NCBI GenBank assembly: GCA_002794785.1
Contig: NBBA01000015.1
Location: 868,001 to 932,000, forward strand
DNA from: Coniferiporia sulphurascens
Taxonomy: Eukaryota; Basidiomycota; Agaricomycetes; Hymenochaetales; Hymenochaetaceae
Length of the DNA stretch: 64,000 nucleotides
Direction of reading: 5' to 3'
Shown here: piece by piece, positions 1 to 64,000 of the stretch
Layout of the letters: every line of letters begins with the position of its first letter
Position numbering within the stretch: the stretch's first letter is position 1
The notes under the pieces: generated by a model
The model's database searches: none
Told to the model about the DNA's origin: nothing
What the model saw: the letters and a program-made list of their open reading frames with translations, nothing else
Translations under genes and position numbers: made by a program

Positions 1-2750
1 CGGCTGCCCATGCGAGTGAGGGTGGGCGTAATAAGGCCGCGCATGCAGCGCACACGCCGGCGTCTGCCCATGTCCAACCTGTCCATATCTCCCAAAGTCC
101 GTCCCAGCGTCCCCGACAGCAGCAGCAGCAGCAGCGCCAGCAGCACTAGTAACAGCAACCGCAACCGAAGGCGACCCAATAGGCGACCGTCCACGCACAG
201 CAGGGGGGTGCGAAACAGGAGGGTCAGCCTCCCGATCCCGCACCGCTCCATCATCGTCTTCCCGCTCCTCGTCATGTCCGTGCGGGGGTAATCCATATCC
301 ACGTCCTTGCCCCGTCGCGTCCTCCTCTCCCTCCATTATCGTCGTTGTTGTTGCCGTTGCCGTTCCCGATCCCTCGGCCTCCAAACCCACACCCGAACCG
401 CCCGTAACGCGGCGCCAGAACTTGCGCAGGCCCTTCCTCTTCCTCGGGTCGTTCTCCCCATCCGGACTAAGACCAGGACTAGGACCTCCGTCGTCCGGGC
501 TATGCGCGCCGCCAGCCTCAGCTGCAGCACCAGCGCCAGCGAGACGAGGGAGGCTCCGACTCCTCCTCGGCGCGCGGGTCGAAGACGCGGACGAAGACAA
601 ACCAAAGGCAGGCCCAATATCCAACACCTCCTCCAAACTCGTCTTCCGCACTCCACCAGCACCAGCACCATTCCCTTCTCCCTCCAACAACGCATACTTC
701 TTAACCGCCTTCCTCTTCCCGCTCCTCGCCATCTTCTCCAACTTGCTGCTATTCACATTCTTGTTCTTATTCGGGGCCGTAAAGTTGCCCGCCCCACCGC
801 GTCCAGTCCTATGCGTCGCCGCAGCCCGCCGCCTCGACTCTTCTATCAGCGCGCGTTCCTGCGCCTCTGTCCGTGCTGCCGTCTGCCGCACGAGCGCTGC
901 TGTCGTCGGGAAGAGGCCTGTTTAATGCGTCACGCATGTGCGTTAGTAAACGGCGGAGTAAACAGAGAGAAAGAAGAAAACTAACCAGCATCAACAGCAC
1001 CATCCCCCGCCTTCCTATAAACACCGACACCCCCTCTCCCCGTCCGCGAAACAACAACCCTGCCCATAACCCCTCCCGCATTCGCATCACTCTCCATCCT
1101 CGCTATCCGCCCCACCTTCGCGAGCGCAGCGTCCGCACCGGCATCGCCAATCTCACCGCCACCCGCGGCAGCGGCAGCCCGGATCCGCTCAGTGAGGGAA
1201 GAGCGTACCCGCGTGTCCTCGCGAAGGTGCGTAGCGTAATCTGGGCCCGCGCTGTTGCTCGCGTTGCTGGACGAGGAGGTGTTGGTGTTGGAAGAAGTGT
1301 TCGTACCGCTCGAGAATGCTGTTAGCGCGGTGTATGTCGACAAGTGTGCTTGTGCAGCGGCTGCCGCGGCTAAGCAGTCCTCGCACGTTTCGTGCGGTGC
1401 GCCGTCTCCGTCGATGCCGATATTGATATCGAGTTCCGGATCCGGATAACGCTCTTCCAGATCAAGATTTGCAATCGCCAACGCCTCAGCCTGCGCCTGC
1501 GCCTCGGCGTCCTCATCCGCCTCGTCGAGCGACGCGCGCGCAACAGACATGACAGACGGCGCAGACGCATAGCTATACGCGCGCGCGGGGTGTCCGAACG
1601 CCGTGAGGGAGAGTGCGGACGTGGAGCGGATGGAAGCGCCGCTCCCTGTCCCTGTCCCTGTGCTCGCGCTCGTGCTCGTTCCCGTGCTGCCGCCGCTCAT
1701 AGCAGACTCGGCGATCGACCCGAGGATGGAAGCTGCGCCCGAACCCGAGCCGGAGACGGAGGTGAAGGACGTGCGCGGGGAGTGCATGTGGGAGTGGAAG
1801 AAGTACGCTGAAGGCGAGGGCGGGGACCCTGCTCCTAGGCCGAGGGCGGCGGCTGCGTTGGCGGAGGCCTTGGACTGGTTTTTGGCGCGGATGTTGCCGA
1901 GGCCGCCGCGTCCGGAGGAGGGGACCTGGATCTGCGTGGGCGGGGGAGGAGAGGACGGAGGGGAAAGAGGGAAGAAGTCGGTCAGCATTTTTATTTTTAT
2001 TATCGCGCGGCGCAGGAGGCGAGAGCGGGAAAAGGGGGGGATTGAAACGAAGGGGGGGCCGGCGAGAGGTGGGAGAGATAAGGAGGGAAAGAGGGCGAGG
2101 ATATTATATGCGTTTATCTATGCGCGGTCCACATAGACTACCGAGCGAGGCAGTGGGTTACGTGCATGGGCAGGGGCATGGTGTGCAAAAATACCGCACA
2201 CACTAGAACTCGAGCACGCTGGCGTCTATCACGAACCGGAGGTCGGGAAATACAGACACACGGACACGGACAGGCGCGTGCGCAGCATAAAGGACACTTA
2301 TCGCACGCATACAGCTGGTTGGGATTCGCAGGAGGATTGCCCAGCTCAGCCTATCCGGGAGAGGGGGGGACTGCATGGAAGCAGAATCCGTGATGGCCAT
2401 GATGACCATGATGGCGGGGACGTAAAGCAAGGGAAAGAAAGATGGGAAAACAGCGGGAGAGGGTCGGGGGTCGACGAGAGCGGAAAGGCTATCACGAGCA
2501 ATATCACATAGACGGGGTGTATGCGGTGTGCGGTAGGCTGAGCGGAATGGAGGGGACGGAAGAGACGGAAGGAATTACGCGCGACATTGCTCACCTTCTG
2601 TTTGGGCTCCTTGGGCTTCTTGTCCTTGCCGAATGCGGGGACACCGAGGAAGTGGGGGAGACGACGCGCCGGCGCGGAGTCGGAGGAGAGCGACGAGCGG
2701 TCATCGCGGTCGCGGTCGAGGACGAGGGGACGAAGGAGGGTAGCCGACAT
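1..2750 (-). CDS. Par32/DUF3602-type protein (3' end beyond the window)
   Basis: Exons: 2750-2595, 1931-986 and 917 to beyond the window edge. The first intron (2594-1932) is 663 nt, unusually long here, so a small exon could be missed. Joins are phase 0 and phase 1; the second intron has a donor GTTAGT, a TTTACTAAC branch site and an AAACAG acceptor. The protein is basic, Ser/Ala/Gly-rich and largely disordered. It carries three copies of the family signature: SGRGGLGNI at the start of exon 2, TGRGGVGVY near its end, and TGRGGAGNF early in exon 3. Repeated GRGGxGN motifs define the DUF3602 family, whose yeast member Par32 is phosphorylated after rapamycin treatment and inhibits ammonium transporters; a nutrient-signalling role here is inference. 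A poly-Ala/Ser stretch (CAG-type repeat near 120) lies close to the truncated end. An ATG at 1988 lies inside intron 1 and is an alternative start if exon 1 belongs elsewhere. Confidence 0.75.
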
Positions 2751-4782
2751 TGGGTGAGAGAGGGAGAAAGAGGGGACTAGGAGGGGGACGAAGAGAGGGA
2801 AGGGAGAGGCATAAGTAAGTACTAGGAACGATCCAGGATAAGTACGAGCAGAGCATCTTTGGCTGAGAAACGAGAAAAATGATAAGCGCGTGCGTGTGTG
2901 GAATCCGTCCGGCAGCTCTAAGGTTTTCCTTGCTCAGACCCGTCGACCCGCCTTATCGCCCGCCCTCATTGGTCCCCCCGTGTTCGCTCCCAAGCGGGCC
3001 GCCCGGGTTCGGGTTGTCGGCCGGCGCGTCGAGCGGCATTCGCGCCCACGCTGTGCAGGGGGCGTATGCGTGCAGGGCCGGAGACGCGCAGGGCGGGCTC
3101 CGGTCGTCCGAGTCGGTGACGCACAACAACGGGTGACGTCGGAAGCAGAGGGCGTCACCGCACGCGTCACTGTCACTGTCACTTCCGCGACTGAATCTTA
3201 AGCTCTTCTGCTATGATGGTCGTCCCCCTCACGTCAATTTCCAATCTGCGTCTCCCCCTGGCTTCTGCTTTCCCGTCCTGACACCCGCGGTCGTGCCTTG
3301 CACAGCTCCCGCGGACGCCTGCATCCAAAGATAGCAACTGACAAAGTACGCATAGACACATCGGGGTCGGGCCCGGCCTAAGCCAAACCAGCCCATACCC
3401 GGGCGGTGGGTGCTAGTCCTAGTCTCCACACGCATGCGCCTCCACGACGCCGGGCCCCTCCCCACTTCCCCTTTCCCGCACCAGTTCCACAGGACTTTCC
3501 CAAGTTCCCACCTTCGCCTAACCCCCCGCAGCCCCCGGACCCAGTCCCAGACCCGGTCCCGGGCGTGCAAATCCTCCGCCCTTCGCGCCTTCTAACCTTT
3601 CCTTCTCCGCTGCCCCTTTCCCAGTCCTACGCTGTAGTATGGAAAGAAAGAAATCACGATCACAATCACTTCGCTTGCCTTACTTACAAGGGACGACACG
3701 CGCCTCCAGCGTGTTTGCGCTCGTGTGGCTCCGTCAAAGTTCAACAACTACGGTCCCACCGCAGCTCCCACATGCGTCCGTTCATGTTCCATACAGTACA
3801 GTACAGTATGCCGTAAACACGTCCTCAATATACTGTTTCCGTGCCGTAGCAAGACAAGACAAGACTCTAATCACGCGCGACCTTTCTGTTTCCGTCTTCT
3901 TACACAGTATTTCGGGCTTTGCTCGGTCCCCTATGTAACCTCTCCCGTCCCGTCCCATCCCTAAAATAACCTACGCATTGCTTATCCGGGGACAGCCGCG
4001 CGGTTGCGCCTATCCTAAACGACTAGCCGGGCTAGGCCCTTTTAAGGCACCCCTACCCCTAGCGCCCGGGTACCCGCGAAAACTCTATCTGGGTACCCCT
4101 TTTGATAAGATTCCGGCTTTCCTTTTGCCGTTTTCCCTGTTTTGCTTTCCCTTTCTCCTGAGTCCTGAGTCCTGATCCCCTTGCTTTGCTTTTTCACCTT
4201 CCCTTTCGGGTATGCAGTAATCGTTCCCGTTTCCCGTTTTCCGTTCCCGTCACTGATCCCGTCTCCGTTTGAGCCCTTCTCCCCTTGGTCGGGTCGGTTA
4301 GTGCGCAGAAACGGGTACGGATACGGATACGAATACGGATGCGGACGTGGATACGTATCTTTACTACGGATAATAATACGACCTACACCGGACACCGAGC
4401 GCCGACTCATTACTCAAATCCCTCAATACATATCAGTCCGGCCTGCCGCTACGCTGTGACGCTGTGCGGACCACCGGTCCCACAGCCACAGCTCACAGCC
4501 GTGCCTGGGATCGTTAACGTTGACACCATGCACAGCTCTAGCCTCTGAGTATCGGACTCTCCTTTTTTTCTTCTTCCCTTTTTCTTCTTCTTTCTTTAGT
4601 AATGGGCGCAGGGCGGTGGGCGGTACATAGACGACAGACGGCGGATGGTCGTGATCGTGATGGACGGTGAAATGGACGGCGGGGGCGGGTGAGTGAGTAC
4701 TTGACGATCAACGCTAATATTAATATTAACGTTTCTGTTAACTTGAATGATCCCTCCATCACTAATACTAGCAACCTTCCTT

Positions 4783-4808
4783 CCGTGTCGTGTCGTGTCG
4801 TGTCGTGT
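4783..4808. repeat. (CGTGT)n microsatellite
   Basis: About five head-to-tail CGTGT units; a shorter block of the same unit recurs near 4855-4868. Confidence 0.8.
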
Positions 4809-5738
4809 TACGCCCGAGATGTCATATATTGCCATCGCCTCGCCTCGCGCCCTGTCGTGTCGTGTCCTGTACACCGTGTCGATTGATTACAGCACTAGTA
4901 CTAGCGTTAGCCGCCCGCCCGCCGTACGTCCAAGTCTTCCTGACGCTTTTCCCCGTACCGCCCCGTCCCGCGTACCATCCTGTCCCGTCGCCTCCCCCCC
5001 CTCCCCTCGGCCGCGTCTGCCCAAACAGACAGAGGACGGGGACGGTGATAGATCTAGAGCGGGGGAAAAGAACACAGAGAAGAAGGAAGGAGACAAGAGC
5101 GGGCCTAGGTCTGGGTCTGAGGCGCCCGCTGGGGGCTGCTGCTGTGCTGATTCGATTTTACTTACTTGTACAAGTGATATTGATATTAATGGTCGGGCCA
5201 AATGAGTTCGAATCGAATCGAATCAAATCACACCGAATCGGAAAGAAAGAAAGGGGGAAAGAAAGGGGGAAAGAAAGAGAAAAGAAAGAGTTGAAATTTG
5301 ATAAATTGATACATTGATAAATTGCCAGTGACAAATCCGGTGAACGGGGTAGGACGGAACGCTGAACGCTGAACGCCGAACAGAACAGGACGGAAAGAAC
5401 GAAAAGAAAAGAAAAAGACAAAGAAAAAAAAGCGGGAGTGCAGAAACAGGAACGGGATCAGGGACGGGGACGGGTAGCGAAAACGGGAACGGGAACAACA
5501 ACAACAACAACAGCAAAATTTATATTAATATTACCCCCAGATCAAGAAATCGAATGATCGGGACAGTCTGAGTCTGAGTACGAGTACGAGTTACAGGATC
5601 ATCATGAGATGATTGATGATTGCCTGGCGGACATCAAGCCCTTAATCGCTGAACGTGACGCCAGGCACGGGGAACTCGGTAATATTGGGAAGTATAGTAT
5701 ACATACTGGGAATTGGACATAGGATGCGGGATGCGGGA

Positions 5739-5785
5739 TGGATACTGGATACTGGATACTGGATACTGGATCATACTGGATACAG
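5739..5785. repeat. (GGATACT)n microsatellite
   Basis: At least four perfect 7-nt units followed by an interrupted unit. Related GGATGCG units lie just upstream. Confidence 0.85.
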
Positions 5786-6477
5786 AGCAACCACTGGCAG
5801 CCACCTTCCTCCGCTCCGAGTCATTGATATTCCTCAATCATCACGCATCCGTTCCTTTTTCTTTTTCTTCTTACAAACTGTTCCCCGCGTTTCGCGTTTC
5901 GCGTTCCTAGCTCAGCCGGAGGGAGGCGGCCTCAGGCGGAGTAAGTCCCGGGTAACTAGTACTTGTCAACCTGTTCCTGTCCCCTCCCTTCCTGCCCCTA
6001 GGCCTTTCCTACCCCTTCCATTCCATTTTTTTGTTTTACTTTTTCGTCCGGCTTATAACTTAGAGCGAGCCTCGAGTGAGGATAAAGCGAGCGAGCAAGC
6101 GGGTCCATCATGATTCCCCGGATGCAAACGACGCACGACACACGACACACGACATGCTACACACTTACGCTAACCCTATGACGAGGGTGTCGTGTTCACC
6201 TGACAGCCGGGGTTAATTGGCTTCCTCTTGGCTGTACGGGTTGGGAGGGTAGATGGACAGACGCTAGTATAGTATTACTAGTACTGGAACTGGAACTGGA
6301 ACTCCCAAACCTGCTCGCAGCGGCGCGACATCCACATCCACATAATATTCGCGGGTTCGCGCCGTATTTAGCGGACGCACGGTCAACGGTCATGGCGTCC
6401 AACTTGAAGGCGTCCTCAGTCCTCAGTCCTTTAGGTATACGTGTACTACTACTCTCAGGGTTGGAGCAGCGATTTTG

Positions 6478-6515
6478 CGATTTGCGATTTACGACTTGCG
6501 ATTTACGACTTGCGA
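6478..6515. repeat. Degenerate (GATTTGC/GACTTGC/GATTTAC) tandem repeat
   Basis: A 7-nt unit alternates between GATTTGC, GATTTAC and GACTTGC. A related TTCGAATTTG-type purine/pyrimidine array runs from about 6740 to 6850. Confidence 0.7.
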
Positions 6516-9500
6516 CGCGGACTCGGGCGCGGCAATTCGATTTAATTTTAGGAATTCTCCGGCTGGGAAGGCCTCGGGCCTTCCCCCTTGCTCCCATCAC
6601 CCATCAGCTCGTCCTTATTTCTGGGAATGTAAAAGAGGAGTGGGAATGGGAACATTCGCGCCCTAAAAACTTATTTTCTACTCTGCGCCCCTCTCCTCCC
6701 CCGCCTTCCTTCGATGTCGGCGTTCCCATTTTCGGCACTGGGATTTGAGTTTATATTTGAATTTGAATCTGGGATTTCGATTCAGATTCGAATTCGAAAT
6801 TCGAGTTCGGATTTGGATTTGGATCTGGATTTGAGTTTGGATATTGGATCATGATATCGGAGAGGGAAGGGAATGAATGCGCCGCGTTAATGCCCTTTTG
6901 TCACAGACTCACGGTGTGGCCCCCTTGTCATTGTGTTCTTGTCCCCTTGTGCCCTTCATATTGTGGTATTAATACTGTTTATTCAGTAGCGCTGGTCCCG
7001 GTACTGGTATTTCTTTTCCGAGTGTTAGTACCGAGTGGCTGTGGGTTTCCCTTTGCGTTGTCCCATACGGAACGTGAGCTCGGACTCGGACTCGGGCCCG
7101 GGCTCGGGATCAAGCACGGGTTCGGATTGGATTTGGATTTGGGGAGACGGGTTCTGGATCATGCGGAGACAGCCGCGCACGTCCATAGTCCACGGTCCAC
7201 GTCAATGCATCACAGTTATAGACCCGAACCAGTACTAGTACTCCAAGTCGGGACCGCGATTCGTGGGCCTCAGACTGTGAATCACAGCAGTAAGCAGTAC
7301 ACAGTTCACAGTTCATTGTACATACAAGATCGGAAGACGGAGACAGGCCACGACACCTGGACACGGGTGGCGTACTAGTAGGACGGAAACTCGGAGGCGA
7401 GAGCAAGTTATTTTTGATTTTTGATATTAATATTGTTTTCATTCTCTGCTAGCGGCTTACAGAAGCTTGAACGTCCTGGGCTTCCACTTACATTACAACT
7501 AGTACTGTCCTACACTAGTACTTGGAGCCCGAACCCCGGAAGGCTCCGAGATCGTGACGCGGATGCAGACGCCACGCGCGAAAATCCAGACATGGAAAAT
7601 CCCGTGTGGCTCGGCTGTTTTGACTACGCCGCATCAACCCACATGAGAATATAACCGACGGACCGATATACAGTGCGTTTGACGTGGCAGATGGGGTGTA
7701 TAAAGTTATATTACCAGCTTAAAAATGGGCTGACGTCTGCGTCCTGCGTTCTGCGCTATTAGCGCCACTATGGCGATTTTCTCCAGAGGCAATGGGACGA
7801 AATGTGACCTCCAGCCTGAGAATCAGACTATTTTCGCCGACAAATGGGATGCTGATAAGACTACCCCTCACTGACTCGAACAGAAGTTATGGATCCCAAG
7901 TGCAGTACTATGATATCCAGACCCGGCTCGGCACCGGGGCGCTAGAAGTAGAGTCGAAGGCGACCCAAACTACAAGTTCAATCTTTGATCTTTGCACCAT
8001 GCACTATTATACATATCTATACGGATCTAGTTTTTCCTTTCTCTGAGTTTCGTGGTATGTGTCGGGCCGTGTCGCTCCATTCCATTTTCATGTGTACACT
8101 ACACAGGATAGGTGTGACGCCGCGCTATTTTTGCCTTACGTCAAATTTCGACATTGGTGCTGTCTTTACTCCACCACACCCCGGATCGCGATCCCCCACC
8201 CCCGCACCCCGCATCTTTCCCCCTGTCTCACGCATCTTCGCTCGGCTCGGCAGCACGCCACGGTGCAGAGCCGTCTACGTCAGAGCAAATCCGAGCTGGC
8301 CGGATTAGCTGGCCGGGGTCTGGACCAAGCTCAATATTCTTAGCAGTGTCAGAATGGGCGAATGGAGTCATTAATGGATGTTCCCCGACCCGAACATGGT
8401 CTCGGACTGGCCTGGATGTCTAGAACAATGAAAGTTGGATTATACTAGTAATATGACGACCACTATACATCTAACCGCTGCTAGCTTAGCGTTGCCAGCG
8501 TACTGTACGTCAATGCAATCAATGCCACTGCCAACTGTCCCCCATACATGCCTTATAGTGCACGCCAACCAACAGTGTGTGGAGACGAAGAAGGAAGAAG
8601 AGTGCTCTCGGGGCTCCTCCTCCGGCACACACGATCGGCAAGCAGCGCAAATCAAGAATGGGGTCAATCTCGGGGCCTCGGGCTAGGCCACGTGGCAGTG
8701 ACTCGGACTGTGCCGGTACTACAAGTGGCTGCAACGCTGAGACTCGGACACCGTCTTCCTTTACATTGTTTCTGCTAATGTCGCCAGCGCAGCGGCGTTG
8801 CAGCGTGAAGCGAGTAAGGTTGGGATGAAGCTACTACTAGTACTGTTCGTGCTTCTGCATGACTATCTTCAAGTTCATCGGGGTTCGTTGCCGTTCATCA
8901 TGGTGGACGAGATATTCATGCTGAAAACAGTAGGCTTGAACAGGTACATGTACGTGCGTGTAAGGCCGCCTTCAATTCGTGCTTCGTCTGTGCTGCTTGC
9001 AACCGTGACGGACAGTTTCTGGATTCCATCTCATAACATGTCCTATGGGTAACGAGACGGACCAAGATGCAATCGAGTGTGTAATTTGCATATTCATGAT
9101 CATTAGTCCATTCGTCCACAATATAAATTGCTATCATGCATATGCATAAAAATCTTCTTCGCCAAGTCTATGTACAATTGGCTAATGGTCAACCCCTCTG
9201 CATCCAGTGCAACGATGGATACTTACACAAGTCAAATATCACGATGATCATCACGGAAGGAAGCACATGCCGCTCATGTGTAACGACGTGTAGCCGGTGA
9301 TGCAGTAGTTGAAAATCGGATTTAAGCACCATCAGGCCGACCGCCACTCCCGTGTGGAATCGTGGAATCGTGGGATAGCAAATGTATATCCCGCTCCATG
9401 GTAGCACTAAGTATTCCGTTATGTGAAGGAAGCGATCACAGGTAAAAGATATCAGAGATTGAAGATCCAGAGATCAGGAACGAGGGATCGGGGACCGTGC

Positions 9501-9765
9501 ACCGGGTATCGGGCGGACAGTCCCAGTCCGCCGGGATGTCCGCTCTGAAGGCGGCATCATAGTTAATGTATGATGCCGGTCGTCTCTGGCCATATCATAG
9601 GTACAGACTTCGACTTCGGGTTGCCCAGTGACCTTGTGTACTGTGGATGCGTGATGGATGATAGGAGGGAATTGATGAGCGATCGGGTCTAGCTTCGTTT
9701 TTGTGTGATGGACAGGTGTTCTCGCGAAAAGGGTGGAAAGATAATGGGGGATGAGATGAACTTAC

Positions 9766-11797
9766 AGCCTAAGACACGTTGCCTGACGTAGTTGAGTATC
9801 ATCTCCCGCGAGACGGGAGCCAGACGCAGTACGAACGACTCGCCTAGGTATCTTCAGATCCAGTGTCCGGACATTCGCGTTCGGCAATTTCAAGCGATGT
9901 ACGGGGCGTGTGGATGAGTTTGACGCTTGCGGCTCGGGAGAAGAGGGGTACGGAGTCCGGACACACCTTTCAACGTGGAGGTCCGCTGCGTAGCCCATCC
10001 CTCCGTGTGTCATTACTTCCCGTATGGGGCGTAGTTACGGGCGGTGTGATGAGCGGAAAAGGACTGAAAGATAGTCACAGCGCGGGGTCGCGTCTTGCCA
10101 GTAGCTTCGAGGTGAGGTGAGCCTCGATGTCCGCTTACCTACGCGCTCGCATGCCTCATATACCGCCTCGGCCGCGACATACTTCGCCGCATTGCAGAGG
10201 GCATAGACTCCTGTGCGAGCGGTTGCTGGGTTCCTACCCCACCATCATGGTGGTCGACCGCGCCGATGCCGATGACCTCGTCAGACCTATACCGTCGCAT
10301 GAGACGAAAAGGGAGGTGAGACCAGCACCGCAGAGTCGTCAGAGTACTGAGACGTAAGACGCACCGCTGCGCCGCGTGTAGCATGAGCATCTTAGCAGCC
10401 TCCAACGCACACCAGCTCTGCGCGGGGGGGGTGCTGGATCGCCTGGTTCTGCCCGATTGGACGTCCAAAAACGCGCCGCGTCCGCGCATAGGCTGCGGCA
10501 CGACGCAAAGCCGCATAGCCTATCGGAGGTAATTCAATTTTCGCAACGGCTACTTTGCACGCTACAGCCGCCTATGAGGCCCTACCGCTATCTTAGTGTG
10601 CATATCTAGTCCAAGAGCTTCGCCTGCGAGGAGACAGCGTTCGGCACTGGTAAAGATGTTTCCACTGGTCAGTTCCAGCGGAAGGCAATTAAGGGCCTAG
10701 ACGCACTTCATGCCATGCAAAATGATTTTAAACCCGTCGCCTTCGGAGCCAACTGGCCAGCGGAGACACCATAGCATCAGAAGTATACAGCGACTAAGCC
10801 AGGCTAGTGTCAATAGCGTGATGCTCACTCAAGTCATTCTCCGCTACTTCGAAATTGTCGAAAAAGACCTGCCAATAGCAATTACATGCTATAATAGTAC
10901 GACGATAAGCAACTCCAAGACTAACCTGATTAGCGTCGACCGCGCGCCCACCCATCTTGTGAATTGGCTGGACAACGACGCTTCCCTCATCCTTCCCCTT
11001 CGCAATGTCACGGTAGAAGAGCGATAACCCGCCAGACGGCTTGTCCTTGTCAACTTCCTCCAGCGGCGTCGTCCGCGCGAGGAGCACCATGCGGCTCGCA
11101 GCCTGTGCGTTCGTTATCCATCTAGTATTTACGTTTAGCGTTATCACAGACTAACCGGATAGCAATAGAGATTACACGCACATCTTCTGGCCAGAGACTA
11201 CGTAATGTCCTTTCCCGCCATCGACCCTCTTTTCGGCCCTTGATTTTAGTCTGAGTGTATCGAGCCCCGTATCCGGCTCTGTTACGCCAAAACAGGTTCG
11301 CTCCGCGCCAGAAATGATCGGCGGCAGATAACGCGCTTTCTGCGCGGCAGTACTGGCGAAGCGCGCGGCCTAAAAGTAGTAAGCGCTCATCGGTGTCGAT
11401 ACATACACTCCCACTGGTGTGTAACGCACATGCAAGTACCAGGATAGCCAGCCTTGGCGGGCTCACGATGCAGATCGTCTACGTACTCAGACCTCCTGGT
11501 AAGATGAGAACGAGTTCACTGTCTCGGCTAGCCGACAAGATTAAAGCACGAAACTCCCCCAAGTTCATGCGGATAACGGGAGGGTCATGATTTGAATTAG
11601 GGCCACAAATCCTACCTATCTTTCTCAGCCCAGTACTCATCCGGGAATGCCTGGCAGATCTTTTGTACCGATTCCCGCACTTCCACTTGAGTCGGCGTGA
11701 GTCCAGATTTACTCATCCAGCTAAACGACCGGATCTTGAAACCTGAACCGAGCCTAGTCATATGCTTCCGCGAAATGCGTTGACGGAGAGCCTGCAT
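9766..11797 (-). pseudogene. Acyl-CoA dehydrogenase, decayed copy
   Basis: Exon pieces of an FAD-dependent acyl-CoA dehydrogenase can be followed on the minus strand. The N-terminal piece (11797-11614) reads into EVRESVQKICQAFPDEYWAE. Next comes a piece with CFGVTEPDTGLDTL (substrate/FAD loop) and YVVSGQK, then WITNAQAASRMVLLART, DKMG-like HKMGGRAVDANQ, VFFDNFEVAENDL, GEALGL, ALRRAAAYARTRRVFGRPIG, then NAAKYVAAEAVYEACERV, THGGMGYAADLHVER and LAPVSREMILNYVRQRVLGL. This family oxidises acyl-CoA thioesters in beta-oxidation or branched-chain amino-acid breakdown. Lesions: the block normally between EYWAE and the CFGVTEP exon (helical N-domain) is largely missing; a run of eight C (10424-10431) puts the frame out by one inside the GQNQAIQHP segment; and the donor after GEALGL reads AT instead of GT. 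The final exon is not found beyond 9766. A homopolymer sequencing error could explain the C run alone, but not the other defects. Confidence 0.7.
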
Positions 11798-12430
11798 TAC
11801 AACTGTTGCTTGGATGAATACGGATCTGCTGCGATAGGCCCTAGTGACTCAGTTCCGCTCGAAAAGTTTATCGCTTAGTGAAGTCAAACTGGTGAACAGT
11901 GGTGGAAAGCACAAGAAGTGTTTAGTACTCGGTGGTTGCTCAGTGTGAGCTTTCGTCCCAACTGCTACCACAGTACCACAAACGCGGAGAAGCTTAAGGG
12001 TTCTATTGATGTGACCGCTTATAAATTATCGTGACTCTTGGCGTCACGATCAAGGCACATCTACGACTCGTCTGAGGTACCAAGTTTTCTTTGGCTTAAT
12101 CCACAGACATCGCAGCTTATGCCGGAAAGCGTTTGTAAGCACCAAGTCGGGCCCCACAGTTTAATCGTAAAAAAAATTCTAGAATACATTGTATATTGTC
12201 TTCTATTTGTATTCATCTGCACTGTCATCGAAAAGTATAGCCAAGGAGAAAAACAACTAAAGCAATCCAAAAAGAGGTTATAGGGTTATATATGCTGATG
12301 AGTGCAGATTGGAGCCAAGCGGAAACGTATGCAAGGGGATTTGTGGCTAGCTAGAAGTAGATCAGATGTGGTTTTCCTTGGTATAAAACTATATAACATC
12401 TATGACGGGGTACGAGTTCGGGAAGAGAGA
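11798..12430. other. Intergenic, no gene seen
   Basis: This stretch lies between the decayed acyl-CoA dehydrogenase and the 3' end of the kinase copy. It is AT-richer around 12,170-12,300. Nothing recognised. Confidence 0.5.
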
Positions 12431-14540
<2,110 letters not shown>

Positions 14541-15639
14541 GGTAGGTAGAGAGAAAGGTAGTCTTCGCGAGGCCTGCTCGATAGTCGTTGATAAGTTGAT
14601 GGTAATATTTGAAGAAAAGCTGTGCGGGGGAAGCGGTCAAGGTTTTTAACGTGTAAGCAAGCGCCTGAGGCCGATGCCAGAACTGGGATGATCCACTCCC
14701 TTTAGTATCTACTCGAACAAGTGCTGCTACTGCCTCTTGTCTTTTCCACTCCTACGTCCTAGTGTTCTCAAGGGCCGCGTCTGAGTCGGGTCTGGGTCGG
14801 CTCCCACCAGCACTCCCCGACCCGGGGTCGACCCTGACTGACCCCCGACTCGGCACGTGACTTAATTGGGTAAATACGAACCTGCCCTTTAGTATTGTCT
14901 GCCTGCCCTGAAGCATAAAAGGCCTACCCTAAAACTATGTTAATATATGTGGGGAGCCCACATAGAGTGGAGAGGCGAAGCTATGCACACGGCTTTATCC
15001 CAGTTGAGCAAGGGAATGGCCTTTTTTCGAGGCTGGCTTGAGGGGCAAGAGGATGTTCTCACGGGGGGGAGCCGCACAGCATCAAGCTACCGCTGACTAA
15101 GCTAGCTTTTTGAGAGCCCCTAACCGGATAACTGGAGGGCTTCGCCCCCCAACAAGATTACTTCGGTTTCTGCAATTGCTGTCGGATTAGACCGCTGATA
15201 GTTATGTTAGTATCAATTGTATTTAATTACATTACTAATTTTGCCATTTTGCCATCCCAGTTTTTCCCCCAGCACTAACCCAGACTACAAAAAAAAAGGA
15301 CAAAAGAATCCAGCCTGAGAGTGGAGACTGGGTCTCTGGGAGGGTCACTTTTATTTTAAAAGTTCCAGTCTATGCACGTATACTCAACAACCCGGTCGAG
15401 ATATAAATGCACGCCATGTATGAAGAAGAAATATCACGATTTGAGTACTGTAGAAGCAAAAAATACCAAAAGCTTGTGATAGGGGTTATATTTCGATAAT
15501 AGAAGAAAACTCTGCACACTTGGAATGAACGAACGTGGTATACAGAAGGAAAGCGAAATAACAACTACCACCATCGCCACTACTAGCGCCGCCAGCACAG
15601 CAAGCGCTCTCGTCAACAACTAGCACCAATCATAGTCCA
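14541..15639. other. Intergenic, no gene seen
   Basis: The upstream side of the kinase copy. It contains a GC-rich patch with repeated CCCGACTC-like words (14,780-14,860) and then AT-rich DNA (15,190-15,420). No exon chain recognised. Confidence 0.5.
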
Positions 15640-17235
15640 TTAGTAATTCGCCACAGACCCGTTCGAGACCATCTTCCCATTATCCACCGTGACCTCGTAC
15701 CACCCCGTCCGGCCCAACGCCCTATTACTCTCCGCGAGCGCGACGACCGACACGAATGCCGGCATTTGCGCGCGCATCGCCAGATGATATTATCGCCCGA
15801 GTTCTTGTCGATCTTGTAAAGCCGGTAGAAGTGTCGGCTCGAGATGAGGTAGTTCAAGTTGCCGTCTCCGTCTTTGTCGACCGCGTTGACTTTTTTTTAA
15901 AAACAACGTTTTCGTAGAGCGTTAGTTTTTGGGAGTCAGCAGGAGGAGGGGGGGAGGGGGGACGCACAGTGTACAGCGTCCCAGGGCTGCACTTCGTGCC
16001 TGTGCCAGTTGCGTAGCTACGTGTGTGGTGAGCGGTGGCCGGGAGGGTCTGGGACCTGGAACGCAAGGAGAGGACGAATACGACTTTACGTCTCGTTCCA
16101 CCACGGGAGGTGCCTCGAAGGCGCTCCACGAGAAAAGAACGTCGCCAGGGTCGATGTCTACTTCCTGTCGGACGCGGTAAATGGGTTTAATTTAGCACGG
16201 GGACCCGGTACTTTGTTTTATAAATAATATGAATATGTACTGTACCTGGAACGTCGGGTCGAGGAACCTGAGGTAATTCGACTTTTGTGACGTGAGAGTT
16301 AGACGGGGCGAGAGTAGTATCATCATCGTTAGTATCAATTTAATTAAATGTTAGTCGGAGTGAATGCTACACACCATAAATCTCCGGAAAGACTTGCAGC
16401 AGTGAGGTTCTCCTGGCGCGGGTTGTACGCAGTGAGGAGCACCGTCGAGCTCGTCTTCATCGGGATACGGAAATCGTGCAGATCTACCACAATCACGGTT
16501 AAAAACACAGACACAAAGCGCCACCTATCAGCCAACCCATCGCACACTAGCACACTCTCTCTCAAAAAAAAAAAGCGCACCGGCATTCAACCCTTCTCCA
16601 GTATACACATTCCTCACGACGCTATACGTCGAATCCAACATCAACCCCACACCACTCCCGTACTCCGAAGGACTCACCAAGCCCCATCCAGACAGTGGGG
16701 TGAAGTACTGCGCAGTACCTCCTTTAAGTTATACGTCTGCACGTTCAGATCGTAGCACGCCCCCGCCCCCGCCTGCCCGCCTGCGAACTCGGACTCGCCG
16801 GCCGTCGCCGTCGCGGTGTCCATCCATACAGGCTCGTGCCCGTTTTATCGTTATTATCGTAGATCACAGGACCGGGGTCCGAGACGCCACCTCCGTATCG
16901 TATGGGCATGCGAGGTAGAGCGCACCGCGTCTGGAGGAGGAGGAGGGAGAGGGCACGGAGATGGTTAGTGGGACGGGGGCGAACGGGACGCTATGCTGTG
17001 GAAGGATGTGGTGTAGGGACGAGGAGGCGAGGAGGCGTTCAAGTTGCTTGGCGCTATGTTCACTGCTGCTGCGGCTACGATCGCGAGGGTGAGGGTGAGG
17101 GTGAGGATGCACGCGGTGAGGCGTGTGTGTGAAAGGGTAGACGATAGACACGAACATGGAAAGAGGGAAAGAGGGAAGATAAAGTAATGAATGAGTTCTC
17201 TCTGCATCTTCGCACCTTGCACTATAACTTGAAGT
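15640..17235 (-). pseudogene. Arylsulfotransferase-like protein, decayed copy
   Basis: Fragments in order match the fungal arylsulfotransferase (ASST, Pfam Arylsulfotran_2-type) plan. They are a hydrophobic N-terminal segment (LTACILTLTLTLAIVAAAAV), GALYLACPY, GPVIYDNN, PVWMD...CYDLNVQTYN, GSGVGLMLDSTYSVVRNV, DLHDFRIPMKTSSTVLLTAY, EVDIDPGDVLFSWSA, VNAVDKDGDGNLNYLISSRH then FYRLYKIDKNSG, and a C-terminal FVSVVALAESNRALG ending at TAA 15640-15642. The family includes secreted or membrane-anchored beta-propeller proteins. Successive fragments lie in different frames: at least three shifts, one between GALYLACPY and GPVIYDNN and one just after YDNN. The propeller half normally between GDIIWR and the C-terminal domain is absent, so the C-terminal segment follows directly. 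It is therefore a relic with both frameshifts and an internal deletion. Family assignment rests on motif order, so is good but not certain. Confidence 0.65.
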
Positions 17236-17747
17236 ACTCAGCACAAGCCGTATGTGTTGGCACAAAAAAAAAGGAAAAGAGAAAAGAAGATAACCGATGC
17301 AGCACCAGCAGCAGTGCAGGCGTATCCGAGTCGGAGACGACGAAACGGGCGGGTCTGTGCACGACTACGTCTCGGAGGTGCTCAAAGTCTCACTAATCAC
17401 ATTTCATTGGAGTCACTACAGTAGTGCAGCCCCAAGCCACAACCAAGGGCCACGTGCCTTGAAGCCGAGTCGTTTCAGCACAGCAACCCCGACTCGGTTA
17501 ACGATCGCCCTTTGAATCTTTGATCCGCCACCGCTTTCTGATCCGCGAGAGGTAGTCGTCATGCCATAAGCTGTCTCCGGCCGACGAGAGCACCGCACGC
17601 AATTACAGTAATTACAAAGGGCAGGACCTAGCCTGTAAGTATTGTACGTAACCAAAAACACAAACGACTCCATTTCTTTTCTTTTCCTTTCAGGCCCTTC
17701 CCTTCCCCTCCTTTTCCTTCGTCTCCATCTCTCTTGACAACTACTGC
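17236..17747. other. Intergenic, no gene seen
   Basis: Holds the 3' flank of the aminotransferase-like gene and upstream DNA of the arylsulfotransferase relic. A polypyrimidine stretch at 17,675-17,735 lies next to the stop codon of the former. Confidence 0.5.
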
Positions 17748-19404
17748 TCAGTGCTGCAGCGCGTCAAGCGCCTCCTTCAGCACCGCAACGAGCCTATTCG
17801 CCTCCCCGACCGTGTTATAGTGAACAAGCGAAATACGCACGACCGCGTCGGTAATATCGATCGTCGGCTGTAAACCCGCTACGAACGAGTACGCGTAGAA
17901 ATGGCCGTACCGGATCCCCATCTGTTTGTCCCCAGACCCAGACCGCAACGAAAAAAATTATGTTTAGAAGAATTCACGCGTGGTGCACTTGCGCTCGCGC
18001 CTACGCTCACCTTCCCTTTCTTATCGAAATGCGCAACGATATCCGCACTGCGCACCGCGCGCTCACCAATGACGACGAAGCTCACCGTCGGCGCTCTCGC
18101 CGCGTCCACCTCCGCCGAACCGACGATACGCACCCCACGCGCGTGCGCCTCCGCGCTCGCGAGGTAACCAAGCAGCGGACGCATCAGCGCCCTCTCATGA
18201 GCCGCAATGCGCTCAAACGCGTCGTCCAGCGCGCCCAGAGGCGACAACGCACGTAAGTAAGTCGGGACAGCCGCAAGCGCATACGGTAACTCGTATCCCA
18301 GCCCCCCCGGAGACAACTTATACCCTACCTCGTCGACTTTCAAAAAGTGGTGTGCGAGAGAGGTGAGTGAGGTCGTTAGTGAGGTGCGCCGCGCGTATAG
18401 AGCGGAGATGTGTGGGCCGTAGACTTTGTAGAATGAGAAGAAGCAGTAGTCGATGTCCCATGCTTGCACGTCGATGCGCCGGTGTGGGGCGTAGGCGACG
18501 CAGTCGATGCATACTTCGACTTTACGTGCGCCTGCGAGCGCGGCGGTGGAGCGGACGGCGCGCACGATGGTGGGGACGTCGATGAGTGAGCCGAGGATGT
18601 TGGAGCAGGCAGTAAAAGCGACGAGGCGCGTCTTGGAGGAGATGAGAGGGAGGAGCGAGGAGAGCGCGAGCTCGACGGCGTAAGGGTTCTCTTCTACGCT
18701 GGGCGTGGCGGCGTGCGTGTGTTCCCAGACCTTGAGCGTAAGCCCGCGACGCGCGGCAAGTTTCTTCCACGGGCTCGCGTTTGCTGTGAGTGAATAAAAG
18801 ATGGGGGAGGGAATTACGTGTAAAGTTTGGGGTGCATACCCTCATGCTCGCCGGTGATGATGATCTCCTCGCCGTCTAGTATATCCGCGTCGAGCGCGCG
18901 CGCAAGGTTCTCAGCGGCCATCGTCGAGCTGGATGCGAACGCGATCTCGTCGGGTGACACGGCGTTGATGAGCTCCGCGGTCGCCTTTGCGCCCTCTGCG
19001 GCACGCGTTGTGCTCGCGATGGATACGCTATAGTCCGCGCCTTGGGGATCGTCATTTCACGCATGTAGATAAGATAGGATGTGGCGCGAGAAGCAGTCTA
19101 GTCAGGATACGCTTTTAGAGGCGGTGCAGACAGGAACAGGAAAGACTCCGACTGGCTCGAGTGGTAAGACACAATCATACTCACCGAGTTGTACGTTTGT
19201 GTTAATGAGATAATCCACAACGCGGTCAGCGACAGACTTGAGGCACTGCGAGCCGCCTGCGTTGTCGGCGAAGATGTAGCCGTCTTTCAGCGCGGGAAAG
19301 CTCGCGCGTGCCTTTTCGACATCGAGCGTGTCTGGGTCCGGGTCAGCAACGACGGGAGGCTTGCCGAGGAAGACGGAAGGAGTGAATTTTCTGAGGATGC
19401 CCAT
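17748..19404 (-). CDS. Class-V aminotransferase / cysteine desulfurase-like protein
   Basis: Four exons: 19404-19185, 19040-18840, 18783-18011 and 17921-17748, joined in phases 1, 1 and 0, giving 455 aa with no internal stop. It is a fold-type-I PLP enzyme resembling the VC1184 subfamily of cysteine desulfurase-like proteins. The N-terminal region has FPALKDGYIFADNAGGSQ; then ASSSTMAAENLARAL, GEHEANASPWKKLA and a substrate-channel segment. PLP aspartate lies near WDIDYCFFS and the Schiff-base lysine is the K of FSFYKVYGPH. The C-terminus has GIRYGHFYAYSF and VRISLVHYNTVGEANRLVAV, typical of the small domain. The exact substrate is not visible. It is transcribed away from the FAD monooxygenase at 19890, so the two may share regulation; a joint role in catabolism or secondary metabolism is inference. 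Confidence 0.85.
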
Positions 19405-19889
19405 TTGCGTTGGCTATGGTGGTGGGGAGGAACGAAGGAGGGGAGGCCATGCGGTGAGACCACTATCGATAGAGGGTGAGACAGAAGCTGCGGGAGACGT
19501 AAAGGCTGGTGGACAACGGCCGGTGCTTTTGGTGACCTGCAGTTAAGAAAGCATTGAGGAATCGGCACTCTCCGAAGCGGAGCTGGAAATGCAGACTTCT
19601 CCCCTCGGGGATCGAGGAAGCCGAGGCAGCATCACGTGACACCTCGGAGGCAACGGAGATAAGAAATGGAGTACGTCAGCGAGCGGTGATTTGATTCGTC
19701 CACTGACCTCGGAGTGCTGATGCCTCTCTCTCCTCTCGCATTCAGCCATTCAGCCCGCACGACCGCAAATGGTTATGGCTCTGGCTCAACAACTCAGGCA
19801 AATATGTTTTCCAGTCCCTCCTATATCATGGTCCTGTTCCCCACTTCTCTCTTCCTATATCCCCACACTTTTCTCTCTCCATCTTACTT
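19405..19889. promoter_or_regulatory. Shared divergent promoter region
   Basis: 485 bp between the two start codons, containing a CACGTGAC word (19,633-19,640) and pyrimidine-rich CTCTCTCC tracts before the monooxygenase ATG. No clear TATA box is seen for either direction. Confidence 0.5.
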
Positions 19890-21559
19890 ATGGCATCATC
19901 CAAGTCTCCTTCCGCCGCCCCAGCTCACCTCTACGGCGGCCGCGAAGCCGCCCTGCCCCTCCACATCCTCGTCATCGGCTGCGGCCTCGGCGGTCTCGCA
20001 GCCGCCCACTGTCTCGCCCAGGCAGGTCACACCGTCACCCTCATCGAGTCTGCCCGCCGCCTTTCCGAGGTCGGCGCCGGCATACAGGTCTCTCCAAATG
20101 CCTCCCGCCTCCTCGAGCGCTGGGGTCTCGCCAAGGCGCTTAGCACTGCCGGAGTCGAACCCGACGCTATCGTCTTCCGCCGCTACAACGACGGCGAGGT
20201 CGTCGGCTACTCGCGCTGGGGCCCTGGTATGCGCACAGAGCACGGCGCACCCTACTACCACGTCCACCGCGCGGACCTCCACCGCATGGTCTACGAACTC
20301 GCCGCTGCATCCCCGCGCATCACGCTTCGTCTCAGCGCGACCGTCCAGACCGTCCAGCCCACGCCGTCCCCGCAGGTGAGCGTCACGCTCACAACGGGAG
20401 AAGTCATCTCTGGCGATCTTATCGTCGGCGCGGACGGCGTCAAGAGCCTCGTCCGCGGCGTTGTCGTCGGGCACGCGGACAGCCCTGAGCCCACGGGCGA
20501 CGCGGCGTACAGGGCCATCATTCCGACCGATGTAATGCTCAAGGACCCCGAGTTGAAGCCGTTCGTCGACACGCCCGAGATGACGGCTTGGATGGGCCCC
20601 AGTCGCCACCTGATGGCTTACTGCATTGTGAGACCCCCCCTCCTCAATTGTTGTGCCGGAATTCTGACACAATGTCCGTTATGCAGAGGGGAAAGAAGGA
20701 GTACAATCTTGTGATGCTGCATCCGGACGACGGCTCCGTCGAGTCGTGGACCGCCGAGGGCAGTGCTGAGAAGCTGCGCGAGGACTTCGCGGACTACGAC
20801 CCACGGTACGGAAGCTTTCTCTCTTCTGTGTGCTATTCATATCCCGATGACGGCGCGTCCCCTTGCTAGCGTGCGCAAGCTGCTCTCGTTCGTCGACTCG
20901 ACGCTCAAATGGCGGCTCATGGACCGCAAGCCGCTCAAGACCTGGGTGCACTCGGACGGCCGCGTCGTCCTCCTCGGTGATTCCTGCCACCCCATGCTCG
21001 TACGTCCCGACGTCGCCTTTAACACCACACTTCCTCACTCACCCTAACTTCCCCTCCACAGCCGTACCGCGCGCAAGGCGCCGCAATGGCGCTCGAGGAC
21101 GCGGCCGTCATCGGCGCGCTGTTCTCCCACCTAAGCTCGACCGCGCAGATCGCGCCGCTGCTACACGCGTACGAGCAGCTGCGGCACGCGCGTACGGCGC
21201 GGACGCAGGCGAGTGCGCGGTTCAACCAGCACATGTTCCACCTGCCTGACGGGCCTGCGCAGCAGGCGCGGGACGAGCAGATGCGGCGCGCGATGCAGGC
21301 GGAGTTCAAGCGCGTGCGGGTGGGGAGTGGGGCCGGTGCGTGGCCTGGGCGGCGGGCGAGTGAAGATGGGAGTGGGAGTGGGTCGTCCCGCTCGTCTTCA
21401 GAGGACGAGGATGATGTGGGCGACGATGCGGGCGAAGGGAACGCGAACCAGTGGGCGGATAAAGGGAAGAACGTGGAACAGTTCTCGTATGATGCGGATG
21501 AGGCGGTCGAGAGGTGGTGGGTCGAGGAGGGCGAGGCGATGATGCGCTCGTTGGCTTGA
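19890..21559 (+). CDS. FAD-dependent monooxygenase, salicylate-hydroxylase-like
   Basis: Four exons: 19890-20627, 20687-20805, 20870-20999 and 21062-21559. Introns are 59-64 nt, all GT..AG and frame-preserving, giving 494 aa. Group A flavoprotein monooxygenase features are present: the FAD-binding ILVIGCGLGGLAAAHCLAQA (G-x-G-x-x-G) near residue 27, an E about 20 residues later (TLIESA), the GD/DG motif DLIVGADGVKSLVR, and the second FAD motif VVLLGDSCHPMLPYRAQGAA, which spans the last intron. Such enzymes use NAD(P)H and O2 to hydroxylate aromatic acids or related substrates; the substrate is not readable. After the catalytic fold there is an acidic Ser/Gly-rich tail (SGSGSSRSSSEDEDD) and a final W-rich helix, longer than usual for the family. 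It is divergent from the aminotransferase-like gene. Confidence 0.9.
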
Positions 21560-24500
21560 GGTTGAGGGTCGGATGTCGTGCATACAGATTTAGAATTTCT
21601 TTATCTATCGTTTTTTTCTTTCGTCTTGTTGTCCGCTTTCTCTCTCTCTTGCTTTCTCGTCCTCGCTGTCTGCGCTGTCTATAGATGCTTTGCAAAAACG
21701 GTATTGTATACGACTGTTGTATAGAGAGCTGCATACACATTACACTGGCATGTACATGTACATACAATACATGGATATATCGATATCAGTATCGGTATCG
21801 GTATCGGCCGAAGTTATCGTGTACGTGCGCCGGGAGTTCGGGACATTGCATTTGCAGCTGGATTGCATTGCAGCTAATTTCCTCTGAAATGATTTTGATG
21901 CCGCTCTTTTCTTTCGATACATGTAATTGTAAGTTGTACCCCTTTAACCTCTACTCACTGTTTCTTCAAGTTGAACCCCCCACATCACACCATCCATTGT
22001 ACATGGCTCGGAGTCTCAGGCTCCGAGTGCGACTCGCCGAGTCCGCGGATCCCCCGTGCTCGCCCCTCGCCAATCAAGGTGCAACTTGAATTTTAATATT
22101 AACATTAATGTTGATGTTGATGTTGCGACCCGCTCGGAGTGACGTAGCCCGCCGCCTAGTTCGCGTCGCCGTGCAGCCCGAAAGGGGCGACCGGGTGACC
22201 CGGAGGCTAGAGGCTAGAGGGCTGCGGTATTACGTGTTCGAGGAAATAGGACCCATGGCCAGTAGTAGGAAATAGGAAATAGGGAATAGAGAATAGCCTA
22301 TGGGAGCGGGGAATAGGGAATGGGGAGGTCGGGACGTACGGCCGTCGCTGATAGGCAGCCGAGTCACGGACTTACGGTGTATTGGAATTTCGGATATTGG
22401 ATATTGGATATACATTAATTGTAATTGCATTATTGGATTTTTGGTGGTGCCTAGTGTTTTTTAGGCGTCACGGACCTCGGTCAGAGTTTTCAAGTTGGAC
22501 CTTGCTTTTGGGCCCGGACTCGGACTCGGACTCGGACGTTTCAAGTCGTTGGTATTACAGTAACTGCGGGCTATGCGGCCATTTACTTACTTCAGGTTAC
22601 ACCACCTATTACCGTGACTTGAAGGAGCGGTGAATCCGGTGATGCTACTAGTAGCTAGTAGTGTGTCCGAGTCTCCGAGGGGCGAGGGGGGGCGACTCGG
22701 ACGCGCAACCGTGACGAAGGTCGGATACTAATTAGTACAGTATCTTCACACCTTCCCGGGGCCGGGACCCGCGGCCGCACCTCGTACGCGAACGTGTTCA
22801 AGTGTAGAATGCAAACACACACGAACGCAGACGCAGACGCAAACGCGGACATGGATGAGGCTTCAAGCTGAAAGGGCCCAGACCAGACCAGACCAGACTC
22901 CAGACTCCGGACTGCGGGTCAGCCGTCAGCAGCAGCGCCCACTGCGTCATGAGTAAAGCTATCATCGGCATATCAACGGCTGTACGATACTCACCATTAT
23001 TCCTATTGGTTTTTGCATTAATAGCTGCATATTAGGCCTTAACTACATAGTTTCTGTTCCGGCGGCGTACGTCCCACCACAGGTCCGTACAATACACTCC
23101 CGGACCATAGGACACTAGCTTGTAGCAGACTGCGCCAGACGAACAGGGGATATCCGCGATCAATCTAGAACCGTGGGGTCGTTAGGTCGTGGGTGCCGGC
23201 GGGTTTAGTAGAGAAGTTAGGAGGAAGGAGAGAAGAGCGGAGGACCCCCATACCGACCCAAGTGCCCAAGCCACAAACGTCGGTGGCTCCATAATGTGCA
23301 CAATACAACACTGTGGTATGAATGCCAATACAAATACATCCTCCGGCTCCCCCCGAGTCGCCCTCCCGGACCGCTCTGCAGATAGCCGCACTGTGAGTCT
23401 GCGACCATAGCCCATAGTCGCGTACTTGAAAACACAAGTTTCGAGATGTTCTCGAGCACAACCGTTGACGCAAACACATAAAATGTACGCAGGGACCCAA
23501 AATACCAGCGAGTAGCCGCCAGCGAAGTCTCCCTAAATATGTCCGTTCCGACATACGCGCACATGTACGGTACAATAATGTGTACACGATAGTATACGCC
23601 ACTATCGCTGGGTCGCACGGTCACCGTCATCAATTGAACGACAGACGTTTGACTGCCTACCGCGCTGATTGACAGACCGATAGACTGATACCAGTATAAA
23701 TCGCAGAGCCTAGAGCTGGAATCAGATATGCCTAAAGGCTCCACTTTGAACCGGCTGTACGGACCAGATGTGTTTTCAGGTTCAAACGCCACCGGCCGCG
23801 GCCGCAACCGCCGGCGCACAATAATACGCCGTGTTCGTATGTCCTCACGAGTTAACCCTATTCGAAACGAAAGAAGGCCTTACACATCATCTAAGTGAAA
23901 GAGAAAAAATGCTATCAGCAAGCCAGGCAGCAGGAGGTGCCACTTCTCTCATATACACCAGTCCCACACCTGTATCAGACTGTGTTCGGCCGAGCGACTG
24001 GTGACCGCCTCTCCCGCGGTGGAGCGTATGCAGATTCGACTCCAAAGTCCGAGTGAAGCCTGAGCCACAAAAACCGAACGCGCAAAAGCCAAGCGGTTCA
24101 GTGAACCGAAACTTGTCACCACGTAACCACAGACAGTATCAAATTTCAACAGCAATGCCCTCCCCGCTCTGAGTCGATTGTGAGAATCTAAAGTTATTAC
24201 GCTCGCCGATATAAACGTCATCGTCACTGCAAAAAACGACACGCCATCCCGATGGGGACGTCCATCCGCAGGCAGATTGCGGTCCGCTGACGCAACGTAG
24301 ACCACAGCCCCGCGATTGAGCACGGTCTGGGCTTTGAAGATGAAGATGGAGCGGAGCACGCGGAGCAGAGAAGATCGGACCCACAGTAGAAGCTACAGCC
24401 GTGGGTTCGCTCGTAGTTGAACCCGGCCCTTTTTTTGAGATGGGTATCGACGGGAGCAATTAGGATCATATAAGTCCGCTCCCGCGGGAGAAAATTGGTT

Positions 24501-27500
24501 TGGCCTTCTTATGTTCAAGAATTAATGTTCATCGTATCTTCGGGGAACGACTCCGGGGGTTGGGGATCCCTCTGGGGGCGCCTGTGCTCGAAAACTGTGA
24601 GACTATCTCGGGGTCACTTTACAGATAAGCTTCTGTAAATATTAGCTCCCACCTGTCGTTATGATCGTGCGCCGAGCCCTAAACACCTTGCGGAAGTGGA
24701 AGTGAGCGCGCAGAATGTTCGCCGTTTGGGGTTTGTAGAATCGAGTTTGTCGTGCACAGTCCGAGTCCGCTCGCTCGCAATTGACTAGATCGTGTTCTGG
24801 GAACTTTTCCCCTTTGAATTATCGGTTCATGTGGTCCCTAGACACGATGAGCAGTTCTACTATAACCAAACAGTGTAGATGTTCTTTTATGTGGTACGGG
24901 GGTCCAACAACGGCGCTTTGACCAGAGACGGTTTGCATGAGCATGATCGTGCGGTGTTGGTTCGATATCAGCAGAACGGACGAGCGCTGGCGAAGAACTG
25001 GAGGAGAGACAGCCTGAGAGACGTACAGAGAGTGAGCCGCGATCGTACAGAAATGGCACCTGAGATAGTAAAAGCAGCCAGTGAGAAGTAGGAGAGCGAC
25101 GTAACCGGTCCATTGACCGGTGCTGGAAACACAGAAGAACAATTTAAGATAAGGTAGACGTTTCACAACGACTCGATATCGCAGCCATCGGCAGGACGTG
25201 ATCAGTATTATGAGTTATCCAATCATAATGTTCGAGGAGTTTAAAAGATGTTTTTTGAAATGTCTAACGACCATGGAAGGGTCGGGATTCGTACGGCACC
25301 GCTATGCCCGTCGCAGCTTCCGAAATGCTTGGGTGAGTCTGTCAGCAAACAGGGCGGTGCGATAACTAGCTGACCATCGCCTCACCTCGTCACGTAACCT
25401 ATAAGGAAGCAAGCGTCAATCTACCGGACAGACACCGCGGCGAGGACAAAAATGGTAGAGACATTTTAGGACATGATCTTAGCGCAAATGTAGCCCGGCG
25501 GCTGAGTTTATAGACTTCATCATGGCGTGGGCCTTTCAGGGGGAGGTCAGCCTATCCTCAAACAGCATATGTTCCCTTTTTTTTAATGACCGTCAGGACG
25601 TTCTCCTAGGAGCAATGATAGCGTCCTGTGTATTCGGAAGGCTTATAAGGCACTACCACCTGGTACTCTAGCACTGAGTACAGGAGGCTGCGTTGGGGGG
25701 CCAATACGAGATCTCTGCGCCACAGCGAATGGCCTTTTTGCAGGACAGCATCGTGAGACTGGCATGCAGGCCGGACACCGGTGGACGTCTCCGTCCTATC
25801 GTATAAGCAATGAATTAGTCGCCCTTGAAGAACCAGAGACAGCAATATGCGAACCGGATGGTGTTCTGAAATCCGGAATGACCGCGAGCCAAATAACAAC
25901 ACCTCCATACCGGTCAACCAGCAGCGCATCAAGCTCGTCTTCGATTCTGACCGGCGTCTTAGGGAGCTATACGAAAAACGAAGAAAAAAACGTTCCACCG
26001 CGCGGCGGTGCCTGTTCGTAGGGTACGTGCGTCGATGATATAAATCGCTTGTGACGGTACATCGAAGCCCGAGTTCTATACGCGTCGCATCGCGGTAAAT
26101 ACGAAGTACAGCCATCCTGTGCGCGCCATTCAACGAGCAAGTCAGAACAGCGTAGATAACAGTCCCTAGAAGCTCAGCAGTCGGGCGGGGCCATGGGCGA
26201 TGAAATCGGAGACACTTCGTGGTGGTAGCTGAATGGATGTTTTGCTCTTCGGCCCTTCGGCTTCGAGTGGCCACTAACAGAGCGTGAGAAATTGTACGTG
26301 TTCGCGTAACCGCTTTACTTCAGGTTGCCGACTCGGAAAATTCAATTTACTACAGCCTCAACTCGGAGTTCCTCTACGTGTTTTCGACTCGACCCTATTA
26401 GCTGTCCTTTTCCATTCCTACGTCTCAATTGGAACAAGTGCAGCCCGGTCAGTTCTCGCTGGAGAATACGGTTAGAATCGGTGTGGTCCCACACCTCAGG
26501 CTGCACATTACAAAAAAAAAAAGAAATCCCGCGAAAAGGCATAATGACTACACGAAGTGATATTGACATAATCCACAATCGCGATCCCGAACACGTCTTG
26601 ATATGAGAAAGTACTGCTACGCAGTGCCAATTATCTTTCTTAGAACGGACGCAAGTTATACTCGGTGAATAAACGCCCCCGAATATCCCGTCCATCGTCG
26701 GAGTCCCAGTCACCAGTGAAAGGCCGACATCTGCAACGCGGAAACTGCGAGTGAACAGCGCTTGCTTCACCGTAGACGCAAGCACTACTACGCAGGACCG
26801 TACGCAACTGCACGCCCACAAGCCCGCAAGATACCCACGCAGTACCGGAGTCGCTTCGCCCCCCACCAGTCATGCCCTCAGGCTCCACGCCACGCATGCC
26901 ACGCCCACTAGCACGCTTCCCGAACTTCCCAATTCTCAGTCAGCATCAACGTCCCAAACCCGGGAGTGGTCTAGATGCCCAACATGAGTTAATCTTATAT
27001 CAACAATCGTCGGCAAAACGCCAAACGCCACCGGGCAACTTGAAAACGACTCTTCTCTTATTGAGTTGAGTGAAATCAATTGATTCATTAATTCTCGGTA
27101 TCAATGTGCATTGTGCATTGTGCTGCACCGGCCATCCCCACGATGTCCACGAACCCCGCGCGTGTGCCCTACGTTTTGGATCCACCCCGAGTCCCGAGTC
27201 CCCCCCCAATTCAACCCAATTAGGGAATTAAAAGAGCAAAAAAGCACACAGTGTCACACACACACACGCACACGCGCACACGCCGCAGTGACAGGCCAGC
27301 ACAAGTCAATTACGAAAACCCCGTTTCATCACATCAGGATACGGGCTTAATAGCCATCTCTCCCACGGATTTAAAGAGAGAGGAAAAAGCACCAAAAATC
27401 GAGTAAGGGGAAGCCCGCTTCCCGCTGCCTGCCTTAGGAGTTCAGGACTCAGGCTGCAAATCACGCACGAATTCATGGACATTCTCTTCCCTCCGAGCCT

Positions 27501-30500
27501 TTCCTCTTTTTTTCTTCAAATCCCGGGCCTGAGCTTGAGTTGCGGAATCGCCACCCCGAGCCGTCCGTACGAGCCAGGGCGTCCCGAGTCAAAGCATATT
27601 GTACCTCCTTACGGGTACTCACCCGGCGGCGTGAGCACCCCTGCCCTGGGCGGCCGCGGGAAAACGTCTACAGAATCCCGGGGAAGGGCGGAGTCGTGGT
27701 AGGGGAAGTAAGGTTATACGGGTTTTCCTCCCTCGAACCTCTGATGAACACTGGCACGCGTGTAAGTTATAATTATTACTATTGTATTGTATGTATCGGA
27801 TGCTACCGTGACTAGGTAACCGTCAGCCTCTGGCGAATGAATCACAATCACACATGCATATGCATTATTATGGTAAAGTGTGGTATAGTATGGTATCCTA
27901 TCCTATCCTAGTACCCTATCCTAAATTGAATCCCCCCCCCCCCCGAAAAAATTCCACTTCCGCCTCCACAACTAAATTTAAACTTCCAAACTCAGTAGTA
28001 CTCGATAAGCCTTATAGTATCACCAGTATACACAGACTCCATCACCATAACATCACTGGATTAATAGCCTGAGTGATAGTGATAGTAACACCTCCCATCA
28101 TGATCAACCCCATCAACTATTTATACCCAATTACATGTATAATATTAACCGTCCGCCCAAATCCCAAATCCCAATTCACACCAGGGCTGCCTGCCGCCCG
28201 CCGCCCGCCATCCGAATCCGCAGCACAAAGAACACGGAACCCAGGGACCACAATCGCCTTAATCACACCGGTTCATTCACAGACTGAAACGCTGAAACGC
28301 AGAACGCTGACTCGGGACGCTGAACGCTGAACGCCAAACGCCACCGGGCTCGGGAAGCCAACAGCGCGTTGCCGCAACAAAACAAAACAAAAGAAGATCA
28401 ACAAAGCGGCTTGTTATCGTTACATGTAATTAAATTTGGAAATCTACTGTAATCACCGTGTATTAGACTAATGTGAACAAGAACTTGAACAAAATAGACA
28501 TACAGCAGACTAAACTCAAGTACACAAAGTATATCGTCACTGGCAGGTTTCCCAATTCTATACCGTGACAAACCTACCGATTCCGAAAAAACACACTCTA
28601 ATACTCACTCACTTCTCAACCACTTCTACTTACTCTACTCATCAGACACACCACACGACGAAAAAAAGTGCGGAAAAGGCCCATAATAAATACACATTAT
28701 GCAAACTCCCCCCCTTCCCTCCCGTCCCCCTTCTCCCCCACACGACTACAGGGAAGAAAGCAAGGTGGGAAGAAAGAGAAGGGGTAAATACTTCAGTACT
28801 TCGGTACGTTGGTTTGGTAGGTAAGTGAGTAGGCTAGCCTAACTGGCTTAGGTGGATAGGTAGATAAAGCAGGTAAGAAAAAAGGCGGCGAGAGGCGGGA
28901 GGAAGGAGTTGTGGGATGATGCGGTAATAACGTTCGAGACGGAGAGGGATGAGAGGATAGGAGGCGTAAGGATCGGGAGATGGGGGTAGTAGAGAGACGC
29001 AGGAGACGCGGGCTAGTGAAGGAGTGGGCGAATATAAGTGTACAGGACAGACGGTAACGACGCCCAACGAATATTTCCTGATTCCCGAATTCTCGATCTA
29101 TGCCTGAAAGAGGCTCGAGATACAGCTGCTAAGTACAAATTCGTCCGTGCATTGAGTGAACCGGATCCACCTGGGCGGCCGTGGCCTCCCGCGTTCACCC
29201 GATGTACAGTGATCTATCCACGGTACGACGAAGGATTAATGAAACCCACGTAGACGGACAATCCCAATTCAAGTATACCTAGATGACGACGGCGACGGCG
29301 AGAGATAGTAGCCAGCACCAGCAGCACTGATGCCCGTCATCCATGCAAGCATCAGTAACGTCGCCGGACAACACCGGTCGTCGGTTTGACGTTCAATGCC
29401 AGTGCCAATACCAATACCAGTGGCGGTGGGCAGCAACGCATCCCAAACCAAACGGCAGATGCAAGACGCGCGGGACGCTAGGCGCTCGTACTTGCAGAGT
29501 GAATGCAATATCCGGCTGCATCGGACGAATTGACCCATAAGCATTGGGCACAAGGTGTCGGATCGTCATCGTTTTCAGCTTCAATTTCAGCCTCGAACCC
29601 AACGTCAAAGAACACCATCGTTTAATCGGACATCAACAATCCGTATCAACTGCGCCACTCCGGCAGGAACGGAGGCAGGTGGGCATGGACGACCACAATG
29701 TCATTGATGCTGGCGTTGATAAGACGATGAGCGGAACGTGTCGGCTACGACAGTGACTGGTGCGGTAGCGAGGAACGAGGACGAATGCGAAAGGCCGAAG
29801 AAGTCGGTAAAGTGAACCAAACCCGTCGAACAGCAGCACGTCCAAATCGGGGAGATAAGGCGGATTGGTGATAGAGACACGGACGAGCCAAACCAGGCCA
29901 AAAGTTCGGCATCAGGATCCGATCAGCGATCGGAAAGGAAAAGAATAACAGGAGGAGGAAATGAGATGGGAGAGGGAAAAAACCCGCAAGGGCCTGTTCT
30001 CCATATCAATTGAGAATGAACGAAAATAGTCGAAAGAAAGACCGCAGCGGGAGAATAACCGAGCAGATGATCGCCAAGAAAACCCACGACAGGCATTAAT
30101 CAATCCCGGTCAGTCAGCACAGGCATAAGCATGAACGCCAGCACAGCCCCACAAACGCATATACCGAATCATCGGGCAATATCAAGGAGAGCAGATGCCC
30201 AGGGGGTAGCAGCACAGCAGTTGAAAAAAGCAATGAAAAATCAGAAGAAAACGTCAGATCGCTGCTAATGGAGAAGATTGGGGCGACAATGACTCACCAA
30301 AATGCCAGTAGGGTCGTGTGTTCGTGGGGCAAGGATAGACGTGTATGGGGCGTAACGGGATGGCAAAACGTGGACGTAGATGTGAAAGGTGATATGCGAG
30401 ATGTGGCAGTGAGCGTTAAAGAGAAAACAAGATGGGATGTAGATGATGCATGCAGGACGGGCGGTGGACGGCTAGGAGGACATACACGGTGGGGAAGGAC

Positions 30501-30612
30501 AAATGAAAAAAGGAAGACGATAGATGATGATCCGCGGACTAGGACAGGCAAACTGTGCACACGCATAGAGAAGCAGAAGCAGCAATACGAGAGCGAGGAG
30601 AGGGGAATAACT
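21560..30612. other. Long stretch without a recognised gene
   Basis: About 9 kb read in all frames with no family recognised. 21.7-22.9 kb is rich in short tandem repeats (CGGTAT, AATAGGG, ACTCGG units). 23.1-27.0 kb holds several longer open frames on the minus strand (for example 23819-23217 and 26274-25606) with hydrophobic patches but no motif or convincing exon chain; they may be remnants of a membrane-protein family or chance. 27.2-28.8 kb has CA-rich and poly-C tracts (27,929-27,942). 28.9-30.5 kb is antisense-open but unconvincing. Confidence 0.4.
22262..22322. repeat. Degenerate (GGAATAGG)n tandem repeat
   Basis: Repeated GGAAATAGGAAATAGGGAATAG-like units over about 60 bp, followed after a short gap by one more GGGGAATAGGG. 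Confidence 0.7.
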
Positions 30613-31827
30613 TCACAGGATTCCAGAGTCCTTGAGAGCATTTTGCAATATCGTTTCCTTCACCGCCGCAAATACGAGACGAATGTTTCCCGTGTCTGTT
30701 GCTTGCGTTAAGCTGAACCGACCAAATGAGCGTCAACACCTTGCAAACGAGACACAATACGCACTGTGGATAGACGCTCAAGCGCGCCCTATTTGCTTGC
30801 ATGAACCGCCAGAGGATGTATTTGGCCGCCTTGTTGATGTCCGTCCCACCGGTATACTCAGGGAAATACTTCTCCAGCGGGACCTTGGGAAGCTTGCTTT
30901 TGAATACATCAATCTTATTGAGGAAAAGAATGATGCTGGTGCGCAGGAACCATCGCGAGTTGATGACGCTCTCGAAGAGCACAAGGCTTTCTACCATCCG
31001 ATTCTGGCCCGCCTCCTCGAGCAGTACCTGGTCATATTCGCTCAGCGCGGTGCAGAAGATGATGCTCGTTACGCTCTCGAAACAATGTATCCACTTCTTG
31101 CGTTCGGAGCGCTGTCCGCCGACATCGAACATGTGTATACTGAGTTGGCCCATATTGAACCGCGTTTCGACAATGCCCGTACTCTTTTGTCGGGCACGCA
31201 ACACATCCGTTTCCGTCGGCACGTATCCAGGGCGCGCGATGCGCTGCACCTCACTGAAGAAATAGCTCGCACTGTCCATGAGGTAGAACTCCGAACTGTG
31301 GTCCATAATGCGTGGAATAATGGGGTCCGCCCAGAGTGCATGCACGGCCAGCGCAACCTCCTCACTGAACGGCGCGCCCGGCGCCGAATCGATCTTGTAG
31401 TCCATGATAGCATCTGCGTGTACGCGGTTTGCAGGGAGTACAGGATCAACGCCGAGCTTGCGCATCGCTAGCACAATCGCCTGCGCGGACTCTAGCAGAT
31501 TGCGATACACGGTGAGGCGGTATGACGACAGCTCCTCTCGTGTGTAGCCATTCTGGTGGATAATCTTCATCTGCTTCACAATGGTGGATTTGCCAGACTC
31601 GCCCGAGCCTATTAAATTTAGGTTTGCGCGGTGGCAGAGAGAGACGGAAACGATCAAATGAGCCCGACGGATTCCCTTTTTGCAGAGTGTTGTACTATGA
31701 AATACGCACCTAGCAGAAGAATCTTGCATTCTTTCCTGAACTTGCGTGAATCCTCCTCTATCTGTCTATCGATCTCGTCGGAACGCTCCTTCTCGGTGCG
31801 GTCCTGGACGGACGCACAAGCACCCAT
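30613..31827 (-). CDS. Heterotrimeric G-protein alpha subunit, group III-like
   Basis: Three exons: 31827-31710, 31608-30765 and 30712-30613, giving a 353-aa protein, the usual fungal G-alpha length. It begins MGACAS, with Gly2 for myristoylation and Cys4 for palmitoylation. All GTPase motifs are intact: P-loop GSGESGKS (codon split by intron 1), switch-I Arg/Thr region [11 protein letters not shown], switch [25 protein letters not shown] for guanine specificity, and TQATDT in the G5 loop (split by intron 2 at the preceding HLTQ). The C-terminus NALKDSGIL lacks the pertussis-toxin cysteine and resembles fungal group III subunits (GNA-3/Gpa2 type), which usually act upstream of adenylate cyclase in nutrient sensing; the group call is from the tail and the TQATDT loop. 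Nothing is broken. No other G-protein component is in the window. Confidence 0.95.
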
Positions 31828-33382
31828 GGTGGGCTGCGGAGTGAGTTCGCAGGGGTTGTGAGATGATGTCCACCGTGCGTATGGTGGTCCTTGTTGGGAA
31901 GGAAAAGGAGGAAGAGAGGATGCGGGAAGCGAGGAGGGATGAGTTGAGTTTGAGGTTAAGAAAGGAGGGAGAAAAGAGGCAAGCTGAAAGCGAGGCTAGG
32001 GTAACAGCCAATTAGACCCAAGAAAGGAACTAGGCAGAGCAATTAGATGGCGAGAAGTGGGCGTGGCGACGATGTTGGTGCCGATGTTGGGGATGCGGCG
32101 GGAACACCGGGGACGATTACAGGGTCGACGACGAGCGGAAATTGGGTATGCGCTATGAGAGACGATGGGGAGAGGGAGAGCAAGGTGCGTCTGTCGGGGC
32201 GCGGACGGGAGACGAGGCGATGGGGGATGGGCCAGACTCCGTAAGCTGAGACGGACCCCAAACCCGGCATTGTTGTCCTGTTTAAACTCCGCATCCTGTC
32301 GATCTCTGCATACCTGCCAGTCGAGTTCCCGAGGTCCCCACGTTAATACTTCCTTTTCCAGGGAAACAGACGTCACGTGCACGCACTTGTGCCTTGCCAC
32401 CCGGGGACCAGGCAGGGACGGCGGCGTCTGCACGACGTCCGCGCCTGTCGGATGTCCCTCCCGACGTGCTCGCAGTAGCCATCCGGACATACGCCGCCGT
32501 CGCCGTCGCCCGCCGCCTACCATGCGGGAATCCATCTACCCACGGAAGCAAAGCCCCCTATCCGGCTCCATCCGCGGCGCTCCTGGGTTCAATTGATTGG
32601 GTAAGCCCGCGACAGCGCAGCGCGTCCGGTGCCGCGGGCCAGTACTGACAGCCGACACCGACGTCCCGCACGCACGCCCGTTCCTGGTATCCACCTTGCG
32701 CTAGCCCCAGCGACGAGCTAATTCTAGCACTAATGCGGATGTCAAACTCCGAACATAAATTAATTTCCAATACTCTTTATCGATAATCCATATTTTGGCG
32801 CTGTCAAGCGTGCGAACAAAACATAATCTCCCGCGACAAACCCCATAAACGCCACGTCCCTGGTGCTTTCTGCCGATGCGGCGTGCTGTACGATTGATAT
32901 CAGTCAATCCCACACCATTGCATAATCAATTCAAGCCATGGCCTCAAACTGAACAGACCAGCGCTGTGGAAATGTACGTCTTTTTCATACCACCTAGAAC
33001 CGAAAGCCTCATTCACAATTTGCGCAGCTTTTAAAATGTATGCGTGCAAACACTAATCACTGCTAGCCTGTTTCTCCTATTCCTGGACTTATCCCACCTG
33101 TAAGACCTCTAGGGGCTTACGGTCACGCTGACCTCAGTTGAACCAGTTCTATAAGTTTCCGAGAGGACTAAGAGATGCCTTACATCAAGACCTATCTAAA
33201 CCTATATACTGTAGACCCTGCTTATGTAACCCACTTACACCACCCCTGAGACTCGGATGAGTTTCAAAACATTTAGTAGTCGTTCAGTATTATCACAAGA
33301 ATCCAAGCCAGCCTCCCATTCTCCACTCTACATTTCGCGGAGACGCTTAAAACCGCTTATGCGATATCTCTCGCCGGGTTCT
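31828..33382. other. Intergenic, G-alpha upstream region
   Basis: Upstream DNA of the G-alpha gene, then a GC-rich patch (32.4-32.7 kb) and AT-rich DNA up to the first zinc-cluster gene. No exon chain recognised. Confidence 0.5.
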
Positions 33383-33783
33383 TCAGATACGTCTATGGCT
33401 GGCGCGTTCGCAGGGAGGGTCCGTCTAGAGAGAACATACGAGCGCGTGTGGCGCGTGTTAGCTCCTTCACTGCTGGACCGCAGCCTAATATTTATACCGC
33501 TAGCACTCACTATGCATTCCTCCCCTCTGCTTATGCAACTTGCGCAGGCTTCGTCATCTCTGTTTCGCTCGCACTGGTCACCATCAGTATGTAATTCTCA
33601 ACAATTAAAAGATGGATAAAACTAGTACCCTGCAATGCTTTTTCATGCAACTCCTGCATGCGCGTGGGCGCTTCGCCATGCCTCCCATACTCCCGATCAT
33701 ACACTGATCTATGTGGCCTCTGAACACTAGTCATTCTTCCGGAGTAAGAGTAAATAAGACATGCTTTGGACGTACATGTACAT
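33383..33783 (-). CDS. Mini Zn(2)Cys(6) zinc-cluster protein, copy 1 (67 aa)
   Basis: Four exons: 33783-33776 (8 nt), 33719-33629, 33573-33511 and 33424-33383. The spliced frame is open for 67 codons. It is nearly all zinc cluster: ACRSCMKKHCR, then (after a phase-0 intron) CERNRDDEACASCISRGEEC, giving the spacing C-x2-C-x6-C-x8-C-x2-C-x6-C. This is the fungal GAL4-type binuclear cluster, which binds two zinc ions and usually CGG half-sites in DNA. No fungal_trans or other domain follows; the last exon starts TDPPCERASHRRI and stops. A basic segment AKRPRA precedes the cluster. A TATA box lies about 95 nt upstream. Exon 1 choice is weaker than in the other copies because there are two overlapping ATGs; translation could also begin at the internal Met of MIGSMGG. 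Confidence 0.6.
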
Positions 33784-33874
33784 GTCAGACTTGGTCGATA
33801 ACCTTCAACAGATACCCTGAGTGGTGGTGGGCGGATGTTAAAGGGGGTTGATGTTCTGGTGTTAGGACTCTGCG

Positions 33875-33880
33875 TTTATA
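33875..33880 (-). promoter_or_regulatory. TATA box of mini zinc-cluster copy 1
   Basis: AATATAAACGC on the minus strand, 92-97 nt before the inferred start codon. Equivalent boxes precede copies 2-4. Confidence 0.6.
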
Positions 33881-35168
33881 TTACTCCGCCGATGCACCGA
33901 TGTATCCACACAACCTATGCAGTAAATCCCGACATCTTTAGGCGCCGGAGGGTTCTATGCATCAAGCTTATTATCGGCGGCCATTTCTGCGGATAGCGCG
34001 GCCGACAGAAAAACAACTCAGCTCAACATTCGCCGAATCTCTCAAACTGTGAGAACGGGGAGTCAGTTGACACATGCATGTACCTCACGATGCATATAAC
34101 ACAGGTCTTCGGAACAACTATACTTATTATGAGCCTCAATTATTTTGTACATAGAATGTTGCTTGTTGCTTCGCTGCGGGTATCACAAAAACGCAAGTTT
34201 ATCCGCTTATTTCCGCACAATTTCGGCGGTTAAAGGTCAACAAACGAGTAGCCGAGAGTACTAGTGTTTGAGACAGTATTAGCACGCGTGCATAATACTG
34301 TAGATAGCATTCAAAGCAACGCTAGATTTCACTAGTCATACATCAGACCAAATTTGCTCAGGTGCATCAGATGCACGTAGATGGGTAAATGCCCGGATAC
34401 AGACGAACCTATCAAGCAAGGCTATTAGGTTCCGGTCTGCGTCTTCGAAATTGAACACTTTCCCGGCGGTTAGCCGGCCCGGCACTCCCGAAGCCACAAT
34501 AGTTACTTAATATCCACACCCACAACGACATACACGAGCCGGGACTTCGTGTCGCAGTCGAACTCGCCGAAGATCGAAATCTTCATGTTTCCTCGGGCCT
34601 GATCGCTAATACGGGAAAATACTGGAGTTCCACAATTCACGGCGCTTGCGAATGCACTCTAGTGCCAACTTGTGTAATCGTATAACTAGTAGATAATTCA
34701 AGTTACGCAAGATAACTGGAGTGCTCATACAACAAGACAAATACTACGGAAAATTAAGTAACCCCGAACGGCCGACCCTCGAACTCAGCGTCGAGCTCAG
34801 AATTCAACAGAAAAGACGGTAACTGTTCGATAATGTACCTGAGTCGAATGTCGTCGTGGAGTTGTGATTTTGTTTTGTGAACAGTCGGTCACAGTATGTA
34901 TCTGTCCAGCCCTGGGCCGTTCTGCAACTTAGTCGGAACCACTCTAGTCGCACCACGCCATTTCGAAATCAGTCATATATACAATCTCATAACTTAGGCA
35001 CAAATTAAATACTATTACGCTTGCTGTTTACGTCCGAGTCCCTCCCCTCGCGACTCGCGACTCGTGACCCTCCAAGCAACCCCGAAATCGTGCTCATCGA
35101 GAGGTTTAAACAGCATCCCGCACACTACTTTACAAAAGGTGCATAAATATGACCGCCCTCGACGCCCG
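33881..35168. other. Intergenic with unassigned coding-like pieces
   Basis: Two protein-like segments on the minus strand stand out. One, near 34,840-34,765, reads RYIIEQLPSFLLNSELDAEF. The other, near 34,590-34,510, reads KISIFGEFDCDTKSRLVYVV and ends at a stop. I recognise no family and could not connect them into a gene. Confidence 0.3.
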
Positions 35169-35557
35169 CTAACCTCTCAAGTTGGCGCGGGGGCCAGGAG
35201 GGATGGTCTGGATGGAACAGACGAATGGGTATTTGTAAGCTCTCTTGTTGTTGGGTTAGGTTGAACATAGTGCTGCCAATACTCACTATGCATTGTTGTC
35301 CTTTTTCTCTGCATGCCTTACAGGTCTCGTCGACTCTGGCGCGGTCACACTAGCCATCGTTAGGACTTAAATTCGTGAAACTTGAAAGAAAAAAGACATA
35401 CCTTGCTGTGTTTATTGTGACAATACTGGCATGCGGGCGGGCGCCTCGCGTCGCCCTTCATACTCTCGATCATAGTCTCGGTCATGTTAATAAAGCCCCT
35501 AAGCACAAGTCAGTCCTTCGACGTAAGAGAAGAAGACGTGACTTAGACGTACGGCAT
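35169..35557 (-). CDS. Mini Zn(2)Cys(6) zinc-cluster protein, copy 2 (67 aa)
   Basis: Four exons: 35557-35553 (5 nt, ATGCC), 35498-35402, 35349-35287 and 35207-35169; 67 aa. The cluster reads ACQYCHNKHSK then CDRARVDETCKACREKGQQC, again C-x2-C-x6-C-x8-C-x2-C-x6-C. The tail begins TIPPGPRANLRG and ends in TAG. Donor GTATGT and acceptors CTTAG/GCTAG/TCCAG are good. The third to fifth residues after the first cysteine pair have lost the basic character seen in other copies (HNKHSK), so DNA binding may differ. It is strongly diverged from copies 3 and 4 in DNA but keeps all six cysteines, both intron positions around the cluster, and the short tail. Confidence 0.7.
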
Positions 35558-35635
35558 GGTGGATATGGTCTGTAAGCTTCAATAGATATGTTGGGTGGTT
35601 GTGTGAATGTCGAAAGGTGTTGACTTTGGCGAGCC

Positions 35636-35641
35636 TTTATA
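35636..35641 (-). promoter_or_regulatory. TATA box of mini zinc-cluster copy 2
   Basis: GGTATAAAGGC on the minus strand, 79-84 nt before the ATG. The DNA just upstream (35,660-35,700) shares the AAGGCnnTTCC block seen upstream of copies 3 and 4. Confidence 0.6.
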
Positions 35642-35689
35642 CCAGCAGCTGCGGGATCAAGGAAAGACAAGGCAGTTCCTCTCAGGGGA

Positions 35690-37661
35690 GTCTCAAGACA
35701 AGAAGTCTTTGCATCGGCGCGTTTGCATTCGCCAAGTAATGGCGAGCGCACCTCAATTCCCTTCGTTTAATCCAGGTGGCACAGCGCTTGGCGAAGCATC
35801 AAAAGATACAGAGAATACCGTTTGAGTAACAAGTATCGAAAGAACGGAGGAAGTTTTGTCAAACAAGGGCCCGGGAGAGACATGTTTCACACGAAAGTAT
35901 AGCACATTGAGGATTAGCACTACGGGCAGATCGGAACGAACAAGTGAGAGAAAACCCGGAGGAACGAGACGATACGGGGGGAGGCTGCCAGTGTAAAAAA
36001 TCTATTCGCTAGCACTGAAGTTGATGTGTTGTTTTCCAAGGTTCATTCCAGACCTAAACGGTCAGCGGCGGTGCGGCGGCTACGGAAGGGTTTATGGCCT
36101 TAAGTGGAAGTTACCTGCTTACTAGACGGTTATAATCGGTTCCCGGACGGGCAGTCGTCAAAGAGGAATGCTAGCATCTGTTTGTATAATAGCCTTCAGA
36201 GATTTCGGCTCGCAATACGCTGATATTATCAGAACAACTAGGCGCGCCGAATTCATCCAAGGAAGAGTCAGAGTCGGAAACAGCCACCGTCAATTGCATG
36301 GAAGAGCTTCGTTTTAGCCTCAGTGTATATACCGCTGCGCATAACAGAGTTATGTATGCAGTTCCCAGATCAACGAGTTGGAGGTGATACCACAACCATT
36401 AGATAGGAAGTGCCCTTAGCTTTTTGGGACACATCCGAGAGAAATCAACGAGCAAACCACCACCAGGAATGTGATAAGACCCAGCCTCCGCGCACAGATG
36501 GGATCCAAAAAGGCTTGTCTTACAGGCACATAAGCACCACAACAATGAATAGAGAACGAAAACTTCAATTCTCTTACTTAATTCGGTCGATCTTGTCCAG
36601 AAAATGGCTCATCACCGCCCCGTCAAAATGGACTGTATGTCGGTAGAGCCGATCGAGGGGAATCCGTGTGCAGTGCGAGCTGGTGCATCCTATGAGAGCT
36701 CAGGGGAAGCACTGTCTTTTGGGATCTAAGCACCGGACGATAAGTGTGGCTTTCAAGTTCAGCGGCCCGGGCCCGGGCTCGGGGAACTCGTAACTCGAGC
36801 GGAAATCACGTGTGCGACAGGTGGCCATGACATTTCTTGTTTGATTTGGTCCCGCCACGTTGCTCTTCGACTCGGATGTCCCCGCGCTCGCGGGGCCGGT
36901 GGGCGCAGCGATGTCTTACCACAATACGCACTAGGAGGCGAGAAGAAATAGCTGTGGATGTCCACACATGCACGCAGGTTGCGAGCAACGTACAAGGCAC
37001 GAACGACCAACCAGCGCCCAAATCGTCACCGGATGCAAATCAACCCGGTACTACTAGTATGTAGAACATGGTCTCCGGAAACAAACAAGCAAAATAAGTC
37101 CTGTGTTGCATATAGAAGAACAAGGGTAATCGCATCCTAGGCCTCCTTGAACTAAGCCGAAAGATCTGCGCCAAACATTTTTGACGAACTCGCACAACCA
37201 GTGCATTCTCAGTCTGAAGGGTTGTGATCCTGGCCACCAATCCACTACCACTCAGCGTCCGGCTTCAAGCCTTGACGAAAAATCTTGATTATCTCATGGG
37301 CTTATCAAAAATCAGGAATCTTCTGCACTGCCTAGACCACGCGGGTTCGATCATTGGCGAATAGGAACCTTTAGATTGAAGCGAATCTAGCAAAATAGTC
37401 GTTGAGATCGGATCGACTTTCATAAACATACCCATATGCAGCTGTCCGGCTTACTGTATGCTTGGTGTGGACTCATAAACGCCGCTTCGTTCGCACTTTG
37501 ATTATCTCATAATACAGCATTTTTTGTTACTTTATGACGCCATCGACTAGTATACTGTACACATATCGGAGCCTGTCCAATAGGGTCGATAACATCCCTT
37601 TTTTTGAAAGACCCGTGGACCTCACTAATTTTGAAATCTAAGACGACTTTCTAAACACGTC
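35690..37661. other. Stretch without a recognised gene
   Basis: AT-richer DNA with only short frames. Nothing recognised between the upstream region of zinc-cluster copy 2 and the membrane-protein fragment at 37.7 kb. Confidence 0.4.
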
Positions 37662-37973
37662 TTGGTGGCTAACACGATAATTACGGCCCCGTGGCTTCAG
37701 ATCGTCACGTCCCTTGGGACGATCGGCCTGGCAAGAACATGGAAAAGCGATTTTGTCAGTCCCTTCATTACTGCATTACCGGGTAAAAGCACTCACGTTA
37801 CATTTTTCTTCATTGGGCACGCATTCAATACGTGGTCCTCCGGTATCGCCTTGGACATGCTAGTGACCGTTAGCATGAACTTGTTAGCATTCCGTAGCTC
37901 ATTATGCGACAATGTATTCTTCCCACCTTGCCTCCAGTACATCTTGATGGACTCGAAAGGGTTCGAACGTTAG
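37662..37973 (+). pseudogene. Membrane-protein fragment, DUF6534-like
   Basis: The piece FNTWSSGIALDMLVTVSM, preceded by VTSLGTIGLARTW and followed after about 20 residues by YILMDSKGFER, resembles the transmembrane core of basidiomycete DUF6534-type multi-pass proteins (W-x6-A-x-D-x-L-I/V-T-x-S-M, then S-K-x-G-F). Only this core is seen. The expected intron between the SMNLL and DSKGF pieces does not splice in frame, and no upstream exons were found, so I read it as a relic. Family assignment is tentative. Confidence 0.35.
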
Positions 37974-38459
37974 TCTCTCTAAGCATACGTCAGTCGACCG
38001 ATTGCGCAAGGACAAGAGATGCGGTCCGGACGTTCACGTACTCGGACATGGTGCAGAAGATCTGAGGAATCCAATAGGTGAACTTAATAGTAGTGCTTGG
38101 AACGTAGAGAAGCAATGGCAGCAGTTTTGACTTAAATACTCATACAGGTGACTCATTCGCGCTTTCGGATATGTCGCCTCCTTTTGAGAGATTTTTAAGG
38201 CAATAGCCTTCGAGCTCTACGCGTCATCCACAAATAAGAAGCGAAAGAAAAGTATTTGTCCTCCACACAGCAAGAGTCAAAAGGCCAGAAGACCGTCTTT
38301 TATCTTTTTCTTTGCGAAAAGGAGACAGCTCTTGCGCAAACGTGTGGGATGTCGAGAGTCACATGGGGACATATCAAAGTGAACGGACCAGAAGTAATCG
38401 GACGAGACCGTGCAAGGGGGAGGAAACCGACCATAGCTCGCTTTACATTTCGTCGTGCC

Positions 38460-38770
38460 TACCAGACGCCGGTGTGGTCCTCCGAGGACGATTCTGACTC
38501 TAAAAACGCCGGGAACGAAAGACTTAGCGCGCTCATCGCCTCGAGAAGCGGGCCTTGTGAGTCCGCCGTACAGTCGGCGACAACCATCCTCCGAGTCAGT
38601 GGTCGTAAGAAATGACGATTGGTTAAGCAGCCGCCTTTATCTCGCCTAATGGAGGCGTTTGTCCTTGGTAGGTGACGGCTTCGATGTATATTTATATATT
38701 CGCAGTTGCGGGCGAAGCCGTCGAGGGCACGCAAGGCGGTTCCTCTGAAGAGACTTTCAGGCCGAGAAAT
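38460..38770 (-). other. Zinc-cluster-type upstream region without the cluster
   Basis: A TATATAAATATA box (about 38,685-38,697, minus) and the flanking GCGAAGCCGTCG...CAAGGCGGTTCCTCT block resemble the upstream DNA of zinc-cluster copies 2-4. Downstream there is no Cys cluster. An ATG at 38,587 opens a 42-codon acidic frame (ALSLSFPAFLESESSSEDHT) that ends at TGG-TAG. This may be a gene that acquired the same promoter, or a degraded family member. Confidence 0.3.
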
Positions 38771-38774
38771 TCGC

Positions 38775-39796
38775 CTCGATTCCTATCTCGGAGTCAAGGC
38801 ATCATGTCTCACGTAGAAGGCGGAAGTTTTTTTCGTTTCGAATAGCAAGACTAGCAAGGACTGTAACATTAGATGAGTTTCTTTCCTAAGCGAGGAAACG
38901 ACTCGTTAGAGAAGCACGTCGAGCGTCAAAACATTGGCAGCGAAGATACCGAAGGCGATTCAAAAAAAACCGAGATGACGACTGACACGGTCCTGGGGGA
39001 GGGGGGCAGAAGTCGGCATCGTTCTCCAAGAATCGTCTCGCCGTCGCCAGAAGGCTTACCGTGCTTATTGTACCAAACGATAGGCGCCTGCGAGTCCATA
39101 TGGTGGGGCATGGTCATAAAATCAATTGCCACGGGAATGAACATATTAGCCTGATCTTGCAATCACCTTCAGAGACCAGGCCGGGGTAGTGTGTTGAAAG
39201 AGTTGGAAATGAAAACACGTCGAGAAGGAACAGCCGGGACGGAAGCAGCCGCTGTTGGTCCTCAAAAGGTAAGTGACGCACACGTTACTCTCTGGGAAAG
39301 TGAGCGGCGAAGATTATATCCACCTCGAACGAAACCAGAGGTCAGAAAGTGTGCAATAAGCCTCCTGCCTAACGCGCGCCTGCACGGTTAATGCGAGGAG
39401 AGCCAAGTTCCAGGGTTTGCTTCGTGTATCCGAAGCCACGTGATTGCAAAAGCCTGCGCTCATATAATTTCGTATTTTGGCAAGCAGAAGCCTTTTATCC
39501 AGTAGCATATTTTGACAGTTGTCGCGGAACCTGGGCGGTATCGTGTGCGAGTTTTTCTAACTTTTTCCCGCGACTCTGTGCCTGCGAGCGCACACGATCT
39601 CATAATCCGAGGAATATATCGCTTCATAACATACGCGTCTACCAACTGTTACTACAGTATATCTGTCCTCTAATAAGCCTCAAGTTAAAAGTTGAAAGCA
39701 AATTCCTAAACGTCCTCAGATATCCAACAAGACAAGCAACCCCCACGATCCGAGAATTAACGGTTTACGGGAAACGCTCAAGGGCAACCACCCGAG
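38775..39796. other. Stretch without a recognised gene
   Basis: Contains a roughly 75-bp segment (39,220-39,295) that recurs near 49,845-49,920, and from about 39,690 the 3' flank shared with zinc-cluster copy 4. Confidence 0.4.
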
Positions 39797-40184
39797 TCAC
39801 TGGCGGTGCATTCCGCGTGGGGCCGGAGGGTCCGTCTGGTAAGAATATACGTACGCGTATGAGATATCTCTCTTCTAGTCAGGCAAGAACGTAACGCTAA
39901 CACTCACTATGCATTCCTGTCCTTTCGCTATGCAAGCTCTGCAGGCTACGTCAACTCTTTCTCGGTCACACTGGTTATCATTTGAGTAATTCTCGAAATT
40001 CGATAGCAAAAAAAAAGCATTACCTTGCAGCGCTGCTTCTTACAGTGCCTGCATGCGGACAGACGACCTGCTTTACCACCCATACTCTCGATCGTATGAG
40101 CGAATACGTTTTGAAAGCTTCATTTAGCACGGGTCAATTCGTTGACGCAAACGAAGAAACAACTTGGACATACGCGTCGGACAT
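39797..40184 (-). CDS. Mini Zn(2)Cys(6) zinc-cluster protein, copy 3 (68 aa)
   Basis: Four exons: 40184-40174 (11 nt), 40117-40024, 39970-39908 and 39835-39797; 68 aa. The cluster reads SACRHCKKQRCK then CDRERVDVACRACIAKGQEC, the classic C-x2-C-x6-C-x8-C-x2-C-x6-C with a basic first loop. An intron lies in phase 0 before the third cysteine and another in phase 0 after ECI. The last exon is TDPPAPRGMHRQ and TGA. The N-terminus MSDAFQNVFAHTIESMGGKA is unrelated to known domains. The protein has no linker, coiled coil or fungal_trans region, so if it works it is a stand-alone cluster, for example a DNA-binding competitor or a partner of another regulator (inference). It is nearly identical in the cluster to copy 4 and shares about 2 kb of flanking repeat with it. 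Confidence 0.7.
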
Positions 40185-40291
40185 AGAGAAGACCTGAAAG
40201 ATTTAGGTATGCCAAGTGGAGGTTTTGCGAACGTAGTTCTCCGTTTGCAGGAATGCAGGAATGACGTAGAAAGGCGATGACTAGGAGCTGC

Positions 40292-40298
40292 ATTTATA
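40292..40298 (-). promoter_or_regulatory. TATA box of mini zinc-cluster copy 3
   Basis: GGGTATAAATGCAG on the minus strand, 108-114 nt before the ATG. The leader carries about 55 nt absent from copy 4. Confidence 0.65.
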
Positions 40299-40433
40299 CC
40301 CTGTAAGCATAGGCGAAACCGTCGGGGGCCTTTCAAGGCCTACAAGGAGCTCGCCTTCCCAAGTAAAGGGCGAGAGAAATGCCCCCGTCCTCCTCGCCGA
40401 AAAGGGTGCCGCTCGGCGAAAAGCCTTTAGGAG

Positions 40434-40590
40434 CAGAGACGCCGCCCGCGCGGAGACACCGTCTGCACAGAAACGCCGTCCGCGCAGAGCCGCCGCCCGC
40501 ACATAGTCGCACAGAACCGCCGTACGCGCGGGGTCACACAGAGCCGCCGTACGCGCAGAGTCGCACAGAGACGCTGTGCGTGCAGAGAAA
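40434..40590. repeat. GC-rich minisatellite (17- and 27-nt units)
   Basis: Seven units of GAGMCGCCGTCCGCGCA type, some extended by GAGTCGCACA to 27 nt. The matching place in repeat copy B has one unit and in copy C none, so it expanded in copy A. Confidence 0.8.
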
Positions 40591-41077
40591 GTCAGCGGCC
40601 CTCTAGCCATTATCTGCGCAATTCCTTGACGAGAAGAAGCTTCTTCCAAAATCCACACGGCGACAGACTGCAGTCTACAATTTGAGAGAAGTCGGGTGAG
40701 GCCACTCAGGAAGAAGAAGGCCAGCCATGAGTAGATTTCAGATGTCCTCTCCATCTACTCGAAGTCGGCGTGGTCCGCCAGGCATTCTCCCGGGGCCGAA
40801 AGCGCCGCAGGAGGAAATGGCTCAGCCAACGCGCGCATTGGCTCAACCGGCGGAAGCTAAGAATTCGCCGTGTGCCGACTGTAATGAACATCCGAACCAG
40901 CAATCGTTTGCAATACCAGCTCTGCCGCACTCTCGCCTCCAGACCTTTCAGGCGGTAGCACGCCGAAATTTGCATAGATGAATTAAGCTCGCCGCTCCAC
41001 CGTCCAAGAGTCGGGGCAGAGGGGATCAACTAGAAAAGGCTATGCGATTTGAGGCAATGTAAAGTCCGATTCTCGCA

Positions 41078-41690
41078 AGTACGTGTCTCCCAAATTCGCA
41101 ACTGAAACAGCTTAGCCGACGCACATTGCGAATGATTTGCCTTGGTGCAGGAGATTATGATTTAGTCCGCCAGTCAACGTATCAACATTTTCGGGGAGGC
41201 TTATGCCATGGAGATGCTTTGATACCGTTTCGACGTCTGCAAGCTTCGGTCCCGAGCAACAGATAGCTCCAGAAAACACGTATTAGGCTTAGACCGTATT
41301 GAGCCGCTAATCATTGCCATTTACGCCAGCACCATTTTACAGGAGAGTTTTGCCAACCTGGCAATTGCCATGGCAAAAATGGCAACGGCAAAACTGGCGA
41401 CTTTTGCCCACAACACTAGTACTACCAGTACGTGTCTCCCAAGTTCGCAACTGAGGAAACGGCTTCGCCGATGCTTTATACGGAGAAACTGCCCAAGTAC
41501 AGTGGATATTAATTTAATTCGCCAGTCGACATATTGATTTTTTGGGGGAGGCTCGAGTTCGCGAGGTCCTTTGAAACATAACTCACACGGACCTATAAGA
41601 TTCTGCAAACTTCGGTCCCAAATGACAGGGCGAGTGGACTCCAGGAAACACGAGGTGTTAAGCTCTACCTGCATTGAGCCGTTAATCCTA
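41078..41690. repeat. Internal duplication within repeat copy A
   Basis: The block from AGTACGTGTCTCCCAAATTCG to CATTGAGCCGCTAATC (41,078-41,310) recurs at 41,429-41,690, separated by a short stretch of repeated GGCAA words. Copies B and C carry it once. Confidence 0.7.
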
Positions 41691-42320
41691 CAGGTGACCA
41701 CTGATACCATGTGTTCGACATGAGATTGACCGTCGGTGGATGCGTCGTTCATAAACGGGACTCGGTGCCAGCGACCCTGCGTGACTGCTGACAGTGCCCG
41801 GCGTAGTCGTGATAGCCGGAGTTGAAGCGATAACGACTCCCTTTTGACCGACGACATTAGTTCCTCCTTTCCCAGCCGCAATCGTGGGAACTGCAGCCCG
41901 ACGACAAGCACTATTCGGTCGTTTGTAATTGCCAGGAGTTGCAACTTCGGTTGCTGCAGTGATTCATTGCGGAACCATCGCGCGCATGGAGCCCAGAGAC
42001 ATCGATTCCTAGAAGTGCAAGAAGCAACCGGCCAGAACAACGTAGGTTCATATAGTGCACAACAGAGCTTATGCTCAGAGTCGTCGCCATGACGCACGTG
42101 TATGTCACGTGCCATTTAAGGCTCCTCGGAGCAGCCAGTCCGATCTCGTCGATTTCAAGTTGATTCCGTCACTACCGACCAGTTCTACCCATATTGTCAA
42201 TATATTATATTTTCGCCCTCGTAAAATGAGTAGTAGCACACTTAACGAAGAAATATATCTACGTAAACGGAGTATTCCTTGAGGAAAGTCAGGTATACAA
42301 CATCAGTCCTGCTGGTGGTC

Positions 42321-43507
42321 TGGACTACAGTCGAAAGCACTTAAAGGCATCATCTCCGCCGGGCCCAGAATTTTTCTTAGTTTGAGCTCAGATTAAAAAT
42401 TTAAACAGACAAGTAGCTAAATCCTACAATACCTCCCATTTGTGGGATTTTTCTAAAAATAGATTTTTTGTGTCAAATTTTTTGGAAAATAAAATAAAAT
42501 AACTACGTCTACAAACAAGTTTAAGCCTCCACAGATACCAAATTTTGAAACAATCGGCAGCTGGACAGCCTAGGATAGGCTTTCCATGAATAAAACTGCA
42601 GAACCTACCCAACACCTATCTACCCATGGGCGTTGAGAACACTTTTCAAGAGGGTACTAGACCCATGAAAATAAAATAAAATAAAGTAAAATATTTACAG
42701 ACTCAGGAGTGTTGCATCTGATAAGATACAAAAACAAGCTGGACACATCCTTGCACATTGAGAGCCAGTGTAGGCGAGTGCAAGGCCGACATTGGCAGCA
42801 AGCGCAGCACTAGCTGCATGTTAACGGCGTGTCCATTTGTGGACTGCATACAAACATATGTCCGTTTATAAATGTTTACGTATTTACATATGTCTATATA
42901 TGGGTGTTTACGTATTATATATATTCACTTTAAATTAATAAAAATTTATGTGTCAAATTTTTCCTAGAGATTCAGCTTATTTCAGAATCCCATAGTTCCG
43001 GCCAACAAGGTCAGTAGGCACACCTGTTTTCTGCATAATGCACTAAGTTTCAGTGAATTCTAATGTACAAACAAATACTAGATGAGTTTACAAAAAATCA
43101 GCCGTTTCGGGAGATGCCGAGGTGACACCTTTAAGCGCTTCCGACTGTAGACTTGCGCTTAGCGAAAATGTCTATGCTTAAATATGTGTTTGGAGGACAG
43201 CAAAAAGATGTGACGTAGGTAATGTAAACCGTTCGACGGTCGGACACGATTGGCACACACAGGCGGTCCATGTACTAATAGGCTAACCAAGTCTTAACCG
43301 TACAGTATGGTAGATCCGGGGTGGGAGGTCAGAACAGCAGTACCTAGAAGGAAATCTATCATTAAACATTTAGACAGTCAAGAGAGATACAAATCCGAAA
43401 ATTCAAACTAATGTCTTAAACATCCTCGAATATCAAACCAGACAACCACAATCCGAAGGCCCGCGGATTAGCGGTTTACGGGAAACGCTCGAGAGAAACC
43501 ACCCTAG
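42321..43507. other. AT-rich stretch without a recognised gene
   Basis: Contains AAAATAAAATAAAAT tracts (42,480-42,500 and 42,665-42,690) and a roughly 30-nt TGTCAAATTTTT segment repeated at 42,470 and 42,950. No exon chain. Confidence 0.5.
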
Positions 43508-43891
43508 TCAGCGGTGGTGCATTTTGCGTGGTGCCGGAGGGTCAGTCTGGAAAGAACATACGTACGTGTGTGAGACATCTCTCCTCTCTCGGGCAAGAAC
43601 GTAACGCTAGCACTCACTATGCATTCCTGTCCTTTCGCTATGCAAGCTCTGCAGGCTACGTCAACTCTCTCTCGGTCACACTAGTTATCATTTGAGAGTA
43701 ATTCTCGAAATGCGATAGCAAAAAAAAACAACCTTGCAGCGCTGTTTCTTACAGTTCCTGCATGCGGACGGTCGACTCGCTTTGCCATTCATACTTCCAA
43801 TCATCGAGGAGGTCGTGTTTATGAAGCTTATTAGCACGGGTCAGTTCTTTGACGCAAACGGAGAAGCATTTTGGACGTACCGGTCAGCCAT
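43508..43891 (-). CDS. Mini Zn(2)Cys(6) zinc-cluster protein, copy 4 (68 aa)
   Basis: Four exons: 43891-43881 (11 nt), 43826-43733, 43680-43618 and 43546-43508; 68 aa, the same length as copy 3. Cluster: SACRNCKKQRCK then CDRERVDVACRACIAKGQEC. Tail TDPPAPRKMHHR then TGA. The N-terminus MADRFINTTSSMIGSMNGKA differs from copy 3 at about half its positions while the cluster is almost unchanged, as expected if the cluster is under constraint. Its intron 2 donor is GTTGTT rather than GTAATG, the weakest splice site in the family, so this copy may splice poorly. A TATA box lies 53-59 nt upstream of the ATG. Confidence 0.65.
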
Positions 43892-43943
43892 GTAAAAAGT
43901 CTGAAGGGTTGTAGGAATGTAGAAAGGTGATGGCACAACGTGC

Positions 43944-43950
43944 ATTTATA
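43944..43950 (-). promoter_or_regulatory. TATA box of mini zinc-cluster copy 4
   Basis: AGTATAAATGCACG on the minus strand, 53-59 nt before the ATG, with the same TATAAATGCA core as copy 3. Confidence 0.65.
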
Positions 43951-45520
43951 CTGTGTGCTGTGAACATAGGCGAAACCATCGGGGAGAGACAAGGCTATTC
44001 CCTTCGGGAGCCTTTCAAAGCTCACAAGGAGCGCGCCTCCGCAAGTGAAGAGCGAGAGAAACGCCCTCGTCCTCTTCGCCGGGTAGGGTGCCGCTCGGCG
44101 AAAAGCCTTAAGGCGCAAAGACACACCGTCCGCGCAGCAAAATTCAGCGGCCCTCTAGCCATTGTCCGCACCCTTCTTTGACAAGAGGAAGCGGCTTGCG
44201 CAAGGCCGCAGCAGTCAAAGATCATTTGAGAGCAAGTCGGGTGAGGCCGCTCAGGAAGAAGGGGGCCAGCCACGAGTGGATTCCGAATGTCCTCTCCATC
44301 TACCCGAAGTCGGCGTGACCCGCCGGGGCTTCTTCCGGGGCCGAAAGAGCCGTCGGAGGAAGTGGCACGGCCAACGAGGACCGTAGCGCGCGCATTGCCT
44401 CAAGCGGTAGAAGCCTGATAATTCGCCGTGTACCGTCCGTAATGAACATCCGAAACCAGCAGCCGTCTGCAGTGCTAACTTTGCCGCGCTCTCGCCTTCA
44501 GAGGTTTCAGGCGGCAGCACGCCGAAATTTGCAGAGATGAATTTAACGTGCCGCTCGCTGTCCAAGAGAGCCGGGGCTGAGGTGATCAGCTAAAAATAGC
44601 TCCGCGGTTTGGGGTAAAATAAAATCCAACTGTCGCCAGTACGTGTCTCCCAGATTAGCAACTGAAACGGTTTCGCCGGCGTCTGTTGGCGAGAATCTGA
44701 CTAAGTGCACTGGATTATAATTTCAGTACCACAGAGATGCTTTTAAACGTAACTCACACGGACCTATAAGATGTTTTGATTCCGTTTCGATTTCTGTAAG
44801 CTTCGGTTCCGAACGACAGCAAATGAACTCCAGAAAACACGAGGTGACAGGCTCTTCCTGCATTGAGCCGGTAATCCTATAAACGACCATTGAGATCATG
44901 CATTCTAAATGTTCCCCGCCTCTTTGTTCCTCTCGCTCTTCGAGGGGCGAGTGCATTGATCGCCGGCGGAGGCACCGTTCATAAATAAGACTTAATGCCG
45001 ACGACCATGTATGAATTTCTGACGGTACCTGACATAGACGTGTCATGATAGATACGGTATAATCGAAGTTGAGGTGATAACGGTTCCCTGTCGACGGCTT
45101 TAGCTCGTCTTTTCCTGGCTATCAGTCGAAGCAGCTTCGGCGACAAGCACCATTCGGTCGTCCGTAATTGCTACGTTGACCTTCGGCTGCTCAGCGAGTC
45201 ATTGCGGGGTCAATAAACCGATGCACATGGAGCCTAGGGACATCGGTTCCTAGAAAGAGATAATGCGCACAAAGCAACCAACCAGGCCGACGCAAGTTCA
45301 TTTTGAATTCTCCTCGTCGACTTCGTGAGAACAAGACTCGGGTCGGGGGACGCACGTGCAGATCACGTGCCATTGCGCTACACGGAATCGAATTGTCACG
45401 CGGCCAATGTCTTTTTCCTTCCCCAAAGCGAGTAGGTACAGTAGCATGCTTGAAAAGAAATATCGCTGGATAAAATTGAACTTACCTTGAGGAATCCTCA
45501 GGTATATCAATCTTGCCGGA
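43951..45520. repeat. Large dispersed repeat, copy B
   Basis: Collinear with copies A and C. It holds the GTCGGGTGAGGCC, GAAGTCGGCGTG, ACGCCGAAATTTGCA, AGTACGTGTCTCCCA and CATTGAGCCG blocks, and a CACGTG pair at 45,353 and 45,364. It forms the upstream flank of zinc-cluster copy 4. Confidence 0.7.
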
Positions 45521-46004
45521 GGTGGTTATTGAACTATGCAAAGGACGAATCCGATGAATCCGAGGGGGAGTCCATGGTGAGTACAAAGGGCTCAGTCCGC
45601 TTCCCGTAGCTTATAGGCCTTTAATGATTGAGAAATCTTGTTGGAAGGAATTGGCGAGGTCAGAAGGGTCTTGTGAAGCCGTGGGAGTGTGCGCAAGACG
45701 TTGCATTACTGGGCCATTGCACGCCGAAAGGGCAGTGTCATCGCGTCGAATGGCAGACGAAGATTTCACATAGTCGCAAGTCGGGATATTAAGAGGAATA
45801 TCGAGGCGCAAAGAAGGAGTCGGGGACAGAATAAGCGTGCCATCACTAATGAAAAGAGACAAATCGGCGTTGGGTTTATCCGTGCTTTGTTGGCAACCGA
45901 ACAGTTTCAAGTTGTGCCCAGGTTGCGAACTCAAGCACGAATTACTAGCGGGAAAATCAACCTACATTAGGTACAGTGCCTTTTCTATAATAGGGCTACT
46001 GCAA

Positions 46005-46633
46005 CTAAAGTCTGATTGCTGTTACAACGAGCGTCCCAAAGATGACGCCGATAACACCAAACACCACACCGAGAACGCCACTAATACCGAGGTAGCAGCG
46101 CTGCTGGGAGAAGTTGTGCCACTGATGGCGGATGTCCACTTATGGGGGAGCCTGTTGTGGATGCAGCGGGTACAGTTGCGGAGCCAGAGGCAGCGCTAGC
46201 TGTTCCTGTGACAGAAACTGGATCCTGCAAAAAAAACAGACTTAGCAACTAGGGTGTACAGAAAACGGGAGCAACATATACGCACGAGTGCCGCACTCCG
46301 ACGCCAGTAGTGCCTGCGCAAGGGCAAGATCGGAAGAAGGGCAGGTGCTTTGAAGACACGAGATCGCGGCACTTTGAAAAGCCGCTGATGTACAGATGCA
46401 CGCTGTATAGGTGCTGCATAAGGTAGGTTACCTCCTACCATCCAAGCAATACAATTAGAAGAGCTTGACGCACATCCCATTGCAGCCGGCACTAGCAGAG
46501 GCATTAAAAATACAAATGATGGTGCAAGTGTCGGTGTTCGTCGGAAACGCAGCGGGAGGGTCCGATCTGATTGTGTATTGACAACGAGAGCGACTGCAGC
46601 CACAACAGCGGCACTTTTAATTGTGATCACCAT
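46005..46633 (-). pseudogene. CFEM-domain membrane or wall protein, probably decayed
   Basis: The N-terminal frame MVITIKSAAVVAAVALVVNT is a good signal peptide. After a shift of frame there is FPTNTDTCTIICIFNASASAGCNG, and after an intron-like gap CTSAAFQSAAISCLQS then TCPSSDLALAQALLASECG, together the Cys pattern of the fungal CFEM domain. Next comes a Ser/Thr/Ala-rich stalk (DPVSVTGTASAASGSATVPA) and then, in yet another frame, a glycine-rich membrane helix GISGVLGVVFGVIGVIFGTL before the stop. CFEM proteins are extracellular and often bind haem or act at the wall. At least two frame changes are not explained by introns I can see, so I call it a pseudogene; undetected introns could rescue parts. 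Confidence 0.5.
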
Positions 46634-47597
46634 GCTGGATTACTTGGACGGCAGACGGGGCCCGTGAGTGGTTATGGGCTCAGTTCCCTTGTGAGGGAGC
46701 GATGGACAGGACTTGCCATCGTTTCGTTTGTTAATGTATTGCCAGTAGCGTGGTGAGGCTCAGTTGTGGTCTGGGCAACCCGCCTGTTGATATCACTGCT
46801 CCTGTGATGAACTCCACGAATCGCTGTTAAAAAGTCATTCTTCATCTTCCATTTTTCTGGAGATCTATTGATGATGCCGATCACAAGAGCCGGATTCGCC
46901 CTGAATTCAGTTCACAACACGTCCTTACTTAGGTCCAGAAGTCCGGTTATTAGGCGAATATAAAGTGTCAAAACATAGACATAGTAAGTAGAGCTCAACT
47001 TGGTTTTTCTTAGTAGGAGGCGTTACAACTTCCCTTGAACCGAATCTCATGGTTTCTAGGATACGGCGGTTGTAAGCTTCATCGGGTAACGTACTCTATA
47101 TCTGAAAGTTTGACCTTAAACTTTAGTATCTCGTTACAGTAAAGCGTGCGGATTTTAAAGTAAGTGCCGGACCCCTTTCCACTGTACAGAGAACCAGCTA
47201 CATACACCTCGAAGATTTTCATGCCTTCTAACGGTTTGAATGGTTCTTCCACAGCCCCGACACTATACTAGGCACATAGGACCGGCTACATCAGAATAAT
47301 CAGATTCACACAATTGGCACACTTTAAGACTTGCCTCTGAGGATGATCTTCCTTTTCATTTAAACTCATGGCGATCAATCCAGTAGTAATCCAACGTAGG
47401 ATCCTCTCACACATGTAAGGTACGAGTTAACGGATGGTACGATCCGGTGTTGAGATGATGACCCAGTGTAATCTCATAAATAGGTGAGTGTTGGTAGGCA
47501 AGACCCAGATGAGTACGCAATTGAGGCTGTTTTATCATTGCCAAAAAAGTGTTAATGGATTCAGAGCTAGTCTCATCTCATCTCCCTTTACCTGGTG
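46634..47597. other. Intergenic, no gene seen
   Basis: Between the divergently oriented CFEM-like relic and the DUF6533-type gene. No exon chain recognised. Confidence 0.5.
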
Positions 47598-47604
47598 TAT
47601 AAAG
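47598..47604 (+). promoter_or_regulatory. TATA box of the DUF6533-type gene
   Basis: GGTGTATAAAGGCG, 50-56 nt before the ATG at 47,654. Confidence 0.55.
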
Positions 47605-47653
47605 GCGTGTCTTCAGCGTCGCAATGAAAGCTCTATAACGCTTTTGCACAGAA

Positions 47654-49301
47654 ATGAACAAAGCTCCTCTGAGCGAACTACAACTTCTGCAACAAGCTGT
47701 AAGCGACTTGCAGACGTCCAGGGTAAGTCTGTCGCTAAGAAGTCTCTGTTCTCTTCGTACTATTCTAATGTTTCGATAAATTGAAAGTATATAGCAGGTC
47801 GGGAAGTTTCTGTCATGGTCCTTTAATCCAGGCTGAATATACTTTTCGGGAGCAAGTCGCTTCCTTGGTCGCCTTGGCTTGGGACACCTTGATAACTCTG
47901 GATGAGTGAGTGCTGTTATGGGTGCCTTAGCTTGTACTGTATATACTTACGCCCATTTCTTTTTTCAGAGAGGTGAATATATAATACATATTTAGCGAAA
48001 TTTACGGCTTTCAACTGTGCCTTAGATCACACTCATCTGGCAGGCGGGATGGTCCACGGGAAAAATCTTGTTCTTCGCAACAAGATATCCTAATATTCTT
48101 GCAAGTGTAGTGTGGGTTGCATGTGAGTTTCCTTGCGCCTTAAATCGTGGATAATTGAAGTCTTACTTGCCTATCCTGATGAAGACGCGGTGGGTCTCAC
48201 TGCAGGGGGTGATGTGAGTCTAAATTCTAGCTTCAGCTACCTAACGGACACCATCTCTAAGTGATCTTGGTTGTATGTCATTTACTTCGATAGTTTTGCG
48301 TCGCTTTAACACTTTTTAACGGGTGGTCCACGGTCCTCTTTGCTTTTCCTGCACAACGTTTGTCTATATTCCGCCTTTTTAAACGGTACTTATAGCTCAT
48401 CGTGCTTGCCGAAGTGGTTTTGGTGCTTAGGACTATTGCACTGTGGGATGGAAATCGAGCAGTGGTCGTGTTACTCTCCATCGCTACTCTGGTACGTGTT
48501 CGTTCTAATAAAGTCTAAACGCGACCAGTGAAGTATTACATTCACAGGTATGCGAAGCTACAATAACCGTGTCTACTGTTTTGTCCACAAAATCTATTGA
48601 TTGTATGTATTTTCTCCGGTATCGTTGTACAGAATTGCTTTTGACCTCGAGGAATGAAATTATTTAGACAAATCAGATCCTATGTATGCTCTTTTTGTAA
48701 AGGCTGTATCAGGTCCGGACGCAGCCCTTCTTACCCTTAATCAGGTTACAGCCAATATTTGGATGCGGAAGTGGGATAAGCAGTTTTCCTGCAAAGGTCA
48801 CCATCCCGGCATGGGCAGCGATTATGGCATTTGACACCGTCATATTCATTATGACTTTGATCAAGGCAGTACAGAACAGTAGGTCCAAGCTCCACTTATG
48901 CCGGCGGACTCATTCCACATTCATGCCTCTACAGTTCGTTACGGGCGAAGCGAGCTGTTGTCGGTTTTGGTGAGGGATGGTGAGTAAGCGCAATTATTAC
49001 TCTGCTCATATTCTAAGACCACAGCATTATGTTATAGGAATTATTTATTATACTATAATGTTAGGTAATATACTTAATTCGCGGATCAATGCAACCTGAC
49101 TCACCCTATACTTTACCAGCAACAAGCGCCGGAAACCTTATAATCTACATCGTCCTCCCGGGGAGCCGGCCTGGGCTTGTTATGTCTTTCGTCCCAGTAT
49201 TACGTACTTCCATGGCTATCATCAGTTCGCGCATTATCCTGAATGCCAGAGGGGTGGTTATGGGTAATGGTACAACAATACCTGCGGTAGCACGGTCTTA
49301 G
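47654..49301 (+). CDS. DUF6533-type multi-pass membrane protein, many small exons
   Basis: Supported exons: 47654-47722, 47832-47905, 47969-47972 (a 4-nt microexon), 48026-48122, 48396-48491, 48797-48878 and 49120-49301; others between 48,540 and 49,070 are less sure. Exons 1-4 join in frame and give the domain signature LVALAWDTLITLDEEITLIW followed by GKILFFATRYPNI, the DUF6533 pattern (W/YDxLLTLdeEvxxiW...GKxLFfxxRY) common in agaricomycetes. Later helices: LIVLAEVVLVLRTIALW, IPAWAAIMAFDTVIFIMTL and, in the last exon, NLIIYIVLPG and TSMAIISSRIILNAR before TAG. Function of the family is unknown; these are 6-7 helix plasma-membrane-like proteins. No exon I trust contains a stop, but the middle of the model is incomplete, so decay of part of the gene is possible. 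Confidence 0.6.
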
Positions 49302-50048
49302 CGTAGCGGCACAGGTCCCAGGGAGTCTGAAAGGACGAGAAGTAGTTGACACCCGCCCCAGCAACGAAAAACACATATTTGATTACTATCACAAAGACCC
49401 TCTCTCATATAACAAATAGTTACATTAATCGTAAAGTCGAAATCGTCGACAACCGCATATTGTTAAAGCCTGTCATCTTTCTCCGCCTTCTATTGTGGGA
49501 TATACAGTATATCTACGGAACTCTGTCTTAAGGTCCGATTCGTCCGCTCTCCGCCAGTCCCTTGGGGATGACAGATACCCGACGGATCCATCTCTCCCAT
49601 AGTAGCAAATGCTCCAATGCACATCTTCTGTGCTACAAACTACATTTAAGCTCAAAATATGTCTCTGATCACCTTGTACTTATTCTGCGGAGTTATTCGA
49701 CATCATTACAAGGTTTAATGTACAGACGTTGCGTGATGTTGTAGTTATCAAGAGGATGTCTGATGGAATAAGACCACATTTTGGATAACGACAATCGAAG
49801 ACAACTTGCGGGTGTTCACATGGCAGTTGACTCTCAGGCGTCGGGTGAGAAGGAGCAGCCGAGACGGAGGCGGTCGCTGTTGTTTAACATAGGGTAAGTG
49901 GCATCCACCTTACTCGCTCATGATACATGTAATTTGATCAGAGGGCCGCCGAGTATCTTTCCGTCGTAGAGTTGGCTTCGGTATTTTCGGATAGCATGGT
50001 CAAAAAGCCCAATCTCACAACCATACGGATGTTGGGAGTGGGCAGTGA
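49302..50048. other. Stretch without a recognised gene
   Basis: Downstream of the DUF6533-type gene. Includes the 49,845-49,920 segment that recurs at 39,220-39,295, with a GGGTAAGTG or AGGTAAGTG splice-donor-like word in both. Confidence 0.4.
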
Positions 50049-51460
50049 AGCAAAAGTCAGCGGCCCTCTGGCCATTATCTGCACCATTCCTTGACGAGAA
50101 GAAGCGGCTTGCGCAAGGCCGCAGCAGTAAAAAATCCACACGGCGGCAGACTACAGTCTTAAAATTTGAGAGCAAGTCGGGTGAGGCCACTCAGGAAGAT
50201 GAGGGCCATCCATGACTAGATTTCAGGTGACCTCTTCATCGACACGAGGTCGGCGTAGTCCGCCAGGGATTCTCCCGAGGCCGAAAGTCCCGCCGGAGGG
50301 AGTGGCGGCCAACAAGGAGTGTAGTGCGCGCATTGCCTCAAACGGCGGAAGTCTAAGAATTCGCCGTGTGCCGGCCGTAATAAACGCCGGGGCCAGCAGT
50401 CATATCTACCGCGCACTCGCCTCCAGAGGTTTCGGGCGGTAGCACGCCGAAATTTGCAGAGATGAATTAAACGCGCCGCTCCGCCGTCCAAGAGAGTCGG
50501 GGCCGAGGGAACCAACTAAAAATAGCTCCGTGATTTGAGGCAAAATAAAGTCCAACCCTCGCCAGTGCGTGTCTCTTGGATTAGCAACTTAAACGGCTTC
50601 GCCGACGTCTGTTGGCGAGAATCTGACTAGGTGCACTGGATTATAATTTCTGTACCACGGAGGTGCTTTCAAACGTGACTCACACGGAACCATAAGATGT
50701 TTCGACTCCGTTTTGATTTCTGTAAGCTTCGGTTCCGAACGACGGAGCGAGTGAACTCCAGGAAACACGAGGTGTTAGGCTCTTACTGCATTGAGCCGAT
50801 AATCCAATAAACAACTATTGAGATAATGCATTCGACATGTTCCTTGCCTCTTTGTTACTCTCGCTTTTCGAAGAGCGAGTGGATTGAACGCCGGCGGAGG
50901 CATCCGTTCATAATCAGGACTTGGCGCCGGCGACCATGTGTGATTGTTGACGGTACCTGGCGTAGACGTGTCACGATAGACATGGCAGAGTCGAAGTCGA
51001 GGTGATAACGGCTCCCGGTCGACAGTATTAGTTCATCTTTTCCCGGCCGTCGGTCGGAGGAGCTGCAGTTCGACGACAACCACCATGAGGTTGTCCGGTG
51101 TTGCGTTGACTTTCGGCTGTTCCGTAACCCATTGCGGAATCATCAAGCAGGTCCACATGGAGCCCAGAGACACATCGCTTTTCAGAGAGATAATGCACAT
51201 GAAGCAATCGGCCAGGCCAACACAAGTGCATATGGGGCACAAGAGAGCCTGAGCTTATCGTGGATTCCTCGTTGCCTTCGTGAGAGCGAGATTCGGGTCG
51301 AGGACGTACGTGCAGATCACGTGCCACTGTGAGCGCCTCGGGTCGAACGTGTTTGATCGGAGCCTCATTCTCAAAAAATAAAGTAGAAGCACGTCTGAAA
51401 AAGAAAGATAGCTGCGTAAACGGAATCCACCCTGCGGAAAACGCTCTCTTCGGGTTCATC
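50049..51460. repeat. Large dispersed repeat, copy C, without zinc-cluster gene
   Basis: Collinear with copies A and B from AAAGTCAGCGGCCCTCTGGCC to the CACGTG region at 51,318. At its left edge the homology stops before the position where copies A and B have the TATA box and zinc-cluster gene, and unrelated sequence follows. Confidence 0.7.
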
Positions 51461-53368
51461 GGTACTGCGGTCAAAACTGAAACTTTGAACCGCTCAGGTT
51501 TTTTTTTGCCGTATTCCTCTGTTTACAAGACCGTAGCTAGTGGTGTCTTGATCCTCAGGGTTAGGGCACAAAGAGTACTAGTGGCGCTAATTCTGTGGGA
51601 CTCGGTGTCGACGACTGCGATACGGTGTCTGGCTTGTAGGGCCTGGAGGCTCGAATACAGAAGCCAACTTTGCCTGTCACTACTAGGGTAGGCGACTTAT
51701 AAGCGTCGGATGTAGATTCAAGTGGTCGTTGATACTAGGACGTTGGAAGCAGCATGTTTGCATGCAGGAGTACTTATGACACTGCATGTATCCTGTGCTG
51801 CTACTGTAGGATTCTCTCGCACAATCTCCATGATTGGTGCGAGCTGGGGCTGTGCGAGCGGCTAAGGATTTTTTGCATCAGTGACTCCCTTTTTTCGATC
51901 ATTCAAGTTGAGAGATACATACCAAGTTCGAGGTGGTTGGGCGCCAGGGACCACGCGTGTCTTCCAACAACGCTGGACGTAGGCTCGGACCGGAGACGCA
52001 TTTCTTCCAAGCTATTTTTGTTTGAAGTTTTTTTTCCTTCTAGCGTGGTTCGGGTTGAAATATCTGTTGAAATTCGAGCTCGATGCCGAGATCGGCCGTC
52101 GGAGTTTGATTTTCTTTCCGTAGAATTTTCACTGCTTGTATGCGCGCTCGGTTTCCCGAGCCTGATTAAATGATATACTTAAACAAATTCGCTAGCGCCG
52201 CGAATTACTGATTTCCAACAAGATCTGCAGTACGACGATAATAGCAATTGGTTAGCTTCTTTCATTTGATAATCTTCAGAGGCTGTAATAGAAGGGAAGA
52301 GAGAAGCACGAAAGAGGTTCTCATAAAGTTATGTGCAGCGTGTAGTTACGCGTTTCCAGCGATCGTAAATTTTTCATCGAAGTCTGAACCTGAAGATGGA
52401 GATAAGAATATATGCAGTTCGGAATAAAAATGGAGGACTGAGGTGAAAATGAAAATTTCCACTGACTATATACGCCGTCCGAGAATAACTATGTTACCAA
52501 TTACGTTACTAACTGCCTCAAGTGGCACAGCCGGTAGTGGCATGACGACTCTCCGGCACACACGGACGTTCGCTAGGGCACACGGGCTCACCAACTTCGC
52601 AGCACGTTGGTCGTTGCCAATGCAGTGAGCAAGGGAGCGGAGAATACTCAAACTCAAACTCAGACGAGTCACGACCGGGCGGCTCGGACGCACGTGTGAG
52701 GTCACGTGAGGGATTGTAGGCGCCCGGAGGCGCTAAGTTGCGTTAGCAAAAGGCGTCACATCACGCGAGATATGCGAAAGATCTGCAGGGGATGCGTGCA
52801 TTTTTGATTTGATTCCGTCACAACGGCTTAGTACTTACTTTTTCGCCACAGATAGATGAAATGGTTATAGAACCCCGCGCACGAAGAAAGCGCGGGAGAC
52901 GTCGACATCGACATCGACAGTACAAGGCCCGAGGAGCGGCTTCTGCTGTTTATCCGCGCCCACGGCTAACGCAAATTCTGCCACACAGATAAGCCAGAAT
53001 ATTTAATAATATCAATAACAGCCGTATATCGCGCTATGTGCGTGTATGTGTGTGTATTCCGATTCGCGATTGCGCACCCTATCTCGCCCTCTATCTGTCC
53101 TGCCTGCAACAGCCCTATCTCGCCCTCGCCCCCTCCTTCATCTTCGACTCCAACCTCGACCTCCCACCCACCCGGTTGTGTCTGCGGTCCCGCCCCGCCC
53201 TGCCGTGTGTACACGACCGACATTCGGCCCCCGTCTTGGATAGCCTTTACGCGACCGCGACCGTCGATCACATCCACGCGGTCCCTGGCCTCCCCGTATC
53301 TTTATCACACACACACCCTCCCCGCGGCCAGCTCGTCCTCTTCCCGCGACCACCTCCCTCCCGACGCT
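51461..53368. other. Stretch without a recognised gene
   Basis: AT-rich at 51.5-52.4 kb, then GC-rich. A CGCACGTGTGAGGTCACGTGA element (52,690-52,710) and a microsatellite CTCAAACTCAAACTCAG (52,648-52,664) are seen. The right end is the promoter and leader of the following gene. Confidence 0.5.
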
Positions 53369-55152
53369 ATGCCAAGCAGGACGTTCGACGCTTGGCTTGC
53401 CTATTCCGCAGACTTTTCCACAAAACGCGATGTTTCTGGGAAATACGGAGGTACGTCCCCGTCGCTCTCTATCCCCGCCTGACGCTGATCCGTAACTCGT
53501 TCTTCCGTTCCAATCCCTGATCCTAAACTGCCTAACCCCCTCACAGTTGACTTCCGTGTGCCCGAACCCTGCAGTGCTCACCGCCGTACCCTACGCCTCC
53601 TCGCCGAGGTGAAGGAGCGCGTCCCGCGCATGGTCCGCGTCAACGGCGAGCAGTTCGACTACGTGAGTACTCACCCAGCCTTTCACATGTAAATTACACT
53701 GACTCTTTGACTCCGATACCACAGCTCGAGAATGCCGGGGCGGGCCCAGTGCCGTTCGCCCCCACCCAGCCGCTCCCCGCATACCCATACCAGCACCCGC
53801 ACACCTACGCAGCCAGCAGCGGCACCGACTCCGAAACCGAGCGTTCCGCCACTCCGCGCGCCGCCTCCGAGCTCGAGCTCGAACTCGAAGACCGGGACCA
53901 CCTCCAGGGCGCCGACGCCGATCTCGATCTCGATTTGGACTTCGATACGCGCGGTTTCGGCTTCAAGCTCGATGACTGGCTCCAGCCGCAGCTTAGCGGG
54001 CGCGCGCCGCCATCCGCGTCTCCGTCGTTTCAGTCGGCTGCAGCGATCGGAGGGGCACCGGGATCGGGGCCATCGTCGTTCTCTGGGCCCGCAAGCGCCC
54101 CAGACCCAAGCCTCGCTCCGCTCCCCGCCTCGCCGCTTTCCCCCGCCTTTGCTTCCGCGCCTACGTCCGCCAGCGCCCCCGGGCCCACTTACCTCACGCA
54201 CAGGGCACCCGCGCCGCTCCCCTTTGCGCTCCCCGGACCCGCCCTCGGAACACCGTTCGCTGCACCTCCAACCCCAAGCCAGAGCCAAAGTCAAAATCAA
54301 AGTCAGGCACAGGCGCGCATGCGGTCGCCCTCCGAGCCTATCTTACCCGCGAACGCCCACAATCACCCACGTGCACGGCGTAGGAGCACCGCTGCAGCCG
54401 CCGCGAGTGCAGGCCCAGCCGCGGCTCCGCGCACACCGCGCCGTTCTGAGCCGTCGCATCCCCGCACGAGCGCGAGTGCGGGCTCGTACGCGACAGGGGC
54501 ATATGGATACCGCTATCCCGCGCACCCGCCTTACCCGCCCATCTCCGCCCGCACCAATATCCAGACCAACGCCAACGCTAGCGCTAGCACAGGCGCGAAC
54601 CCCAATACTGGCCAAAACGCGAATTCGAATCCCAACAACGTGGGCTCGGGTTCAGGACCCGCCGCTTCCTCCTCCTCTGCGTCGTCGTCGTCTGCATCGT
54701 CGTCAGGTTCGAGTGCCGGTGTGCCTGCCGCACTGCCTTCGGCCGATATTTACGGCGGCTCGCGCCTCGATTGGACGCAGCCGTGGGGCGGCGTCGGCGT
54801 CGGCGGTATTGGAGGGCTCAACACGGGCACGGTAGATACCATGGGCGGGTGGGGTCGGCCCTCGGATCCACTCCCGCTTGCTCTCCTTCAGATGTCAACC
54901 TCGACTCAGAACGCACACGCACGTGTTAGCCATCCGCATCCCCAACAGCAGCAGCAACAGCGCGCGTATGCCCCCGACCCTGACCCTGTGCGTGGGCACG
55001 GCCCCTCGCTGACGCTGCACCTCCCGGCGCAGGCAGGGTACTATGGCGGGATTGGGGATGGGGGAGATGGAATGGCGTACGTACATGGGAAGCAGAGACA
55101 GGCGAGTGCGCCGTATTGGCGGGCGACGCCGTCTGACCTGATGGATCAATAA
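53369..55152 (+). CDS. Low-complexity protein of unknown function (541 aa)
   Basis: Three exons: 53369-53450, 53547-53662 and 53725-55152, joined in phases 1 and 0. I do not recognise a family. The first 65 residues look ordered (FDAWLAYSADFSTKRDVSGK ... CSAHRRTLRLLAEVKERVPR, then VNGEQFDY). The rest is disordered: Pro/Ala/Ser-rich, with an Asp/Leu stretch ADADLDLDLDFD, a Ser/Gln run (SQSQSQNQSQAQA), a long Ser/Ala run near residue 390, Asn/Gly-rich patches and QQQQQQ near residue 480. GC content is high, as in the other ordinary genes. It is convergent with the ankyrin gene at 55535. Such layout fits a transcription co-factor or scaffold, but nothing proves it. The start is chosen because the exon 1 frame and donor GTACGT join cleanly to VDFRVPEP. 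Confidence 0.7.
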
Positions 55153-55180
55153 CCTTGTGTAAGGGGCTTTGGTTTCTTGT

Positions 55181-55186
55181 AATAAA
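55181..55186 (+). terminator. Poly(A) signal
   Basis: AATAAA 28 nt after the stop codon of the 541-aa protein. Confidence 0.5.
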
Positions 55187-55534
55187 AACGGGCCTTGTGA
55201 GTTGGGTTGAGGCGAGCGAACGACGGACGAAGGCGACGATGACGATGCACGTTTTATTTCCCTCCTGATTCTTGTTCTTTCTTTTCTATTCTCTCTCTGC
55301 ATGTAGGACGCAAGACGCAAGACTTTCATGACGCTCTATTCATTCCATGCCATACCACCGCTATCGGTCCTTGTACATGTAGAAAGTACACTGCCAATAT
55401 ACACTTGCACGTAGATGTTAAAACAATCACCTTCACGGTTTCTCTACTTGAAAAGTCAGCAGGAAAGAAGGGAACGCAGACGGCGCACAGCGACGCACCT
55501 ATTTTTTTCTTTTTGCGAGACGACGAAAGCAGGG

Positions 55535-56369
55535 TCATGACACCTTCGCATCACCGTCCCGCGAGATGCTCATCCGCGCAACCTGCCCCTCCGCATCCTC
55601 GATCTCCACCTCGATCGCCTGCGCGCCGACATCCACCTCATCGTCTCCCTCGTCTCCTCCCTCCGCTTCCGCCTCGGCCTCTGCCTCGCCTTCAGTCGCA
55701 CTCGGCGCCGCATCGATATTCATCACGCTCACAAGCCAGCGGGCCCCCTCGTCCCACCCCGCTCGCTCCGCCTCACCAAACGGCGTGCGCCCCGCGGCGC
55801 ACCGCACGTCGACGAGCGCAGCGCCCGGTCCGCCCCGGTGCTCAACCAGCGCGCGCACTGTACCGAGCTGTGCGTTCACTGCTGCCCAGTGCAGCGGCGT
55901 CGACCCCGCGCCGTTTGCCTCTCCCAGTAGCGCACCCGGTACGCCCGCACCGAGTATGTAGGCGAGCACGTCTGAAGCGTCAGCGTTCGTTTTTCACTCC
56001 GGTTTGAATTTTAATTGGGGAGGGAGGGGGTGTCTTCTCCCCCTCCTCTCTTCCCTTCTCCGTCTCATTCAAAAGACAAGGGAGGAGAAAGCAGGAGGGA
56101 GAGAAAGGATGGGAAAAGGAGAACCGCGCACCTTCGTGCCCGTTCCCGCACGTCATATGCAGTACGGTATTGCCGTTATCATCGCGCACAGCCGCTAGCG
56201 CATCAATTCCGTACTTCTCAACAAATTGCCGCACATCGTCGAGGTCGCCGTAGCGGCATGCGAGCAGAACGTCTTCTTGCTCCTCCACCGTCGGCGCCGC
56301 TGCTGAGGGTGTTGTCGCTGGTGGTGTTACTGTCGATGCTTCGGATTTTAGCGGTAGTACGTCGGCCAT
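55535..56369 (-). CDS. YAR1: Ankyrin-repeat protein, YAR1-like (224 aa)
   Basis: Two exons: 56369-56132 and 55971-55535, joined in phase 1, encode 224 aa. An N-terminal low-complexity lead is followed by EEQEDVLLACRYGDLDDVRQ, NGNTVLHMTCGNGHE, then VLAYILGA..., GSTPLHWAAVNAQLGTVRAL and GRTPFGEAERAGWDEGARWL, that is, about three ankyrin repeats with the TPLH and NGH signatures. The C-terminal third is very acidic (a run of EGEAEAEAEAE then GGDEGDDEVD). Length, repeat order and acidic tail match yeast Yar1, the dedicated chaperone that keeps ribosomal protein Rps3 soluble on its way into the 40S subunit; that role is inferred. The intron (160 nt) is longer than most here. The gene is convergent with the 541-aa protein, 382 bp apart. 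Nothing is broken. Confidence 0.8.
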
Positions 56370-57104
56370 GAGAATAGGATCACACAGATCTGGTTTCTAG
56401 ATAAGTAGGAGAGGGAGAGATGAGGGCGGGCCAAAATTTCGGAGCGGGCCAAATGCACCCGAACTCGGCGAAGGGATTTGCGTGATTTTTGTGATGCTTT
56501 ATATTACCGGATTAGGAAACGCCAGTACCCCTGGTTCTATTAACCAGAATATTGATACTATCGTATGAACCCTATTCAAGGCTAATTTTTGTTTTGGAAG
56601 TGACTCTGTAAAAGGGGTCATAAAATAGTAGCAGAAATGGATGGAAAATGAAGAGCGTGAGTTGAGATGAATAGTTTTCGGAAATATTTAACTGAGGAGC
56701 TGCATAGTTCAAGTGTCCTATCATGTCAATTCAGTATATCTGGGCTCTGCAGCATGGGCTTTAGCGCCCCGGGCTCGTCCTATTCGAACTTGGAAATGTA
56801 TTACCCAGAACCTTAGAGTGCTAGTAACTGCGCATCAATTAAATGGTCAGAATGATGTAGTCAAGCTCCTGTTATCACCCCACTTTCTCGCATACCCCAA
56901 AGATATCCGCATGATGGCACCCTCAGTTTAGTTTGAACCACGGCGCTACTATTTTCTCCGGTGTAAAACGTGACCTTGTTGACGCCAAATGAGTAGACTT
57001 CTTTGATACTATTCGGCTCATAAGTAAATATTAGCTGGAGCCACTGCCTCCTGACCTTCAATTCGACCACGTTGTCTATTCATCAGTCTTAGGTATCCTG
57101 CACA
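56370..57104. other. Intergenic, no gene seen
   Basis: Upstream of both the ankyrin gene and zinc-cluster copy 5. A GTAAATATTAG TATA-like word lies near 57,024, about 80 nt before the zinc-cluster ATG. Confidence 0.5.
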
Positions 57105-57505
57105 ATGTCAGCCTTGTACGTTCAATAATTTATCACCCTTTGCATCTGAGAGCTGAAACGTTCTTGGAAGCCTTGAAGATAGAAACCCTTTTAGCCCAGA
57201 GAGCTATGAGGCCATGAGAGGGACAGCGAAGCGGCTACCCGCTTGCATTTACTGCGCGAAAGCGCGCTGTAGGGTGCCTGCTTCATCTTCACCTTATGAC
57301 TGTGCACTGACGGACAATATAGTGTGTCCGAAACACTATCGACGAGCCATGCCTTGCGTGCATAAGCAGGGGCAGACAGTGCATTGTGAGTGGTAATACC
57401 CACCCTGGCCTGAGGATAGTCGAACTAATGTCAGGATTCGACTAGACTGACTCTCCAGCCAAACGCGCTTTTCACAAGCTTTTCACAAGCAGCGAACTCC
57501 CCTGA
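57105..57505 (+). CDS. Mini Zn(2)Cys(6) zinc-cluster protein, copy 5 (70 aa)
   Basis: Four exons on the plus strand: 57105-57115 (11 nt, ending at donor GTACGTTC as in copies 2 and 4), 57195-57273, 57323-57385 and 57446-57505; 70 aa. Cluster: PACIYCAKARCR then CVRNTIDEPCLACISRGRQC, with the same C-x2-C-x6-C-x8-C-x2-C-x6-C spacing. The phase-0 introns sit at exactly the same two places, and the last exon again begins TDSP (tail AKRAFHKLFTSSELP, longer than in other copies). It lies 13 kb from the nearest other member, in opposite orientation and without the large flanking repeat. Conserved structure with highly diverged sequence argues for an old, maintained family rather than recent junk duplication. 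Confidence 0.65.
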
Positions 57506-60450
57506 AATGTAATGAAAACATCTATGAAGCTCTGATAGTGTGTCTGATATGAAGTACTGCTTTCAGGATTAATACTGTAGTTATTGATAGCGTCGTCGTC
57601 GGTAGTGCGCCGTCCGGGAGATCGCGAGGATGTGAATGATGGGGGAAAGAAAGGTTAGAGCCAGTCTTACTTACATTTTCTTGTTTTATACGATCTTCGG
57701 GTATTTGATTTGAGTAGAGCCCTCATGGAATTGAGGCAGTGATATCATTCTAAGTCCAGTACAGAGCAGGCTCTTGTCTTGTAGCGAAACAGTGATGTCG
57801 GATTGTTGCGAATTATCTTTATTGAACGACCTTTATTTGTGCTCGGAGAAGACGGCTGTGCGAATGTTTATATGGGTTCGTAGGGTAAATGGAGATACGT
57901 CCCAAGCTAGTTCCATATCTGTTTGATGGAGTTGTGCTAGGAGGGTAGCCGCCGTGTTCACTAACGTCCATAGACCCCCTGAGTATCGGATATGAAATTA
58001 GCATCACCGGCGTGACGCTTGGATAGGCGCTTCACTATGCGGCTTCTACCTCACTGGTGGGGAGACCATTTATGTCAACGCCCCCTTTCCGTGCTGGAGC
58101 CCAGTCAGTCGTCACGCCATGAAAGTAGTTAGTCGAAAAAGTATAGATGCCGTCACGATAGCATATAGTACGATATCCGTCGTTGAGCCTGCAAGGTGGT
58201 AATGCCAAAATTTTCGGGTGTTCCTATCGGAAGCCCATATAGCTCCGAAATCCAGTGCAACTAGGCACTATCGGGGCGAAGGGCGTATTGCACTGCTGCA
58301 GCGTGTTTATGGTACGCCTCTCTGAATGTGTCCTCTCCATTTTGGCTGCCATGGTCAAACTTGGCTTATGCGGAAAAACAACTCGTGCGTGTTTAGGCGC
58401 AATGCTTTTTCGACAATAGGCTTGTATTATGTGGCATACCTTTTGAAGGCTGAATTGCAGTGTTAAATCCGCGAAATTTGTCACGGGAGATGTGCAGATT
58501 TGTTCAGGGCTCATCATTTTAAATCGGCTTTCTGATTCAAACTGCTGAAATCTACGGTCTGTAAGCAAGGCGGCTATGCGTGAGAAGTTTAGAAAAATAT
58601 GTGTCGATGTTACGTAACATGATATTCAGTCTGTACGGGCCTTAGATGGAATACGCGACCAACCCCGTTTAATCCCGACGGCCACCTCCGAAAATCACCG
58701 ACATCAAAATTGGTTCCCTTCATCATCATATTAGACACACTGCCTTTGCAAGATGTTGTGCCGAATGATCGGTTTCGATATGCGTCTCATTGTGCACCGG
58801 CGTCTGGGCGAGCGGACGAGCGCCTGCATCCTTACAAAAACTCACTCTTTGTACTAACTGGGTTTCCCGAAGCCACGACTGGACCTCATCACTGTATACT
58901 TACACCAGAACTAAGCTTTGGGGGCCCGACACACTTTCGGATTTGGAGATCCATCTGTCTGCTGGGCACACTGTATACTCTGCTTTTCTTACAGCTCTTG
59001 CAGCTGAGGGATGAGAAATGGGACTTAGGTATGTAGTCGTCTTCCGTTGGAAACTCAGACGGCACTTCTGCTTCGAACAACAGAAACTCGCCGGAATGTA
59101 GGTTATTGCAAGAATAGGGCAACAAGGCTTTAAATTTAAATTTCAAACCGACTCGGGTATCTTCATGCCTATGCGAAACTATAGGATGTCCCTAGGATAG
59201 GCGTGCAGCAGGGATTCGCCCCTGCACCGGCCGCCGTGACGGAACACGTAGCGCTGGTTTCGAGACGTTAAGACGAAGCCTTCAAATTATATATTCCCTC
59301 AGTGAGTTTGTCTACGCAACAATTTTAAAATGTATGGGCCGACAGGATTTACGTCCCTGAAGTTTTTGATTCCATCTGGCTGATCAATTTCCTCTGATGG
59401 GAAACTCCGTGATTGTAATCTTCTCAAAACCCTGAGTCCTGCTCTACGGACGAGTTCCAGATACAATTTCCAACTTGAGAACACAGTCGCAATACCACTT
59501 GGCAAGCTTTTTCTTGGTCCGTAGCTTGCCTAAACTGTCCTCGATCAAGAGCAAGATCGGTTCCTCTCCGCATGGTCTTCAAGAATTAGATTTCCCGAAG
59601 GCCCTGTGACTTTGTGATTTGGTCGACATCATCAAGCTCGAACTCCTTTCGAAAAAGCGCTTTTCCCGGGGACGTTTGGTTAACGAAGTTGTAAAATGAG
59701 TAAGGTCTAAATAATGGATCAAGAATGCGGCACGTCAAGAAGGATGTCGTTGAAGGCGTCGGCACCCGCCCGTTTGAAGTGTCTCGCATCGCCAGTAATA
59801 TCACTTGTGTTTTACCGGAATAACTTGATTGTCCCATTTCTGAGTTCTGTACGGTGTGTCAGTAAACCCTAGTGTTGAGGAGCGGTCTATCCAGGTGAGG
59901 ATTTTGATGCTTATCGCTTTTTACTTGCCTCATTTCTCGCATGCCTGCAAATTTAAGGTATGAAGCTGGGTCACGAGGAGGAAATTTGGGAACATCCTGT
60001 GAAGATCACACCCGTGCGAAGGAGTTAAGCCTCCCGAAGTGCTCGAGATATCGCAATGAGGGACACTGCTAACGGAGAACTCAGATACGAGTTTTTTCAG
60101 GCGTATCCTGATACAAAGTCGCCGTGCCTTTATGCGAAGCATCGGTGCCCTCCCCTTCATTCGCGATCCTATAACCGGCGTGTTGTTCAAGACCGCCTTA
60201 TGTACGTTCTTCCCCCCCCCCGCCCGCCCTGGTTCGCCGGAGTAGCCGAAGCAACGAATCGCCGCGCTTTTGGCGTACTATAGTCTGTGGTGTTCCGGAG
60301 GCGGTCTTCTAAGATCTTGTCGTCTGTCATATCAAAGCATTACTAGGAAAGTCGATGGCTTATTACACACCTTGGAGGTGTCTGCCACTTCGGGCCACGA
60401 TTGAATGGTACTGCGGAGGCTGCCTGTTTTAGTAGAAGCCTGAAGGACTG
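57506..60450. other. Stretch without a recognised gene; coding-like pieces at 59.3-59.84 kb
   Basis: On the minus strand at 59,837-59,299 several protein-like pieces occur in changing frames (FRKEFELDDVDQITKSQGL, EEPILLLIEDSLGKLRTKKK, LAKWYCDCVLKLEIVSGTRP, SEEIDQPDGIKNFRDVNPVG). They may belong to one decayed gene, but I recognise no family. A poly-C tract lies at 60,212-60,221. Confidence 0.35.
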
Positions 60451-60709
60451 TATTAAATAAATATAACGAACGCACTAAATATAAGGATGGTCATATGATT
60501 AACCATCTTACTAAGTGAACGATAACGCAATGATAATGCCATACAAATAGGAGCTATGATAGATATAGTGTACGTAGCTCACAGTAGATGTATATAAGGA
60601 GAGCTGGTCTCTACCATGAAATACATCAGTTTACGCTGATAACCCACCTTCACCTTAACTTCACCACTGCACCTCATTGTCTACCACAATGTGCGTAGAT
60701 TTTAAGAGA
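60451..60709. repeat. LTR-type repeat, first copy
   Basis: 259 nt from TATTAAATAAATATAA to GATTTTAAGAGA, repeated at 60,764-61,022 with about 85% identity by eye. Contains ATGTATATAAGGAGAGCTGG, a TATA box typical of an LTR U3/R boundary, then a leader with ACCACTGCACCTCATTGTC. Confidence 0.75.
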
Positions 60710-60763
60710 CTGCTATTGGTTTCATGCCAGTGAAGTATAATTTCGATGTGAGTCATCAGTTTT

Positions 60764-61022
60764 TATTAAATAAATATAATGAATGATATAAATATAGTAT
60801 GTGGTCATATGAACAACCACCTTACTAAGTAAACGATAACACAATGATAATGCCATACAATACAGGAGCTAGATAGTTATAGTAATACTAGCCCATGGAA
60901 CATGTATATAAGGGGAGCTGGTCTCACCCTAGAAATACATCGATTTACACTGATAACTCACCTTCGCCTCTACTACACCACTGCACCTCATTGTCTACCA
61001 CAACGTGCATAGATTTTAAGAG
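60764..61022 (+). repeat. LTR-type repeat, second copy, next to the copia interior
   Basis: Same 259-nt unit as the first copy, with TGTATATAAGGGGAGCTGG. Its right end abuts the tRNA-like primer site, as expected for the 5' LTR of the copia element. The 54 nt between the two copies are unrelated. Confidence 0.7.
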
Positions 61023-61036
61023 GTTATGAGCCTTGA
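61022..61036 (+). other. Primer-binding site, half-tRNA(iMet) type
   Basis: GGTTATGAGCCTTGA. GGTTATGAGCC is complementary to the anticodon stem-loop of initiator tRNA-Met (GGCUCAUAACC), the internal primer site used by Drosophila copia and yeast Ty5. It directly follows the LTR-type repeat. Confidence 0.7.
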
Positions 61037-61090
61037 CTCTACAACTAACGAAACGATTAACAAAATTATACATCCTTGAATAACGAAACT

Positions 61091-64000
61091 ATGTCTGACG
61101 GACAGAAACCTAACACTCATGAGCAAACACATTTACAAAAATTATCAGGATTAAGAATAATAGCTAACGAGCTAAAAATAACATATACACAGTCATCTAC
61201 TATCGAAGAACTTGAAGAAAAAATTCAAAAAGCCAAAGATAGCAAAAGGTTAGTTGATCTAATAATTCAATGTAACCTACGACAAATACCTATTAATGGA
61301 ACGGAACAGCAAATACAAGATTGAATAAACAGGTATGATAATTCTACCAAAGATGAAAAATTAAAAATAAAAGCTGACTATAAAATGGAATTAACAAACC
61401 ATGCTAAAGATCTAGGAATATCAGATCAAGGAAAATCATCCGAAATCCGATACTGAATAAGTACGTATTTGGGCATATCAGATCCAAATGAAAAAGAACA
61501 ATTTAAAATTGACAATCCTTATATTAAGCCAGAACAAGAAGACGAGAAGAAAGAAGACGATAAAAAGGAAGATAACGAAGAAGAAAACTCCGAAGAATCC
61601 AAAAATAACCCATCACATGAGCCATCAGAACTGTTACAATTTCTCTTTACTTTTCCCCTACTGCGCTGACTCACTTCCTCTTCGTCATCATCAGTCAGCG
61701 CAACTCCCCCATTTCTCTGCCTTACTCATCCTTATTCGCCTTGCGCCATAAGATGCCATGATGATGCCTTCCTGCACCATCATGATGTGCTTTGCTTACT
61801 GATAGCCCTACTTGTATTACCAAGGCATTCCTTGGGTTTCCATGACCTTCCATAGTCTGGTAAACATACCTAACCAAGTCACTACAGTAGTAAACACATA
61901 GAGTAGCATATAAGCATGTAACTTCAGTAGCACAAGCCCTAAGCTTGTGCTCTTTGTTCATACAAGCCCATTATCTGCTACCACCAGTCTACAGTGTGCC
62001 AGTAAGCCACTAGTCACTTCGTTGTAACCCGACTCGCTCTCAGAAGCCTACCGCATCCACATTGCTGATCAAGAAGCCCCATCGATGATCCCCCTTGACT
62101 TACGACATCTAGGAAGCCCCGTTGCTGTAACTACTAGCCCCGACGATCAGGAAGCACCAACGTCGATCACCGCGTAACCGTTGAGCTTAACAAGAACCAT
62201 CTGAACCTGACGATTCAGATGCTAACGATACTGAGGAAGATGAACTGAGTATGGCAACTAAACTCACGGAACTCCAGAAATTCTTCGACGGAATTGAGAA
62301 ACTCGATGGGCACAGAAACTACAAACTCTGGAACTACAGAGTCCGAAGTGCAATCGAGAGTGCAGGTTACGGTAACTTGCTCATTAACTCCCCAGGAACT
62401 GGAGAGACTGGTATATCAAGCGCTTTATATAACGGCATTATGCGCACTATGCCCGACAAAATATTGGCTTATTATCTTAATTTCTCTAAAGATATTCCAG
62501 CGCTACTCAAAGTGCTTGATGGATGATATAATGTCCAGACAACAATTACAAAGGGCTTTAACGAGGCTGCCCTTTTTGATATCAGAGGTCATGTCAGCCA
62601 TTTCGATGGAACGCTCGATAACCTCAGCAATAAATACGAGGAACTAATAGCCCAAGGGGTAAAAGTTTCAGAGTCGACGTACATATCAGCTATTACGTGG
62701 GCAATGCCCAAACAATATCAATACATACTCACGCAGAGTGAGTTATATATTAAAACAATCAACGAAACAAATCCGGACAAAGATGAAATTGAACTAACCC
62801 CTCAATTCCTACTAACGGCATTGAGAAACGCCTTCAAGGGGTGGTGTAAAAATCATCAGAGAACAGGAGCAGCGGCTAATCACCTGCCCAAGGACGAGCG
62901 GACTCACCCCTATTTTAGGGGCCGTGGACGTGGTTTTAGCCGCGGAGTACAGCCACGAGGTCGCAGCTATAGGGGCCGTGGCAGATATATGCGAGGACGA
63001 GGATGAGGGGGATATTCCCCTAACCAACAATCACACGTTATCAAGTGCTATAATTGTAACAAGTTAGGGCACTTTAGTCGAGACTGCTGGGTGCCAAAAA
63101 CAGAATGGATGAAGGCAGCTCAAAAGAAAAAAGAGGACGCAAATGACAACAAAGGAAAAGGGAAGGAAACGGGTGCGTCAGTGGCACCGACAACAACTGG
63201 GGCAAGTGCGGCCCAGGCTAAACATACCGCAGCAGCAGCAGCAACAAACATCGCATTGAGCTCTCGAATTGAGTTAAGCGCCATAATAGGCCAAGGCGAA
63301 ACCACCTTTATAACCGAAATCGACAACAACAACTTTGACATGGGAGAATTCCCAATATATTCATACAATGACTTCCTTGATGCAATAGGAAATCACGATA
63401 GTGCCATGGAAGATGTGGATGACAATAATTTAGACGTAAGCATTAACGCTATAACAACAAAAGAAATTGCTAACAATGTTTATTCTTCAATGGATATAAT
63501 CGATACTGGTGCAACAATACATTTGACACCATATCTAAATCGACTACGAAATACTTACAAAACCGACACTATTACAATAACGGCTGCAAACAAAACAACA
63601 TTTAATGCGAATATAGTAGGGGATCTTAAGCTTTACATTCCCAACGGACACTCGGTAAGTGTCATTATACTATCGAACGTATATTACAATCCTAAAATGA
63701 ATATGACATTAGTCTCTCAAGGACTTCTATGTCAAGACAGCTACAAATTTATTTATAAAGAAAATGAATGTACAATAAAGTATCCTAATGGATCTTTATG
63801 CAGAAAAATTAAAAACACAAATGGATTGTATAGTATATATAACAACAATGTACAAGCAGCTACAAAAAATGTAACATTATTTGAACTTCACAAAAAACTC
63901 GGGCATATAAGTTATGCTTACATTAAGCGATTACTAAAAGAAGATCAAATTACAAACAATAAAATTTCAAATTACAACGAAGTTCAATGCACAATCTGTA
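61091..64000 (+). pseudogene. Copia gag-pol reading frame, interrupted
   Basis: The frame starts at ATG 61,091 and, once the solo LTR plus one target duplication is set aside, continues in phase across 61,631/62,198 to the window end. Gag carries a Lys/Glu-rich acidic spacer, an RG-rich stretch (RGRGRGFSRG region, 62,930-63,005) and a CCHC zinc knuckle CYNCNKLGHFSRDC (63,050-63,091). Next are the protease active site IDTGATIHLTP (about 63,500) and the GAG-pre-integrase HHCC start ELHKKLGHISYAYIKRLL (63,882 on) with CTIC at the edge. In-frame stops are only TGA: 61,322, 61,454, 62,524 and 63,004. No TAA or TAG is seen. Reverse transcriptase and RNase H lie outside the window. Confidence 0.8.
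61632..62192. mobile_element. Solo LTR inserted in copia gag, with AGAAC target duplication
   Basis: 561 bp beginning TGTTAC and ending CTTAACA (TGTTA/TAACA inverted ends), flanked by direct repeats AGAAC at 61,627-61,631 and 62,193-62,197. Removing it and one AGAAC restores the gag frame. Inside are an inverted TGCGCTGAC/GTCAGCGCA pair (61,661 and 61,693) and a short GAAGCCCC-type tandem array (62,068-62,160). It is unrelated in sequence to the copia LTR-type repeat, so it comes from another element family. Confidence 0.9.

Follow-up and report, generated by a model that had tools for sequence, protein, structure and literature searches.

Constrained Zn2Cys6 genes on a telomere arm encode little more than a zinc cluster and its linker

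Introduction

Can a fungal zinc cluster be a complete gene product? Zn2Cys6 proteins form one of the largest classes of fungal regulators. In their canonical form, the cluster is coupled to a large effector part. In the 64,000-nt stretch of contig C15 analyzed here (the window), a first-pass annotation proposed five genes that would encode only a cluster with short flanks, and regarded five chance truncations as an improbable explanation. A constrained family keeping just these two parts, the cluster and its linker, would provide a natural test of how much a zinc cluster can do by itself. We therefore asked whether these "minis" are genes in their own right, where their proteins end, and how such proteins might act.

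Results

Gene models and family size

All five loci were recovered at their positions, and their exons join in open frames. Four genes are on the minus strand: w33 (33383..33783; exons 33776-33783, 33629-33719, 33511-33573 and 33383-33424; 67 aa; TATA at -97), w35 (35169..35557; exons 35553-35557, 35402-35498, 35287-35349 and 35169-35207; 67 aa; TATA at -84), w40 (39797..40184; exons 40174-40184, 40024-40117, 39908-39970 and 39797-39835; 68 aa; TATA at -114) and w44 (43508..43891; exons 43881-43891, 43733-43826, 43618-43680 and 43508-43546; 68 aa; TATA at -59). The fifth, w57, is on the plus strand (57105..57505; exons 57105-57115, 57171-57273, 57323-57385 and 57446-57505), and a search for its TATA found none. 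The originally proposed size of 67-70 aa does not apply to w57, as a better exon-2 start at 57171 (acceptor GGAAG) extends the protein from 70 to 78 aa; the corrected model matches the GAAG acceptor and the F-x-D-x-N lead of the sister gene at C15:935 kb.

The family also exceeds the five members first counted. The same genome yields 12 four-exon models (the five window genes, six more on the same contig and one on another), a distant candidate at C15:727 kb and a truncated copy at C15:1048 kb, which is cut by telomeric repeats and is w44-like as far as intron 1 and w40-like thereafter. The weak genome matches L058, L064, L067, L081 and L083 were dismissed on inspection by eye.

The splice structure is conserved. 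Introns 2 and 3 are in phase 0 in all 12 genes as modelled, as had been claimed for the first five, and intron 1 is in phase 2 in 11 of them. Exon 3 always has 63 nt, and exon 2 has 91-103 nt (1 mod 3 in each case) in 11 models. With an exon 2 of 104 nt and a fit that requires a non-consensus first donor, k791 is probably frameshifted. Further weak splice sites are the GTTGTT donor of w44 intron 2, already noted in the first-pass annotation, and a GC donor in k802. The exon-3 signature AG-TGY-N24-TGY-N6-TGY-N18-TGY-N3-GTGRG, composed after inspection of the five window genes, occurs five times in the window and never in 100 dinucleotide-preserving shuffles. Compared with single-base shuffles, both TATAWA at -130..-45 (7 of 12 genes, 0.39 expected) and CTRAY branch sites (18 of 36 introns, 5.7 expected) are enriched.

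The encoded zinc cluster

The 12 proteins have 64-81 aa, 6-9 cysteines and a pI of 8.7-9.7, and each contains C..C.{6}C.{8}C..C.{6}C, which lies within the Zn2Cys6 spacing Cx2Cx6Cx5-16Cx2Cx6-8C. No Pfam family other than Zn_clus (PF00172) comes near its cut-off, and 10 of 11 members match Zn_clus at E<=1. In the window, w35 alone exceeds the cut-off of 21 bits (25.6 bits), the other four scoring 15.7-20.5 bits (w57 in its 70-aa form). An exon-by-exon PF00172 search of the genome returned 19 matches, with none of the minis among them; the nine inspected (L001-L008 and C15:738 kb) all read as ordinary clusters. Because four of the five window proteins fall below the Pfam cut-off and each gene is divided among four short exons, routine annotation could easily miss them.

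At E<=1, a profile built from 11 members matched 14 PDB sequences. The E-values to solved clusters were weak (LEU3, 0.0028; Pho7, 0.088; LAC9, 0.093; PUT3, 0.15; GAL4, 0.47), but the top eight rows are Zn2Cys6 regulators, whereas five of the last six are not. This bears on the idea that the minis merely resemble zinc clusters and are zinc or metal buffers, RNA binders or secreted cysteine-rich peptides, as their cysteine content in so few residues, their multicopy nature and their location on a telomere arm could suggest. We consider this improbable in view of the profile ranking, the retained Zn2Cys6 spacing and linker arginine (see below), and the lack of a strongly hydrophobic leader (maximal 9-residue mean hydropathy of 1.5 within the first 35 residues of the 12 proteins).

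Aligned on Gal4, a mini corresponds to the cluster and the linker past the Arg46 position. Gal4 Arg46 contacts DNA phosphates (passages in PMC5559640); the equivalent position, Cys6+8, is Arg in 9 of 12 minis, Lys in two and absent in one; k796 ends ahead of it. Ten of the 12 end at or before the approximate start of the Gal4 dimerisation helix, and w57 and k791 extend 20-21 residues beyond Cys6. The position of the base-contacting Gal4 Lys18 is never Lys in the minis (Arg in eight, His in three, Cys in one). As Pho7 also lacks this lysine, having Asn instead (PMC5559640, in part), Lys18 does not define the family. Retention of the Arg46 position in exon 4, together with a protein end close to where the dimerisation helix would begin, favours a monomeric DNA-contacting unit, and thus competition for sites over partnering through a dimer helix. 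DNA binding by the minis is likely; lacking the dimer helix, a monomer may, however, have a low affinity for DNA.

Where the proteins end

The minis might be just the opening exons of ordinary long Zn2Cys6 regulators, the remaining exons having been missed. In this class, introns are often mis-predicted, and most records with only a middle homology domain (MHD) have simply missed the cluster exon (according to parts of PMC10141177); in the minis, introns split the cluster. All 12 models nevertheless have a stop 6-21 codons past Cys6. In blastn comparisons of ~1.3 kb downstream of the 12 members, matches were confined to two close pairs and ended 110-155 nt past the stop. Two observations point the other way, namely the 56% identity of k832 and k802 at 100-250 nt beyond the stop (33-47% in the other five pairs compared) and one weak downstream protein match of k832 to w44 (38 aa, E 0.004). 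The middle homology (Fungal_trans) domain, the effector domain searched for C-terminal to the cluster, was found within 4 kb downstream of none of the 12 minis, compared with 10 of the 19 ordinary Zn_clus matches of the same genome (Fisher p 0.004); these 19 are possible larger relatives, none of them singled out as a parent gene. The genome has 56 Fungal_trans matches at E<=1; just one is on C15, ~381 kb away from the closest four-exon model and 317 kb away from the distant candidate. Reading through intron 3 would give tails of 7-60 residues that, by eye, have nothing in common past the first residues and close sisters, and this product was discarded. With downstream DNA matches in two close pairs only, no Fungal_trans domain within 4 kb, and a tail that is itself constrained (see below), continuation into a longer regulator was rejected and has, in our estimate, the slightest probability of all the readings considered; the downstream comparisons thus agree with the earlier expectation that the genes do not read through into longer proteins.

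Selection on lead, cluster and tail

Codon models were applied to 11 members (k791 excluded; omega values read from a coarse grid). Pairwise NG86 dS was saturated in many pairs. Neutrality was rejected for the whole protein (2dlnL of 75.0 with F3X4 and 58.8 with F1X4) and for each of its parts: the cluster (omega 0.2; 57.1 and 40.6), the lead (omega 0.4-0.5; 15.7 and 11.1) and the tail (omega 0.3; 7.8 and 6.5). Moreover, the cluster cysteines are intact at 72 of 72 positions across the 12 models, at a median protein identity of ~40%.

These values speak against a decaying family of functionless cluster fragments spread by copying along a subtelomeric arm. Some features are those of decay, since the telomeric copy and k791 look broken, one duplicated block (below) has no gene, and the contig terminates in a telomere array. 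However, omega is below 1 in every protein part, the cysteines persist despite the divergence, the differences in exon-2 length are in-frame, and TATA and branch sites are retained. We therefore rejected neutral relics or pseudogene fragments and regard decay in general as hardly credible. A constrained gene family that shares its splice structure and terminates shortly past the linker is well supported by the sequences. The earlier view that these are stand-alone genes rather than five chance truncations is supported, and a dN/dS near 1, which would have counted against it, is rejected.

The lead deserves separate consideration. In the two closest pairs, its KS is 1.20 and 1.14, compared with an intron KN of 0.13 and 0.26, although a lead changing faster than introns was absent in seven of the nine pairs tested. 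Replacement of this kind would be expected if the lead set specificity and, like the constraint acting on the lead, is consistent with minis that work with a partner: the variable lead would recruit a co-regulator or full-size regulator, making them adaptors or accessory activators rather than competitors. Against this stand the seven pairs without lead excess and the lack of any interaction or activation domain reported by Pfam; contact with DNA is favoured by the Arg46 position, which is compatible with a partner as well. We consider this role unlikely, but clearly less so than the three alternatives discussed above.

Duplicated blocks on contig C15

A duplicated block is present on the minus strand, in pieces, upstream of w40 (40584..41722; repeats D2, D3, D5, D7 and D8; non-coding by eye), and the repeat comparison placed it upstream of w44 as well (44136..44974, minus strand). 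A third copy (50049..50922, minus strand) has no adjoining mini gene. The ORF at the w40 block (41324-42115) has no Pfam match above cut-off, and that at the w44 block (44726-45118) has no Pfam match. Every reported match of the block sits on C15, and a reading as mobile-element cargo was rejected on this basis.

Discussion

We propose that the family on this telomere arm encodes proteins in which a variable lead is followed by a single binuclear zinc cluster and a short linker tail. Each mini would fold as a zinc cluster, enter the nucleus and, as a monomer, contact CGG-like sites in DNA, which AlcR is reported to do. Since it carries neither an activation nor a middle homology domain, its main effect would be to occupy sites and thereby blunt full-size Zn2Cys6 activators, i.e., to act as a DNA-binding microProtein, and duplication together with recombination exchanging the exon-2 lead would diversify the set. 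We give about an even chance to this proposal, in which the minis are nuclear, monomeric, single-domain microProtein-like proteins that sit on DNA sites and do not activate; they may be miniature competitors of full-size regulators. A literature search, mostly outside subscription journals, revealed no described cluster-only Zn2Cys6 family, and no mini homologue was found in a protein database for which the presence of spliced fungal proteins was not controlled; the first-pass statement that no such family has been described is thus retained only tentatively.

Gal4/Leu3-type factors (Zn_clus, PF00172) have in common with the minis the C-x2-C-x6-C-x8-C-x2-C-x6-C pattern, the basic x6 block and the linker arginine at Cys6+8 (9 of 12 minis), but the minis differ in having no Fungal_trans domain and in the Lys18 position, which is not Lys in any of the 12; an entire mini has 64-81 aa, which in 10 of 12 leaves no room for a dimerisation helix. 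The clusters of AlcR and Pho7 are parts of larger regulators, whereas in the minis the cluster and short flanks are the whole protein. In all three, the cluster may function without dimerisation: AlcR is cited in PMC5559640 as a monomeric Zn2Cys6 binder with a single CGG site, and for Pho7, which also has a single CGG site and, like the minis, no Lys18, passages of the same paper raise monomeric binding as a possibility. With the CeGAL family (Zn2C6 plus MHD, as outlined in PMC10141177), the minis have the zinc cluster in common and not the MHD.

Like the microProteins known from plants (MINI ZINC FINGER, PAR1, CPC; PMC5381583 and PMC6003976, in part), the minis are small and consist of a single domain common to larger transcription factors. 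Described microProteins are said, in parts of the same two papers, to act through interference with protein complexes; the minis, in contrast, keep the DNA-contacting part. The text of PMC5381583 nowhere uses the words "fungi", "yeast" or "Saccharomyces". The minis are candidates for a fungal counterpart to plant and animal microProteins. More tentatively, and with less confidence than in the proposal above, we suggest that they may represent a microProtein system built on the DNA-reading rather than the dimerisation end of a transcription factor, in which about a dozen minimal Zn2Cys6 readers, mostly on one telomere arm and with recombination-swapped leads, could serve as rapidly renewable site blockers or adaptors for the fungus's own zinc-cluster regulators.

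The mini genes form a family beyond the window

The mini genes (four-exon genes for a short protein made of a lead, one Zn2Cys6 cluster and a linker tail) are constrained genes encoding a lone cluster with its linker. All five members in the window (w33, w35, w40, w44 and w57, named by kb position) could be reconstructed from the sequence; the window spans bases 868001-932000 of contig C15. An exon-3 signature including the splice borders, drawn up only after these five had been seen, gave five matches in the window and none in 100 shuffles. A family size of five proved too low: translated searches of the same genome (39.3 Mb, 31 contigs), with seven of the twelve members and a distant candidate as queries, added members at about 791, 796, 802, 816, 832 and 935 kb of contig C15 (1,055,042 bases; k791 to k935) and at 60 kb of contig C2. 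The count is thus at least 12, as these searches score the best candidates only. An exon-by-exon genome search with PF00172 (Zn_clus) had no mini gene among its 19 matches. The distant candidate, at C15:727 kb, is possibly a very distant mini gene: it encodes 66 aa and has an intron directly ahead of Cys3, but intron 3 is displaced by three codons relative to the mini genes, exon 1 is different, and no tiny first exon was seen.

Ordinary genes are interspersed with the mini genes (class-V aminotransferase, FAD-binding oxidoreductase and ankyrin protein, by Pfam), and a G-protein alpha subunit gene (30542-31765, minus strand; PF00503, E 2.5e-111) adjoins the cluster. Pfam gave no match above the cut-off for ten further ORFs tested in the 38-59 kb stretch. 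An ORF at 62527-63003 (plus strand) resembles a Copia-type gag by eye, and Pfam has nothing for it at E<=0.01. The ~1-kb block upstream of both w40 and w44 has a third copy at 50049-50922 (minus strand), which adjoins no mini gene.

Gene structure and constraint

In the twelve models, exons 1, 2 and 4 measure 5-23, 91-104 and 18-63 nt, respectively, and exon 3 always 63 nt. Intron 1 is in phase 2 in 11 models; introns 2 and 3 are in phase 0, as first annotated. Donors are GT in 35 of 36 introns and GC in one (k802), and all 36 acceptors are AG. As the exon borders were picked by homology and frame, notably the acceptors of w57 and k816, the phases are not fully independent evidence. The enrichment of CTRAY branch-like sites (18 of 36 introns, 5.7 expected from single-base shuffles) and of TATAWA at -130 to -45 (7 of 12 genes, 0.39 expected likewise) does not hinge on this choice. 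The exceptional k791 (exon 2 of 104 nt, weak donor) is probably frameshifted.

All twelve proteins share the six cluster cysteines, an Ala before Cys1, an Arg at Cys3+2 and a Thr at Cys6+2 without exception. Among 11 members, pairwise protein identity ranges from 0.30 to 0.76 (median ~40%). With k791 left out, a codon model for 11 members (F3X4, coarse grid of omega and kappa) gave omega values of 0.3-0.4 overall, 0.2 in the cluster, 0.4-0.5 in the lead and 0.3 in the tail, with 2dlnL against omega = 1 of 75.0, 57.1, 15.7 and 7.8, respectively; under F1X4 the latter were lower (58.8, 40.6, 11.1 and 6.5). A dN/dS near 1, which the first-pass annotation had set against its own claim, is rejected with both, and the values for the tail mean that even this short part behaves as coding. 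Supports in the gene tree run from 49 to 99.

Fungal_trans, the middle homology domain of full-size Zn2Cys6 regulators, has 56 matches in the genome at E<=1, with a single one on C15, at 409 kb. Within 4 kb downstream it was found for none of the 12 mini genes, vs 10 of the 19 PF00172 matches of the same genome (Fisher p 0.004); these ten show that the search is able to detect such a domain. In blastn of ~1.3 kb downstream of the 12 members, only two close pairs matched, to 110-155 nt past the stop, and tblastn of the downstream regions added one weak 38-aa match elsewhere (E 0.004). Since k832 and k802 are 56% identical at 100-250 nt past the stop, vs 33-47% in five other pairs (global alignment), their similarity may extend slightly beyond the blastn limit.

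Diversification of the lead

The lead has diverged far more than the introns, synonymous sites included, between the members of the two closest pairs: KS of the lead is 1.20 vs an intron KN of 0.13 for w40/w44 (Fisher 1e-5), and 1.14 vs 0.26 for w57/k935 (Fisher 0.001). As both site classes are raised in these pairs, the comparison speaks less for positive selection by itself than for an exchange of exon-2 stretches among paralogues. The other seven of the nine pairs tested have no significant lead excess; four of them have a synonymous excess in the cluster (nominal p < 0.05).

A broken copy at C15:1048 kb (positions 2291-2811 of the extracted locus L019) resembles w44 through intron 1 and w40 thereafter, and is thus an example of such a join. 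It lies ~6.7 kb from the right end of C15, where a TTAGGG array is taken as the telomere. At the end of exon 2 it is interrupted by a 262-bp tandem repeat starting with TTAGGG units, which looks like an internal telomere-repair scar. A fourth copy of the ~1-kb block runs into this broken copy (C15:1047-1048 kb).

Possible function and relation to known zinc clusters

The steps towards a function are ranked here by our own estimates, in falling confidence. The mini proteins very probably fold with zinc; they are likely to contact DNA, and somewhat less surely would do so as monomers. For competition with full-size regulators as the net effect, we put the chances at about even, the main rival being an adaptor role, whereby a partner would be recruited through the lead.

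No cluster-only family is named in passages from repertoire papers on fungal regulators (PMC5415576, PMC3998117, PMC5604158, PMC10141177, PMC2447501), and no fungal microproteins with a zinc cluster were found in the literature covered, most subscription journals lying outside it; this absence weakly suggests that the family is new. The family profile retrieves 14 PDB sequences at E<=1 (nine Zn2Cys6 proteins, five others), and the nearest solved structure is LEU3 (2er8; E 0.0028). The position of Gal4 Lys18 is occupied by Arg in eight of the 12 mini proteins, His in three and Cys in one. Gal4 Arg46, a DNA phosphate contact according to PMC5559640, aligns by profile with Cys6+8, which is Arg in nine, Lys in two and missing in one (k796). 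Gal4 Arg51, corresponding to Cys6+13, is placed at the start of the dimerisation helix by the same paper; the mini proteins end at or before Cys6+14 in ten of 12 cases, with w57 and k791 extending to +20 and +21, respectively.
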